Assembly (NCBI GenBank): GCA_947448725.1
Contig: CANFOM010000009.1
Location: 1-64,000, forward strand
Origin: Bacteroidota bacterium
GTDB taxonomy: Bacteria; Bacteroidota; Bacteroidia; Chitinophagales; Chitinophagaceae
Direction of reading: 5' to 3'
Length of the DNA stretch: 64,000 bases
Below the pieces are notes generated by a model. That model worked only from the letters and a program-made list of their open reading frames with translations, was not told the DNA's origin and searched no databases. The position numbers and the translations under genes were made by a program. Of the stretch, positions 1 through 64,000 are shown in pieces. Within the stretch, counting starts at the first letter, position 1, and each line of letters opens with the position of its first letter.

Positions 1-365
1 ATCGTTATAAAATTATTACCTGCAGCAGCGTCCATTTCAATTTTTAAAAACTTAGGGGTATTTTTCCAATTAATGATAGTAAAGTTACCTACTGTACTTA
101 TGGCTCCCGTATCTCCAATGACTGCAGTAAATAAACCTTGTGCATTAGTGGTGACTCTTCTTGTTTCAACGTATTCAGTTACACCTGTTGAACTGCCTTG
201 TAAAATACTTAAACGAAGACTAATGGGCTGAGAGGCCAATATTATATTATTACTAGTTCTAGCTACTCCTTGAAAATTTAACCCAGTTTGGGCTTGCGCA
301 TTTATAAATACGATACAAAGTAAAAATATAAATAAAACTTTATTCAATTTGTTCAGCTTTTGCAT
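1..365 (-). CDS. Secreted protein, 3' part outside the window; N-terminal FQGVAR-type domain
   Basis: ATG at 365 on the minus strand; translation MQKLNKLNKVLFIFLLCIVFINAQAQTGLNFQGVARTSNNIILASQPISLRLSILQGSSTG... open to the window edge; signal peptide; resembles the N-terminus of the CDS at 19246. Confidence 0.8.
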   Translation of the reverse strand, partial: MQKLNKLNKVLFIFLLCIVFINAQAQTGLNFQGVARTSNNIILASQPISLRLSILQGSSTGVTEYVETRRVTTNAQGLFTAVIGDTGAISTVGNFTIINWKNTPKFLKIEMDAAAGNNFIT

Positions 366-377
366 TTGTATTAACTA

Positions 378-887
378 TTATATTTTTATGATTTTATAAA
401 TTCCTGTTTTTATATTTCCAGCAATAGGTTTAAAGAATACTTTCACATAAAAAACTCCAGAAGGATACTCTTCCAATGAAATATCTTTTTCATAACTATT
501 AAAAATGGTACCTGCCTCCTGAGTTAAAACAATACTAGATTTAACATCTATTAATTGAATGGATAAATTGCCTACTTCAGCAAACCTTGCTTTAAAATGT
601 AAAACACCAGAAGTGGGATTGGGCCCCATGGTAATTTGGCTGCCAAAAACTGCAGGTCCATATTCATTGACTGAGGTAACTAAGCTGGTATTGGGTTGGA
701 GCACCCCTGTATTTAAGGAAAACCCGGGGGCAATAAAAGGTGTTATGGAAACAGATTCGCTAATACTCCATTCCAAGCCTAGATTAGAACCTCCTCCATT
801 ATTTAAGGTGAGGGGTGTGATGGTTTGAGTAAAGGATGAAGAAAATATAGAAATAATTAATAATATAAGAAGGGGCCTCAAAATCAT
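378..887 (-). CDS. Short secreted protein with T9SS type A-like C-terminal sorting domain
   Basis: 169 aa; signal peptide; C-terminal ...MGPNPTSGVLHF...IQLIDVKSSIV...YPSGVFYVKV...GIYKIIKI matches the T9SS CTD pattern. Confidence 0.75.
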   Translation of the reverse strand: MILRPLLILLIISIFSSSFTQTITPLTLNNGGGSNLGLEWSISESVSITPFIAPGFSLNTGVLQPNTSLVTSVNEYGPAVFGSQITMGPNPTSGVLHFKARFAEVGNLSIQLIDVKSSIVLTQEAGTIFNSYEKDISLEEYPSGVFYVKVFFKPIAGNIKTGIYKIIKI

Positions 888-1022
888 CGGTTTTGCCCTT
901 TTATAAATGGGTATTCAAAATTCTAAAAAAATAATTTTTGTAATCAGAATAGTATGGATTAGTAAGGCAAGATTTCGGAAAAATTGACTTTCTTTCAAAT
1001 TTAACAAAGGTTATTACCTATT

Positions 1023-2177
1023 TTATTTCTGTTGGTTTTGAATAAACTGGGTTGGCGTGCAATTATGTAGTTTTTTAAAAGCACTTAAAAAAGTGGTTTT
1101 ATTTGAAAACCCCGCTTCTTCTGAAATTGAACTTAAGGTAAACTTATCTAAATCCCCATTTTGCATCCTTTCCACTATTAGGTCAATTCTGAATTTATTT
1201 ACGAAATCATTAAAATTGATCTTAAAATGTTGATTGATAATAAAGGAAAGTAGCTTCAAAGGGATATTGACTTCGAGGGAGATTTCGTTTATGGTTAAAT
1301 TTTGTTTCAAATAAGGCTTAGTTTTTGTGAAGTAATCAAGAATTATATTGGCCTCTTCTTCATAATTAATCATTTTAATATTACTAACATTTTCAGATTT
1401 TTTCAAATTATGGATATAGGGTAATCCTACTAGTACATTTGGATTTACAACCAAATAACTTGACAAATAAAATAAGCATAAAGCTACTGGAATAGAGCTA
1501 TAGAATACTAAGTCGTCTAATTTTAAAAAATTATTTAAACCGTACAAAAAAATGAATATAAATACAATAAATGAAATTACTGTTAAAGCAATTGAGGTTG
1601 TAAATACTTTAAGCCAATTCAAAATTAATCGTGTGTGAGATTCCTTTATTAAGTCCTGATTATTCTTCTCAAAAGAGAGAATTAGTTTCCATTGTAATAT
1701 TATATATACCAAGCATTGAATAGGCCTTGAAAATTGAATTTTTTCAGATAATATTCCATCTTGTTGGATTAAATTTAATTCAACATTATTTATTACCAGG
1801 TTGACTAGCTTTGACTTTTCAGAATAATTCATCAAATAAAAAGGTAAATAGTTGATTAAAATTAAAACAAAAGGTAAAAAATGGATAAGATCTATTTTTC
1901 TAAATGTTTTTTCATTATTCAAGACGGACTTAACATACAAATAGGCCAATGGAGGAATTAAAAAATTTATTGGCTGGGCTGTTTTATAGATGTATGGAAT
2001 ATAAATAATCCATCCCGAGGTGACCAATAAATAAGATATGGTGCAATAAGCATAACAAATAAATAGTATAGCTAATAATTTGTTAGAAAAAGAAATAAAC
2101 TCTCTGCTTTTTATTAGTAATAAGTAGGCACTGATGATGCAGCAAAAAAAACTTCCAATAAAAATAAAATCGCCCAT
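1023..2177 (-). CDS. AraC-family transcriptional regulator with multi-TM N-terminal region
   Basis: 384 aa; hydrophobic N-terminal half; C-terminal AraC HTH (LSSISEEAGFSNKTTFLSAFKKLHNCTPTQFIQNQ). Confidence 0.88.
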   Translation of the reverse strand: MGDFIFIGSFFCCIISAYLLLIKSREFISFSNKLLAILFICYAYCTISYLLVTSGWIIYIPYIYKTAQPINFLIPPLAYLYVKSVLNNEKTFRKIDLIHFLPFVLILINYLPFYLMNYSEKSKLVNLVINNVELNLIQQDGILSEKIQFSRPIQCLVYIILQWKLILSFEKNNQDLIKESHTRLILNWLKVFTTSIALTVISFIVFIFIFLYGLNNFLKLDDLVFYSSIPVALCLFYLSSYLVVNPNVLVGLPYIHNLKKSENVSNIKMINYEEEANIILDYFTKTKPYLKQNLTINEISLEVNIPLKLLSFIINQHFKINFNDFVNKFRIDLIVERMQNGDLDKFTLSSISEEAGFSNKTTFLSAFKKLHNCTPTQFIQNQQK

Positions 2178-2212
2178 ATTTAAATCTTAATTTAACATTT
2201 AGTTTTGGGGCT

Positions 2213-2617
2213 TTATTTATTCTCGAAATAAGGAATTTCGTCGTTGGATACCGACTCCTTTTCTTGCCAATAAGCAAGGGAAACAATATGACCATCGGCA
2301 GTTTTTAACTGACGGCCAAAAATAGCATTGGTTGCATTAAAACATAAATCGGTTACGCCAATTGTAAAAGTAGTGGGGGCTGGCGGCGTTGCTGGTGCTG
2401 CGGGTGCAGGAGCTGGGGCTTCACCTTCAACTGTTGCTGCCACAGGTGCAGCAGGGGCTGCTTTAGGAGCAGGGCTGTCCACAACTACCACTTGGTATTT
2501 ATTAAATTCTAACAAAGTTTTTAAAAACTGTACACGCGCTGCACTTGCATTTTTTTCTACAATGGCACATTTGCTTGTACCTAAGTCTTCAAATTCGTGG
2601 TTCTTATTAATTGCCAT
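2213..2617 (-). CDS. Conserved-looking hypothetical protein with Ala/Pro-rich linker, probably co-transcribed with nuo
   Basis: 134 aa; starts 10 bp after the nuoN stop; two structured-looking ends joined by APAPAAPATPPAP-type linker. Confidence 0.75.
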   Translation of the reverse strand: MAINKNHEFEDLGTSKCAIVEKNASAARVQFLKTLLEFNKYQVVVVDSPAPKAAPAAPVAATVEGEAPAPAPAAPATPPAPTTFTIGVTDLCFNATNAIFGRQLKTADGHIVSLAYWQEKESVSNDEIPYFENK

Positions 2618-2627
2618 AATACTTTAT

Positions 2628-4037
2628 TTAAATACCAATACTTAATGAGTAAATATAATCGTACACTAAACTTGCTAAACCCGTAATAATAATACCTGCA
2701 ATACAGATATACATAGCCAGCTGTGTAATTTTAGGAATGCTTAATTTTTGAATAGGTGTTTCATTCTCCTCCATAAAAATGGCTTTTACTACTTTTAAAT
2801 AATAGTAAAAAGAAACCACCATATTTAATGAAGCGAATATGATTAAGCCGTAATTGTCTTTAGCGGCACCTGCCATCATTAAAAATAACTTACCAAAAAA
2901 GCCTGCTGTAGGGGGTACCCCTGCAAGTGAAAATAAAGCAATGGTTAATACCCAAGATAAAAATGGGTTGGTTTTATAAAAGCCTTTAAAGTCTGAAATA
3001 TTTTCTTTACCTGCTAAAGCGCTTACCACCGATACCACACCAAAGGCAGCAAGGTTAGAGAATACATATATTAATACAAAGTAAACTAGTGAAGCAGATC
3101 CTGCTTGTGAGCTTCCTGAAATACCAATTAAAATAAAGCCAACTTGTGCAATAGAAGAGAAGGCTAAGAAGCGTTTAAAGTTATCTTGTCTTAGGGCGAA
3201 TAAATTACCAATTAAAATGGTAGCTATAGACAATACCACTAGTACACTATACCATAAAGTAGCAATAGGGGTAAATACTTTATATAAAATGGAAGTGAAA
3301 GTAAATAGTACTGCGGCTTTTGACACCACTGATAAAAAAGCGGTAACTGCAACTGGAGAACCTTCGTACACATCGGCTGTCCATAAGTGAAAAGGAACAG
3401 CAGATATTTTAAAAGCAAACCCAGACACTAATAAGATGAATCCAAATAGTTGCATTGGGTTATTACTTATATGTGCTGTTAAGATATCAAAGCTAAGTGT
3501 GCCACTAGTTCCATATAAAAAAGAAATACCCATTAATAAAATACCTGAAGAAAAAGCAGAGGACAATATTAATTTCATAGCAGCTTCGGATGATTTTCTT
3601 TTAGCTAAATCGAAATTAGCTGCTGCGGCCAAAGGAATAGTACTCATTTCAAGTCCTAGATAAAACATCAATAAGTTGCCGCTCGAAATCATAAAGAACA
3701 TTCCTAACAAGGAAGTAAATAACAGTAAGTAAAATTCAGCCAACTGCTTATGGTTCTTTAACCATGCGTAAGATTGCATAGAGATAAGAAGCATCGCTAG
3801 GTTTAATATATTTTTTTCTAGTACAATAAAGGCATTGCTTGTAAACATGCCATTAAAAGCACCGCCTTCGCTGCTGCCAAATAAGCCTGCAGCTAAGTTT
3901 ATAAATAATAGAACATTGATGATGTTTAAAATACTTTCGTTACTTCTTTCTTTGCCAATTTTAATAAATAGCAATAAGAATATCAATAAGCTTAGTAAAA
4001 GCTCTTGTCTCAGTAATATAAAAATAGTAGATGACAT
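2628..4037 (-). CDS. nuoN: NADH-quinone oxidoreductase subunit N
   Basis: 469 aa antiporter-like membrane protein; last in the nuo order; FKISAVPFHLWTADVYEGSPVAVTAFLS motif. Confidence 0.95.
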   Translation of the reverse strand: MSSTIFILLRQELLLSLLIFLLLFIKIGKERSNESILNIINVLLFINLAAGLFGSSEGGAFNGMFTSNAFIVLEKNILNLAMLLISMQSYAWLKNHKQLAEFYLLLFTSLLGMFFMISSGNLLMFYLGLEMSTIPLAAAANFDLAKRKSSEAAMKLILSSAFSSGILLMGISFLYGTSGTLSFDILTAHISNNPMQLFGFILLVSGFAFKISAVPFHLWTADVYEGSPVAVTAFLSVVSKAAVLFTFTSILYKVFTPIATLWYSVLVVLSIATILIGNLFALRQDNFKRFLAFSSIAQVGFILIGISGSSQAGSASLVYFVLIYVFSNLAAFGVVSVVSALAGKENISDFKGFYKTNPFLSWVLTIALFSLAGVPPTAGFFGKLFLMMAGAAKDNYGLIIFASLNMVVSFYYYLKVVKAIFMEENETPIQKLSIPKITQLAMYICIAGIIITGLASLVYDYIYSLSIGI

Positions 4038-4046
4038 TGTGCTAAA

Positions 4047-5528
4047 TTATTTAAGGGTAAGGGCTTTGTCAATGTTGATCATTAAAAAATCGGTGGTAGG
4101 CATAATTAATTGGTTAATTAAAAACGGTGCTAATCCGATAATTAAAATACCTACTATTAACAAACCTGCTGCTAATTTTTCATTCCAAGTAGCATCAGGT
4201 AATAAGGCGTGTTCGTTAGAAATAGGGCCCATAATAGTTTTGCCTGTAGCTCTTAATATATATACTGCAGTTACTACAATAGAAGCTGCAGAAATTACAG
4301 TGGCTAGGCGATACACACCATCTGGATTTTGCCAGGAACCCATAAATACAGTCATCTCTGCTACAAATCCACTAAAACCAGGTAAGCCTAATGAACATAA
4401 ACCTGCTATTACAAACACCGTAGAAATAAAAGGCATCGCTTTTAACAAGCCCCCTAATTGTGCCACCATTCTGGTATGTGTTCTGGAATAAATCATGCCA
4501 ATAGCGGCGAAAAATAAGGCTGTCATTAATCCATGAGAAACCATTTGTATCACTGCGCCATTAATAGAAGTTTTATTTAACATGCCAATTCCTAATATAA
4601 CAAAACCGCAATGGCTGATAGAAGAGTAAGCATTGATGTATTTTAAATCGGTTTGCATCATGGTGGCGAAGGCTCCATATATAATTGCAATCGTAGCAAG
4701 TAAAATAATGATCCATGAATAACTATGTGCAGCATCGGGCATTAAAGCAGCCATGCGTAAACAACCGTAACCCCCTAGTTTCATAGAAATGCCAGCTAAA
4801 AACATAGAAGCTGCAGTAGGAGCTGAAGCGTGACCATCGGGTACCCAGGTATGAAAAGGAAATAAAGCTGCAAAAATGCCAAAGCCTAAGAATACAAAAG
4901 GAAAGAAGAATTTTTGTACGCCTAATGAAATGCCCATTCTGCCTATTTCTACCATATCAAAAGTGTGTGTATTGTAATAGATGCCCATTAATCCAACAAA
5001 TACCAAAGCCGATCCTGCCATCAACATTAAAGCCAACTTCATAGCACTGTTTTCTTTTTTACCACTTCCCCAAATACCAATTAATAAGAATTTAGGAATC
5101 ACCGCTACTTCTAAAAAGAAAAACAAAGTAAATAAATCTAAAGAAATAAAGAAACCGTAAGCGCCCATGCTTAATAAAACTAGCAAGAAAAAATATTCTT
5201 TACTTAGTTTTTCCATGGTCCAGGAAACCAAAATACCTGCCACTACAATAAGCGAGGTTAATAATATCATTGCCAGTGAAATACCGTCTATTCCAATATG
5301 GTAATTAATATTTAATGCTTTAAACCAAACAGTATTGGATTCAAATAAATGGGTAGCAGTATTGCCTGCAGCTCTTTGATCCATATACAATTTCAATAAC
5401 CAGCCTGCTGTACCCAATTGGGCCAATGATCCCACTAATCCAATAACTCTTATTTGCGCTAATTGCTTGCTCATTAATATGAGTAAGGCAGTTAGTAAAG
5501 GCAATAAGATTAACAAAGATAAATTCAT
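4047..5528 (-). CDS. nuoM: NADH-quinone oxidoreductase subunit M
   Basis: 493 aa; FPFHTWVPDGHASAPTAASMFLAGISMKLGGYG motif; operon context. Confidence 0.96.
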   Translation of the reverse strand: MNLSLLILLPLLTALLILMSKQLAQIRVIGLVGSLAQLGTAGWLLKLYMDQRAAGNTATHLFESNTVWFKALNINYHIGIDGISLAMILLTSLIVVAGILVSWTMEKLSKEYFFLLVLLSMGAYGFFISLDLFTLFFFLEVAVIPKFLLIGIWGSGKKENSAMKLALMLMAGSALVFVGLMGIYYNTHTFDMVEIGRMGISLGVQKFFFPFVFLGFGIFAALFPFHTWVPDGHASAPTAASMFLAGISMKLGGYGCLRMAALMPDAAHSYSWIIILLATIAIIYGAFATMMQTDLKYINAYSSISHCGFVILGIGMLNKTSINGAVIQMVSHGLMTALFFAAIGMIYSRTHTRMVAQLGGLLKAMPFISTVFVIAGLCSLGLPGFSGFVAEMTVFMGSWQNPDGVYRLATVISAASIVVTAVYILRATGKTIMGPISNEHALLPDATWNEKLAAGLLIVGILIIGLAPFLINQLIMPTTDFLMINIDKALTLK

Positions 5529-5537
5529 ATAAATATT

Positions 5538-7505
5538 TTATTTCCAGATATAAATAAATAATACCGATAAAGCCAATACGCCTCCAAAGAAATACAAGGC
5601 ATAGTTTTGAACTTTGCCCGATTGTAATCCTTTAATTGCAGTTGAAATTTTTGCAGTAGTGTTGGCTAGTAACAACATAAAACCATCTACTATATTTCTG
5701 TCTGCCCAAGCAATTGGTTGACCAATTAATGGGAAGACTATTTTTTTAGTGATAAATAAATACAATTCATCCACGTAAAACTTTTTATAAGCTGCTCTGT
5801 AAAAACCACCAAAGAAGGCTACTGCTTTGTCTGATTTTGCATTATGTGATTTATAGAAACTAGCTGAAAGTAAGATGGCTATAATTGAAAGTGCCACAGG
5901 TGCTATAGAAAATACCATATCGATATGTGTTTCTATAGCAGCACCATCGGAAGTAATAAATTGAGAAAAAGGGATGAAGCCTACGCCCACTGCACAAGCG
6001 GCTAATATCAGTAAAGGCAATTTCATAGTCCAAGTACCTTCGCCATGGTCATGCGTGTCATTGTGTTGGCTATGCGCATCATGATGATGTGCTTTGGCAG
6101 CAGCCTCTTTGCTCCAGAAAATATTAAAGTACAATCGGAACATATAAAAACTAGTTAGCGCAGCTGTAAATAAAGCCACACCATAAATTAATTTATTCTC
6201 ATGGAATGCGGCGGTTAAAATTTCTTCCTTACTAAAAAATCCTGCGAAAGGAGGGATACCTGCAATGGCCAAACAAGCAATTAAAAATGCAGCATGGGTA
6301 ATAGGCATTAATTTTCTTAAGCCACCCATGTCTTTCATTTCATTACTATGCACCATATGTATCACCGAACCCGCACCTAAGAACAATAAACTTTTAAAGA
6401 AAGCGTGGGTAAATAAATGAAACATAGAAGCCATAAAACCTAACCCACTTTCTCCACCATTTTTTGAAATACCTAATGCAAACATCATGTAGCCAATTTG
6501 CGACATAGTAGAATAAGCTAGTACGCGTTTAATATCCGTTTGTGTACAGGCAATCACTGCAGCTAATAAGGCTGAAAAAGCACCTACATAAGTTACAATA
6601 GTTAGTGCGGCTTCGTCCATAGAAAACACTGGGAATAATCTAGCTACTAAATAAACACCCGCTACCACCATCGTTGCTGCGTGTATCAATGCTGATACTG
6701 GAGTAGGACCTTCCATAGCATCAGGTAACCAAATATGCAAAGGGAACATAGCCGATTTTCCTGCACCACCCATAAATATTAATACCAATCCCCAGGTTAG
6801 CATACTTGCTCCTAAGAAACTAGCGGTGGTTATACTTATAAACTCAGGTGATTGAACTGATGTGAATTTTTCTATTAATAATCCAATATCTAAGCTACCT
6901 CCGTAAAAGCCAATGATTAAAATTCCAATCAAGAAACCTAAATCGGCAAAGCGCGTTACAATGAATGCTTTTTTAGAAGCGGCTACTGCAGAAGGTTTGT
7001 TAAAGTAGTAACCAATTAATAAGAAACTAGATACCCCCACTAATTCCCAGAACATATATACTTGGAAAATATTCACAGATAAAATAAGGCCCAACATAGA
7101 GAAAGTAAATAAAGACAGGAACGCATAATAAGTAGCAAAGCGCTCTTCTCCTTTCATATAGCCTAAACTAAATACATGCACCATTAGGGAAACAGAAGTA
7201 ACCACAATGAGCATCATGACAGAAATAGGATCTACAATTACACCCATATCTATGGAGACATTCGGGCTAAATTGTAACCAAGTATATTTTAAAGCGATAA
7301 TTCTTTGATACACCCCGTTTACTTTACCATCTACAAAAAAGTATTGCTTTGCGGCAACAAAAGAAAGTAAGGTAGAAGTTAATAAAGAAGCGGTTCCTAT
7401 AATTCCGGCGGTTTTAGCAAAGTATTTGCGGCCGAATAAACCTAGTACCACAAAAGTGGCAAGCGGTAATAAAGGAATCCAAAGTATATATAAGTAGTTT
7501 GACAT
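5538..7505 (-). CDS. nuoL: NADH-quinone oxidoreductase subunit L
   Basis: 655 aa; GKSAMFPLHIWLPDAMEGPTPVSALIHAATMVVAGVYL motif. Confidence 0.97.
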   Translation of the reverse strand: MSNYLYILWIPLLPLATFVVLGLFGRKYFAKTAGIIGTASLLTSTLLSFVAAKQYFFVDGKVNGVYQRIIALKYTWLQFSPNVSIDMGVIVDPISVMMLIVVTSVSLMVHVFSLGYMKGEERFATYYAFLSLFTFSMLGLILSVNIFQVYMFWELVGVSSFLLIGYYFNKPSAVAASKKAFIVTRFADLGFLIGILIIGFYGGSLDIGLLIEKFTSVQSPEFISITTASFLGASMLTWGLVLIFMGGAGKSAMFPLHIWLPDAMEGPTPVSALIHAATMVVAGVYLVARLFPVFSMDEAALTIVTYVGAFSALLAAVIACTQTDIKRVLAYSTMSQIGYMMFALGISKNGGESGLGFMASMFHLFTHAFFKSLLFLGAGSVIHMVHSNEMKDMGGLRKLMPITHAAFLIACLAIAGIPPFAGFFSKEEILTAAFHENKLIYGVALFTAALTSFYMFRLYFNIFWSKEAAAKAHHHDAHSQHNDTHDHGEGTWTMKLPLLILAACAVGVGFIPFSQFITSDGAAIETHIDMVFSIAPVALSIIAILLSASFYKSHNAKSDKAVAFFGGFYRAAYKKFYVDELYLFITKKIVFPLIGQPIAWADRNIVDGFMLLLANTTAKISTAIKGLQSGKVQNYALYFFGGVLALSVLFIYIWK

Positions 7506-7510
7506 AATAA

Positions 7511-7825
7511 TTAAAATTTCATTTCTGTTGCATCGTCTACATCAATGGATTGATGACTGCGGTATAAATTAATAATAATGGCAATGGCCACTGCTGCTTC
7601 GGCTGCAGCAATAGTGATGATAAATAATGAGAAAAATAAACCGTCTAATTTATCGGGGAATAAATATTTATTAAAAGCAACAAAATTAATATTTACACTA
7701 TTTAACATGAGCTCAATGGACATGAGCATGGTTATAATATTTCTTCTGGTAAACAATCCATACATACCTATAAAAAACAAGGCCGTGCTTACAAAAAGAA
7801 TATGGGTTAAGGGTATTTCGTTCAT
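7511..7825 (-). CDS. nuoK: NADH-quinone oxidoreductase subunit K
   Basis: 104 aa; RRNIITMLMSIELMLNSVNINFVAF motif. Confidence 0.96.
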   Translation of the reverse strand: MNEIPLTHILFVSTALFFIGMYGLFTRRNIITMLMSIELMLNSVNINFVAFNKYLFPDKLDGLFFSLFIITIAAAEAAVAIAIIINLYRSHQSIDVDDATEMKF

Positions 7826-7829
7826 GGTA

Positions 7830-8372
7830 TTAATCCTCCTTGTTGTTTAGGTGAACAATATTCGCAGCTGTTGGCTTCATGGCTATAACGATACAGCCTA
7901 CCATAGCCGCCAATAACAAGATACTCACTACCTCAAAAGGCAGGATAAAACCATGTGAGGTAGTGCTAAGCATTTGGGTGCCTATTTCACTTACATTGGT
8001 ATTGAATGGTTGTGCAGAAATGGTATTGAACCCGTAATGATTGATTAAATTAAATGTAAAAGCAGTTCCGAGTAATGCAGCCAATGCAGAAAATATAATT
8101 TTACTGGTGGCAGGCTTGGCCATTTCCTTTCCTGATTGTTGGGTTAAGAAAATGGAGAAGATAATTAACACCACAATACCGCCCACATATACCACTATTT
8201 GAATGGCTGCAATAAATTCTACTTGCATCCAAAAGTAAAGTGCGGCAATGCCTACTAAAGAAAATAATAACCAAATGGCCGAACGAAATATTTTTAGTGT
8301 GGTTACGGCAAGCAATGCTGCACCTAATATAAGTGAAGCAATGGCGTAAAAGATGATGACTGATGTATTCAT
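7830..8372 (-). CDS. nuoJ: NADH-quinone oxidoreductase subunit J
   Basis: 180 aa; AAIQIVVYVGGIVVLIIFSIFL motif; TAATG overlap with nuoI. Confidence 0.94.
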   Translation of the reverse strand: MNTSVIIFYAIASLILGAALLAVTTLKIFRSAIWLLFSLVGIAALYFWMQVEFIAAIQIVVYVGGIVVLIIFSIFLTQQSGKEMAKPATSKIIFSALAALLGTAFTFNLINHYGFNTISAQPFNTNVSEIGTQMLSTTSHGFILPFEVVSILLLAAMVGCIVIAMKPTAANIVHLNNKED

Positions 8373-8848
8373 TATTCTATTCCCTCCCTTATTTTAGATC
8401 CTGTTTGATTTAATACCTTGGTTAATTTAGTTCTATCAAATACGCTGTGCTCGAAATTAGGCGCCATCTTAATAGCGTCACTAGGACAAGCCACTACACA
8501 TAAGTTGCACATGGTGCATAATTCTAATCGATATACTAAAGCATCAATTGCTTTTTTCTTTTTTCCTTCTGGAGACACTTCAAATTTCGTAACTACTTTA
8601 ATGGTGCCATTAGGGCAAGCCAATTCACAGGCAGTACAACCAGTACAAGCGTGTTCGTTGTTTTCGTCATGCGGCATTACAACTTCTCCCTTGAATCTTT
8701 CCGACATCAATAAAGTTGCACGATTATCGGGATATTGCTCTGTAATAATTTCTTTGGGATGGGCAAAGTAATAGCCTGTTTTACGCATTCCTTTTAATAA
8801 AGAACTTACGCCATTGACCACCTCTGATATATAATCTTTCAAAAACAT
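8372..8848 (-). CDS. nuoI: NADH-quinone oxidoreductase subunit I (2x[4Fe-4S])
   Basis: 158 aa; two CxxCxxCxxxCP motifs (CTGCTACELACP, CTMCNLCVVACP). Confidence 0.96.
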   Translation of the reverse strand: MFLKDYISEVVNGVSSLLKGMRKTGYYFAHPKEIITEQYPDNRATLLMSERFKGEVVMPHDENNEHACTGCTACELACPNGTIKVVTKFEVSPEGKKKKAIDALVYRLELCTMCNLCVVACPSDAIKMAPNFEHSVFDRTKLTKVLNQTGSKIREGIE

Positions 8849-8867
8849 GTTTCTAATTCATTTAATA

Positions 8868-9944
8868 TTAAAAATGCCAACCTAATATAGCAATCACTGC
8901 TACCAATAAAAGGTTAAACAAACTTATCGGTAATAAATATTTCCATTCTAAATTTAATAATTGATCCACACGCAATCTTGGGAAAGTCCATCTAAACCAC
9001 ATGATTAAAAAGATAAGAAAGAAAGTTTTTCCCATAAACCAAACCGAAGAAGGGATATAATCCATGATATGATTAAAAGCTTCCCAGTTGCCAATATGTA
9101 ATGGCATCCATCCGCCAAAAAATAAAGTAGCACCAATAGCACATACAATAAAGATGTTGATGTATTCTGCTAAAAAGAATAACGCAAAACGCATTCCAGA
9201 ATATTCGGTATGGAAACCAGCGGTTAATTCCGACTCTGCTTCGGCCAAGTCAAAAGGGGCACGATTGGTTTCGGCCGTAACTGCAATAATGTACAGTACA
9301 AATGCAATAACAGCTGGAATATGTCCTTTAAAAATCCACCATCCATTTTGTTGTGCATTAACAATTTCAGAAAGTTGTAAACTTCCAGTAAGTACTACAA
9401 TGGTTAATACTGCAAAGCCTGCAGATAATTCATAGCTTACTATTTGAGCACCACTGCGCATTGCACCTAATAAAGAATATTTATTATTACTAGCCCAGCC
9501 CGCCATTAAAATACCAATCACGGATAAGGAAGAAACAGAAGAGATATATAATACTCCAATATTAATATCCCAAATTTGAAAATTCTTAGCAAAAGCTATC
9601 GGCGCCAATAATAACATACCCACCATCATTACTACAAAAGGAGCCAAGTTAAATAAAAACTTATCTGCCATATCAGGCACCAAGCCTTCTTTCATAATTA
9701 ATTTTAAAGTATCGGCTACGGTTTGAAACATTCCACCTGGTCCTACACGATTAGGCCCTAAGCGAATTTGAATATGCGCTGCTACTTTTCTTTCCATGAG
9801 CACCAATACCAAACCTAGGATGGCAAATAAACTAATGGCTAATAAAATAACAATAACACATTCTATGGCCAATGCCAATGTGGGATTGAACTTCATAAAT
9901 AACCAATCTTGAACATTGGTTGTAATTCCTTCTAAACTAAACAT
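8868..9944 (-). CDS. nuoH: NADH-quinone oxidoreductase subunit H
   Basis: 358 aa; RLGPNRVGPGGMFQTVADTLKLIMKE and ETNRAPFDLAEAESELTAGFHTEYSG motifs. Confidence 0.97.
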   Translation of the reverse strand: MFSLEGITTNVQDWLFMKFNPTLALAIECVIVILLAISLFAILGLVLVLMERKVAAHIQIRLGPNRVGPGGMFQTVADTLKLIMKEGLVPDMADKFLFNLAPFVVMMVGMLLLAPIAFAKNFQIWDINIGVLYISSVSSLSVIGILMAGWASNNKYSLLGAMRSGAQIVSYELSAGFAVLTIVVLTGSLQLSEIVNAQQNGWWIFKGHIPAVIAFVLYIIAVTAETNRAPFDLAEAESELTAGFHTEYSGMRFALFFLAEYINIFIVCAIGATLFFGGWMPLHIGNWEAFNHIMDYIPSSVWFMGKTFFLIFLIMWFRWTFPRLRVDQLLNLEWKYLLPISLFNLLLVAVIAILGWHF

Positions 9945-9996
9945 GCTTAATCTATTTATATATAGGTCTAACTAAAATTCATTTATCAACTCCTCC

Positions 9997-11133
9997 TTAT
10001 CTATCAATATCGGGTATCACTAAATCCAAGGTACCCATGCTCGCCATTAAATCTCCAATCTTGCTTCCTGCAGCAATATGATTTAATACAGAAAGGTTAG
10101 AAAATCCTGGAGATCTAAATTTAATTCTGTGGGGGGTAGTACCGCCTTCGCTTACTACAAATACACCTAATTCACCTCTTGCCGTTTCTACTCTAGTATA
10201 AAATTCTCCTTTAGGTAATTTTAAAACATTTTTTGTTTTGCCTACAAAATCACCTTCTGGAATATTGTCAATTAATTGTTCAATAATGCGGATTGATTGA
10301 TTCATTTCTTTCACGCGCACCATGTAGCGGGCAAAAGAATCGCCTGCCGTTTCTAGTACTTCATCAAACTCTACTTTGTCATACACTTCGTAAGGATAAA
10401 TTTTTCTGATATCACAACTCACGCCACTCGCACGAGCAACAGGCCCAGTACAACCATAAGAGATAGCGTCTTCGGCACTTAAAATACCCACGCCCTTGGT
10501 TCTGCTTTGAAAAATAACATTGTTGGTGACTAAATCTTCATACTCATTCACTTTAGATTTGAATTGAGTGATAAATGCTTTTACCTTTTTTTGAAAATCT
10601 GGATGAATATCATACATCAATCCACCTGGAACAATATAGTTCATGGTTAATCTTGCACCGCAAGTGTCTTCCATAATATCAGTAATCATTTCTCTTTCTC
10701 TAAAGGCATAGAAGAAAGGAGTAAAAGCACCTAAGTCCATTGCCATAGCACCTAACCACAATTCATGTGAGGCAATACGGGTTAATTCGCTTAAAATTAC
10801 ACGCACGTATTTGGCGCGATCAGGTACTTCAATGGCCATGCCTTTTTCAACCAATAACGCACAACCTAAATTATTGATATGAGAAGATAAATAATCCATT
10901 CTACTGGTCACGTAAATAAATTGGCGATACGTTAAACTCTCGCACATTTTTTCGATAGAACGGTGGATGTAGCCTAAATGGGGTTCAATTTTTTTAATCG
11001 TTTCTCCATTTAAAGTAACTACTAAATGAAGTACACCGTGAGTGGCAGGGTGTTGAGGCCCCATATTAATAACCAATTCGCCTTCGGCACCTAATTCGCT
11101 GGTATCTTTTATTATTTCAGTTTGATTGTACAT
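9997..11133 (-). CDS. nuoD: NADH-quinone oxidoreductase subunit D
   Basis: 378 aa; NMGPQHPATHGVLHLVVTLNGE and SPGFSNLSVL motifs. Confidence 0.97.
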   Translation of the reverse strand: MYNQTEIIKDTSELGAEGELVINMGPQHPATHGVLHLVVTLNGETIKKIEPHLGYIHRSIEKMCESLTYRQFIYVTSRMDYLSSHINNLGCALLVEKGMAIEVPDRAKYVRVILSELTRIASHELWLGAMAMDLGAFTPFFYAFREREMITDIMEDTCGARLTMNYIVPGGLMYDIHPDFQKKVKAFITQFKSKVNEYEDLVTNNVIFQSRTKGVGILSAEDAISYGCTGPVARASGVSCDIRKIYPYEVYDKVEFDEVLETAGDSFARYMVRVKEMNQSIRIIEQLIDNIPEGDFVGKTKNVLKLPKGEFYTRVETARGELGVFVVSEGGTTPHRIKFRSPGFSNLSVLNHIAAGSKIGDLMASMGTLDLVIPDIDR

Positions 11134-11140
11134 GTGCCTA

Positions 11141-11593
11141 TTATAATTTTATCATGTTGATAGGGTCTTCAAAATCTTTTCTTAATGGGTAGCCTTTGAA
11201 GTCTTCCTCCAAAATTAATTTTCTTAAATCGGGATGGTTGGTAAAATCTACGCCAAACATTTCAAATACTTCACGCTCTAAAAATTCGGCTGTTCTCCAA
11301 ATGTCACAAACTGTTTCAATGACTGCTTGTTCGCGATTTAAATTTGATTTGATGACAATGCTTTGACGGTGGGTGGTAGCCGACAAATGATATACCATGG
11401 TTAAGTGTGTTTTAAAATCAATACAGGTCAAACAAAACAAATAATTCATTTGCATCATACCTGTTCTTAAAGCAGCCATCGCGGGCTTTAATTGAGCGGG
11501 CTCCAATAAAACGTTTAACCATTCGCCTGTTTCGTCGAAAGTAGCGGCCGGTGCAATGGAACTGATGTATTCTTTTATTTCTTCGTTGGTCAT
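11141..11593 (-). CDS. nuoC: NADH-quinone oxidoreductase subunit C
   Basis: 150 aa; EREVFEMFGVDFTNHPDLRKLILEEDFKGYPLRKDF motif. Confidence 0.95.
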   Translation of the reverse strand: MTNEEIKEYISSIAPAATFDETGEWLNVLLEPAQLKPAMAALRTGMMQMNYLFCLTCIDFKTHLTMVYHLSATTHRQSIVIKSNLNREQAVIETVCDIWRTAEFLEREVFEMFGVDFTNHPDLRKLILEEDFKGYPLRKDFEDPINMIKL

Positions 11594-11652
11594 TGTTATA
11601 AATTAACTTCTAAATTTTTTTAATCATTTCAACATGCGTAATCTTCTCTTCT

Positions 11653-12198
11653 TTATCCTTTAAATTCTCCTCTAATTTGTTCTCTAGTCATACCTAATTT
11701 AATTTTCTCCTGTAAAGAAATTAAAGAGTGTAATAGAGCTTCGGGGCGAGGAGGGCAACCTGGAATATATACATCCACTGGAATAATATGATCGGCACCT
11801 TTTACTACAGAATAGGTGTTGTAAAAAAACGGACCACCACTAATAGCGCAGGCGCCCATGGCAATCACATATTTTGGATCGGCCATTTGGTCGTATAATC
11901 TTTTTAATACAGGCGCCATTTTATTGACAATGGTACCTGCAATAATAATTACATCTGCTTGACGTGGTGAGGCTCTTGCTACTTCAAAACCAAAACGTGA
12001 AAAGTCGTATTTGGCCGAAGCGGTCGACATCATTTCAATACCACAACAGCTTGTGGCAAAAGACAAGGGCCATAAAGAATTGGAACGTGCCCAATTAATC
12101 ACACTATCAAAAGTACTTACGACAATTCCACCACCTGGTGTTTCGTGGACGATACCTGGAAAAGGTTCGTTACCAGCAATATTTTCTCTTAATTCCAT
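11653..12198 (-). CDS. nuoB: NADH-quinone oxidoreductase subunit B
   Basis: 181 aa; [17 protein letters not shown] and [16 protein letters not shown] motifs. Confidence 0.97.
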
Positions 12199-12539
12199 TT
12201 TAATGCACCTTTTTTATGAGCGTATAAAAAGCCCATGAATAATATAAATATGAAAACGATGATTTCAATTAAGGCAACCATGCCTACTTTTTTTACGACC
12301 ACGGCCCAAGGGTATAAAAAAACCAATTCTACATCAAAAATGAGAAACAATAAGGCAAATAAATAATAGCCCACATTAAATTGATGCCAAGGAGAAGTGT
12401 CGGTTGGAATACCACACTCATAAGCTTGACCTTTTTGAGGATTTTTGCTTCCTTTAACTAAAATTTTTCCAACTAAAATACCACCAGCAGAAAATGCAAT
12501 AGCGGCAATTAATAAAGCAATCAATGAAATAGCACCCAT
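12189..12539 (-). CDS. nuoA: NADH-quinone oxidoreductase subunit A
   Basis: 116 aa; [40 protein letters not shown]; overlaps nuoB by 10 bp. Confidence 0.95.
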
Positions 12540-12591
12540 AGTAAATTAGGTATAAAAATGATGCTGTAAAGTAGCAATAAAATGGCTAATA

Positions 12592-12605
12592 ATTACCTAG
12601 GTAAT
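12592..12605. promoter_or_regulatory. Perfect 14-bp palindrome ATTACCTAGGTAAT upstream of nuoA, followed by two TAATCCAC direct repeats (12602-12609, 12613-12620)
   Basis: Read directly; intergenic between nuoA start and the TonB receptor stop. Confidence 0.4.
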
Positions 12606-12699
12606 CCACATCTAATCCACGTATTAGCGTATTTTATTAAAGTAGAACGTTTGGTCTGATATGAATCAGGTTTTGTTTCCCGCAATTGGATTAAAATCA

Positions 12700-15060
12700 T
12701 TAAAATCTGTAAGACAAAGTAGTCCCAAAAGTAGCAGGATCACCCAAATGAACTGCTCCAAAATCATAGCCATAGGAGATAAATTTGGTCCCGGTAATAT
12801 TTTTTGCCCAAAAAGACAATCCAATTTTGTCATTTTCGATACCAGCTTTCGCATTCAATAATTGATAAGGAGATTGCTGAATGGTATTGGCTAAATCAAA
12901 ATAGGTGGTTCCAATATATTTCCATTCTCCTCTTAAGATGGCCTTCATATTTTTAGTAATTGCATAAGTGTATTGTGCAGCTAATAAGGAAGTCATGGAA
13001 GGAGTGAATATTGGATGTTTGCTTGCTAAATTTACACTTTCTCCTTGTGAAGCGATGTCTAATTTGTCAAAGCTAGCATTGGTAGTTCCAAAAGCATATT
13101 GTACTAATAAACCTTTGGCAGGTATCACAATTAATTCTGCTTCCATTCCTTTACTGGTTAATTGACCTGTATTTTTTGTAATAGTAATAGCGTCTGGCAA
13201 TACCAAGCTAGGTACTTGCGCATCTGTAACTTTAGTATAAAACAAAGCAATATTTAATTGTAATTTATTGGAAAACCAATTGTTTTTTAGGCCTGTTTCA
13301 AAGTTGCTACTGTATTCAGGTAAAAAGCCTACGAGTGGCGGCTGTGAAGGATCTGAAGATAGTGGAGATAAACCACCTGCTCTAAATCCTCTACTGTAAT
13401 TACCATACCATAAGCTATTGTTATTGACTTGATAGTCCAAAGATAATTTTGGCGACAAGGCATTGAAATTTATTCTTCCTAAAGTGTCTGTTCTTGTAAT
13501 GTATTGATCTGTACTTGGATCATGTTGGTAAGTGCCTAATACAGATTGTGATTGATTTTCATAATCATTGCGCAATCCAAAAGTAATATTCAATTGATTG
13601 GTTAAAGCATAAGTAGCTTGACCATACAAAGCAAAACCTTTTTTAATGGTGGTGCTAATACTAGTAGTACTAAACAAAGAATCTCCAATCATCATCATAT
13701 TGGCATCCATCCCAAAACGGGTAGCTTGTTTTACGGGAGCATCTTGATAAAATAAGAAAGCGCCAGCGGTCCATTTAAATTTACTATTATTATAGTTGCT
13801 AGTAAATTTAAAATCCTGGGTAAGTACTTTGATATTATTCCATTTATTTCCATAATTATTAATAACAGAAACGGCGTCTATAGGAGAAAAATCTCCATCA
13901 ATTGGGTTGGTATAATAACGGTAATTTTGTTGATACGCAGTTTGACTACTAAAATTAAATCCATTGCCCGCATAATGAATAGATAAGCCAGTATTAGTGG
14001 TTTGGTCCATCATGGTGGTGGTGCTATTTTGATTTAATTTATAAGGGTTGGCAAAAGCTTCTTCGGTGCCAAAAACCAATGGGAAAGCTCCTTTATTTTG
14101 ATTGGAGAGATGTTTGAAATTTAAATTCATGGTCCAACGATCGTTGACCAAGTATTTTAAAAAATAATTACCAGACAATCCGTTTTGTTGATCGTAACTG
14201 CTATTGGTATATTCATTGGTATAAAAACCATCTCTTTGATGGTGCATTAATGCTGCGCCAAAAAATAATTTATCTTTTATGATGGGCATTTTAAGTCCAA
14301 GCGTAGCTCTCTGTTGATTGTAATTTCCTACACTAAGATCTGCAAATCCGGTGGTGGTATTAGTGGGTTGTTTGGTGATAATATTAATAACACCGCCCAT
14401 GGCATTTCTTCCATATAAAGTTCCTTGTGGGCCACGCAACACTTCAATTCTTTCAATATCAAATAAAGTAGGAATATAAGTGTCTAAGCTAAATTGGTTT
14501 ACGCCATCAATATAAGTAGCCACCGTAGGATCGTAAGAACTAGTGGCAATGCCCCTTACAGAGGTTACATCACGAGCATCACCTGGATCTGCACTGTATA
14601 AATTAGGGATGATTCCAGTAATTTCTTTGGTATTCCACAAACCAAATGCATTTATTTGTTTTGCATTTAAAGCGGTAATACTTGATGGAATTTTTTGAAT
14701 TAATTCTTCTTGTTTTTGAGCAGTTACCACTAATTCATCTAAAGTATTCAGAGACTCTTCTAAAATAAAAACAGGAATGCTAGCATTTTTATATTTTTCT
14801 ACTTTTATGATTGGATGAATGGAAGAGAAATTAATATGACTAACTTCTAATTGATAATTGCCTGCGGTAGGTAATTTTAATTTAAAATTACCATTGCTAT
14901 CGGTGATGGCATTTGTATTCGCATTTAAAACCGAAATAGATGCATTAGCAATAGGTAAATTTTTAACATTGGTCAATTTACCTGTAAATACTTCCTGACT
15001 TTTTGAGTTGATACTTACTAAAATAAAGAAGGAGACTAATAAGGAAATTTGCTTGATCAT
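12700..15060 (-). CDS. TonB-dependent receptor with carboxypeptidase-like regulatory N-terminal domain
   Basis: 786 aa; signal peptide, plug (IERIEVLRGPQGTLYGRNAMGGVINIITKQP), beta-barrel ending in aromatic F. Confidence 0.92.
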   Translation of the reverse strand: MIKQISLLVSFFILVSINSKSQEVFTGKLTNVKNLPIANASISVLNANTNAITDSNGNFKLKLPTAGNYQLEVSHINFSSIHPIIKVEKYKNASIPVFILEESLNTLDELVVTAQKQEELIQKIPSSITALNAKQINAFGLWNTKEITGIIPNLYSADPGDARDVTSVRGIATSSYDPTVATYIDGVNQFSLDTYIPTLFDIERIEVLRGPQGTLYGRNAMGGVINIITKQPTNTTTGFADLSVGNYNQQRATLGLKMPIIKDKLFFGAALMHHQRDGFYTNEYTNSSYDQQNGLSGNYFLKYLVNDRWTMNLNFKHLSNQNKGAFPLVFGTEEAFANPYKLNQNSTTTMMDQTTNTGLSIHYAGNGFNFSSQTAYQQNYRYYTNPIDGDFSPIDAVSVINNYGNKWNNIKVLTQDFKFTSNYNNSKFKWTAGAFLFYQDAPVKQATRFGMDANMMMIGDSLFSTTSISTTIKKGFALYGQATYALTNQLNITFGLRNDYENQSQSVLGTYQHDPSTDQYITRTDTLGRINFNALSPKLSLDYQVNNNSLWYGNYSRGFRAGGLSPLSSDPSQPPLVGFLPEYSSNFETGLKNNWFSNKLQLNIALFYTKVTDAQVPSLVLPDAITITKNTGQLTSKGMEAELIVIPAKGLLVQYAFGTTNASFDKLDIASQGESVNLASKHPIFTPSMTSLLAAQYTYAITKNMKAILRGEWKYIGTTYFDLANTIQQSPYQLLNAKAGIENDKIGLSFWAKNITGTKFISYGYDFGAVHLGDPATFGTTLSYRF

Positions 15061-15102
15061 ATTTTGAGTTTTTGAGGGCTAGAAAATTTACTTTTGCGTA
15101 TG

Positions 15103-15110
15103 CAAATATA
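15103..15110 (-). promoter_or_regulatory. Candidate Bacteroidota -7 box TATATTTG for the TonB receptor
   Basis: TAnnTTTG 42 nt upstream of the ATG; no clear -33 box. Confidence 0.35.
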
Positions 15111-15160
15111 GGCTCAAATAAGGGCATTTTAGAAAAGTACAATGTAATAATTGTCCGTTT

Positions 15161-16012
15161 TTAAACGATTACAGTTAGGGCTAAAGGACTTATAGTAATA
15201 TTTAATAATTCGTTGTCCGTTAAAAGATTTTCACCATCAATATGAATAGGAGCATTATTTAAATAATGAATACTTGCTTCTTTACAACTTTGCAAGGTTA
15301 CATTTTTAGAATGGTGAATGCTTTTTTTAAACAACCTTATTGCTAGTATACCTGCTTGTATTTTATTTAAAATTCCAATTTTTACTAATTCCAATTGACC
15401 ATCTTGAATATTTGAAAATGGAGAGATGAATGCATTGTTTCCAAATTGATTGGCATTGGCAATGCTTAAAGAAAATACTTTTTCTACAAGGCCATTGTTA
15501 ATACGCACATTTATAGGTGTGTATTTAAAAAGAGTAATGATAGTTGCTTTCATGTAATTGATTAAACCACGACCTTCGCTATTGGCGAAACGATGTGCCA
15601 CAGCGGCATCAAAGCCAATTCCTGCTGTACAGAAAAATGGCTTATTGTTGATATAGCCTACATCTATTTTTATAGAAGCGCCTACCAAAGCTTTTTGAAA
15701 AGCTTTTTTATAATTTAGTGGAATATTTAAATGTCTAGCTAAGCCATTGCCTGAACCAACAGGAATAATTCCTAATGGGATTGATTTACCTACTAAGACG
15801 GATGCGACTTCATTAATAGTGCCATCGCCACCTATAGCAATAATTCGGGTAGCGCCTTTTTCGATAGCTTGTTGTGCAAAATGAGTGGCCTCTAATGGTT
15901 CAGTGGTTTCCCAAATAGTATGAGCGCTATTAGACTTAATAAGGTGAATTAGTTTCGTGTATTTTACCTTATTTTTACTACCAGCATTAGGGTTGATAAT
16001 GAAATGGAACAT
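15161..16012 (-). CDS. Diacylglycerol/lipid kinase family protein
   Basis: 283 aa; FIINPNAGSKNK, IAIGGDGTINEVA, GIIPVGSGNGLARHL motifs. Confidence 0.93.
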   Translation of the reverse strand: MFHFIINPNAGSKNKVKYTKLIHLIKSNSAHTIWETTEPLEATHFAQQAIEKGATRIIAIGGDGTINEVASVLVGKSIPLGIIPVGSGNGLARHLNIPLNYKKAFQKALVGASIKIDVGYINNKPFFCTAGIGFDAAVAHRFANSEGRGLINYMKATIITLFKYTPINVRINNGLVEKVFSLSIANANQFGNNAFISPFSNIQDGQLELVKIGILNKIQAGILAIRLFKKSIHHSKNVTLQSCKEASIHYLNNAPIHIDGENLLTDNELLNITISPLALTVIV

Positions 16013-16016
16013 GGTT

Positions 16017-16024
16017 CAAAATTA
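16017..16024 (-). promoter_or_regulatory. Candidate -7 box TAATTTTG ending 4 nt before the lipid kinase ATG
   Basis: Minus-strand TAATTTTG-AACC-ATG. Confidence 0.5.
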
Positions 16025-16079
16025 GTATAAAATAGCCAATAATTTTATATCAGCTAAAACCCTGTGCTGTTAACAAAGT

Positions 16080-17252
16080 ATGCTTTTATATCTAACCATA
16101 TTGGGGTTTTTAGTATCATTTTTGATCTTAATAAATTTAAGAACATCAAATAAAGCGAATCTGTACTTGTTCTTTTTCTTTTTAATTAATAATATATATT
16201 CCTTAGCCCATTATGCGGCTTTATATTCTAGCAATAAATATTTTATTGCCATTATGTTAGTTCACTTCACCCCTTTTTATTTATTATTAGGGCCATTTTT
16301 TTATTTTTATGTAAGGGGCTTAGTGTATGATGATCATAAGTTATATAAGAAAGATATTATTCATTTCATTCCCGCTATTATTATTTTAATCAATATATGT
16401 CCTTATCTTTTAAATAGGTTTGATCAAAAGTTATTTTTTGCAGATGAAGTAATGAGAGAACCATTTAATATGTTTAAATATAATTTTCTATTTCTATCGC
16501 CTTCGGCAAGTTTTATTTCTAGGCCCATTTTTGCTATTTCATATGTCATTCCGGCGGCAGTTTTAATTTACAAAAAAAGAATAAATGAAAATTACAATAA
16601 CATGCAATCGAGGCTTATTTATCGGTGGTTAATTTCACTCATAGCTATGTCTTTGCTTCTTTATTTTGCTTTTTTAATGTTTTCTATTATTGGATACGAG
16701 ACAAGGAACACCCATGAAACTGAAGTTAGAAGCGAGTATATTTTATATGCAACAGGGCTAGGACTAATATTGTTAAATTTTTCATTGTTATTTTTCCCCA
16801 ATATTTTATATGGATTACCGCAATTAGATTATGCAATACTTAAACCAAAACTGAATTTAGAAGTATCAAATGAAATACTCAATAAAGAGGCAAAAAGTTT
16901 TGAAATTTCTGAGGATAAAATAGAGCTCCTCAAATCTAAGATTGACATCTATTTGCAAGGCTTTCCCTATCTTAATAAAAATTTTACACTTTCAGTGATG
17001 TCAGCTGAAACGGATATTCCTGCACATCACTTATCTTATTATTTAAATGAACACTTGAAAATTAATTTTAATACATGGAAAAACGATTTGAGAATAAACC
17101 ATGTAATTGAATTAATAAAAAGTGGTTCCTATGAAAGGCTCACTTTAGATGCTTTATCTAAGCAATCGGGATTTGGATCAAGAAGTAGTTTTATAAATGC
17201 CTTCAAATTGAAAACTGGGCTGACCCCTTCTGAATATTTACAAAATTTGTAA
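16080..17252 (+). CDS. AraC-family transcriptional regulator with multi-TM N-terminal region; paralogue of 1023..2177
   Basis: 390 aa; TM-rich N-terminal half; C-terminal HTH LDALSKQSGFGSRSSFINAFKLKTGLTPSEYLQNL; shared GLP linker and LKINFN motif. Confidence 0.88.
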   Translation: MLLYLTILGFLVSFLILINLRTSNKANLYLFFFFLINNIYSLAHYAALYSSNKYFIAIMLVHFTPFYLLLGPFFYFYVRGLVYDDHKLYKKDIIHFIPAIIILINICPYLLNRFDQKLFFADEVMREPFNMFKYNFLFLSPSASFISRPIFAISYVIPAAVLIYKKRINENYNNMQSRLIYRWLISLIAMSLLLYFAFLMFSIIGYETRNTHETEVRSEYILYATGLGLILLNFSLLFFPNILYGLPQLDYAILKPKLNLEVSNEILNKEAKSFEISEDKIELLKSKIDIYLQGFPYLNKNFTLSVMSAETDIPAHHLSYYLNEHLKINFNTWKNDLRINHVIELIKSGSYERLTLDALSKQSGFGSRSSFINAFKLKTGLTPSEYLQNL

Positions 17253-17264
17253 TGTGTATCCTTT

Positions 17265-17282
17265 TTTAGATAATTATCTAAA
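17265..17282. promoter_or_regulatory. 18-bp perfect palindrome TTTAGATAATTATCTAAA
   Basis: Read directly, just downstream of the AraC regulator stop. Confidence 0.45.
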
Positions 17283-17423
17283 TATTTGTTTTAGTTTAGG
17301 AAAACAGGACAAGGATTTTTGCTCTTATTATAGGCTATTTTAATCACTTTGTCTGCTTTTATGAAATATAGACAATGTTCTAGTACTAGATTTAAGTCTA
17401 GAAATTTTCAAACCTTATTTTCG

Positions 17424-17453
17424 CCCGCTCCTATAAAGAGTGGGATTTTTTTT
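17424..17453 (+). terminator. Rho-independent terminator-like hairpin
   Basis: CCCGCTC-CTATAAA-GAGTGGG (one G-U) followed by ATTTTTTTT. Confidence 0.65.
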
Positions 17454-17505
17454 GTCTAAATAGTTTAATAATTCCAGACAAATATCTAAATGAATTTAGT
17501 TTAAT

Positions 17506-18303
17506 ATGATCAATTTAAAACACTTGTTAGTTTGCTTTTGCATTATAGGGTCTATTCAGGTTCAAGGGCAGCAAATAGTAAATCTAAAAAAGCAAAGCAC
17601 TCAATCCTTAGATAGCGCTTATTTGCTTCATCCTTTTAAGGATAAGATTCAAGCTATAAAGTTAGAAATTAAGAAAGAGCTGGGTAAATTATTCGTAGAT
17701 TTTAATGACAATAATGTTTATCTATTGTCTGGTATTGGCTTATCAAAGCAATTTATTAATGCAGGAAATTACAATTCTAGTTTTAATTATGATTTAGCAA
17801 ATAATAAATCTGCTTTTAAACCTGGTTATTACCTTGGTTTTAGAGTGGATGGTGTATATAAAGAAAAACATCTTTATTCCTTTGCTGTTAGTTTAGATAG
17901 AATTTCATCTGGTACTGAATATGCTAATTCGACTAGTTTACAACCCTTTATCGGTAATTTTTCTAGATTCAAGGCCGATGATCAATTTTTAAATTTTAGC
18001 CTAGCTGCTCATTATAAAAAATTACTACCATTTAAACCTAATATAAGATCTAATTTTTATATAGTAGGTGGTCCAAGTATCGATACTCGTCTTTCGGGAC
18101 AAAGTTCAGATAACTTAGTAAATAATAATTACCGCCGATTTATTTTAAGAGCTGATTTAGGTATTGAATACGAGAACAAATCTTTTTACACCTTATTTAT
18201 GCATTATAAACAAGGTGTGACCTCTTTTACAAAATCGCCCGTCTCAACCCATCTTAATTCACTTGAAATAGGTTTATTGATGAAAGCAAGTGATTTGTTC
18301 TAA
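17506..18303 (+). CDS. Outer-membrane beta-barrel-like hypothetical protein
   Basis: 265 aa; signal peptide (IQVQGQQ); alternating hydrophobic/aromatic strands. Confidence 0.7.
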   Translation: MINLKHLLVCFCIIGSIQVQGQQIVNLKKQSTQSLDSAYLLHPFKDKIQAIKLEIKKELGKLFVDFNDNNVYLLSGIGLSKQFINAGNYNSSFNYDLANNKSAFKPGYYLGFRVDGVYKEKHLYSFAVSLDRISSGTEYANSTSLQPFIGNFSRFKADDQFLNFSLAAHYKKLLPFKPNIRSNFYIVGGPSIDTRLSGQSSDNLVNNNYRRFILRADLGIEYENKSFYTLFMHYKQGVTSFTKSPVSTHLNSLEIGLLMKASDLF

Positions 18304-18314
18304 AATAAAATAAT

Positions 18315-18734
18315 ATGAAAAACTTTTTAATAATTATCTGTGCTTTGATATTTCTTTTTTCTTCTTGTAATAAAGACACCACTGGTGCAGAAATTAATTT
18401 GGCCTATCAAATGGTTTCAGATAAAATTTGGTATTTGGACTACAATCAAACCATTACTTCCACTGGAACTACCACAAAAACTTATATCGGGCAATCTACC
18501 TATTTTATAAAATTTTTAAAAAACCTCACTACTGTAGATTCTGATGGCATATCAGGAAGCTATTCTGTTGTAAAAGTGAATAGCAAATTAGAAATTCATG
18601 TTCTAGCCAAAACAGCTGGAGCTAATTCGTTAGAGTATATCTATAATATTGAAACTTTAGGCGCAAATAACATGATTTTATACTATGTAAATTCTGGAAA
18701 TACTATTAAATTTTTTTATAGCACTAGTCATTAA
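18315..18734 (+). CDS. Putative lipoprotein
   Basis: 139 aa; N-terminal MKNFLIIICALIFLFSSC lipobox. Confidence 0.75.
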   Translation: MKNFLIIICALIFLFSSCNKDTTGAEINLAYQMVSDKIWYLDYNQTITSTGTTTKTYIGQSTYFIKFLKNLTTVDSDGISGSYSVVKVNSKLEIHVLAKTAGANSLEYIYNIETLGANNMILYYVNSGNTIKFFYSTSH

Positions 18735-18735
18735 A

Positions 18736-19230
18736 ATGAAGAAACCTTATATTTTATTAATTATTGTTATGATGCTTTGCAGCACTGCTCAAGCTCAAAT
18801 TGTTATGAGTAGTGTTGGCATGATTGGCGCAGCTTTAGGAACCGTAAGCGCATTAAATTTTAAAAGTTCGGCCACTTGCATAGATGTGCAATCGGGGGTA
18901 GCCGTGTTAAATGGACCTCGAGGTAATGGTGAGTTTTCTTTTAGTTGCGAAGTGGCAATGAATTTTAATAGTTTAGGTATTAAATTATTCCCCAATCCGG
19001 TAAATAGCAATACAAAAGTAAAGTTTATAAATACCCCCCCTTTAACCGAACAATTTAATTTACAAGTATATACGTTAGAGGGACAATTTATTAGTTCTAA
19101 AAAAGAAACTGGTTATAATTTATTTCAAGGAATCACTATGGACCTAGGTTCCCTAACCTCCGGTATTTATATTTTAAAAATAGAATCTACTCAATTTGTA
19201 GATGTTATCAAATTTATTAAAGCGAATTAG
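18736..19230 (+). CDS. Short secreted protein with T9SS type A C-terminal sorting domain
   Basis: 164 aa; signal peptide; LFPNPVNSNTKVKF...LQVYTLEGQFI...LTSGIYILKI...VIKFIKAN. Confidence 0.85.
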   Translation: MKKPYILLIIVMMLCSTAQAQIVMSSVGMIGAALGTVSALNFKSSATCIDVQSGVAVLNGPRGNGEFSFSCEVAMNFNSLGIKLFPNPVNSNTKVKFINTPPLTEQFNLQVYTLEGQFISSKKETGYNLFQGITMDLGSLTSGIYILKIESTQFVDVIKFIKAN

Positions 19231-19245
19231 AACAATAGTTAACTT

Positions 19246-22200
19246 ATGAACAAATCCCTCTTTACTAAAATCTTTATCGGAAACTGCTTAATAATAAGCT
19301 TTTTTTTCTCCAATAAATTATTTTCACAATCTCAAGGTACTGGTATATTTTTTCAGGCAGTTGCTAGAGATAATTTTGCAAATCCGGCTAAGGATAGAAA
19401 AATTTATATTCAATCAACTATAATTCAAGGCACTGAGAATGGTACTAAAGCCTTAATTGAAGAACATCAATCACAAACAGATCCTACAGGTGTTTTTAGT
19501 ATAAGTTTAGGTCAGGGAACTAGAAAAGGTGGAACGGCCGCAAACTTAGCATCTATTGATTGGGTAAAAGGTCCTTACTTTTTAAATTTAAAGATTGCGA
19601 TTAAGCCTATTGCACCCGTTACTAATTGGGATTATACTAAAGAATTGATTGATTTAGGGACTACTCCTTTTGGAACGGTGCCTTATGCTTTATATTCTGC
19701 AAGTTCTGGTGCTTTAGATAGTAAACTAAGTATTGGAGATACTTCTAAAATGTTGGCTATTTATGCAAAAGCACAAGCCGTAAATTCATTAGCTACTCAA
19801 GTTGTAACAAAATTATCTGCAACAGATACAGCAACTATGTTGGCGCCTTACGCAAAAATGGTTAAAGCAATGGTTGCATCTAATATTACTTCTTTAACAG
19901 CGGCTGCTATTAATGCTGGTTTAGATGCAAAGGTAAATATTGCAGATAGTGGAGTAATATACATAACTCCTCAGCAATTAAAAGGAGTAAAATTTGATAC
20001 TACAAGCTTGATTGCAAGAGTAGATACAAAAGTAAGTATTGCTGATAGTGGAACAACCTATGTTACTCCTATGCAATTAAAAGGCGTAAAATTTGACACG
20101 ACAAGTTTGATTGCTAGAGTTGATAAGAAAATAAGTTATTCGGACAGTATCACTCAATATGTTACTCCAGCACAATTGGCTTCAAAAACATTTGATAGTT
20201 CCGCTATTTATAATCAATTGGCCACAAAACTAAATAAATCTGATACTCTAACCCTATCTAACAGGATTAATTTAAAAGCAGCAAGTGCAGATGTAAACAG
20301 CGGATTAGCTTTAAAATTAAATAAAACGGATACCAGTTATTTATTACAAAAAGCAGACACAACGACGTTATCTAATAGAATTAATTTAAAAGCAGCAAGT
20401 GTAGATGTAAGTAGCGGATTAGCTTTAAAATTAAATAAAACAGATACTAGTTATTTATTACAAAAAGCGGACACATCGACGTTGTCTAATAGAATTAATT
20501 TAAAAGCAAATACAACTGATGTTACCACTGGATTAGGTTTAAAGTTAGATGCCGATCAAAGAGGAGTAGCAAATGGAGTTGCTAGCTTAGATATTAATTC
20601 GAAAGTGCCAGCTGCGCAAATTCCAGTTATTTCATTTGCTAGTGCCAGTGTTGTAGCCAACGAGGCTGCAATGTTGGCATTGTCAGGAGCTATTGTTGGA
20701 AGCATTGCGATTAGAACTGATGCCAATAAGAATTTTGTTTTAAGTGCTGCCGGTCCTTCAGTTCTTTCTAATTGGGTGGAATTGGCTACGCCCACTTCTG
20801 TCACAAGTATCAATGGATTTGCTGGCCCATCTGTAACTGTAACGACCAATGATATTAATGAAGGGGCTACTAATAAATATTATACCGATAATAGAGCAAG
20901 AAATGCAATAAGTGCAAGTGCACCATTAAGTTATAATGTTGCTGCTGGTACTTTTTCTATTTCAGTGGCATCAACAACTACTAATGGATATTTAAGTTCG
21001 TCAGATTTTACCATTTTTAATAATAAACAAAACGCATTGGTAGCAGGAACTGATTATGCAACTCCTTCTGGCAATATAACTGGTAATGCAGCTAATGTAA
21101 CAGGAGTGGTATCAATAATTCATGGCGGCACAGGAACTAGCACAGCAACTGGTGCGCTAATCAATTTAGGCGCAGAATCTACGGCCAATAAAAGCACAGC
21201 AATAGATCTGGGAAATGCTAGGCCTAGTGATACTTTATTCCCCTCTCAAAAAGCAGTAAAAACATATGTAGATGCGCAAACGGCAGCAGCTGGTGTGTTA
21301 GATGGAAGTATTACTAATGCAAAATTAGCAGGAAGTATTAATTCGGATAAATTATTAGGAAGCATACCTGCTTCTAAATTAGTTGGAACAGATATTACAA
21401 CAGTTGGCACCATCACTTCAGGAATATGGAGTGGAACAACTATTGCCTTAGCAAATGGAGGAACAGGAGCCACTACAGCAGCAGGAGCAAAAACTAATTT
21501 AGGATTGGTCATTGGTACTGATGTTTTAGCTTATAGAACTTTTGGTACTGCAGCGAATAATAATACAGCAGATTTTGAAGTTCCATTAACTTTTACTTCC
21601 CCTTTATCTAGAGCAACTAATACAATTTCTATTCCTGCTGCTACTACTTCAGTTAATGGTTATTTAAGTAGTACAGATTGGACAACTTTTAATGCAAAAC
21701 AAACTGCATTAACTGCGGGTTCTGGTATTTCAATAAGTGCAGGAACTATTTCGGCAACAGGATTGACCACAAGTAATTTATCTAGTACAGCAGGTATTAC
21801 CAATTCACAATTAGCAGGAAGTATAGATGATTCAAAATTAGCAATAATAAGCACGGGAGGTAAAGTTGCTAATTCTGCAACTACAGCCACTAATGCAAAT
21901 ACAGCAAGCGCGATTGTTGCAAGAGATGCTAGTGGAAATTTTTCTGCAAACATTATTACAGGAACATTGTCTGGAACTGCAAGCACAGTAACTACTAATG
22001 CAAACTTAACAGGTGATGTTACCAGCGTTGGAAATACAACCACAGTTGGAAAAATTAATGGAACTTCACTCTCTGCATTAACAACAGGAATTTTAAAAAA
22101 CACCACATCAAGTGGGGTGCCAAGCATCGCAATTGCAGGAACAGACTATCAAGCACCAGTTACATTGACCACTACAGGAACTTCAGGCGCCTCTACTTTT

Positions 22201-25200
22201 ACAAGTAATACATTAAATATCCCAACCTATACATTGGCTGGATTAGGTGGAATAAGTTTATCAGGTTTAAGTGCTACTGCGCCATTAAGTTATAATAACA
22301 CTTCGGGTGAATTTTCAATGCCTGCAGCAACAACAAGTGCAAATGGATATTTGAGTAGTGCAGATTGGACAACTTTTAATGCAAAACAAACTGCATTAAC
22401 TGCGGGTTCTGGGATTTCAATAAGTGCAGGAACTATTTCAGCAACAGGATTAACAACAAGTAATTTATCTAGTACAGCAGGTATTACCAATGCGCAATTA
22501 GCGGGAAGTATAGATGATTCAAAATTAGCAATAATAAGCACGGGAGGTAAAGTTGCTAATTCTGCAACCACAGCCACCAATGCAAACACCGCTAGTGCGA
22601 TTGTGGCAAGAGATGCTAGTGGAAATTTTTCTGCAAATATTATTACAGGAACTTTATCAGGGACTGCAACTAATGTTTCGGGTATTGTTGCGATAGCAAA
22701 TGGAGGAATAGGATTAACAAGTGTTGGTACTAATGGTCAAGTATTATCTTCTAATGGAACAAGTATTGCTTGGTCAAACCCTGCAGCAACTGGAATCACT
22801 GCTATTAATGGCATCACTACAGGAACACAAACTTTAACAGTTGGAACAACAGGTACAGCACCTGCATTTAGTTCATCTTCCTCAACGCATACTTTAAATA
22901 TACCAATGGCGTCCACTACAAGTGTGACTGCAGGTTTATTAAGTAAATCAGATTATGATGTATTTAATGCAAAGCAAACTGCATTAACAGCAGGATCTGG
23001 TATTTCAATAAGTGCAGGAACTATTTCAGCAACTGGATTAACTACAAGTAATTTATCTAGTACAGCTGGAATTACTAATACGCAATTAGCAGGAAGTATT
23101 GCAGCTAGTAAATTAATTGGAACTGATATTACAACAGTAGGTACTATTACTTCAGGAGTTTGGAGTGGAACAACCATTGCATTAGTGAACGGAGGTACTG
23201 GTGCAACTACACCAGCGGCAGCTAGAACAAATTTAGGTTTGGCAATTGGCTCAGATGTGCTTGCTTATAGAACTTTTGGTACAGCAGCAAATAGTAGCAC
23301 AACGGATTTTGTTACAGCGAACGCATCAATAACTAGTGCTACAAAAACAAAACTTACCTATGATGCAAAAGGATTAATAACTGCAGGGGCAGATGCCACT
23401 ACTGCAGATATTGCACCAAGCACAGATAGAAATTATGTTACAGATGCACAAAAGTCGGGCGTCTTATCAAATACATCAGGAATAAATACTGGCGATGAAA
23501 CTGCATCTACAATCAAATCAAAATTAGCCATCACCAACTTAAGTGGAAGCAATACTGGTGATCAAACCATTACTTTAACAGGCGATGTGACAGGAACTGG
23601 CACAGGAAGTTTTACATCTACAGTTACTAAAATTAATGGTACATCATTATCTACATTAGCAACAGGCATATTAAAAAATACAACATCTACAGGGGTGCCA
23701 ACAATAGCAATTGCGGGAACAGATTATCAATTACCTATTTCTTTAACAACTACTGGTAGTTCAGGTACAGCTACATTTACAAGTAACACATTAAATATTC
23801 CAACATACACATTAGCTGGATTAGGAGGTATAGGATTATCGGGTTTAAGTGCTACTGCGCCATTAAGTTATAATAATGGAACGGGTGCGTTTTCAATACC
23901 TGCAGCTACTTCAAGTGCGAATGGTTATTTAAGTAGTACAGATTGGTCAACGTTTAATAATAAACAAGCTGCATTAACAGCTGGAGCTGGATCTGGAATT
24001 TCAATTAGCGGAGGGACAATTTCAGCAACAGGACTAACTACAAGCAATTTATCAAGTACTGCAGGTATTACTAATGCTCAATTGGCAAGTAGTACAACTA
24101 CATTAGGTTCAACATTAATGTCATTAGGTGGGACTGTAACTTCAGTTACTGGTTTAAGTTCTGTTAGCTCAACTGGATTTACTGGTGCCTTAACAGGAAA
24201 TGCATCTACAGCTACAACATTAGCAACGGCAAGAAATATTAATGGAACTGCATTTAATGGAAGTGCAGATATTACAATTATTGCAGATGCTGGAACATTG
24301 TCTGGTACAACTTTAAAATCAACAGTTATTAGTTCAAGTTTAACTGGGGTTGGAACAATTACTTCAGGAACTTGGAATGGTTCGACATTAGCTGTTGCGT
24401 ATGGAGGGACTGGTGTAACAACATCAACTGGATCTGGAAATGTTGTATTATCTACTAGTCCAAATTTAGTTACGCCAAATTTAGGGACACCATCAAGTGC
24501 AACTTTAACCAATGCAACTGGTTTACCAATTGCTACTGGTGTTAGTGGTTTAGGAACAGGAATAGTATCATTTTTAGCAACGCCTACAAGTTCAAATTTA
24601 ATTAGTGCTGTAACCGATGAAACTGGAACAGGAGCGTTAGTATTTGCCAATACACCAACATTAGTTTCTCCAGTAATTGGAGCTGCAACAGGAACTTCAT
24701 TAAGTTTAACTGGAACTTTATCTGCAGGTACTTCATCAGTTACAAGTTCAACTATTAGTGGTAATGAAACAGTGGGTGGAACACTAGGTGTGACTGGTGC
24801 AACCACATTAACTGCATTAACGACAACAGGCGCTGCAACATTTAGTAGTACAGTTAAAATATCAACTGGCGCAGCAGCAGGTAAAGTTTTAACATCGGAT
24901 GCAAGTGGTAATGCAACATGGCAAAATACTGGCGGTACAGTGGTTACGATGAGTGCAACTGGAACGGCAACTTCAACTGCCACCTATATTATATTTACTG
25001 GTGCAACCGCTTCACAAACAATAACTATTCCTTCTGCAGTTACATTAGGTGCAGGTAGAGAAATTACCATTAAAAATGTGGCCAGCGTTACTGTGAGTAT
25101 TGCATCTGCCGCAGGGTATTTGATACAAGATAATTCTACACTTACATCTGCCACTGCAGCACTTGGTATTGAACCTTCAAACAACTGGATGAAACTGGTT

Positions 25201-25242
25201 TCTGACGGAACGAACTGGTATATATTCCGAGCATTATTCTAA
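19246..25242 (+). CDS. Giant (1998 aa) secreted repeat protein with phage-tail-fibre-like motifs, putative adhesin
   Basis: Signal peptide; FQAVAR N-terminal domain; 33-aa and 38-aa tandem repeats; DINEGATNKYYTDNRARNAIS, GGTGATTAAGAKTNLGL, GYLSSTDWTTFNAKQTALTAGSGISISAGTISATG and STSPNLVTPNLGTPSSATLTNATGLP motifs, which recur in phage tail fibre proteins. Confidence 0.85.
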   Translation: MNKSLFTKIFIGNCLIISFFFSNKLFSQSQGTGIFFQAVARDNFANPAKDRKIYIQSTIIQGTENGTKALIEEHQSQTDPTGVFSISLGQGTRKGGTAANLASIDWVKGPYFLNLKIAIKPIAPVTNWDYTKELIDLGTTPFGTVPYALYSASSGALDSKLSIGDTSKMLAIYAKAQAVNSLATQVVTKLSATDTATMLAPYAKMVKAMVASNITSLTAAAINAGLDAKVNIADSGVIYITPQQLKGVKFDTTSLIARVDTKVSIADSGTTYVTPMQLKGVKFDTTSLIARVDKKISYSDSITQYVTPAQLASKTFDSSAIYNQLATKLNKSDTLTLSNRINLKAASADVNSGLALKLNKTDTSYLLQKADTTTLSNRINLKAASVDVSSGLALKLNKTDTSYLLQKADTSTLSNRINLKANTTDVTTGLGLKLDADQRGVANGVASLDINSKVPAAQIPVISFASASVVANEAAMLALSGAIVGSIAIRTDANKNFVLSAAGPSVLSNWVELATPTSVTSINGFAGPSVTVTTNDINEGATNKYYTDNRARNAISASAPLSYNVAAGTFSISVASTTTNGYLSSSDFTIFNNKQNALVAGTDYATPSGNITGNAANVTGVVSIIHGGTGTSTATGALINLGAESTANKSTAIDLGNARPSDTLFPSQKAVKTYVDAQTAAAGVLDGSITNAKLAGSINSDKLLGSIPASKLVGTDITTVGTITSGIWSGTTIALANGGTGATTAAGAKTNLGLVIGTDVLAYRTFGTAANNNTADFEVPLTFTSPLSRATNTISIPAATTSVNGYLSSTDWTTFNAKQTALTAGSGISISAGTISATGLTTSNLSSTAGITNSQLAGSIDDSKLAIISTGGKVANSATTATNANTASAIVARDASGNFSANIITGTLSGTASTVTTNANLTGDVTSVGNTTTVGKINGTSLSALTTGILKNTTSSGVPSIAIAGTDYQAPVTLTTTGTSGASTFTSNTLNIPTYTLAGLGGISLSGLSATAPLSYNNTSGEFSMPAATTSANGYLSSADWTTFNAKQTALTAGSGISISAGTISATGLTTSNLSSTAGITNAQLAGSIDDSKLAIISTGGKVANSATTATNANTASAIVARDASGNFSANIITGTLSGTATNVSGIVAIANGGIGLTSVGTNGQVLSSNGTSIAWSNPAATGITAINGITTGTQTLTVGTTGTAPAFSSSSSTHTLNIPMASTTSVTAGLLSKSDYDVFNAKQTALTAGSGISISAGTISATGLTTSNLSSTAGITNTQLAGSIAASKLIGTDITTVGTITSGVWSGTTIALVNGGTGATTPAAARTNLGLAIGSDVLAYRTFGTAANSSTTDFVTANASITSATKTKLTYDAKGLITAGADATTADIAPSTDRNYVTDAQKSGVLSNTSGINTGDETASTIKSKLAITNLSGSNTGDQTITLTGDVTGTGTGSFTSTVTKINGTSLSTLATGILKNTTSTGVPTIAIAGTDYQLPISLTTTGSSGTATFTSNTLNIPTYTLAGLGGIGLSGLSATAPLSYNNGTGAFSIPAATSSANGYLSSTDWSTFNNKQAALTAGAGSGISISGGTISATGLTTSNLSSTAGITNAQLASSTTTLGSTLMSLGGTVTSVTGLSSVSSTGFTGALTGNASTATTLATARNINGTAFNGSADITIIADAGTLSGTTLKSTVISSSLTGVGTITSGTWNGSTLAVAYGGTGVTTSTGSGNVVLSTSPNLVTPNLGTPSSATLTNATGLPIATGVSGLGTGIVSFLATPTSSNLISAVTDETGTGALVFANTPTLVSPVIGAATGTSLSLTGTLSAGTSSVTSSTISGNETVGGTLGVTGATTLTALTTTGAATFSSTVKISTGAAAGKVLTSDASGNATWQNTGGTVVTMSATGTATSTATYIIFTGATASQTITIPSAVTLGAGREITIKNVASVTVSIASAAGYLIQDNSTLTSATAALGIEPSNNWMKLVSDGTNWYIFRALF
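19930..20226 (+). repeat. Three tandem 99-bp/33-aa repeats (KV[NS]IADSG..Y[IV]TP.QLKGVKFDTTSLIARVD)
   Basis: Read directly in the translation; third copy degenerate. Confidence 0.85.
20254..20550 (+). repeat. Tandem 114-bp/38-aa repeats (LSNRINLKAAS.DV.SGLALKLNKTDTSYLLQKADT.T), about 2.6 copies
   Basis: LSNRINLK starts at 20254, 20368 and 20482. Confidence 0.88.
21649..21981 (+). repeat. Long intragenic direct repeat, copy A (pairs with 22336..22668)
   Basis: About 333 bp near-identical to copy B at constant offset 687 bp, no indels seen. Confidence 0.9.
22336..22668 (+). repeat. Long intragenic direct repeat, copy B (pairs with 21649..21981); shorter related copies at about 22969-23100 and 23950-24085
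   Basis: Same reading frame; offset 687 = 3 x 229. Confidence 0.9.
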
Positions 25243-25294
25243 TAGTAAATAAAAAACAAAAGATATATTTTAAAATATTAAGCATAGTTAAGAA

Positions 25295-25516
25295 ATGGAA
25301 AATTTAACAATTACAAGCCCCTTTACAATTCTTACTAGAAGAGAAAAAGAGGTATTGATTTTAATGTTGCAGGGGGCGCAAGTAAAAGAGATTAGTGCTT
25401 CTTTAGAATTAAAGTCTAATACCATATCTACCTTTAAGAAGAGTATACTTTCCAAAACGGGGGTAAGTAACAATATTGAGTTATTTAAATTAGCTCAAGA
25501 GCATAATATAGTATAA
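25295..25516 (+). CDS. Stand-alone LuxR/GerE-type HTH protein (73 aa)
   Basis: LTRREKEVLILMLQGAQVKEISASLELKSNTISTFKKSILSKTGVSNNIELFKLA matches the GerE HTH pattern; no receiver or other domain. Confidence 0.82.
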   Translation: MENLTITSPFTILTRREKEVLILMLQGAQVKEISASLELKSNTISTFKKSILSKTGVSNNIELFKLAQEHNIV

Positions 25517-25517
25517 A

Positions 25518-26126
25518 ATGAAAAAAATTATTTTCATAATAAATATCTTGTTAGTTGCTTCTTTTGCGGAGGCGCAAACAGGTATTGGTACAACAACGCC
25601 TAATGCTTCTGCGAAATTAGATGTTAGTTCAACAACACAAGGCTTTTTACCGCCTCGTGTTACTTTAACAGGAACAAATGACAATACAACAATAAAAAAT
25701 AGTGCAGGAACATCAATAACACCTGCAACAGGTTTGTTAGTTTACAATACTGCAACTACCACCACGGACCCTTTCAGGGTAGTTCCTGGATATTACTATT
25801 ATAATGGAACAACTTGGATATCTATTTCCAATGGATTAATTATAGACAACAGTAAATCTGCAGGATTTACATTGGCTTCTACGGATAATAATAAAGTATT
25901 TTTAATCACTTCGACAACTGATATAACAATTACAGTTCCAAATACTTTACCAGTTGGATTTAGTTGTCAAATAATTCAAGGTGGGGCTGGTCTTATAACT
26001 TTATTAGGTTCCAGTGTGACACTAAATTCCTCAAATGGTTTAAAAACAAGAGCCACCAATAGTGTAATTGGACTTGTTATGAATACAGCTACAACTGGTT
26101 TTGTTATGGGAGATACTATTTTTTAA
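25518..26126 (+). CDS. Secreted tail-fibre-like surface protein (TGIGTTTPNASAKLDV type)
   Basis: 202 aa; signal peptide; N-terminal region similar to 27718..29625. Confidence 0.75.
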   Translation: MKKIIFIINILLVASFAEAQTGIGTTTPNASAKLDVSSTTQGFLPPRVTLTGTNDNTTIKNSAGTSITPATGLLVYNTATTTTDPFRVVPGYYYYNGTTWISISNGLIIDNSKSAGFTLASTDNNKVFLITSTTDITITVPNTLPVGFSCQIIQGGAGLITLLGSSVTLNSSNGLKTRATNSVIGLVMNTATTGFVMGDTIF

Positions 26127-26128
26127 TA

Positions 26129-27706
26129 ATGCATAAATATTTTTTCATATTATTTTTTTCTCTCTGTTCAATTTTTTTGAATGCCCAAAGGATATTTCAA
26201 AATATTGCACTTAGAAAACCAGTAGGAACGAGCAATCAAAATTTTGCATATACAGGAGCAATTCAACAATTTATTGTTCCCAATAGGGTAACTTCTATTC
26301 AAGTAAATGCCATAGGTGCAAAAGGTGGAACAGGAGCAAGAGGTCAAGTTGGAGGTGCTGGTGCAAATATTACAACCATATTAAATGTTACACCTGGTCA
26401 AGTTTTATATATTGTAGTGGGCGGATTTTCTGGACAATCTGCAACTGCAAAATATGGTTTTGGTGGAATTGGTGGAACAGGCACGAACTATGGGGGAGCT
26501 GGTGGTGGATTATCTGGAGTCTTTACTTCAGCAACACCTGCTATTTCCAATGCATTAGTTGTTGCTGGTGGAGGCGGTGGCGGTTCTGGAATTTCAACTG
26601 GTTCCGACTATACAGGAGGTAATGCTGGTAATACTTCAACAGGTTCATCAAGTAATGGGAACGAGCCAATTGCATCGCAAAATGAATATATCAAAAATGG
26701 CAGATATCAATATGGTTATTTAGCAACAACAACTGCTGCAGGACTAGGTGGAGAAGCTTTTGACGCAGGTACAGGTGGTGGAAATGGTAGTGATATAAAT
26801 GGTGGAAGTGGCGGATCTGATGTAGGAGTAAGTGGATGGAATGGTGGCGGTGGAGGAGGTGCAGGTTTTTATGGTGGCGGTGGAGGTACTGGCGGTGGTG
26901 CAGCAACTGGTGGTGGCGCTGGTGGGGCAACAAAATCAACTGGTTTAGTTAGCACTTATGGAACAGCAAACGTGACAGGGGACGGAAGTGTGTCCATTAC
27001 TTGTATTAATAATTCAGGATTGGTATTTCAATTAGATGCAAGCAATAGTTCTAGTTATTTGAGCTCAGCAACTAGTGTTTGGAAAGATTTAATAGGCACA
27101 AATGATGTAACATTATACAATACCCCAACTTTAAGTTCATCCATTGGATTAACATTTAATGGAACAAATCAATATGGTAGCATACCTTCAGTAAGTGGGG
27201 TGACTGATTTTACCAATACCCAAAAATATAGTGTTGAAATATGGTTTAGACCTTCAAATGGGCAAGTAAACTCAGGTGAAGCAGAATTATTGGAAAAGTG
27301 GAATAAATCTGGCGAATCTAAATATCCATTCACAATTCGTTATAATGAAGGTGCTAGTAGTATGGCAGTAGCATGTTATGATGGTTCCACTTTTCGATTT
27401 GTTAGCATAAGTGGATTTCCAGTAAATACATGGAAGCAAATAGTTGCTGTATTTGATTTTGTGGGCAAGACACTTAATGTATATAGAGATGGTGGTAATG
27501 TTGTTAGCGTAAGCTTATCAGGCATCAATCAAGTTAGTAATACAAGTCCAATTGCAATTGCATCTAGGCTTAATTCATCTGGCGGACCTGAATCTGCTCT
27601 TATGTTTAAAGGAACTATTGGAATTATTAGAACTTATAATATTGCATTATCATCAGATCAAGTTTTGCAAAATTTTAATGCAAATAAAACAAGATTTGGT
27701 TTATAA
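26129..27706 (+). CDS. Secreted Gly-rich protein with C-terminal LamG/concanavalin-like domain
   Basis: 525 aa; Gly-rich region (GGGGGGSG..., GGGGGGAGFYGGGGG); LamG-like SGLVFQLDASNSSSY...YSVEIWFRP...WKQIVAVFDFVGKTLNVYRDG...NFNANKTRFGL. Confidence 0.8.
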   Translation: MHKYFFILFFSLCSIFLNAQRIFQNIALRKPVGTSNQNFAYTGAIQQFIVPNRVTSIQVNAIGAKGGTGARGQVGGAGANITTILNVTPGQVLYIVVGGFSGQSATAKYGFGGIGGTGTNYGGAGGGLSGVFTSATPAISNALVVAGGGGGGSGISTGSDYTGGNAGNTSTGSSSNGNEPIASQNEYIKNGRYQYGYLATTTAAGLGGEAFDAGTGGGNGSDINGGSGGSDVGVSGWNGGGGGGAGFYGGGGGTGGGAATGGGAGGATKSTGLVSTYGTANVTGDGSVSITCINNSGLVFQLDASNSSSYLSSATSVWKDLIGTNDVTLYNTPTLSSSIGLTFNGTNQYGSIPSVSGVTDFTNTQKYSVEIWFRPSNGQVNSGEAELLEKWNKSGESKYPFTIRYNEGASSMAVACYDGSTFRFVSISGFPVNTWKQIVAVFDFVGKTLNVYRDGGNVVSVSLSGINQVSNTSPIAIASRLNSSGGPESALMFKGTIGIIRTYNIALSSDQVLQNFNANKTRFGL

Positions 27707-27717
27707 AAATTATTAAA

Positions 27718-29625
27718 ATGAGAAAACTACACTTATTCATATTCTTTTTTTATACTTTTTTGTATACCAATGCACAAACCGGCATTGGCACTCCAACACC
27801 AGACGCTTCTGCGAAGCTAGATGTATACTCAACGAATAAAGGCTTTTTGCCACCTCGTGTTACATTAATTAGTAGCACTGATAATACAACTATCCCAAGT
27901 CCTGCAACAGGTTTGTTAATTTACAATACTGGTAACAATGCCGGACTGGTTGCAGGTTACTATTATTGGAATGGAACTAGTTGGGCAACTATTGCAACTG
28001 CTAGTGGCTCTGGAGTGAGTGCTTCTTTTTTAAGGGGATCAAGAAGTTCTGGACAAACAGGATTGACAAATGGTGGAACAGTTATATTCACGCAAGTTGA
28101 TAATACTGCAGGACAAGAAATGTCTTTAAATACTTCAACAGGTCAAATTACATTAGCTGCAGGAAGAACCTATCGTTTAGTTGCACAAGTGCCAAATTAT
28201 CAAACATCTAGTGGGGATGCTAGATTACAACTTGCATGGTATAATGAAACTTCAGGAGCATATATTGGAAGTACTAGTAATGCTTATCCACCTGGAAGTG
28301 GTGCATCTTATGGTGCAACAGCAGGTTTATCTGAAACAATAATAACCACAACAGCTACAACTGTTATTTCTTACAGAATTGTACAACTTTCATCAGCAAC
28401 TCAATTAGGAGGTAGTTCTGACTTTCCAGTAGCGGGTTCTTACCCTTGGTTTGAAGCACAAGTTATTTCAGGTAACGCGCCAGTAACAGGGCAGAGTGTG
28501 GATTATATTCAAGCATCATTATCTACCAATCAAGCATTGTCTGCTGCTGGAAATATAATTTTTAATACCTCATCGGGTGCAGGAATTACAATAACAAGTG
28601 GGGGTTTTAATTTGATCGCTAATAAAACATATAAATTAGAAGCCGCATTGGGGGGTGCTTCAACTGGGTATGGATATTATGCATGGGTAGATAATGCGAA
28701 TACTATTTTGCCTGGTGGCAGTATTGGAGTTGTAATGAAAGCCGGCTCTGCATTTACGGATGCCCCACAGGACAAGGCGATTGTTTATTATACGCCTACA
28801 GTAAATACAACAGTCTTTTTAAGAGTAATAAATGTTTCAGGAACAATTACCGCCTATGCGCCTTCTGCTGCAAGTGGTTATTCCAGTAGTTGGGCAAGTA
28901 TTCAACAAATTGGTTCCTCTGCAATCATAAATCCTTGGACTTTATCTGGTACAAATACTTTCAATACAACTGGAAATGTAGGAATAGGAACATCATCACC
29001 TACTACTACATTAGATGTAAATGGTTCATTACAGGTAAGTGGTTCAACTACTTTAAAAAGTAGTTTAAATATTGGAACTGGTGTCGGAGCAGAGGGTGGT
29101 GAAATGCAATTAGCATATGCGCAAACGGGTAATACTTTATCAGGAACTGCAGTTGTTGTTGATGTTTATCAAAATAAATTAAGAATTTTTGAGAGTGGCG
29201 GTAGTACTAGAGGTGTATTTCTTGATTTATCTAAAGCACCAAGTGGTGTAGGGGGTGAGTTGCTAACAAAAGCAAGCGGATTTGTAAATGCAGGAGATTA
29301 TATTACCTTAGGTAATTTAAAGGCTACAATACCAACTTCAGGAAATAGAAGTTTACAACTTGCAACAGTGTCAGGTTCCTATTCGGTTTATGGTAGTGGT
29401 GTGTACTCATATGGTGGAGTTGGAGGATCAACTATTGATTTTAGTAGCCCTAGATCAATTACAACAACGCCAGCATATATAAACTCAACATACACTTTTG
29501 GTACAGCAGGTGCAACTGATTCTTGGTTATTAACTGATACAAGTTCAACTATCGCTTGGAGAATAACTGTAATTATTGGCTCAGGGTATAATAATAACTT
29601 CATCTCCATCGAAAGGCTCCTATAA
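27718..29625 (+). CDS. Secreted tail-fibre-like surface protein
   Basis: 635 aa; TGIGTPTPDASAKLDVYSTNKGFLPPRVTL...PATGLLIYNT; internal NVGIGTSSPTTTLDVNGSLQVSG motif. Confidence 0.78.
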   Translation: MRKLHLFIFFFYTFLYTNAQTGIGTPTPDASAKLDVYSTNKGFLPPRVTLISSTDNTTIPSPATGLLIYNTGNNAGLVAGYYYWNGTSWATIATASGSGVSASFLRGSRSSGQTGLTNGGTVIFTQVDNTAGQEMSLNTSTGQITLAAGRTYRLVAQVPNYQTSSGDARLQLAWYNETSGAYIGSTSNAYPPGSGASYGATAGLSETIITTTATTVISYRIVQLSSATQLGGSSDFPVAGSYPWFEAQVISGNAPVTGQSVDYIQASLSTNQALSAAGNIIFNTSSGAGITITSGGFNLIANKTYKLEAALGGASTGYGYYAWVDNANTILPGGSIGVVMKAGSAFTDAPQDKAIVYYTPTVNTTVFLRVINVSGTITAYAPSAASGYSSSWASIQQIGSSAIINPWTLSGTNTFNTTGNVGIGTSSPTTTLDVNGSLQVSGSTTLKSSLNIGTGVGAEGGEMQLAYAQTGNTLSGTAVVVDVYQNKLRIFESGGSTRGVFLDLSKAPSGVGGELLTKASGFVNAGDYITLGNLKATIPTSGNRSLQLATVSGSYSVYGSGVYSYGGVGGSTIDFSSPRSITTTPAYINSTYTFGTAGATDSWLLTDTSSTIAWRITVIIGSGYNNNFISIERLL

Positions 29626-30204
29626 TTATCTCCTTAAAGCCCCTACATTACTGGAGAATATTTTAACGGCAATAGCCAATAGAATGACTCCAAAAAATTT
29701 ACGCACTGCTAGTAAGCCTCCGGGACCTAGCAGTTTTTCAATTATATTAAGCGATTTTAATACTGCATAAACAATAACTAAGTTTATAAGTATACCTAGT
29801 GCAATATATAATTCATCGAAGTTGGCTTTTAAAGACATAATAGTAGTAAGTGTTCCACTACCCGCAATAATAGGAAAGGCGATAGGCACCACGGCACCTG
29901 AATGTGCATTTTTATCGCCTTTAAAAATTTCATGACCCAATACCATTTCTAATCCTAATAAGAATATCACAATAGAACCACCCACAGCGAATGATTTTAC
30001 ATCCAAGCCCAATACTTGCAAAAAGGGTTTGCCCAGAAATAAAAATAAAATCATTAAGCCTCCAGATATCAAAGTCACATTTAAGGATTTGATCACCCCG
30101 GTTTTTTCTTTCATCGCAATTAATAACGGGATAGACCCTACAATATCTATTACGGCAAACAAGGTAAAAATAACGGTGAGTAGTTGGTCAAAATGAAATT
30201 CCAT
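29626..30204 (-). CDS. MarC family (UPF0056) membrane protein
   Basis: 192 aa; six-TM pattern; FAVIDIVGSIPLLIAM and AFPIIAGSGTLTTIM motifs. Confidence 0.9.
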   Translation of the reverse strand: MEFHFDQLLTVIFTLFAVIDIVGSIPLLIAMKEKTGVIKSLNVTLISGGLMILFLFLGKPFLQVLGLDVKSFAVGGSIVIFLLGLEMVLGHEIFKGDKNAHSGAVVPIAFPIIAGSGTLTTIMSLKANFDELYIALGILINLVIVYAVLKSLNIIEKLLGPGGLLAVRKFFGVILLAIAVKIFSSNVGALRR

Positions 30205-30238
30205 AAAAAAGCTTTGTATGAAGATACAAAGCTTTTTT
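30205..30238 (-). terminator. Strong intrinsic terminator-like hairpin, perfect 15-bp stem
   Basis: AAAAAAGCTTTGTAT-GAAG-ATACAAAGCTTTTTT; follows the BtuB-like gene on the minus strand. Confidence 0.85.
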
Positions 30239-30265
30239 TACTAATGTGTAAGGATAAAATGCTTA

Positions 30266-32197
30266 TTATTTCAACCTCAGTCCTATCATCAATCTCCTGC
30301 CCATCGCATTATAGCCATTGATTTCTTGAAATACTGCATTGCCTAGGTTTTGTCCATCAGCATACAATAAAACATGTTTATTGTAATTGTACTGAATATG
30401 GGCATTGATTAGGGTGTAGCTTTTTAAACTAACATCTTCCGCAGCATAACCGCCAACATCATATCGTTTGCTAATGTACCTGGCTGCAACGCTAAAATTT
30501 AATTTAGGATTTACTTCATAAGCCCATTGGATACCTGCGCTATTGTTAGGACGTTTTAATAAATAGTTATAGGTAATTGTATCAGTAGTAGTGGCTCTGT
30601 TTTGATTGGTTTCTTGCCCATTCATTAAAGTGTAATTTGCTGAAAAAGTATTTTTTGTATTTGGTTTCCAATTTAATTCAAGTTCTAATCCATTTACTTT
30701 TTGTTGGATGTAATTAAAGAAACTATAATCAATATAATTATAGTCTATTCCATTGTCAATGATTCTGTTATAATACACCGCTCTAAGATAAAAGGGATTG
30801 GTTTTATAGTCTATCCCTATCTCGGTATTAAAGGATTGTTCCGGTTTTAATTGTTCATTATAACTTAATTGATAGAGCGAAGGCGCTTTGTAACCAGTGG
30901 AAACACTTGCCATCAATCGTAAAGTGGAACTTAATTTATAAGAAGGACTAATAGTGAAAGTTTGATTGGTTCCATAACGATCATGTTTATTAAATCTTCC
31001 TCCTAATTCAAGTAACCATTTATTGGATGGATCGTTGATGAGTAAAGAGCTATACAAGGCAGTCTGGTATTGAAAAGTGTCTTTAAAATTATCATTGTAG
31101 GGCCCGTATTCGCTAATGGAGACGTAGGTTTGATGATAAGACCCATATCTAAAATCTGCACCAACAATCCATTGTATATTTTTTGCTATTGGCCTAGAAA
31201 AAAAAGCATCAGCAAAATGGGATTTGCCAGTGTATTGATTGTTTTCAAAAATCGTATAAGTTCTATCTGCGCTATCATTTTTGTATTGCCTATCCTGTGT
31301 ACTCAATTGATACTGCAATTGAAATATGGTTTTTTCTTTTTTATATTTCAAAATAAGCCCCGTCATTTTAGTAGCATTGTGAAATTGATCGTCTTTGTCA
31401 TCTTTAAATGCCCCATAATCAATATCGGCATTGTAACTTGTTTGATGAGTGGAAATTTTTACATTCCAATAGGGGTTGATTGCATAATTCACATTCGCGA
31501 ACCAATTTTTATTACTATAGCCATCTTTATCAAAATTATTTTTGCCAGTCATATCAGTGGCAGAAGAAAACCCAGTAGCTGTTTCATTGCCCATTCCAAC
31601 ATTGTAATTGAATTTTCCAAGGGTGTTGCTGTGTTGTAGATTTATTTTTTGAGTGCCAAAAGATCCTGCACTAAAATCACCCGACAATTTAGAAACGGAT
31701 TTATTTTTGGTGATAATATTGATGACACCACCAATGGCATCCGACCCATACAAAGTACTTTGAGCACCTTTTAAAATCTCCACCCTTTCAATTTGATCCA
31801 AGGGTACTAAGTTCAAATCAAACTCATTACTTATCATAGATGGGTCACCCACCGGCATCCCATCTATTAAAATCAAAGTTCGTCCACTAGAAGCTCCGCG
31901 CATGTAAATGCTTGGCACGGTTCCTGCATTGCTTAAACTACCAGGTAAATACAAGCCTGCTTGTTCATTTAAAATTTGCGCAATACTTCTTCCTGCATTG
32001 GTTTGTATTTGCGCAGCATTAATAACAGAGACGATTTTACCTGTACCGTTTTGTTTTTGTTCCACTTTGTTAGCAGTGACAATTACTTCTTCTAAAGTGT
32101 TTTGGTTTAAGGAATCTTTTTGAAATTTTTCTTTTTGCCCAAAGGCAAGGCTGGTGGCGATAAGGCACACCGAGAGCATGATTAATTTTTGGCTCAT
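30266..32197 (-). CDS. btuB: TonB-dependent receptor, BtuB-like (cobalamin uptake)
   Basis: 643 aa; TonB box/plug IERVEILKGAQSTLYGSDAIGGVINIITK; cobalamin riboswitch upstream. Confidence 0.85.
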   Translation of the reverse strand: MSQKLIMLSVCLIATSLAFGQKEKFQKDSLNQNTLEEVIVTANKVEQKQNGTGKIVSVINAAQIQTNAGRSIAQILNEQAGLYLPGSLSNAGTVPSIYMRGASSGRTLILIDGMPVGDPSMISNEFDLNLVPLDQIERVEILKGAQSTLYGSDAIGGVINIITKNKSVSKLSGDFSAGSFGTQKINLQHSNTLGKFNYNVGMGNETATGFSSATDMTGKNNFDKDGYSNKNWFANVNYAINPYWNVKISTHQTSYNADIDYGAFKDDKDDQFHNATKMTGLILKYKKEKTIFQLQYQLSTQDRQYKNDSADRTYTIFENNQYTGKSHFADAFFSRPIAKNIQWIVGADFRYGSYHQTYVSISEYGPYNDNFKDTFQYQTALYSSLLINDPSNKWLLELGGRFNKHDRYGTNQTFTISPSYKLSSTLRLMASVSTGYKAPSLYQLSYNEQLKPEQSFNTEIGIDYKTNPFYLRAVYYNRIIDNGIDYNYIDYSFFNYIQQKVNGLELELNWKPNTKNTFSANYTLMNGQETNQNRATTTDTITYNYLLKRPNNSAGIQWAYEVNPKLNFSVAARYISKRYDVGGYAAEDVSLKSYTLINAHIQYNYNKHVLLYADGQNLGNAVFQEINGYNAMGRRLMIGLRLK

Positions 32198-32377
32198 TGT
32201 TTTGTTTTTTTCATTTTACTGAGTGAACAATGAGCTTCCTGGAGAAAGAGAACCATAATTGATTAAGGAGTGGAAGAGGGAAGTATCTATAAAATAAATA
32301 CCATCTAACTCTATAGCCTCTGCGCTTAATTTTTTACAATCCCTGCTTTTTACCCGAAAGCTGTTGATTTTTTAAAC

Positions 32378-32535
32378 TAGGCAGGTCTTCTGGCTTGTTC
32401 TTATTGGATGCATCCTTCCCAAATTGCTTCAGTGGATATTTTGCATCAATTGCTTTTCGGCAACGAACTCACAGCTACGGGAATAGCCCCCGATTTTAAC
32501 GGGATTCCCTTTTAATCATTTGCATGAACCTAATT
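32378..32535 (-). ncRNA. Cobalamin (AdoCbl) riboswitch
   Basis: Minus strand AGGTTC...AAAAGGGAATCCCGTTAAAATCGGGGGCTATTCCCGTAGCTGTGAG...CCACTGAAGCAATTTGGGAAGG...AAGCCAGAAGACCTGCC (B12 box at 32380-32394). Confidence 0.93.
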
Positions 32536-32637
32536 CTGAATCAAATTTAGGATTTAAATGCCCCAGGCAGGTTTTAATTACTAACCGCTTGTTGAAAACT
32601 TGGCTCTTTTTATTATATTTAGCCTTCATTGAATTAC

Positions 32638-33978
32638 ATGAAACAAAAGCAGTCCATTAATTTTTTTAGCCTAACCATGATTGTGGTGAGTTTGGTGATT
32701 GGTATGGGCATTTTCAAAACCCCTGCTACTATTGCAGCGAAATCGGGTACCCCGCTTATTTTTTTTAGCGCATGGCTTATTGGAGGATTGATTGCTTTAT
32801 TTGGAGCACTCACTTATGCCGAAATTGGGCAAAGACTTCCAGTAATGGGAGGCTACTATAAAGTGTTTGCGCATTGTTATCATCCGGGTGTTGGTTTTAC
32901 GATCAATGTTTTAATACTAATAAGTAATGCAGCTTCTTTAGCGGTAGTGGCTTTAATTGGTGCCGACTATGTGAGTGATTTATTATTTGGTCAACCTTCT
33001 GGTACTTTATTTAATATTATAGTGGCTTCGGTTTCGGTGGGGCTTTTTTACATTGTTAATTTATTAGGGTTAAAAACAAGTAGTCGCACACAAAATATTT
33101 TAACGGTGGTCAAAATCTCTTTAATCGTTTTATTAATTTCTTCTTTGTTTAAAGGAGTGACGGTTCCACCCCACGGTATTAACGAAGGAAAAATTTATAC
33201 TTATGATGGCACCAATGGCGCCTTATTACTTTTGGTAAGTTTGGTATCGGTATTTTTTACGTATGGGGGCTATCAACAAACCATCAATTTTGGATCGGAA
33301 GTAAAGTCGGCCAAAACCATGCAAAGAGGAATTGTGGTGGGCATCCTAGTGGTATTATTTTTATACTTAACTATCAACTATACTTATATTAAGGTCATTG
33401 GTTTTGATCAAATGAAAAATGCCAATGCGATTGGTTCCTTATTATTTGAAGCATGGTTTGGAAAATTTGGCGCTAAGGTTTTTGATTTTGCCATGGTCTT
33501 AAGTGTGTTGGCCTATGTGAATGTTATATTAATGAGTAACCCCAGGGTGATGTTTGCAATGAGCGAGGATAAGGTATTGCCTGCCATCTTTCAAAAAAAA
33601 CATCCTACAACAGATGCACTGGTTCCGGGCTTAACTGTTTTTGCCATCATTACTATATTGGTTACCTTTTTTGGCAAAGGAGTAGATGATGTGCTTAGTT
33701 TTAGCATTTTTTTGGATTGCTTGGGTATGAGTACTTCTGCGGCAACGCTTTTAATTCTAAGAAATAAAAAACAAGGAGATGAAGTAGTTACAGGAGTGCT
33801 TAAAAAATGGACCCCCATTTTTTGTGTAGTTTTTGTGATTGCTTATGCTTTGGTGGCCGTTGCGGTAGTCATCGACAAGCCATATTCGGCATTTACAGCC
33901 ATGAGTTTAGTGGCTTTAGTCTTAATTATTTACCGCATTTTTTATTACAAAAAGCAGCCTTCCAGTAGTAATTCTTAA
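32638..33978 (+). CDS. APC family amino acid permease
   Basis: ORF track starts at TTG 32629; ATG at 32638 (MKQKQSINFFSLTMIVVSLVIGMGIFKTPATIA) preferred; about 12 TM segments. Confidence 0.9.
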   Translation: MKQKQSINFFSLTMIVVSLVIGMGIFKTPATIAAKSGTPLIFFSAWLIGGLIALFGALTYAEIGQRLPVMGGYYKVFAHCYHPGVGFTINVLILISNAASLAVVALIGADYVSDLLFGQPSGTLFNIIVASVSVGLFYIVNLLGLKTSSRTQNILTVVKISLIVLLISSLFKGVTVPPHGINEGKIYTYDGTNGALLLLVSLVSVFFTYGGYQQTINFGSEVKSAKTMQRGIVVGILVVLFLYLTINYTYIKVIGFDQMKNANAIGSLLFEAWFGKFGAKVFDFAMVLSVLAYVNVILMSNPRVMFAMSEDKVLPAIFQKKHPTTDALVPGLTVFAIITILVTFFGKGVDDVLSFSIFLDCLGMSTSAATLLILRNKKQGDEVVTGVLKKWTPIFCVVFVIAYALVAVAVVIDKPYSAFTAMSLVALVLIIYRIFYYKKQPSSSNS

Positions 33979-34001
33979 TAAAAAAGGCATAATAATTTAT
34001 T

Positions 34002-34016
34002 TTAAAAGCGTTTTAA
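34002..34016 (+). promoter_or_regulatory. Operator-like element TTAAAAGCGTTTTAA (site 1)
   Basis: Read directly; 14/15 match to 34111..34125. Confidence 0.5.
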
Positions 34017-34097
34017 AGCCTTTCATCTGTATTTATTGCTGTTCAGCCGATGCCTTTTCCGTCTGTCTAAAAATTAGTCTACTACTGCTTATTAGTT

Positions 34098-34105
34098 TAC
34101 TTTTG
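34098..34105 (+). promoter_or_regulatory. Candidate -7 box TACTTTTG for the TolC-HlyD operon
   Basis: TAnnTTTG, 30 nt before the ATG. Confidence 0.5.
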
Positions 34106-34110
34106 TACCG

Positions 34111-34125
34111 TTAAAAGCGTTCTAA
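34111..34125 (+). promoter_or_regulatory. Operator-like element TTAAAAGCGTTCTAA (site 2)
   Basis: 14/15 match to 34002..34016; sits just downstream of the -7 box. Confidence 0.5.
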
Positions 34126-34135
34126 TAATATACTC

Positions 34136-35473
34136 ATGAAATACCTATTTTCTTTACTCCTATTTTGCGGGGCTATAAGCCTTCAAGCGCAAGAACCCGC
34201 ACAATGGGATTTAAAATCCTGTGTTGAATATGCCATTCAGCACAATATTTCCGTTCAACAAGCAGATGTATCTGCCCGACTAGCAAAATTGCAGGCTCAA
34301 TTAGCCAATTCTAATCGTTTGCCTACCATTAATGGTTCAACAGGAATGGGAATGAGATTTGGTAGATCTATTGATCCTACTACGAATGGGTTTTCTAGCA
34401 CTCAGTTTTTATACAATAATTTTGGTTTAAATGGGGGTGTGCAAATATTTAATGCAGGGAAACTAAAAAACAATGCAGAAGCCACTAGTTTAAGTTGGTA
34501 TGCGAGTGAGGCCGATAAGCTAACCATTGCGAATGATATTTCATTAAATGTAGCGACCTATTATTTACAAATATTATCAGCTATTGAACAATCCGAAATT
34601 GCAAAAATACAAATTCAGCAAACTAGAGAGCAGTTAATAGCCACTGGCAAAAGAGTGGAAGTGGGTTTGTTGCCTGAATTAAATTTGTTAGAATTGGAAA
34701 CCCAATTGGCCAATGACAGCAGTAGTTATATTTCTGCCATTTCTACAGTGCAACAAAGCAAATTAAATATGATGGCTTTATTGAATTTAGATGCAGCTAA
34801 GCCATTTGAAATTATAGCTCAACCAGTAGATCAAATAAAATTACAAGCCTTTGCCGATTTGCAACCTGATTATGTATTTAATTTGGCATCTCAAAATATG
34901 CCCAATGTGAAAGCGGCAACCCTTAGAGTAAGAGCGGCCGAAAAAAACACTTTAGCAGCTAAAGCTGGTTTTTATCCTACATTAAGTTTTGGTTACAATT
35001 TAACTTCTAACTTTTCAAATCAATCAAAAGATTGGGGGACCGTATGGAATGGATGGAATACGCAAGTAAGTAATAATTTTGGACAAAATGTGGGCTTGCA
35101 AATGTCTATCCCACTTTTTAATGGCAATCAATCTAAATTAAATTATCAACAATCAAAGTTGAATTTAAGTAATGTAATGCTTCAGGCAGATAACACCCAT
35201 CTTAAATTAAAGCAGGATATTTATTCTTCTTATACCAATGCGATTGTGGCCTACAATAAATTGAACGCTGCTCAAAAAGCGTTAAACTCTTCCGAAAAAA
35301 CCTATCAATTCGCTACTAAGCGTTATGATTTAGGTTTATTGGGCACCATAGAATTATTGAACAATCAAAATAATTATTTAAAAGCTAAAGTCAATTTTAA
35401 AACGGCTCAATATGAGTATGTATTTAGAATTAAACTTTTAGAATTTTATAAAGGAGAAGCATTAACATTATAG
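34136..35473 (+). CDS. TolC family outer-membrane efflux protein
   Basis: 445 aa; signal peptide; WDLKSCVEYAIQHNISVQQADV and repeated TolC-type coiled-coil halves. Confidence 0.92.
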   Translation: MKYLFSLLLFCGAISLQAQEPAQWDLKSCVEYAIQHNISVQQADVSARLAKLQAQLANSNRLPTINGSTGMGMRFGRSIDPTTNGFSSTQFLYNNFGLNGGVQIFNAGKLKNNAEATSLSWYASEADKLTIANDISLNVATYYLQILSAIEQSEIAKIQIQQTREQLIATGKRVEVGLLPELNLLELETQLANDSSSYISAISTVQQSKLNMMALLNLDAAKPFEIIAQPVDQIKLQAFADLQPDYVFNLASQNMPNVKAATLRVRAAEKNTLAAKAGFYPTLSFGYNLTSNFSNQSKDWGTVWNGWNTQVSNNFGQNVGLQMSIPLFNGNQSKLNYQQSKLNLSNVMLQADNTHLKLKQDIYSSYTNAIVAYNKLNAAQKALNSSEKTYQFATKRYDLGLLGTIELLNNQNNYLKAKVNFKTAQYEYVFRIKLLEFYKGEALTL

Positions 35474-35492
35474 TAGCATTAAATAAATCAAA

Positions 35493-36845
35493 ATGAATAA
35501 GAAATTAATTTGGATATCGGTAGGATTAGTGGCAGTCATTGCACTATTGATCGGCTTAAAGAAAGCCGGTGTTATTGGTAAGGAAGAAGGGTTGGAAGTA
35601 ACTTCTGAAAAAGTACAGTTAAGAACCATTACCGAATCGGTGAATGCTAGCGGAAAAGTATATCCAGAAGTAGAAGTTAAAGTGAGTCCAGATATTTCTG
35701 GCGAAATTATAAACTTATACGTGGAAGAAGGTGACAAGGTAACCAAAGGTCAAGTGTTGGCTAGAATTTATGCTGATATTTATTCTTCTCAAAGAGATCA
35801 AATAACCGCTAACGTAAATCAAGTAAAAGCGCAATACGAAAATGTAAAAGCAGCTTTAAGTGGAATTAAAACTAGTTACGAAAATACAAAAGCAAGTTAC
35901 GAGCGTTACAAAAAATTGTTTGCTGATAAAATTGTTTCTAGATCTGAATTTGAACAAACCGAACAGGCCTATCGTTCTGCTGAATCGGCTTTCAATTCTG
36001 CTAAAGAAACTATTAAAAGTGGAGAAGCGCAAATTCAAGGTGCGAATGCACAATTGGCCAGAGCTGAAAAAGATTTATCCAGAACAATTATCACTTGTCC
36101 TATGGATGGTATTGTGAGTTTAATGAATGTGAAGAAAGGTGAGAGAGTGGTAGGTACTGCACAAATGACCGGTACGGAGATGTTGCGTGTAGCCGATATG
36201 AAAAGTATAGAAGTGAGAGTAGATGTAGGAGAAAATGATATTACAAAAGTTAAAATAGGAGACACTGCTTTAGTAGAGGTAGATGCTTACAATAATAGAA
36301 AATTTAAAGGAGTGGTGTATAAAATTGCCAATCCAATTACTTCTACAGCTACAGGTGCGGCTGCTACGACTGAAGTAGCCAATTACAAAGTACATATCAG
36401 ATTGCTCCCAGAAGGCTATATCGATTTAGTAAAGGATAATAATATATTTCCATTTAGACCAGGCATGACTGCAAGTGCAGACATACAAACCAAATCAAAA
36501 GCGAACGTAATTACGGTCCCATTAAATGCAGTAACCACTAGAGACAAAGATGGACAAGGGAAAGACACAAAAGTATCTAGTACTAAAACAGATGACAAAG
36601 CGGCTCCTAAAACCGCAACTGGTGATGATTTAACGGAAGTAGTATTTGTTTTACAAAAAGACAATAAGGTAAAAATGGTTAAAGTGAAAACTGATATCCA
36701 AGACTTAAATTATATAGAAATAGTAGGACTAAAAGTTGGAGAAGAAGTTATTACAGGGCCTTACAGTACGGTGAGTAAAACTTTGAAAGAAGGAGATTTA
36801 GTTAAAATCGTTTCTAAGGAGAAGCTTTTTGAAGAGAAAAAATAA
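35493..36845 (+). CDS. HlyD/MacA-like periplasmic adaptor subunit
   Basis: 450 aa; TM anchor; GDKVTKGQVLARI lipoyl motif, long coiled-coil, TIITCPMDGIVSLMNVKKGERV. Confidence 0.92.
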   Translation: MNKKLIWISVGLVAVIALLIGLKKAGVIGKEEGLEVTSEKVQLRTITESVNASGKVYPEVEVKVSPDISGEIINLYVEEGDKVTKGQVLARIYADIYSSQRDQITANVNQVKAQYENVKAALSGIKTSYENTKASYERYKKLFADKIVSRSEFEQTEQAYRSAESAFNSAKETIKSGEAQIQGANAQLARAEKDLSRTIITCPMDGIVSLMNVKKGERVVGTAQMTGTEMLRVADMKSIEVRVDVGENDITKVKIGDTALVEVDAYNNRKFKGVVYKIANPITSTATGAAATTEVANYKVHIRLLPEGYIDLVKDNNIFPFRPGMTASADIQTKSKANVITVPLNAVTTRDKDGQGKDTKVSSTKTDDKAAPKTATGDDLTEVVFVLQKDNKVKMVKVKTDIQDLNYIEIVGLKVGEEVITGPYSTVSKTLKEGDLVKIVSKEKLFEEKK

Positions 36846-36862
36846 AAGTTAGTTACTTATAT

Positions 36863-36898
36863 AAAAAGGGGTGCATTTTAATAATGCACCCCTTTTTT
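36863..36898 (+). terminator. Intrinsic terminator after the HlyD-like gene
   Basis: GGGGTGCATT-TTAAT-AATGCACCCC plus T6. Confidence 0.9.
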
Positions 36899-36909
36899 GT
36901 TGAGTTTCG

Positions 36910-36917
36910 TATGTTTG
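36910..36917 (+). promoter_or_regulatory. Candidate -7 box TATGTTTG, 4 nt before the gpsA ATG
   Basis: TATGTTTG-TGCT-ATG. Confidence 0.5.
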
Positions 36918-36921
36918 TGCT

Positions 36922-37929
36922 ATGGAAGCGAAAAAAGTGGGCATAATAGGCAGTGGTAGTTGGGCTACAGCCATTGCTAAAATTATTACAGATAACCATC
37001 ATTCTATCAATTGGTGGGTAAGGCAACCTGCTAATATTGATTATTTTAATAAGCGACACCATAATCCACATTATCTTAGGAATACCTATTTCGATGTTTC
37101 AAAAATTAATTTCTTTTCTGAAATAAAGCAAGTGATCGAGCAATCTGATATACTTGTTATTGCGGTTCCTTCTATTCATATAGAAGCTTCTCTAAATGGC
37201 GTTGATGCCGATTTGTTAAAAGGCAAACAAATTGTTTCTGCTGTAAAAGGAGTGCTACCTAAACACAATGTTCTACTACATGAATATTTATACAAAGCCT
37301 TTAATTTTCCTTTAGCGCAATATTTTACTTTACTGGGGCCAAGTCATGCCGAAGAAGTGGCAGCAGAGCAATTATCTTATTTAACTTTTTCAGGTCTTGA
37401 CTTAAAGGCTACTGAATTAATTGCAAAATATTTTGAAACCGAATACATCAATACAAGAGTCAACAACGATGTCATAGGCGTGCAATATGCGGGAGTAGCA
37501 AAAAATATTTATGCATTGGGCGCGGGTATTGCGCATGGATTGGAATACGGAGACAATTTTTTAAGCGTTTTTATTGCCAATGCTGCCAACGAAATGCAAC
37601 AATTGCTAAAGTCCATCATGCCTCAAGAAAATAGTAAAGCAGTTAATTATGATTCTTCGGTGTATTTAGGTGATTTATTAGTGACCTGTTATTCCTTACA
37701 TAGCAGAAACAGAACCTTTGGAAATATGATTGGGAAAGGCTATTCGGTTCGTGCTGCCGAATTAGAATTGAATATGGTGGCCGAAGGGTACAATGCCAGC
37801 AAATGTATTGTTGCTATCAATGAAAAAAATAAAATTTCCTTACCTATTATAACAGCTATCTACGAAATTTTATGGGAAGGCCATGATCCAGCAGCAGCGT
37901 TTAAGCAAATTGAAAGTATACTAGTCTAA
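36922..37929 (+). CDS. gpsA: NAD(P)H-dependent glycerol-3-phosphate dehydrogenase
   Basis: 335 aa; IGSGSWATAIAKI, VSAVKGV, LLGPSHAEEVA, GVAKNIYALGAGIAHGLEYGDN. Confidence 0.94.
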   Translation: MEAKKVGIIGSGSWATAIAKIITDNHHSINWWVRQPANIDYFNKRHHNPHYLRNTYFDVSKINFFSEIKQVIEQSDILVIAVPSIHIEASLNGVDADLLKGKQIVSAVKGVLPKHNVLLHEYLYKAFNFPLAQYFTLLGPSHAEEVAAEQLSYLTFSGLDLKATELIAKYFETEYINTRVNNDVIGVQYAGVAKNIYALGAGIAHGLEYGDNFLSVFIANAANEMQQLLKSIMPQENSKAVNYDSSVYLGDLLVTCYSLHSRNRTFGNMIGKGYSVRAAELELNMVAEGYNASKCIVAINEKNKISLPIITAIYEILWEGHDPAAAFKQIESILV

Positions 37930-37940
37930 TAAATAGTAGG

Positions 37941-39080
37941 TTAATTTATTTTAGCTTCCATCCAAAAAAAATCGCTCGCAATTCCATCTGCAAAGAATTT
38001 TGCTTCTTTGGTTAAGCAATAACCCATCGCTGTTTTTTGAACTTGTTGTTTAAGTTCAAAATTCGTTGCGATTATTTTTACATGTGCTTCAAATTTTTCT
38101 CCAAATTGAGTTTTAATCTTATCCAATGAAAACCCTTCCATTTGTCTCAAAGAAATCATCATGTATTCGTTGAACCTAGTTACGGTCTCTAAGGTTTCTA
38201 GTTCAAAAGGGACGGTATTGTTTTTGATGGATTGGAAATACAATTGGTTATTGGCAATATTCCATTGTCTTGAATGAATATTATAAGAGTGTGCGGCAGG
38301 GCCTAAACCTAAATAAGGAATTCCATTCCAATAATTACTATTGTGCTTACTTCTGCAATTGGGTTTAGAAAAATTTGAAATTTCATAATGTTCCCAACCT
38401 GCATTATCGAGTGTTTCTACAATCAATTCAAATTGTCTTGCTTGTTGGGCCGTATCCACATCTTGTAAACTCTTTTTTTGAATCATCTTATGCAAGGCTG
38501 TTTTTTCTTCGACTGTTAAAGCGTAACAAGAGATATGTGGAATGCCATATTTTAATAAAATTTGTAAGTCTTCGGCTAGGTCTTGATCACTTAATTGTGG
38601 GGTCCCGTAGATTAAATCGGCACTGATATTGCTAAAGCCGGCTGCTTTTGCATTGGCAATAGCTTGATGTGCTTGCTGAACGTTATGGGCGCGATTCATC
38701 CAGGCTAAAGAATGTGGTTGAAAACTTTGTATGCCAATACTTAAACGGTTAATACCCAACTCCAACCAATCCTGCGCTTGATTAGCTGTTAAATCATCTG
38801 GGTTTGCTTCCAATGTAAATTCTAAGTCATGGGACAAGTCAAAGGTATTCTTGATTGTGCTAAAAATGGATCGAAGTGCATCTTTACTTAAAAGGGATGG
38901 GGTACCGCCGCCAAAATACAAGGTTTCTATTTTTCCGTTCAAGTATTTATGTTGAAGCTCTATTTCTTTCAGCAGGGATTCTGTAAATTCATGGAGGTAC
39001 TTGGTTTGCGTAGAAAAATGAAAATTACAATAATGGCAGGCCTTTTTGCAAAATGGGATATGTATATAAATGCCTGACAT
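37941..39080 (-). CDS. hemW: HemW-like radical SAM protein
   Basis: 379 aa; GIYIHIPFCKKACHYCNFHF, TLYFGGGTPSLL, EANPDDLT, RLSIGIQSF. Confidence 0.93.
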   Translation of the reverse strand: MSGIYIHIPFCKKACHYCNFHFSTQTKYLHEFTESLLKEIELQHKYLNGKIETLYFGGGTPSLLSKDALRSIFSTIKNTFDLSHDLEFTLEANPDDLTANQAQDWLELGINRLSIGIQSFQPHSLAWMNRAHNVQQAHQAIANAKAAGFSNISADLIYGTPQLSDQDLAEDLQILLKYGIPHISCYALTVEEKTALHKMIQKKSLQDVDTAQQARQFELIVETLDNAGWEHYEISNFSKPNCRSKHNSNYWNGIPYLGLGPAAHSYNIHSRQWNIANNQLYFQSIKNNTVPFELETLETVTRFNEYMMISLRQMEGFSLDKIKTQFGEKFEAHVKIIATNFELKQQVQKTAMGYCLTKEAKFFADGIASDFFWMEAKIN

Positions 39081-39096
39081 AGTATGTATTGGTGAA

Positions 39097-39104
39097 CAAA
39101 GCTA
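39097..39104 (-). promoter_or_regulatory. Candidate -7 box TAGCTTTG for hemW
   Basis: TAnnTTTG, 16 nt before the ATG. Confidence 0.4.
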
Positions 39105-39136
39105 GTTATTAGTTACTAATTCTGCATTAGGATACT

Positions 39137-39144
39137 TATTTTTG
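39137..39144 (+). promoter_or_regulatory. Candidate -7 box TATTTTTG, 6 nt before the DUF4271 gene ATG
   Basis: TATTTTTG-TGCTAG-ATG. Confidence 0.5.
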
Positions 39145-39150
39145 TGCTAG

Positions 39151-40167
39151 ATGTGGACAATACTAAAAAAAGGAACCTGGCTAATTGGGGCATTGCTCTT
39201 TTTGAGTTCATTTGCTCAAAAAGACAAAACTGTATTGAATCAGGATACAACAACTCAATTAGCGGATAGTCTAGTTAAAAAAGATACCCTGCTAATTAAG
39301 TATATCCCTGTAGTTCCTAAATCTTTTCAACTTTCTGATGCTTGGTTTATTCAATCCAATCATGATTTAAAACTAGATTCTACTTACAATAGTTTAAAAG
39401 ATTATCGAGATTATTTCAGTAATCATAAGAAAGCTTTTCAATTGTATTTTAAAAATGCATTAATCAATAATGACAATCAAGTTATCTATAAAATTGAACA
39501 AAGATTTTCTTTGCCTGACAAAGATTTCTTGTTTTATTTAATTGTGGCCATTCTTTTATTGTATGGGTTTATTAATACCATTTATCCGCAATATTTTCCT
39601 AAATTATTTAGTCAATTTAATCAATCAACCACTAGGATGATGCAAAATAGAGATCAGCTTTTGCAAAATAGCTTTGCATCCTTAACGTTAAATGTTTGTT
39701 TTATTTTAAGTTTTTCATTGATGGCTTCTTTGCTTATTTTTAATAATCACTTACTTCCTATTTCTTTTTGGCAAGGCTATTTATATATCGCCCTTTTTTT
39801 TACAAGCTTATATCTTGGCAAATACATTTGTCTTGAAATGGCAGGTGCAATTTTTAATACAAGGGAGTTGGTAAAATCCTACGTTTTTGTAGTTTTTATG
39901 GTCAATAAAGTATTAGGGTTTTTATTGGTCCCATTTGTCTTAATTTTGGCCTTTGCCAAGCCTATGTATTACACTGCGGCCATTTATGGAGCGGCAGGCG
40001 TATCAGTCTTATTGATGCTTTACAGGTATCTATTTTCAATAACATCTGTTAGGAACAAATTACATTTATCGTCTTTTCATTTTTTTCTATACCTTTGTGC
40101 TTTCGAAATATTACCTCTTTTAATTTTGTATAAACTGGTAGTTCAGTATTTTGGCGGGACTTACTAA
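39151..40167 (+). CDS. DUF4271-type membrane protein
   Basis: 338 aa; multi-TM C-terminal half; directly upstream of hemD. Confidence 0.75.
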   Translation: MWTILKKGTWLIGALLFLSSFAQKDKTVLNQDTTTQLADSLVKKDTLLIKYIPVVPKSFQLSDAWFIQSNHDLKLDSTYNSLKDYRDYFSNHKKAFQLYFKNALINNDNQVIYKIEQRFSLPDKDFLFYLIVAILLLYGFINTIYPQYFPKLFSQFNQSTTRMMQNRDQLLQNSFASLTLNVCFILSFSLMASLLIFNNHLLPISFWQGYLYIALFFTSLYLGKYICLEMAGAIFNTRELVKSYVFVVFMVNKVLGFLLVPFVLILAFAKPMYYTAAIYGAAGVSVLLMLYRYLFSITSVRNKLHLSSFHFFLYLCAFEILPLLILYKLVVQYFGGTY

Positions 40168-40193
40168 TTTTAAAAGTGAAAAACGGAAAAGAT

Positions 40194-40985
40194 ATGAGTG
40201 AAGAGAAAAAATCCACAAGCACAAAGGCAGCAAAAAAAATACTTATTTCGCAAGCTCGTCCCGAAAGTGAAAAATCTCCTTATTTCGATTTAGAACGAAA
40301 GCATAAAGTTTCTTTACATTTTCATCCGTTGATTGAATTGATAGCTATTCCTTCCAAAGACTTTAGAAAAAATAAAATAGACATAGCTGCATTTTCTGCT
40401 GTTATTTTTACAAGTAAGCATGCCATCGACCACTTTTTTAGAACCTGTGATGAGTTAAAACTGAGTATAAGTCAGGATACTAAATATTTTTGCGTAACCG
40501 AGTCGGTGGCCTTATATCTTCAAAAATTTATCATGTACCGAAAGCGTAAAGTATTTTTTGGTGCAGATGGTACTAATAAGAAATTATTTGATGTATTAAA
40601 TAAACACAAAGGCAACGAAAAGTTCCTTTATGTATGTAGCGAAAACCAGCAAGATAATGAGATTGTGAACTGGCTAAAAGATCACGAATGTGAATTTGAT
40701 CTTGGCTATATGTACCGAACTGAATTTAGTGATATAAAAAAAGTATTGCTAGAGCATAATTTTGATGTGATTTGTTTATTTACGCCAAGTGGTTTAAAGA
40801 GTTTGCTTCAAAATAAGCCAGACTTTAAACAAAATGGTACTGCCATTGGTGCTTTTGGTTCAAGTACCTGTAAGGCGGTGGAAGACGCAGGCCTTAATTT
40901 ACACATAAAAGTACCTAGCCCTCAAACCCCAAGCATGATTGCTGGCTTGGATCAATTTCTTTCCTCCAATAGTAAAAAGAAATAA
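40194..40985 (+). CDS. hemD: Uroporphyrinogen-III synthase
   Basis: ORF track starts at GTG 40176; ATG at 40194 preferred; [18 protein letters not shown]...[14 protein letters not shown]...[11 protein letters not shown]...[16 protein letters not shown]. Confidence 0.85.
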
Positions 40986-40999
40986 ATAAATTGCATTCC

Positions 41000-43033
41000 A
41001 TGAATGCAAATCCTCCATTTACCAATAAGCTCATACACGAGAGCAGTCCTTATTTATTACAGCATGCGCATAATCCAGTGGATTGGATGGCTTGGTCTAC
41101 AGAAATTTTCCAATTGGCAGAAAAACAAAACAAACCTATATTATTAAGTATTGGTTATGCTGCCTGTCATTGGTGTCATGTAATGGAAAGGGAAAGTTTT
41201 GAATCGGAAGAAGTAGCTACCTACATGAATTCTCATTTTATCAATGTTAAGGTGGATAGAGAAGAGCGTCCCGATGTGGATCATATATATATGGATGCTT
41301 TACAAGCAATGACAGGCGCTGGTGGATGGCCACTCAATATTTTTTTATTGCCCAATGGGAAGCCATTTTATGGCGGCACTTATTTCCCACCTATTGCTAT
41401 GCAGCAAAGGGCTTCCTGGATGGACGTATTAAAAAGCGTACAAGAAGCTTATACGCATCAACTGGAAAAATTAATTGAGCAATCAGAAAATCTAACCAAT
41501 CATATTGCACAAACAGGCAAGGCTTCCATGAATAATAATATATCCATTGGTAACACAGAGGAGCCACTTGCTACTAAAGAAGAGCTAGCATTAATAGGAA
41601 ATAGAATTTTGCAAAACGCAGATACTCAATGGGGTGGTTTTGGAGCTGCTCCAAAATTTCCACAAACTTTCTCTATTCAAATGTTATTTCGAAACTATTA
41701 TATCAATCATCATGAAGCTTCAATGGTTCATGGTGTAAGATCCTTAGATAAAATGATACAAGGGGGAATTTATGATCATATAGGAGGTGGTTTTTCAAGA
41801 TACAGTACGGATGTGCAATGGCAAGCGCCTCATTTTGAAAAAATGTTGTATGACAATGCCTTGTTGTTAACGGTATTGTCAGAAGCTTATCAAATTACTA
41901 AAAAAGAAAATTATAAAATGGTGATCGAAGACACCATTGATTTTTTAGACAGAGAGCTTGCTAATGAAGCTGGAGGCTATTATGCTGCATTAGATGCAGA
42001 TAGTGAAGGCGTAGAAGGAAAATATTATACCTGGACCTATGAAGAAATAAAAGCGCATATTGATCCTCTTATTGTGCAGGATTTTTGCGCTTATTATCAA
42101 ATTAAAGAGGAAGGAAATTGGGAGCATACTAATATTTTATGGACCCAAAATAATATGGAAGCTGGTAAAACAGCCATTTTTGAAACCGCAAGAAAAAAAT
42201 TATTTACAGAAAGAGCCAAAAAGATAAGACCCGCTCTAGATTTTAAAATTATTTTATCCTGGAATAATTTAATGGTGATAGCACTTTGTAAATGTTATGG
42301 GGCATTGGGGGAGGAAAAATATAAAAATAAAGCCATTGCTACCATGCAATGGTTAGAGTTGAATTTATACAACGAAACAGAGAATTATTTTTATCATACC
42401 AATACGAAAGGGAATAAAAAAGCTTATGCGTTTTTAGAAGATTATGCTACTTTAATTCAAGCTTATATTCAATTACAAATTATAACAGGAGATACTAACT
42501 ATTTAGAGAAAGCAAAAAAATGGGCGGAGTATGTTCAAATTCATTTTTTGGATGAGGAATCCATTTTTTATTATTATACGGCAGGCTATCAAAAAGATAT
42601 TATTATTCGAAAAAAGGAACTGTATGACGGTGCACAGCCAAGTGCCAATGCGGTCATGTGTGCCAATTTATTTTACTTAGGTAACGTTTTTGATCAACCT
42701 AAATGGATATATCAAGCCGAGCAAATGATTGCTCAAATGAAAAAAATGATCCTACAATATCCCAACTCCTATAGCTATTGGGCACAAAGCTTTAGTCAAT
42801 GGGCAGCTGGCTTTAAAGAATTAGTGGCAGTGGGCCCCGAAGCTCCAAAAGTGATTCCATTGGTATTGGCTAAGTTTTTACCCCATCATTTGATCCTTTT
42901 TACCCAGCAGGAAGATGAAAATATTCTTATGACTATTGGGAAGCAAAATACTGATAATCAATACTTTATATGTATGAATAAGACATGTTCTGAGCCAATA
43001 GGGCAACTAAATGAATTTTTAGCAATTATCTAA
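41000..43033 (+). CDS. Thioredoxin-like DUF255 (YyaL/SPATA20-type) protein
   Basis: ORF track starts at TTG 40991; ATG at 41000; [63 protein letters not shown]. Confidence 0.94.
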
Positions 43034-43182
43034 CAAGTAATGTTTTAATTTGCAAACCTTAATTAAGTGGTGGAAATCAATGCTTTCCGCTTCAAAATCA
43101 GGAAATTTTTTTTATTAAAAAATGTAATTTATTTCCTTTTTTTTCGTTCTAGTTAGCATAGGTGTTAGGTTAAAAAATTGAT

Positions 43183-44466
43183 ATGATAAAAAAATTATAT
43201 AGGCTGCCTTTTAAATTTCCCTTAATGATACTAAGTATCTTGATGGGATCCTTGTTAATCATGGCATTTGAATCCAATAAAGGTGCTCCAAAATTTAACT
43301 CAGATCCAGCACATACCATCCTTATTCCAGGGGGGTCATTTTATATGGGGGCTAGCGATGAGCAAATTGATATGGCGATGGTGAATCGAAAAAAATTAGT
43401 TTCGGTGCAAAGCTTTTGGATGGATAAAACAGAAATCACCAATGAGCAATACAGAAAGTTTGTAAATTATGTAAGTGACTCATTAAAATATTTAGCAGTG
43501 TATCTTGGTGGAATAAATCAAACAGAAGATACCATTAAAGTGGATTGGGCAAGAGCACAAAGAATCAATTTAAGTAGCAAAGCAGTTATTGAGAAATTAA
43601 ACGAATTGTTGTTGAGCCCTGACAATCGTTACAAAGGAAAAATCGGAATAGATCCAACCAAGCTAATTTATAAATATTCTTATATAGATCTTAAAGCGGC
43701 GGCTTTAGCTTCTAGATCATTAGAACTTCCACTAAGTGATTTTTTAGTTACCAAAGAAGAACCTGTTTATCCAGATACCTTAGTGTGGATGCGTGATTTT
43801 TCTTATTCTTATAATGAGCCACTAACGCGTATGTATTTTTCTCATCCATCTTATAATGAATACCCAGTGGTAGGGGTTACTTGGAAGCAGGCGACTGCTT
43901 TTTGTAATTGGAGAACCAATAATAGCGATTACTATAATGGAAAACCTGGACGTGCAGATGCAAAAATAGATGGCATTTTCCGTTTGCCAACGGAGGCAGA
44001 ATGGGAATATGCTGCTAGGGGTAATTCTAAATCAAATGCTATGTATCCATGGGGATCCCCTTATACAAGAACCAAGGAAGGACGTTTATTGGCCAACTTT
44101 AAACCAGGTAGGGGCGATTACTTTGGCGGAAATTCTAAAGCTGATAATATATATACCACTAAAGTTAAAACCTACGCAGAAAACGGCTATAAACTTTTTG
44201 ATATGGCGGGTAATGTGGCAGAGTGGACCAGTTCCATTTTTTATGAAGGAGGTTATAATTTTGTGGGAGATTTTAGTCCCGATATGCAATACAATGCAAA
44301 AGACGAGGATCCAATTTTAATGAAACGTAAAGTAATTAGAGGAGGTTCTTGGAAAGACATCGCTTACAATTGTCAAGTAAGCACTAGAAATTACGAATAC
44401 CAAGATACTGCAAAGTCCTATATTGGATTTAGATGTGTATTATCTATGGCGCCAAGAATAAATTAA
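43183..44466 (+). CDS. gldK: GldK-type gliding motility/T9SS protein (FGE-sulfatase domain)
   Basis: 427 aa; IPGGSFYMGASDEQ, FWMDKTEITNEQYR, FRLPTEAEWEYAARG, GGSWKD; followed by gldLMN. Confidence 0.93.
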   Translation: MIKKLYRLPFKFPLMILSILMGSLLIMAFESNKGAPKFNSDPAHTILIPGGSFYMGASDEQIDMAMVNRKKLVSVQSFWMDKTEITNEQYRKFVNYVSDSLKYLAVYLGGINQTEDTIKVDWARAQRINLSSKAVIEKLNELLLSPDNRYKGKIGIDPTKLIYKYSYIDLKAAALASRSLELPLSDFLVTKEEPVYPDTLVWMRDFSYSYNEPLTRMYFSHPSYNEYPVVGVTWKQATAFCNWRTNNSDYYNGKPGRADAKIDGIFRLPTEAEWEYAARGNSKSNAMYPWGSPYTRTKEGRLLANFKPGRGDYFGGNSKADNIYTTKVKTYAENGYKLFDMAGNVAEWTSSIFYEGGYNFVGDFSPDMQYNAKDEDPILMKRKVIRGGSWKDIAYNCQVSTRNYEYQDTAKSYIGFRCVLSMAPRIN

Positions 44467-44515
44467 ACAAAGCTTACTCAATAAATTTTATTTTAAAAAC
44501 TTATAAATTTTCCAA

Positions 44516-45199
44516 ATGTCAAATTCTATTTCTCCAAGAACCAATAAAATTATCAATGTAGTTTTTTCATTGGGAGCAGCGGTTGTTATTATTGCAACCT
44601 TGGCTAAAATATTACATCTTGGATGGGCAGATTATGCATTAATACTTGGCTTTATAACGGAAGCTGTTATTTTTACTATTTATGCTTTTTTGCCGCCGCC
44701 AGAAGTTGGAGATGCTACTCATGCGCCTCAAGCTGGTGCAGTGGATTCGGTGATGTCTCATTTGGAAGCCGCTAAATTGGATGGCGCCGCTTTTGAAAAA
44801 TTAAGCAATAGTTTTCAACGCTTGAATGATACCGCTATGTATTTAGGTGATTTAGCAGAGATGTCTAAATCAAGTAAAGATTTTACACATAATACGAAAG
44901 ATGCAGCGATTGCATTAGGTTCCATTAAAGATGCAGCAGCTGGCGTTTCTACTAACTTAGGAAGTTTTGCTTTGGCTACGAATGGAGTTAAGGATTTAAA
45001 TGATCAATTTCAAATGATGAGCAAAAGTATGGAAGCTATGAATACGTATTATAGTAAATTAGCGGAAGCTTCTAATGCTATGTCTAGTTCGGCGCAAGAT
45101 GCCATCAGAGCCAAAGAGCAAATTGCTTTACTTGCAGACAACTTAACCAAATTGAATCAAGTGTATGGCAATATGATTATTGCAATGCAAGGACGTTAA
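44516..45199 (+). CDS. gldL: GldL-type T9SS inner-membrane protein
   Basis: 227 aa; two N-terminal TM helices; LAKILHLGWADYALILGFITEAVIF. Confidence 0.93.
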   Translation: MSNSISPRTNKIINVVFSLGAAVVIIATLAKILHLGWADYALILGFITEAVIFTIYAFLPPPEVGDATHAPQAGAVDSVMSHLEAAKLDGAAFEKLSNSFQRLNDTAMYLGDLAEMSKSSKDFTHNTKDAAIALGSIKDAAAGVSTNLGSFALATNGVKDLNDQFQMMSKSMEAMNTYYSKLAEASNAMSSSAQDAIRAKEQIALLADNLTKLNQVYGNMIIAMQGR

Positions 45200-45242
45200 T
45201 TGTATTTTTAAAAACATTTCATTTTATTAAAAACTAGTATAC

Positions 45243-46790
45243 ATGTCATTACCTAAGGAGCCGAGGCAGAAGATGATCAACATCATGTACATTGTGTTGA
45301 CTGCTTTGTTGGCATTAAATGTATCTAGCGAAATTTTAAATGCATTTAAAACCATTGATCAAAGTTTGGCGAATGCTAATAGCATCATCGAGCGCAAAAA
45401 CAATGACATTTACAAGTCATTAAAAAATAAGTTAGCCGATCCCAAAACAGCAGAAAAAGCAGCTATTTGGGCGCCTAAGGCGGAGAAAGCGCATGCATAT
45501 GCAGATGCCTTATTTAATTATATAGCTGAGTTAAAGAAAGAATTAAAACTTGCATCTGGTTTAAAAATTAAAGACGGAAAAGAGGAATACAAGGAAGATG
45601 ATTTAGAAGCCACGACCAGATTATTTTTAAACTATAAAAGTGGGGAGACAAGAAGCCAAGATTTATATAAAAAATTAGTTCAATTTAAAGCCGATTTAGC
45701 GGGAATTGATCCAGCCATTGAAAAGGAAGTGATTCCTAATTTGCCTTTAGATTTAAGAATTCCAGAAACAAAAAGTATCGCAGGCAAAACGGATTGGGGT
45801 TATGCGTATTTTAACATGACGCCAAGTGTGGCTGCTATCACTATTCTAACAAAATTTCAAAACGATATTAGAAATAGCGAAGCGCAAGTGGTAGAGTATT
45901 GTCATAAGGAAATTGGAGAAGTAGAATTAATATACGATCAGTTCAATGCTTTTGCTGCTTCTAATTCTCAATATTTAATGTCTGGAGAAGAATTGGTAAT
46001 TACGGCAGGAGTTGGTGCTTTTAGTAGCGCTGCTAAGCCTACCATTAGCATTGATGGCAATAACGTTCCTATTACTGCAGATGGTTCTGCTGTATATAAA
46101 ACTGTTGCAGGCAATCCAGGAGCCGCTGTAAAAAGAGTACGTATTTCTTTTTTGAAACCGAATGGAGAAACTGCCATCATCGAAAAGGATGTTAAATATA
46201 CGGTAGGTACGCCTGTTGGATTAGTGGTGTCTACCGATAAAACAAGAGTTTTTTATAAGGGGCTAGATAATCCATTAACCATTACTGGCGGTGGAGGTGC
46301 CGAAAATATTAATGTGGCAGTGGAAGGAAGTGGATCAACCATTAGCAAAGCAAGTGCTGGACAATACATTGTTAAATGTACTCAACTAGGCAATGTACTA
46401 GTGAATGTGAATAGTGGAAAGTATGCTCAGAAAATTAATATCCCAGTAAAAAGAGTGCCAGATCCAATTGCGATTGTGGGAGGTAGTGCTGGCGGAAATA
46501 TGGCAGCGAATAAATTTAGAGTTCAACAAGGGGTGATTGCCGATTTAAGAGATTTTGTTTTTGAAGGCATTAAATTTAATGTAGTTTCTTTTATAGTAGT
46601 GGCAACTGGCAAAGGATTTGAAGAAGCCGAAGTGGCCGAAGTAAATGGCGCTGCTTTTGCTGGCGGTGCTCAAGCTTTAATAAGAAGGTGTCAACCAGGC
46701 ACTTCGGTAACCATTGGTGAAATTAAAGTAACTGAACCAGGCGGTGGCACAAGAAAATTAGATCAAACAATTACTTTTATTTTACAATAA
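45243..46790 (+). CDS. gldM: GldM-type T9SS protein
   Basis: 515 aa; PKEPRQKMINIMYIVLTALLALNVSSEILNAF N-terminus. Confidence 0.95.
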   Translation: MSLPKEPRQKMINIMYIVLTALLALNVSSEILNAFKTIDQSLANANSIIERKNNDIYKSLKNKLADPKTAEKAAIWAPKAEKAHAYADALFNYIAELKKELKLASGLKIKDGKEEYKEDDLEATTRLFLNYKSGETRSQDLYKKLVQFKADLAGIDPAIEKEVIPNLPLDLRIPETKSIAGKTDWGYAYFNMTPSVAAITILTKFQNDIRNSEAQVVEYCHKEIGEVELIYDQFNAFAASNSQYLMSGEELVITAGVGAFSSAAKPTISIDGNNVPITADGSAVYKTVAGNPGAAVKRVRISFLKPNGETAIIEKDVKYTVGTPVGLVVSTDKTRVFYKGLDNPLTITGGGGAENINVAVEGSGSTISKASAGQYIVKCTQLGNVLVNVNSGKYAQKINIPVKRVPDPIAIVGGSAGGNMAANKFRVQQGVIADLRDFVFEGIKFNVVSFIVVATGKGFEEAEVAEVNGAAFAGGAQALIRRCQPGTSVTIGEIKVTEPGGGTRKLDQTITFILQ

Positions 46791-46834
46791 ACAAATTAAT
46801 TTTTTGTAAAAAGAGTAATTTAAAAATATAGAAA

Positions 46835-47893
46835 ATGAAAAAAAATATAACCTCTTTTTGTTTTGTTTTGGGAGGGCTTTTAATGGTGCTAGCGGGTAAT
46901 GCTCAATTTAATTACAAGAAAAAAGCGGCACCTGGAACAGGTCCTGCAAAAGATACAGTGGTTCCAGTAGCTCCAGTAGCTGCGCCTGTTGTAAGCAAAA
47001 CTACAGCGGTGGCCGATCCCAATGTAAAACCCAATAAATCAATTGACACTACCTTAGTTGGAGGTTTTAATTCTAATGCAAAAAAAAGTTTAAGAAATAA
47101 TTACGGGTTCTCTTCTAGTAATAATGGTAAAAAATCTATTCAGCAAAGAACACCTGCCAACTATCAAAACTTAAGAGAAGAAGATGCGTTGTTTAGCGAA
47201 TTTGTTTGGGAAGAAGTAGATGGCAGAGAAAAAATAAACAGACCCTTTATTTATCAGGCATACGATGACAATGGTGATCAACGCTTTTTTGCCATTTTAT
47301 TAAAGGCCATTGAAAATGATGGCGTGGTTCCTTTTTCGGCAGAAGGGGGAGACGATCGTTTTACAAAACCACTCAATATAGACGATGTCAATGCGATGTT
47401 GAAAGGAAGTTTGGATACACAATTAGTGCAAAATATTAGCAATCCAAATGTATTTGATACTAGTATTATTTACAATACCAAGTTGGCGCCTAATCCAGAT
47501 TCTATTTACACTTTCCGTTTAAAAGAACAATTTATTTTTGATAGCAAAACTAGTAGAATGTATTGCAGGATTATTGGAATTGCGCCAGTAGCCACCATTG
47601 TTATCAACAATAAACCAGTCAAAAGAACTTTATTCTGGATTTATTATCCTGAACTTAGAAATAGTTTGGCCAAACATGAAGTATATAACCCAAGAAATAT
47701 TTCTAGTAGAATTACCTGGGAGGAATTGTTTGAAAGCAGATATTTTAATGGCTACGTAGTAAAGTCTACCCTAGATAATTACAATGATAAAATGCTTAAT
47801 TCCTTGTATTCCGATCCAAAAAGAAGATTGCTAGAAGGAGATAAGATTAAGCAAAAGATTTTTGATTACGAGCAGGACAGATGGGTGTATTAA
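46835..47893 (+). CDS. gldN: GldN-type T9SS protein
   Basis: 352 aa; signal peptide; EEDALFSEFVWEEVDGREKINRPF; ...WEELFESRYFNGYV. Confidence 0.92.
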   Translation: MKKNITSFCFVLGGLLMVLAGNAQFNYKKKAAPGTGPAKDTVVPVAPVAAPVVSKTTAVADPNVKPNKSIDTTLVGGFNSNAKKSLRNNYGFSSSNNGKKSIQQRTPANYQNLREEDALFSEFVWEEVDGREKINRPFIYQAYDDNGDQRFFAILLKAIENDGVVPFSAEGGDDRFTKPLNIDDVNAMLKGSLDTQLVQNISNPNVFDTSIIYNTKLAPNPDSIYTFRLKEQFIFDSKTSRMYCRIIGIAPVATIVINNKPVKRTLFWIYYPELRNSLAKHEVYNPRNISSRITWEELFESRYFNGYVVKSTLDNYNDKMLNSLYSDPKRRLLEGDKIKQKIFDYEQDRWVY

Positions 47894-47903
47894 CCATTCT
47901 GTT

Positions 47904-49709
47904 TTAAGAAGGCTCTTTTAAAAAGGCCTCTTTTAATATATTCGCTTTCTTAGCGCCTATAATTTCTGTCAACAACTCCAATTTGGCTTCCTTTATTTTT
48001 TGCACCGACTTAAAATACACCAATAGTAATTCTTTGGTTTTAGGTCCTATGCCAGTAATTTGATCCAAGCTATTTTCAAGCGCTCCTTTAGATCTTTGGC
48101 TTCGGTGAAATTGAATACCAAAGCGATGCACTTCATCTCTAATAACGCGCACTAGCCTGTGCGCTGGGCTATTAAAATGTAAGCGAATTGATTCCGAGTC
48201 GCCAGGAAAAAACAACTCTTCTAAATTTTTGGCTAATCCAATGGTGGTTACTTGATGTTGAATACCCAATTCGGAAAGGGCTTCAAGGGCGGCATTGAGT
48301 TGTCCTTTGCCACCATCAATAATAATGAGTTGAGGCAAAGCTTGTTTTTTTTCTAGCACCGAATGGTAGCGTCTATAAACGGTTTCTTTCATGCTGGCAA
48401 AGTCATTAATGCCTACTACCGTTTTAATATTAAATTTTCGGTAGTCTGATTTGCTAGGGGTGCCATTTTTAAAACAAACCATGGCAGAAACGGGGTAGGC
48501 GCCTTGAATATTTGAATTGTCAAAACATTCAATATGCGCTGGAGTCTCTTTTAAATGCAGTAAGTTTTTTAATTCCTCTAATACTTCGTTTTCTTCTGTG
48601 TTTTCAACGGCCAATAATTGTTGTTTTTGTAACCACTCTTTAATGGCGTAATCGGCATTCTTTTGAGAGAGTAATAATAATTGTTCTTTATCACCTTGTT
48701 TGGGTAGGGTATATTTTACCCCAGGTAACATATCTTCCAATTCAAAAGGAACAATAATTTCTTTGGCATTGGATTGTAGATTATTTCTGAAATAGTGAAT
48801 GGCAAATGCTAATATCGTTTCTTTAGTTTCTTCTAAGGGAACACTAAGTGGTAAGATATGCGTTTGAATGATTCTGCCTTCCTGTACCATCAAATAACTC
48901 ACGTAGGCTTGGTCTTGTTCATGGGCAATGCTAAAAACATCAATAGGGTATTGTTGTTTAATATAAACTACCGATTTGGTTTGGTAATTTTCAAGTTCTT
49001 CAATTTTCCTTCTGGTAAGATCGGCTTTTTCAAAAGCCAATTCGGTCGCTTCCTGCGTCATTTTTAATTTAAGCGTTTGGAGGACGGGTTTGATATTTCC
49101 TTTCAATATAAAATTCACTTGCTCAATAGAAGCATCATAGTCGGCTTCGGATTGAAAAGACTGACATGGGCCTAAACAATTACCTAAATGATATTCCAAG
49201 CAAACTTTAAACTTGCCAAGTTCAATATTTTTTTTAGTGAGCGGAAGGGTGCAGGTTCTGAGTGGAATAGTTTGCTTGATATGAGTTATTAATTCCCTTA
49301 CTGCCATAGCATTTGTAAATGGTCCAATATAAGTGGAGCCGTCTTTAATTTTTCGTCGAGTTAAAAAAACTCTTGGGAAAGCTTCTTTTTTAATAACTAT
49401 ATAAGGGTAACTTTTATCATCCTTTAAATTGATATTGTATTTTGGCTGATAATTTTTGATCAATTCATTTTCTAAAATAAAAGCATCATGTTCCGAGTCC
49501 ACCAGGGTAAATTGGATGTCTTTGATTTTATGAACCAATTCCACCGTTTTCTGTGTATGCTGATTGGATAGAAAGTAAGAACTCACCCTTTTTCTAATGT
49601 TTTTAGCTTTGCCTACATACAATAAATGGCCCTTTTCATCAAAATATTGATAAATACCAGGGTTGGCTGGTAAACTGGATTGTATTTGTTTAAATTGCTC
49701 TTTTTCCAT
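47904..49709 (-). CDS. uvrC: Excinuclease ABC subunit C
   Basis: 601 aa; GIYQYFDEKGHLLYVGKAKNIRKRVSSYF; IIIDGGKGQLNAA; HhH at C-terminus. Confidence 0.97.
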   Translation of the reverse strand: MEKEQFKQIQSSLPANPGIYQYFDEKGHLLYVGKAKNIRKRVSSYFLSNQHTQKTVELVHKIKDIQFTLVDSEHDAFILENELIKNYQPKYNINLKDDKSYPYIVIKKEAFPRVFLTRRKIKDGSTYIGPFTNAMAVRELITHIKQTIPLRTCTLPLTKKNIELGKFKVCLEYHLGNCLGPCQSFQSEADYDASIEQVNFILKGNIKPVLQTLKLKMTQEATELAFEKADLTRRKIEELENYQTKSVVYIKQQYPIDVFSIAHEQDQAYVSYLMVQEGRIIQTHILPLSVPLEETKETILAFAIHYFRNNLQSNAKEIIVPFELEDMLPGVKYTLPKQGDKEQLLLLSQKNADYAIKEWLQKQQLLAVENTEENEVLEELKNLLHLKETPAHIECFDNSNIQGAYPVSAMVCFKNGTPSKSDYRKFNIKTVVGINDFASMKETVYRRYHSVLEKKQALPQLIIIDGGKGQLNAALEALSELGIQHQVTTIGLAKNLEELFFPGDSESIRLHFNSPAHRLVRVIRDEVHRFGIQFHRSQRSKGALENSLDQITGIGPKTKELLLVYFKSVQKIKEAKLELLTEIIGAKKANILKEAFLKEPS

Positions 49710-49726
49710 TTTAGGTCGGTGGTTAA

Positions 49727-49734
49727 CAAAAATA
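49727..49734 (-). promoter_or_regulatory. Candidate -7 box TATTTTTG for uvrC
   Basis: TAnnTTTG, 17 nt before the uvrC ATG. Confidence 0.5.
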
Positions 49735-49739
49735 CTTTA

Positions 49740-49747
49740 TATTTTTG
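49740..49747 (+). promoter_or_regulatory. Candidate -7 box TATTTTTG, 4 nt before the DUF2721 gene ATG
   Basis: TATTTTTG-TGTC-ATG. Confidence 0.5.
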
Positions 49748-49751
49748 TGTC

Positions 49752-50195
49752 ATGGAATTATCTGTCAATATACCTGCCCTACTTTTCCCGGCCATCAGCT
49801 TGATCATGTTGGCCTATACCAATCGGTTTTTAGCGCTTTCCAATAGGGTTAGAGTGTTGCACGATAAATACCATCAACAAGAACAACGCCATATCATTTT
49901 TGGACAAATCAAAAATCTGAAATACCGCATCAAACTCATTCAAAATATGCAAACCTACGGGGTGGCTACTTTATTGCTATCTATTGTTTGTATGTTCTTT
50001 ATTTTTATTCAATACCAGGCCATTGCTAAAATAGTTTTTGGAATTAGCTTGGTTACTTTTTCTATTTCTATTTTTCTATCACTGATAGAAATTAGATTAA
50101 GCACTCGTGCCATTGAGCTAGAGCTAAGTGATATGGAAGGCTTAGAAGACCCTACTGTGATGGAGTACCTAAGAAAGAAATTCGATCGAGAATAA
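49752..50195 (+). CDS. DUF2721-type membrane protein
   Basis: ORF track starts at 49680; ATG at 49752 (MELSVNIPALLFPAISLIMLAYTNRFLALSNRVR) preferred. Confidence 0.8.
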   Translation: MELSVNIPALLFPAISLIMLAYTNRFLALSNRVRVLHDKYHQQEQRHIIFGQIKNLKYRIKLIQNMQTYGVATLLLSIVCMFFIFIQYQAIAKIVFGISLVTFSISIFLSLIEIRLSTRAIELELSDMEGLEDPTVMEYLRKKFDRE

Positions 50196-50230
50196 ATTTG
50201 TCGCGATTCGAATTATCTAATCCCTTTTTA

Positions 50231-51997
50231 TTACACCGCTCTTCTTTCTCCAATTTGTTGACGCCACATAGCGTAATACAATCCTTTTTCCAATAATAAT
50301 GAATCGTGTGTGCCTTGTTCGATTACTTGCCCTTTTTCTAACACATAAATTCTTGTAGCGTGAATGATGGTACTTAAACGGTGCGCAATCATGATCGTTA
50401 TTTGCTCTCTTTCTGCCGACAATTGACGGATGGTATCGGTAATGGATTCTTCGGTAATACTATCTAATGAAGAAGTGGCTTCGTCAAATATGAGCAAGTG
50501 TGGGTGTCTTAATAAGGCGCGTGCAATGGACAATCTTTGTTTTTCTCCGCCACTTAATTTTAATCCACCTTCTCCAATTAAGGTATCTAAACCATTCCCC
50601 CCCTTGTCTAATATATTCGTGCAACTTGATTTCGTTAGCGCTAATAACATTTCCTCCTTAGTCGCATTGGGCGCCACAAAGGCTAAATTTTCTGTAATGG
50701 TACCCGCAAACAATTGAGTATCCTGGGTAACAAAGCTTATTTGATTTCTAAGTTCATTCATATTGATGTCATTGGTATTGACTCCATTGACCAATATTTT
50801 TCCCTCCTGTGCTTGATATAAACCAACTAATAGTTTAACCAAAGTGCTTTTGCCTGCCCCTGAAGGCCCAACAAAGGCAATGGTTTCGCCTCTTTTAGCT
50901 TCAAAACTAATATCTGCAATGGCTTTAAAATTGGCCGTTTGATGTTGAAAGCCCACATTAGAAAAAGATAAATTTTCAATGGTACCCACTGCAATTGGAT
51001 TAGCAGGAATTTGCTCGGTAGGCTTTTTCATGAGTGCATCAAAGTTATTCAGAGAAGCTTCCGTCTCTCTGTAACTCATTATAATACTTCCAATTTCTTG
51101 AAGCGGCCCAAAAATAAAAAAGCTATAAAATTGTAGAGAAATTAATTGGCCAACGGTTAATATCTCTTTAAAAATAAGCCACATTAAAGTAAAAGTGATA
51201 ACCTGCCTTAAAAAATTCACCATGGTTCCTTGTACAAAACTTAAGGAACGAATATTTTTTACTTTTTTTAATTCTAGGGCTAAAATTTTATAGGTATTAT
51301 TATTCAATCTATTAATTTCCTGAGTGGTCAAGCCTAAACTTTTTACCAATTCAATATTGCGCAAACTTTCGGTGGTCGTGCCTGCTAAAGTGGTTGTTTC
51401 TTTGACAATGTTTTTTTGAATGACTTTAATTTTTTTGCTTAACAAATTGGTAACATAGGCAATCATACTTGCTCCTCCAATGTAAATAGGTATGATAGAC
51501 CAATGTAATCTGGTAGCATACACCGAAACAAAAATTACACTTACTATGATTCCAAAAAGAACATTCACTACATAACTAATAAACTTTTCACAATCGGTCC
51601 TGGCTTTGGTTAAGATAGACAAGGTTTCTCCACTTCTTTGATCTTCGAAAGCTTGGTATGGCAATTGCATGGAATGTCTTAATCCATCAGTAAAAAGGGC
51701 GGCACCAAATTTTTGAATAATTACATTTACCGTATAATCTTGAAATGCTTTTGCAATACGGCTTACCATGGCGGTGCCCACTAACAATAACAACATATTG
51801 CTTACGCCCCATAAAAATTCGGATTGGCTTCTGTGTTGGCCTGCTTTATCCAATAAAGGACTTTTGGCAAAACCGTCAATTAGTCGGCCAAAAATCATGG
51901 GATCAAATAAAGAGAAAGTTTGATTGATGCCTGCGAGTATAAATGCCAGAAAAACCAGGTTTTTAAAGGGTTTGATGTATTGAATCAATATTTTCAT
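50231..51997 (-). CDS. ABC transporter, fused permease and ATP-binding protein (MsbA-like)
   Basis: 588 aa; Walker A GPSGAGKST, signature LSGGEKQRLSIARAL, Walker B LLIFDEATSSLD. Confidence 0.95.
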   Translation of the reverse strand: MKILIQYIKPFKNLVFLAFILAGINQTFSLFDPMIFGRLIDGFAKSPLLDKAGQHRSQSEFLWGVSNMLLLLVGTAMVSRIAKAFQDYTVNVIIQKFGAALFTDGLRHSMQLPYQAFEDQRSGETLSILTKARTDCEKFISYVVNVLFGIIVSVIFVSVYATRLHWSIIPIYIGGASMIAYVTNLLSKKIKVIQKNIVKETTTLAGTTTESLRNIELVKSLGLTTQEINRLNNNTYKILALELKKVKNIRSLSFVQGTMVNFLRQVITFTLMWLIFKEILTVGQLISLQFYSFFIFGPLQEIGSIIMSYRETEASLNNFDALMKKPTEQIPANPIAVGTIENLSFSNVGFQHQTANFKAIADISFEAKRGETIAFVGPSGAGKSTLVKLLVGLYQAQEGKILVNGVNTNDINMNELRNQISFVTQDTQLFAGTITENLAFVAPNATKEEMLLALTKSSCTNILDKGGNGLDTLIGEGGLKLSGGEKQRLSIARALLRHPHLLIFDEATSSLDSITEESITDTIRQLSAEREQITIMIAHRLSTIIHATRIYVLEKGQVIEQGTHDSLLLEKGLYYAMWRQQIGERRAV

Positions 51998-52019
51998 AGT
52001 GCTATTGTTGTAGTGGGGT

Positions 52020-52027
52020 CAAAGGTA
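52020..52027 (-). promoter_or_regulatory. Candidate -7 box TACCTTTG for the ABC transporter
   Basis: TAnnTTTG with an upstream TTTG 22 nt away. Confidence 0.5.
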
Positions 52028-52164
52028 ATAAAACTAGCTTATTTTAAATCAAATGCTAGGCTTATCCACTTGCTGTTGAAAACTGGCCAAGCCAATTGTG
52101 GAACTTATACTCGGAAAGCACTAATTTACTAGTACATTTTTGAGCACCTATTAATTATTTTTTT

Positions 52165-52638
52165 ATGCTTTGGAGAAAATTCAATGGCGAAAAAATTGTG
52201 CTTCCCATCAAAGAAGCAGTTAGACAAGCCATTATTGCAGAGTCGGAAAAAAAGACAAAACTAAAAGTTTGTATTGGCACCGATAGCCAAGTAAAAGCCC
52301 ATATTACTGAATTTGCCACAGTGATTGTTTTTTTAAGAGAACACAATGGCGGATTTATGTACATACACAATGATAAGACCACACAAAAATTTCATTTAAA
52401 GGAAAGAATGTTAACCGAAGTAGCAAAGAGTATTGAAATTGCTTATGAGCTTTGCGACTTATTTATTCAATACAATATAGAAATGGAAGTGCATGCCGAT
52501 ATCAATACGAATCCTCAATTCAAGAGTAACGATGCCTTAAAAGAGGCCATGGGCTATATATTGGGAATGGGTTTCGCTTTCAAAGCAAAACCTGAAGCCT
52601 TTGCAAGTAGCTGTTGTGCGGATAAGGCAGTTAATTAA
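52165..52638 (+). CDS. RNase H-like DUF458 (YkuK-type) protein
   Basis: 157 aa; VCIGTDSQVKAHITEFATVIVFLR...VHADINTNPQFKSNDALKEAMGYILGMGF. Confidence 0.85.
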   Translation: MLWRKFNGEKIVLPIKEAVRQAIIAESEKKTKLKVCIGTDSQVKAHITEFATVIVFLREHNGGFMYIHNDKTTQKFHLKERMLTEVAKSIEIAYELCDLFIQYNIEMEVHADINTNPQFKSNDALKEAMGYILGMGFAFKAKPEAFASSCCADKAVN

Positions 52639-52691
52639 TAATAGGAAAATTTTTATTAGAACCCTTCTCTGTCTCAGTATTGTTCTGTGTT

Positions 52692-53327
52692 TTAGAGTCC
52701 TTCTGCGTCTAATTTATTGTATTGGTCTATACAAGCCAATACCTCTTCAACACCAGTGCCTTTTTCTGCGCTGGTGACAAAACCTTGTGGTAAAAAAGGT
52801 AATATTTTATTCAACTCATCAAAGAATGATTTTACATTTCGAGTAACGACACCAGGTTTTTCTTTGTCTGATTTGGTGAAAATAACGGTATAAGGTATTT
52901 CCCATTTATGCAATTGCAAAATAAAAGCAAGGTCTATTTTTTGCGGGGTATGTCGGCTATCAATTAAAACAAATATGCGACTTAGGTTTTCTCTTTTTCT
53001 TAAATAATTTTCAATCATTTGCTCCCATCTTCTTCTACTGCTTTGGGATACTTTGGCAAAACCATAACCGGGTAAATCAACAATATACCATTTGTCTTGT
53101 TTTCCTTTGGCCACTTGGTTGCTGACAATTTCAAAGTGGTTAATCAATTGCGTCTTACCTGGTGTGCCTGAAGTTTTGGCCAAGTTTTTTTGACCGCACA
53201 AAGCATTTATGATGGAAGATTTTCCCACATTGCTTCGCCCAATAAAAGCATATTCAGGTGCTTTTAAATTAGGACATTGATCAAAACTTGGACTGGAAAT
53301 TAAATAAGTCGCTTTAACAATTTTCAT
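52692..53327 (-). CDS. engB: Ribosome biogenesis GTP-binding protein YihA/EngB
   Basis: 211 aa; FIGRSNVGKSSIINAL, GTPGKTQLINHF, VDLPGYGFA, FTKSDK. Confidence 0.96.
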   Translation of the reverse strand: MKIVKATYLISSPSFDQCPNLKAPEYAFIGRSNVGKSSIINALCGQKNLAKTSGTPGKTQLINHFEIVSNQVAKGKQDKWYIVDLPGYGFAKVSQSSRRRWEQMIENYLRKRENLSRIFVLIDSRHTPQKIDLAFILQLHKWEIPYTVIFTKSDKEKPGVVTRNVKSFFDELNKILPFLPQGFVTSAEKGTGVEEVLACIDQYNKLDAEGL

Positions 53328-53341
53328 AAGGTAAGTAAGAC

Positions 53342-53851
53342 TTATTTAGCAGCTCCTTCTGGTTTGGTGGGTCTTTTTAATTTGAGACTATCAGCAGGGT
53401 AGGTGGCTTTGATGGTATCAACAATATTTTGACACCAATCAGAGATCAACGCTTTTTCTGCTTCGGTTAATTTAGCTTCTTGATGTATTAAGGTATAAGA
53501 TGGTAAAGGCATTTCACCTTCTTTTATTTGCTCAATACATTCTTCTAACTTTTTATTTTGCTTGCCAATTCTATAGCCAGCAAATTCATTAAGGTTAAAA
53601 TGTCTTTTGCCATCTTTTACATGGTTCGCAGTCCAATAGCCAATGGGCTCAATGGCAGTATACCAAGGGTAGTTAGTTTTATTGGTATGACAATCGGCAC
53701 AAGCCTTATCAAATACTAATTTTACACTATCCGACATAGGGTATTTAGTGGTAATGTCTTTGGTGGTGTCAGCAGATAAGTTTTTTTCGGGACGTATAAA
53801 CTGCATCACTATTAAAACAATAAGCAGTCCAACTAAAATTTTCTTTATCAT
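53342..53851 (-). CDS. Haem-binding domain protein (cytochrome c-like CxxCH)
   Basis: 169 aa; N-terminal anchor; CADCHTNKTNYPWYTAIEPIGYW. Confidence 0.88.
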   Translation of the reverse strand: MIKKILVGLLIVLIVMQFIRPEKNLSADTTKDITTKYPMSDSVKLVFDKACADCHTNKTNYPWYTAIEPIGYWTANHVKDGKRHFNLNEFAGYRIGKQNKKLEECIEQIKEGEMPLPSYTLIHQEAKLTEAEKALISDWCQNIVDTIKATYPADSLKLKRPTKPEGAAK

Positions 53852-53952
53852 ACATTTATGTTTTATTGAATTTCCATATTTAAGACAACCATCAACGCGT
53901 ATAGTTTAATAAGTTGGCTTAAAAAAAGTTATAGTAAGGTAGTTCTAATTTT

Positions 53953-55470
53953 TTAAATTAATACTTTTCCAGTCATTTCTTTCGGTATAGGAAGGTTCAT
54001 CATGGTTAAAATAGTGGGTGCCAAATCGCCTAATTTACCAGTTTGTATAGAGCCTTTCCATTCCTTATCTATAATAAAGAAGGGAACTAAATTGGTGGTA
54101 TGTGCGGTATTGGGGCTGCCGTCTTCATTGATCATAAAGTCTGCATTACCATGATCGGCTGTTAAGAAAATAGTATAGCCATTTTGTAAACCAGCGGTAA
54201 CTACTTTTTCTACGCAAGCGTCCACTGTTTCCACTGCTTTTACCACCGCGCTAAAAACACCTGTATGCCCTACCATATCTGCATTGGCAAAATTTAAACA
54301 AATAAAATCGGGATGTCCTGCGTTTATTTCAGGCAATAATTTATCTGTTAATTCTTGCGCACTCATTTCGGGTTGCAAATCATAGGTGGCTACTTTTGGT
54401 GAAGGGGCCATAATTCTAGTTTCACCATCAAAAGGTTGTTCTCTTCCTCCACTAAAAAAGAAAGTAACATGCGGATATTTCTCAGTTTCCGCTATACGAA
54501 TTTGTTTTTTATTATTTTGCGCCAACACATCACCTAATGTATTGACTAGGTTGTCATTTTCGAAAATAATATGCACGTTTTTAAAAGTTTCATCATACTT
54601 GGTCATTGTAGTATAATGAAGTTTTAATTTATTCATCTCCAATTCGGGAAAATCTTTTTGTGTTAATACCTCTGTAATTTCTCTGCAACGATCAGTTCTA
54701 AAATTATAACACAACACTGCATCTTCTTCTTCAATAGTCGCAATAGGATTCCCGTTTTCAAGAATAATAGTAGGCTTTATAAATTCATCTGTTATTGCAT
54801 TGGCGTAATTCTCTTCAATAGCTGCAATTGCTGAACTGGCAGTAGGGCCAATTCCTTTCACTAAGGCATCATATGCAAATTTTACTCTTTCCCATCTTTT
54901 ATCTCTATCCATAGCATAGTACCTTCCACTTACAGAAGCAATTTTTCCTACGGAACCAGCTAAATATTTTTCGACGTTTTCAACAAAGCCCAAACCGCTT
55001 TTTGGATCGGTGTCTCTACCATCGGTAAAAGCATGAATAAATACTTTTGTTAAACCTTCTTTTTTACAAATGTCGCAAAGGGCTTTTAAATGTGAAGTGT
55101 GTGCATGAACACCTCCGTCACTTACTAAACCTAATAAATGCAAAGGCTTGTTATTTTGTTTAGCGTATTGAATGCTTGCTAATAATGTCTTATTAGCAGC
55201 TAATTCACCATCTTTAACTGCCACATTGATTCTTTGCAATTCTTGATAGACAATTCTGCCTGCCCCTAAATTCAAATGTCCCACTTCGCTATTACCCATT
55301 TGCCCCTCAGGTAAACCAACGGCTTCTCCGCAAGTGACTAAGGTGGAGTTAGGATATTGCTTATATAAACTATGAACAAAAGGGACATTGGCCTGTTGAA
55401 TGGCATCGGCCTTAGGCACCAAGCCCAAACCCCATCCATCCATGATTACTAATATTACTTTTTTTGACAT
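53953..55470 (-). CDS. gpmI: 2,3-bisphosphoglycerate-independent phosphoglycerate mutase
   Basis: 505 aa; VILVIMDGWGLG, GNSEVGHLNLGAGRIVYQ, HAFTDGRDTDP, LTADHGNAD. Confidence 0.97.
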   Translation of the reverse strand: MSKKVILVIMDGWGLGLVPKADAIQQANVPFVHSLYKQYPNSTLVTCGEAVGLPEGQMGNSEVGHLNLGAGRIVYQELQRINVAVKDGELAANKTLLASIQYAKQNNKPLHLLGLVSDGGVHAHTSHLKALCDICKKEGLTKVFIHAFTDGRDTDPKSGLGFVENVEKYLAGSVGKIASVSGRYYAMDRDKRWERVKFAYDALVKGIGPTASSAIAAIEENYANAITDEFIKPTIILENGNPIATIEEEDAVLCYNFRTDRCREITEVLTQKDFPELEMNKLKLHYTTMTKYDETFKNVHIIFENDNLVNTLGDVLAQNNKKQIRIAETEKYPHVTFFFSGGREQPFDGETRIMAPSPKVATYDLQPEMSAQELTDKLLPEINAGHPDFICLNFANADMVGHTGVFSAVVKAVETVDACVEKVVTAGLQNGYTIFLTADHGNADFMINEDGSPNTAHTTNLVPFFIIDKEWKGSIQTGKLGDLAPTILTMMNLPIPKEMTGKVLI

Positions 55471-55576
55471 TTTCTTACCTAATTTTAGCTGTAACTTTGT
55501 TTTTTATTAATTGGTACCACAAAGTTTCAAAATACTAAGCAGACTACAAACTTTAAGCGGTTATAATACTAAAAAA

Positions 55577-55966
55577 ATGAGCCCTATTCGCAAAATACTG
55601 TTGATCCTGAGTTTTTTAATTTCAAATACATCTTTATTTGCACAAAAGGAGACAGAGCAGATCACCCAAAATATACAAACTGCTAATTTTTCGAACCTGC
55701 TAATTTTTTGGGATACGGAAGTAGAAATGACCATTTTAGACCAAATCAATCAAAAAACAAGTCAACCGCAGGAAGCCAATCAGCAACTGCAACTTTTTTT
55801 TAATAATAAAAGTATTGTAGGGTTTGATAAAAATGCAGAGCGTAAAGTAGGCAATACAGTATACATCACAGGTAAGCTTTTGTCCGGCACCAATAAATAC
55901 AATCTCACACTCCTATTACAAGAAACAAAAAAAGGACTTCGCATTGTTAGCGTTAGAGTTAGTTAG
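55577..55966 (+). CDS. Secreted DUF4783-like hypothetical protein
   Basis: ORF track starts at 55511; ATG at 55577 gives a clean signal peptide (MSPIRKILLILSFLISNTSLFAQ). Confidence 0.75.
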   Translation: MSPIRKILLILSFLISNTSLFAQKETEQITQNIQTANFSNLLIFWDTEVEMTILDQINQKTSQPQEANQQLQLFFNNKSIVGFDKNAERKVGNTVYITGKLLSGTNKYNLTLLLQETKKGLRIVSVRVS

Positions 55967-56012
55967 CACAATATTTTTTTAATAATGCGTTTTATTCTAT
56001 TTTTAGAAAACA

Positions 56013-56351
56013 ATGAGTAAGAAACAAAATACAAGTAGTTCTCCATTGGTGTATAGTACCGATCCAAATTATCTTCCCCCTTCGGAGATGAATGAAGTAG
56101 AAACCCTTTTGCCCGAAGAGCAGCCTTTAAAAATTCTTTTAGAAACAAAACAACGTGCAGGAAAAACGGTCACTGTGGTTGTTGGATTTGTAGGAACTGA
56201 AGAAGCCATAAATGTGTTAGGCAAGGCATTGAAAAATCATTGCGGTACAGGAGGCTCTGTAAAAGATGGTGAAATTATCATTCAAGGAGATCATCGTCAG
56301 AAAATATTTCAATACTTTAAAGCAAAAGGATACAAAAAGGCCAAGCTTTAA
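56013..56351 (+). CDS. Translation initiation factor SUI1/YciH family
   Basis: 112 aa; LLETKQRAGKTVTVVVGFVG...LKNHCGTGGSVKDGEIIIQGDHRQKI. Confidence 0.93.
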   Translation: MSKKQNTSSSPLVYSTDPNYLPPSEMNEVETLLPEEQPLKILLETKQRAGKTVTVVVGFVGTEEAINVLGKALKNHCGTGGSVKDGEIIIQGDHRQKIFQYFKAKGYKKAKL

Positions 56352-58183
56352 AAATATACTTCCAAGTTTAGCTTTGTTTTTAGTTCGGCAATTAAAGGAT
56401 ATTGAGCCGCCATGCGTTCGTATTTTTGTTTGCTGTTTAAACTTAAATGCAATGGCACATCTTCTTTTTCGCCTACCGCTACTAGAATATTAAATTGAAT
56501 GGCACGATTGTGAAAACTATCCCAAACTTTTTCTAATAAATTCATGCGTTCTTGTTCGACAAATTTTTGAGCAGTTAAAGCCGGTACTGTTATGGTGAAA
56601 TGGGTTTCGTCTTCAATAGTTAAAACGGCAAATTTAAAAGTGCCAGCCGCGGAATGTTTTAATGCGGTTTCTAAATACTGTGTGTAGTCATCCCAGCATT
56701 TTCTTAATAGTTCCATACTTAATGGAAGGGATTCAATTACTTCTTCTATCTCGTATTTTTCACCGTACTTTTTTTGTAAAACAGCTAATAAATTTTTCTT
56801 ATTGCCCTCGTTGGAATTGGTGCTTGTGGCCTTTGTACTTGCAACTATTGCAGATTTAATAGGAACCTCCATAGGAACTTCCATAGCAGTCTCTTGACTA
56901 GGCTTAGCTACAGAGGTATTCGTTTCTTTGCTCTTATTTTTTGTTTCAGGGACGGTTTCGATAATTAATTTAGCCTCTTGGTTAACTACTATATTACTTA
57001 AAGGAACTATTTTTTTAAGGCGAATGGGGTAATGGCTCTCAATTAGTTTTTTTTTTACTAGTTGGTTGTCTTCCATACTCAACTCAATGGCTTGTTGTAA
57101 AAAATTTAGTTTGATAATGGCCATTTCTACATGCAGTCTTTTATTGCGCGCCATTTTAAATTGAATCTCTGCTTCGTTTAATAAATTCAAGGCACTTACC
57201 AAATAAGGGGTACTTATATCGGCCGCAGTATTGACGTATTGTTCTCTCCAGCCTTCAATGGATTCTAATAATTTTGCACTAGCGGTATCCTTACAAACCA
57301 ATAAATTTCTAATAAAACTAGCCAATCCGTATAAGACCATATCTCCTTCAAATCCTTTTTGGTTAATTTCATCGTACAGCAACATGGCATTGGTCAAATC
57401 CTGTTTGACTAAATAATCTAATAATTTAAAAAAGTAAGCCTCGTCTAAAATATTTAAATGCTCTAAAGTATTGGCGTAGGTTAATGCACCGTTTGAAAAA
57501 CTAACTATTTTATCTAAGATACTTAGTGCATCACGCATACAGCCTTCGCTTTTTTGAGCGATTAATTGTAATGCATTTTTTTCTGCTTTGATATGCTCTT
57601 TGCCAATGATTTCTTCTAAATGCGCAACAGTATCATTGGAATTAATACGTCTAAAATCAAAAATTTGACACCTACTTAATATGGTAGGTAATATCTTATG
57701 CTTTTCGGTAGTAGCTAAAATAAAAATTGCGTAAGGAGGAGGTTCTTCCAAAGTTTTCAAAAACGCATTAAAGGCACTCGTGCTTAACATGTGTACCTCA
57801 TCTACTATATAAACTTTGTATTTACCAGCTTGTGGCGCAAATCGAACCTGTTCAACAAGGGTTCTAATATCATCTACCGAATTATTACTAGCTGCATCTA
57901 ATTCATGAATATTTAAACTGCCCCCTTTTTCAAAAGAAACACAACTTTCACAGGTATTGCATGCTTCCCCTTCTTTAGTGACATGGGTGCAATTGATAGT
58001 CTTTGCAAGAATTCTTGCACAAGTGGTTTTGCCCACCCCTCTAGGTCCACAAAACAAAAAAGCATGTGCTAAATGATTGTTTAAAATGGCATTCTTTAAA
58101 GTGGTCGTAATATGCGACTGTCCCACCACTGTATTAAAGTTTTGGGGCCTATATTTTCTAGCTGAAACAACAAAATTTTCCAT
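56348..58183 (-). CDS. dnaX: DNA polymerase III subunit gamma/tau
   Basis: 611 aa; ARKYRPQNFNTVVGQSHI, FCGPRGVGKTTCARI, VYIVDEVHMLSTSAFNAFLKTLEEPP. Confidence 0.96.
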   Translation of the reverse strand: MENFVVSARKYRPQNFNTVVGQSHITTTLKNAILNNHLAHAFLFCGPRGVGKTTCARILAKTINCTHVTKEGEACNTCESCVSFEKGGSLNIHELDAASNNSVDDIRTLVEQVRFAPQAGKYKVYIVDEVHMLSTSAFNAFLKTLEEPPPYAIFILATTEKHKILPTILSRCQIFDFRRINSNDTVAHLEEIIGKEHIKAEKNALQLIAQKSEGCMRDALSILDKIVSFSNGALTYANTLEHLNILDEAYFFKLLDYLVKQDLTNAMLLYDEINQKGFEGDMVLYGLASFIRNLLVCKDTASAKLLESIEGWREQYVNTAADISTPYLVSALNLLNEAEIQFKMARNKRLHVEMAIIKLNFLQQAIELSMEDNQLVKKKLIESHYPIRLKKIVPLSNIVVNQEAKLIIETVPETKNKSKETNTSVAKPSQETAMEVPMEVPIKSAIVASTKATSTNSNEGNKKNLLAVLQKKYGEKYEIEEVIESLPLSMELLRKCWDDYTQYLETALKHSAAGTFKFAVLTIEDETHFTITVPALTAQKFVEQERMNLLEKVWDSFHNRAIQFNILVAVGEKEDVPLHLSLNSKQKYERMAAQYPLIAELKTKLNLEVYF

Positions 58184-58270
58184 ACTTGACGCGCAATATA
58201 CACATTCAAAATCAAAAGTTAGGCTCCCCTAATTAAATCTTATCCCCTATTTATAAATAGCTATTTGGAC

Positions 58271-59455
58271 TTACTCTTTTACGCTGTAATCCATCATAGG
58301 GTGCCTTTCAAAAGGGGTGAGGCTCGTATTAAAAATATGCCTATAAGTGACCATTTGTCTGCTAGGAACAGCCCCTAAGCTTTTATAAATATTCACCATT
58401 TTTGGATTCCAGTCGGCGGCCCAACCCATTTCATATTCTTTGTAAATATTGGATTCGTGTAACCATAAATCGCAGGAGTAAATTAAAAAACTGTCCACCC
58501 CCAAGGCTTGGTATTTGGGTACGACACCAAAAGCTAAACCAGTTAATTTAGTATTGGTTTTATTCCATTTCATCCACAACAAACGTAATTTTTGCCAAAG
58601 TCCAAGTCGCCCATTGAAATATTTAAAATATTGATTGACGTCTGGAATATTAATAAACATGGCAATGGGTTCTTCTTTATAATAAGCAAACCAAATTACT
58701 TTTTCATCCATCACCGCTTTTAGGGAATTAAATAGTTTTATGATCTGCTCATAGGTAATGGCTTTGGCTTCTCCATGTTGTGCCCAGGCGCTATTGTAAA
58801 TAGTTACAAAATCTTGTGCAAATTTTTGCAAATTATTTTTATCTAAGTGAAGGGCCCTATAATCGGACTTGGCTTTGAATTTTTTATAACGCTCTTCAAA
58901 TTTAGGCGGTAGGCCATCTTCAATATTGAGTTTGTAATAATATTGATTGTAGAAGTTTTCAAAACCGTATTGGGTAAGCAATGATTCATAATAGGGAGGG
59001 TTATAGGACATGCCATACATAGGTTCTTCCTCAAATCCTTTCACCATCAGTCCCCACCATTTGTCGCGGTCGCCAAAATTAATGGGTCCATCCATGGCTT
59101 GCATACCATTTGCGAAGAGCCATGCTTTAGCGGTGTCAAGGAGTAGTTTAGCTGTTGCAAAATCATTGATGCAATCAAAAAACCCTACACAGCCCACTGG
59201 ATATTCAGTGCCCTTGTTTTTATAACTCGAATAATAAAAGGCAGCGATGCGACCGATGGTTTCACCTTGTTCATTTTGTACCAACCATCTTTTAGCATTG
59301 CCTTGTTGGAATAACTTATTTTTTATTGGGTCAAAAACTTCCGCCACTTCTTTATTCAATGGTCTAATATAATTAGGGTTGCCTTTATTTAATTGGGCAT
59401 TGATGGCTACAAAAGAATCTTCGAGTAAATGCGTGTCGACTTCAACAATTTTCAT
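58271..59455 (-). CDS. GNAT-like conserved hypothetical protein
   Basis: 394 aa; GETIGRIAAFY...GPINFGDRDKWWGLMVKGFEEEPMYGMSYNPPYY. Confidence 0.65.
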   Translation of the reverse strand: MKIVEVDTHLLEDSFVAINAQLNKGNPNYIRPLNKEVAEVFDPIKNKLFQQGNAKRWLVQNEQGETIGRIAAFYYSSYKNKGTEYPVGCVGFFDCINDFATAKLLLDTAKAWLFANGMQAMDGPINFGDRDKWWGLMVKGFEEEPMYGMSYNPPYYESLLTQYGFENFYNQYYYKLNIEDGLPPKFEERYKKFKAKSDYRALHLDKNNLQKFAQDFVTIYNSAWAQHGEAKAITYEQIIKLFNSLKAVMDEKVIWFAYYKEEPIAMFINIPDVNQYFKYFNGRLGLWQKLRLLWMKWNKTNTKLTGLAFGVVPKYQALGVDSFLIYSCDLWLHESNIYKEYEMGWAADWNPKMVNIYKSLGAVPSRQMVTYRHIFNTSLTPFERHPMMDYSVKE

Positions 59456-59464
59456 TGCTTGAAA

Positions 59465-60166
59465 TTAGAAATTTTTTAATACACTTAGTGCAAATAAGCC
59501 AGCTGTTTCTGTTCTGAGCCGAGTAGGTCCTAAATGAATGGCTTGGCAACCATTTTGAAGGGCCAATTCAATTTCGGGCTTACTAAAATCACCTTCAGGG
59601 CCTATCAATAAAAGGCAATCCTGTGCTGCTTTCACTTTTTTAATATCCATTTTATCGCCTGGCGCACAATGGGCTATTAGTTTTTGTGCGTTTTTTTGTT
59701 GGGCAATGACATCTTTGAAGCGGAGGGGAGCGTTCAATTGGGGAAGCCAAGTTTGTTGACTTTGAATCATGGCCGACTGCACAATATTTTGCATGCGGTC
59801 CAATTTAAATTTTTCAAATAGGGTATGCTCACAAATCATGGGAACAATTGCTGTTACACCCATTTCGGTAGCTTTTTCTATGAGCCATTCCAATCGAGTT
59901 GCATTTTTTAGTAGAGCAATACCTAGGGTTAAGCTTTGCGATGGAGCAGAAAATTTTTTCTCTGCTAAAATAGTAACCAGTGTATTTTTTTTATGGGGCG
60001 CTGTAATACTTGCTTCAAATAAATAACCTTGACCATTGGTTAAATCAATTCGGTCGCCTTCTTGCATTCTTAATACTTGAACGCAATGCTTGCTACTCAT
60101 TTCACTCAAAGTAAAACTAGTATTGCCTGATAGTAAATGAGGTTCGTAGAAATAAGGGACAGGCAT
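59465..60166 (-). CDS. rsmE: 16S rRNA (uracil1498-N3)-methyltransferase
   Basis: 233 aa; LIEKATEMGVTAIVPM, LLIGPEGDFSKPEI, LGPTRLRTETA. Confidence 0.94.
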   Translation of the reverse strand: MPVPYFYEPHLLSGNTSFTLSEMSSKHCVQVLRMQEGDRIDLTNGQGYLFEASITAPHKKNTLVTILAEKKFSAPSQSLTLGIALLKNATRLEWLIEKATEMGVTAIVPMICEHTLFEKFKLDRMQNIVQSAMIQSQQTWLPQLNAPLRFKDVIAQQKNAQKLIAHCAPGDKMDIKKVKAAQDCLLLIGPEGDFSKPEIELALQNGCQAIHLGPTRLRTETAGLFALSVLKNF

Positions 60167-60178
60167 GCTGATTGTATT

Positions 60179-61747
60179 TTAAAAAGGCTGATCGTCGTTG
60201 ATGCCTTCGTCAAATTCACCGCCATTCATTTTGCTGCCTTGAATAAAGAAGCGTCCTCCATCACCCGTACCGCCATTGTTGGCGCCAGCTTGAATAGGCT
60301 TGTAATTATTACCTAGTCCAGGAATACCGCTATCGCCTTCCCATTCTTCGAAACGTTGAATGTCTAAATTGGCTCTTAATTTAATCAAGTCTAAACGACC
60401 ATTTCTATGCTTCGCTATTCTAATATGTGTTTCACCTTGGGTGCTTTCACCCATTTCATTACTCATTACTTCGTAATACTCTGGACGGTAAATAAACATT
60501 ACCATATCGGCATCTTGCTCAATGGCACCCGACTCACGTAAGTCACTCAATTGAGGCATCTTACTTTCTTTTCTCGTTTCCACCGCACGACTTAATTGAG
60601 ACAAAGCAATGATGGGAATATTTAATTCCTTAGCCAATGCTTTCAAACTTCTTGAAATATTACTAATCTCTTGCTCACGATTTGAATTTCTATCGCCGGA
60701 GCCACTCATTAATTGTAAGTAGTCAATAATAATTATTTTAACCTGATGCTTATTCACTAGTCTTCTTGCCTTGGCTCTAAATTCAAAAATATTTAAGGCA
60801 GCGGTATCGTCAATATAAATAGGGGCTTGTTCTAATTTTTTTATACCCTTGCTATGCAATTGTTGGTATTCGTAATCTTCTAATTTTCCTCTGGAAATTT
60901 TTTCCATTTTAATTTCACTCTCCGCACTTAAAATACGTTGCACCAATTGGGAGGCGCTCATCTCTAAACTAAAAAAGCCAACTGCTTGTGGTTTGGTAGG
61001 ATGCAATGCTGCATTGCGGGCCAAGTTTAAAGCAAACGCGGTTTTACCCACGGAAGGTCTTGCTGCTAAAATAATTAAATCGGTGGGTTGCCATCCGTAA
61101 GTAATTCTATCCAAGGAAGTGAATCCGCTAGGTACTCCAGAAATTTCATCTTTCTGTGTTCTTAATAAATCAATTCTGGTCACGGCATGGGCTAAAGCAT
61201 CTCCAATGTCTACGAAATTTTTCTTCAAATAATTATTCGTGATATTGAACATTTTAGTTTCACTATCATCTAATAAATCAAACACATCGGTGCTGTCTTC
61301 ATAAGCGTTGGCAATAACTTCGCCGCTGATTCTTATTAATTCTCTTTGAATAAATTTTTGCAATACAATTCTACCATGTGCTTCAATGTTAGCAGTAGAT
61401 ACCACTACGTTGGTTAGTTTTGAAATATAATAAGCACCACCAATAATATCAAGTTGCTCCCGTGTTTTTAATTCTTCTACCATGGTGAGCATATCAATGG
61501 GCATATTTTTTTGTTGCAAACTTTGCATTGCTTCAAAAATCATTTGATGGGCTTCTACATAAAAACATTCTGGCTTTAATATCTCTGTAACAGTATCAAA
61601 AGCACTTTTGTCTAATAAAATGGCCCCTAAAACTGCTTCTTCTAATTCTCTGGCTTGTGGTGGAATTTTTCCATACATCATCGAACTAATGTCTACGGAT
61701 GTACTTTTCTTTTTAGTTCTATTGGTATTTATATTGGGGAGGGCCAT
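60179..61747 (-). CDS. dnaB: Replicative DNA helicase
   Basis: 522 aa; PPQARELEEAVLGAILLD, ARPSVGKTAFALNLARN, IIIIDYLQLM, DLRESGAIEQDADMVMFIYR. Confidence 0.97.
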   Translation of the reverse strand: MALPNINTNRTKKKSTSVDISSMMYGKIPPQARELEEAVLGAILLDKSAFDTVTEILKPECFYVEAHQMIFEAMQSLQQKNMPIDMLTMVEELKTREQLDIIGGAYYISKLTNVVVSTANIEAHGRIVLQKFIQRELIRISGEVIANAYEDSTDVFDLLDDSETKMFNITNNYLKKNFVDIGDALAHAVTRIDLLRTQKDEISGVPSGFTSLDRITYGWQPTDLIILAARPSVGKTAFALNLARNAALHPTKPQAVGFFSLEMSASQLVQRILSAESEIKMEKISRGKLEDYEYQQLHSKGIKKLEQAPIYIDDTAALNIFEFRAKARRLVNKHQVKIIIIDYLQLMSGSGDRNSNREQEISNISRSLKALAKELNIPIIALSQLSRAVETRKESKMPQLSDLRESGAIEQDADMVMFIYRPEYYEVMSNEMGESTQGETHIRIAKHRNGRLDLIKLRANLDIQRFEEWEGDSGIPGLGNNYKPIQAGANNGGTGDGGRFFIQGSKMNGGEFDEGINDDQPF

Positions 61748-61938
61748 AATGAATCAACTATTTTCTACTGCGAAAATCAACCCAAATTGGGACTTCATGA
61801 AATTTAGTTTTGCAAGTTGCTTATGCACAGGGTATTTACACCGGAAATACACAAAATAGGAGGGTTGTTCACCGGTTTTACACCTTGTAATTGCAGTTAT
61901 TCACTTCTATTTTTTACTTAAAAGCACTTAAAAATTTG

Positions 61939-61946
61939 TATTTTTG
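61939..61946 (+). promoter_or_regulatory. Candidate -7 box TATTTTTG for pheT
   Basis: TAnnTTTG, 23 nt before the ATG. Confidence 0.4.
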
Positions 61947-61969
61947 AAGCCATACCATAAAGATCCTAT

Positions 61970-64000
61970 ATGACGATTAGTTATCACTGGCTGAGTACTT
62001 ATTTACCTCAAAAGCTTACCCCTGAGCAGTTATCCACTATACTTACTTCCATTGGATTAGAAGTAGAGTCCTTGGAAAACTATGAAAACTTTAAAGGCGG
62101 GTTGGCTGGATTGCTAGTGGGCGAAGTGTTGGAAGTAATTCCTCATCCTAATGCAGACAAATTAAAATTGACAAAAGTAGCTGTGGGAAAAGAGCGCCCT
62201 TTAAATATCGTATGTGGAGCAAGCAATGTAGCGGTGGGTCAAAAAGTGGTAGTGGCATCAGTAGGCACCACCATTTACCCAAAAGGAGCAGCCTCTATCA
62301 CTATGAAATTGGCTAAAATAAGAGGAGAGGAGAGTGAGGGCATGATTTGTGCCGAAGATGAAATAGGAATTAGCGAAGACCATGCAGGCATTATTGTTTT
62401 AGATCCCAAATGGAAAGCAGGCGATTTAGTTTCTGCAGTATATGAATATCATCAGGACTGGATTTATGAAATAGGGTTAACACCTAACAGAATGGATGCG
62501 ATGAGTCATTATGGAGTGGCCAAAGATGTTTGTGCTTATTTGTCTTATCATGAAGCGGTGGTAAAAGCCATTAGCCCTTTTACCAAAAAAGCTACTAAAA
62601 ATAATTCAGTAAAACCTTTTAAGGTAATTATAGAAGATGAAAAAGGTTGCGGAAGATATAGCGGCATGAATATAGAAGGGGTAACTGTAAAAGAATCGCC
62701 TTCCTGGTTAAAAAATAATTTACAATCCATTGGCGTTCGTTCTATTAATAATATTGTAGATATCACTAATTATATTTTACATACTACCGGACAGCCTTTG
62801 CATGCTTTTGATGCCGATCAAATTAAAGATCAAAAAGTGGTGGTAAAAAAATATGCAGCAGGAACCAAGTTTGTTACTTTGGATGGAACGGAACGTGCCC
62901 TCACTGCAAATGATGTTATGATTAGTGATAGTGAAAAACCAATGTGTATTGCGGGTGTATTTGGGGGATTGAAAAGCGGCGTAAGCAATGCTACAAAAAA
63001 TATTTTTTTAGAAAGTGCTTGGTTCGAAAATGTACATATTCGTAAAACATCGGTGCATCATGGTTTGAGAACCGATGCAGCTACTCGATTTGAAAAAGGG
63101 GTGGACATTACAGGCACTGTTGATGTATTAGAATTGGCTGCGCAAATGATTCAAGAAATAGCAGGAGGTACTTGTAGTGAAGTGGTAGATGTATATCCGC
63201 ATCCTGCTCCAAAAACAAAAGTGCAATTAACTTATGCTTATTTAAAAAAACTAAGCGGTAAGGCCTATCCGGCAGCAGCAGTAAAAACTATTTTAACCAG
63301 CTTGGGATTTGAATTGCTACATGAAACCGAAGCGGTCATTGAGCTAGCTGTGCCTTACCATAAACCAGACATTAGTTTACCTGCCGATATAGTAGAAGAA
63401 ATTTTACGCATCGATGGATTGGATAATATTGCTATTCCTACCACTATTTCCATTAGCCCTTCTATAGATCCATTGGAAAAGAAAGAAAAGTTTAAAGAAA
63501 AAATAGCCAACTATTTAGTGGGCAGAGGTTTTACAGAAATCATTACCAACTCCATTACCAATAGTGCTTATTTTTCGGAAGAGGTATTAGCAGGATCGGT
63601 TAAGATGTTGAATAATTTAACGGTAGATTTGGATGTGATGCGTCCCTCTATGTTGGAGACAGGCTTAGAAACCATTGCTTATAATTTAAACAGGAAAAAC
63701 AATTCGATTTCCTTTTTTGAATTGGGTAAAGTGTACGGAAAATCTAGCAAGGGCAGTTATTATGAATCAGAGCAATTGGCCATCTATATTTCTGGTAAAC
63801 AATCTCAAGATGGCTGGAGAACCAAAGGGGTGGAGCAAGATTTTTTTGTAGCTAAAGGCATCGTGCAAGCTATTTTTGAACTATTGGGCATTACTAATTA
63901 TACTTGGAAAACAAGTTCGGCTACTATGATAGAATTGGTGGTGGAGAAAAAAATGATAGGCCAATTACAAGTGGTTCCTTCCAAAAAATTAAATGCATTT
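61970..64000 (+). CDS. pheT: Phenylalanine--tRNA ligase beta subunit, 3' end outside the window
   Basis: ATG at 61970; TISYHWLSTYLPQKLTPEQLSTILTSIGLEVESLE...; EMAP/tRNA-binding domain, B3/B4, B5 motifs; open to window edge. Confidence 0.95.
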   Translation, partial: MTISYHWLSTYLPQKLTPEQLSTILTSIGLEVESLENYENFKGGLAGLLVGEVLEVIPHPNADKLKLTKVAVGKERPLNIVCGASNVAVGQKVVVASVGTTIYPKGAASITMKLAKIRGEESEGMICAEDEIGISEDHAGIIVLDPKWKAGDLVSAVYEYHQDWIYEIGLTPNRMDAMSHYGVAKDVCAYLSYHEAVVKAISPFTKKATKNNSVKPFKVIIEDEKGCGRYSGMNIEGVTVKESPSWLKNNLQSIGVRSINNIVDITNYILHTTGQPLHAFDADQIKDQKVVVKKYAAGTKFVTLDGTERALTANDVMISDSEKPMCIAGVFGGLKSGVSNATKNIFLESAWFENVHIRKTSVHHGLRTDAATRFEKGVDITGTVDVLELAAQMIQEIAGGTCSEVVDVYPHPAPKTKVQLTYAYLKKLSGKAYPAAAVKTILTSLGFELLHETEAVIELAVPYHKPDISLPADIVEEILRIDGLDNIAIPTTISISPSIDPLEKKEKFKEKIANYLVGRGFTEIITNSITNSAYFSEEVLAGSVKMLNNLTVDLDVMRPSMLETGLETIAYNLNRKNNSISFFELGKVYGKSSKGSYYESEQLAIYISGKQSQDGWRTKGVEQDFFVAKGIVQAIFELLGITNYTWKTSSATMIELVVEKKMIGQLQVVPSKKLNAF

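Follow-up and report, generated by a model that had tools for sequence, protein, structure and literature searches.

The window analysed here is a 64-kb stretch of DNA taken from the beginning of contig C9 (base 1 onwards) in the 2.32-Mb genome (38 contigs) of a freshwater bacterium closely related to public Sediminibacterium records. It contains two cassettes, which match public Sediminibacterium and Chitinophagaceae records and each of which combines an AraC-family regulator, a short protein bearing a T9SS CTD and a fibre protein with an N-terminal FQxVAR domain. All of the open reading frames of both cassettes were found at the positions given by a first-pass annotation of the sequence, and the features are as follows:

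1..365, minus strand: N-terminus of the left FQxVAR (MAT-like) fibre, with signal peptide and conserved N-domain; continues at C26:1-2376, 863 aa, Peptidase_S74 end
378..887, minus strand: short T9SS-CTD partner, 169 aa, WSxGE/TGxLQP type
1023..2177, minus strand: left AraC-family regulator, ~5 hydrophobic (TM) segments, C-terminal HTH_18
16080..17252, plus strand: right AraC-family regulator, ~6 hydrophobic segments, C-terminal HTH_18
17506..18303, plus strand: predicted outer-membrane barrel, 265 aa, no family match, conserved in right-type cassettes
18315..18734, plus strand: predicted lipoprotein, 139 aa, conserved in right-type cassettes
18736..19230, plus strand: short T9SS type A CTD partner, 164 aa, CxDVQxG type
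19246..25242, plus strand: right FQxVAR (MAT-like) fibre, 1998 aa, tail-fibre/virion-structural PHROG matches in the shaft and near the C-terminus, without CTD
25518..26126, plus strand: secreted tail-fibre-like protein, 202 aa, without FQxVAR domain
26129..27706, plus strand: secreted protein, 525 aa, virion-structural-like C-terminal region
27718..29625, plus strand: secreted fibre-like protein, 635 aa, last same-strand gene before MarC
29626-30204, minus strand: MarC

The domain assignments previously made for both cassettes held. HTH_18 is found in each regulator and Por_Secre_tail in each short protein: the right one scores 41.5 bits for this Pfam model and 41.2 bits for TIGR04183 (cut-off 23), above the cut-off, and the left one, which has a 64% identical paralogue on contig C7, scores 26.6 bits for Por_Secre_tail, just under the Pfam cut-off of 27. 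To the left of the window, an exact 149-bp overlap, absent from the other copies tested, joins C9 to contig C26 and completes an 863-aa FQxVAR fibre with a Peptidase_S74 tip, so that the unrelated architecture once envisaged for the left protein does not apply. As for the right side, the block had been drawn as far as position 29625; the cassettes do lie within it, but 25518-29625 holds three further secreted tail-fibre-like genes without FQxVAR domain.

The module had also been called duplicated, which is only loosely right. The FQxVAR N-domains of the left and right cassettes share 28% identity and their AraC proteins 30%, the two short T9SS proteins have no mutual match at E<=0.01, and the cassettes sit in separate clades, both having closer paralogues at other loci of the genome. 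These divergences rule out a recent duplication and, judged from their sequences, the two cassettes are old paralogues.

The FQxVAR domain occurs ten times in the source genome, split pieces counted: in the left (with C26) and right cassettes of C9, twice on C7, and on C8, C21, C27, C10 and C19. Altogether, the genome has at least nine FQxVAR-fibre loci, both window cassettes among them. C7 carries a left-type set (AraC, T9SS, fibre) and, no more than 22 bp further along the same strand, a right-type set (barrel, lipoprotein, T9SS, fibre). Contigs C8, C21, C12, C32, C9 and C26 all break within family members, with 149-bp ends common to pairs, and near-identical family copies probably defeated assembly at these breaks. 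At the phylum level, the domain is present in 60 of the 297 genomes drawn. Among the cultured carriers is Aquirufa antheringensis 30S-ANTBAC (locus L056). In one genome (G025), two loci (L214 and L221) consist of short FQxVAR genes (320-400 aa), about six per tandem array, that have no T9SS partner. Chitinophagaceae-like cassettes are also present on contigs with the titles Rhodobacteraceae and Comamonas (L034 and L040), which are probably mislabelled or contaminated MAG bins.

Pfam holds no model for the FQxVAR N-domain, and a KdgT match on the left N-domain, below cut-off, was taken as chance. Concerning NCBIfam, 39 of 42 FQxVAR members match Bdello_MAT_N (NF053851), the best at 6.8e-11, with scores below cut-off: none of the 21 genomes has an N-domain above the curated 60-bit threshold, the best listed score being 39 bits, and no match was found in the 14 control genomes. 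The AlphaFold model of the N-domain is a confident beta-sandwich (pLDDT 86), for which the PDB gave neither a sequence match nor a fold match at E<=0.001, the best viral ones being weak hits to generic tail proteins of beta-sandwich type, at a TM of about 0.5. The absence of a significant PDB match agrees with what has been stated for the N-domain of the Bdellovibrio bacteriovorus MAT fibres, namely that it has no PDB homologue (PMC10769870). By homology of sequence, the FQxVAR N-domain, which comes right behind the signal peptide, is distantly related to the MAT N-domain; since it falls below the curated cut-off, the fibres are not filed in the Bdellovibrio MAT subfamily.

MAT fibres (PMC10769870; NF053851) resemble the FQxVAR fibres in the beta-rich N-domain that directly follows the signal peptide, in their long shafts, in their S74 or non-S74 variable tips and in the many paralogues per genome, and the FQxVAR fibres, which share the N-domain superfamily, may well work like MAT fibres. 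In contrast to MAT, FQxVAR fibres belong to Bacteroidota, have a dedicated T9SS-CTD partner and, in part, a membrane AraC, and carry other tips (Lcl_C, FISUMP, YadA head). The MAT-type fibre design is already known; the dedicated T9SS partner is described in none of the papers found. No name had been known for the module at first: its fibre end can now be named through the relation to MAT, but a T9SS-coupled MAT or tail-fibre system has no description in the literature searched (partial coverage).

The tips of 62 fibres include 14 Lcl_C, 8 S74, 5 BclA_C and 3 collagen modules, besides others, while those of the source genome are S74, Lcl_C, YadA_head and Fib_succ_major. The left fibre has a catalytic-type SDRRDK motif at residue 743, of the SDxxxK form that S74-type MAT fibres are reported to have (PMC10769870). 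The tip of the C8 fibre matches the trimeric C-terminal domain of Lcl (8q4e) with an E-value of 5.7e-15; this trimeric tip domain is shared with Legionella Lcl (PMC11162425), whose N-terminus, shaft and secretion route are different. S74, YadA_head, Lcl_C, collagen and BclA_C are all trimer-associated modules, recognised here by sequence, and they point to fibre C-termini that are a mosaic of trimer-forming tips; the long fibres are probably three-stranded, with interchangeable tips. Matches to tail and virion-structural PHROG families were also found in shafts and tips.

Several fibre loci have features of their own. The shaft of the C19 fibre (L017, 5149-8268) is made of repeats of about 13 residues (SDTASMLTTRLKV) matching Lysostaphin_N, and its T9SS partner is divergent and lies beside a response-regulator gene. 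Downstream of the C10 fibre (L016, 3-11093), three long genes have a PTHIDSLGKGGFMVMP-type N-terminus in common and resemble the FQxVAR fibre at their C-termini, i.e. the same tip on a different base. C10-type fibre or T9SS genes repeatedly have, immediately upstream, a gene for a 120-130-aa protein with the motif FDHHFFxxKYYLHKSA, which may be a small regulator of HTH type (L016 of C10, 11593-11985, minus strand; L170, 1196-1588; L179, 1294-1656; L183, 1230-1622).

The short partner protein consists of a signal peptide, a conserved segment of ~60 residues and a type A CTD, with little else. SprA, the T9SS translocon gene and the T9SS component searched, is present in the source genome (2247 bits). 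As for the fibres themselves, a CTD was found in none of 84, 63 of them with complete ends, and a second set of 117 fibres gave one weak CTD match, on a truncated ORF.

In a collection scan that covered 79 loci of named genomes, with a bias towards the FQ(A/G)(V/I)A motif, a short (about 150-215 aa) T9SS-CTD gene lies directly upstream of 66 of the 77 FQxVAR genes with visible upstream DNA, mostly at a distance of -4 to 60 bp; three of the eleven unpaired genes come after another FQxVAR gene. Short T9SS-CTD proteins account for only 2 of the 522 other ORFs of the same loci, and the pairing is far above chance (Fisher 1.6e-73, a value inflated by shared ancestry). When divergent subfamilies are included, 63 of 112 genes in the genomes of relatives are paired, 13 come after another fibre gene and 36 do neither, which indicates that the N-domain alone needs no such neighbour, at least in cis. 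Of 12 genomes belonging to other families of the order, 9 contain one pair or more, 21 of 28 single best loci per genome are paired in the phylum-wide draw, and one pair was found in a Balneolales record (L091). The two families thus recur together in other genomes, as had been anticipated.

A tree of 194 N-domains shows how this pairing is distributed: among the 80 rows of the left clade, 76 are paired and none is unpaired, the C8 and C21 pairings being deduced from contig ends, the right clade (49 rows) has 32 paired and 16 unpaired ones, and the deeper groups are mixed. In the source genome, seven intact short T9SS-CTD genes were found and each of them sits at a FQxVAR locus; this holds for every short protein with a TIGR04183 match, the other five matches being in large proteins (735-1328-aa frames), and likewise for the remaining short T9SS-CTD proteins (C9 left and two on C7). 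Partner and fibre distances are correlated (rho 0.77 for all pairs and 0.69 for those of the left type; none of 500 permutations as high), and the partner subtype tracks the fibre clade, with no swaps seen. This matched evolution supports the proposed role of the partner, but co-inheritance of linked genes could give the same pattern.

Of the three genes originally grouped as a regulated module, the constant core is the pair formed by the short T9SS gene and the fibre gene, and the AraC gene is a clade-specific addition. One clade has a multi-TM AraC gene in 26 of its 29 loci, at a distance of 35-183 bp upstream of the T9SS gene, vs. none of the 24 loci of the C27-type group. In the right-type loci that have it, AraC precedes the barrel and lipoprotein genes, which recur too; most cassettes are without barrel. 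No shared Bacteroidota-type promoter or AraC operator motif was seen between araC and the T9SS gene. The description as regulated suits part of the family, where the membrane-embedded AraC probably controls expression (the left clade and some right-type cassettes).

On balance, we lean towards reading the cassettes as genes for chimeric, trimeric fibre adhesins of MAT-like type, exported or anchored by a dedicated T9SS partner. The fibre would reach the periplasm via its Sec signal peptide and trimerise by its shaft and tip modules, with the S74 chaperone in the case of the left protein, the conserved FQxVAR N-domain holding the fibre base. The fibre itself lacks a T9SS signal, and the short upstream protein is therefore assigned the role of a T9SS passport or anchor, which would bind the N-domain and pass through SprA/PorV. 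The outcome would be a fibre on the cell surface, tip outward, with expression set by the AraC regulator in the membrane where one is present. A narrower version, in which the small CTD protein escorts the assembled CTD-less trimeric fibre through the type IX translocon via the MAT-type N-domain, is put forward tentatively, as plausible rather than probable.

An AlphaFold model of the T9SS protein and the N-domain, fused by in-frame read-through, reached a pTM of 0.41 with low confidence for the ~60-residue segment, so that no contact between partner and N-domain is predicted. This would suit a short protein that is co-regulated with the fibre and secreted independently, for example as a second adhesin, a coat or a signal, the fibre using another route such as the barrel and lipoprotein, which recur in many right-type loci, and the 36 unpaired fibres fit as well. 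We nevertheless regard such independence as doubtful: the left clade shows no visible exception to the pairing although a barrel is missing from most cassettes, partner subtypes go with fibre clades, and the short CTD proteins of the source genome are found only beside FQxVAR fibres. It is unlikely that the short protein serves just as a base on the cell surface, attached by the T9SS sortase route and catching fibres exported otherwise, since a separate fibre export route would be needed and none is constant in the cassettes, even though type A CTDs normally stand for PorV-carried release or attachment to LPS (PMC10994853) and the MAT N-domain was proposed to bind some surface element (PMC10769870). 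Remnant prophage tail-fibre genes, which the PHROG matches might evoke, are a highly improbable source and were rejected in view of the Sec signal peptides, the conserved T9SS partner, the neighbouring genes (nuo, TonB receptor, kinase and MarC, none of them phage) and the dozens of conserved chromosomal loci.

If the proposed export or anchoring by the T9SS partner is correct, T9SS biology would gain a CTD-less cargo carried on a CTD-bearing escort, undescribed in the literature searched, and a large class of "tail-fibre-like" proteins of Bacteroidota would be explained. The conserved pairing suggests a possible answer to how these fibres leave the cell and stay attached. For MAT, the surface partner of the N-domain was stated to be unknown (PMC10769870); as its FQxVAR homologue has a constant genetic partner with a secretion/anchoring signal, the question becomes testable by one gene deletion. 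Should the escort be true, Bacteroidota would have in it a plug-in platform for mosaic adhesins, and it would hint at the kind of element to which a MAT N-domain docks.

A large surface adhesin beside a dedicated T9SS-related gene is also known from the type B CTD adhesins with their PorP/SprF-like shuttle (PMC12618676). In that system, however, it is the adhesin that bears the CTD, with the shuttle as its partner, whereas the FQxVAR adhesin has no CTD and its small partner bears one of type A. One locus of the source genome (L028 of C32, 2-12167) resembles a T9SS adhesin locus of type B: a large adhesin-like ORF (2558 aa) comes before genes for a PorP/SprF-like barrel and a protein of 1187 aa.
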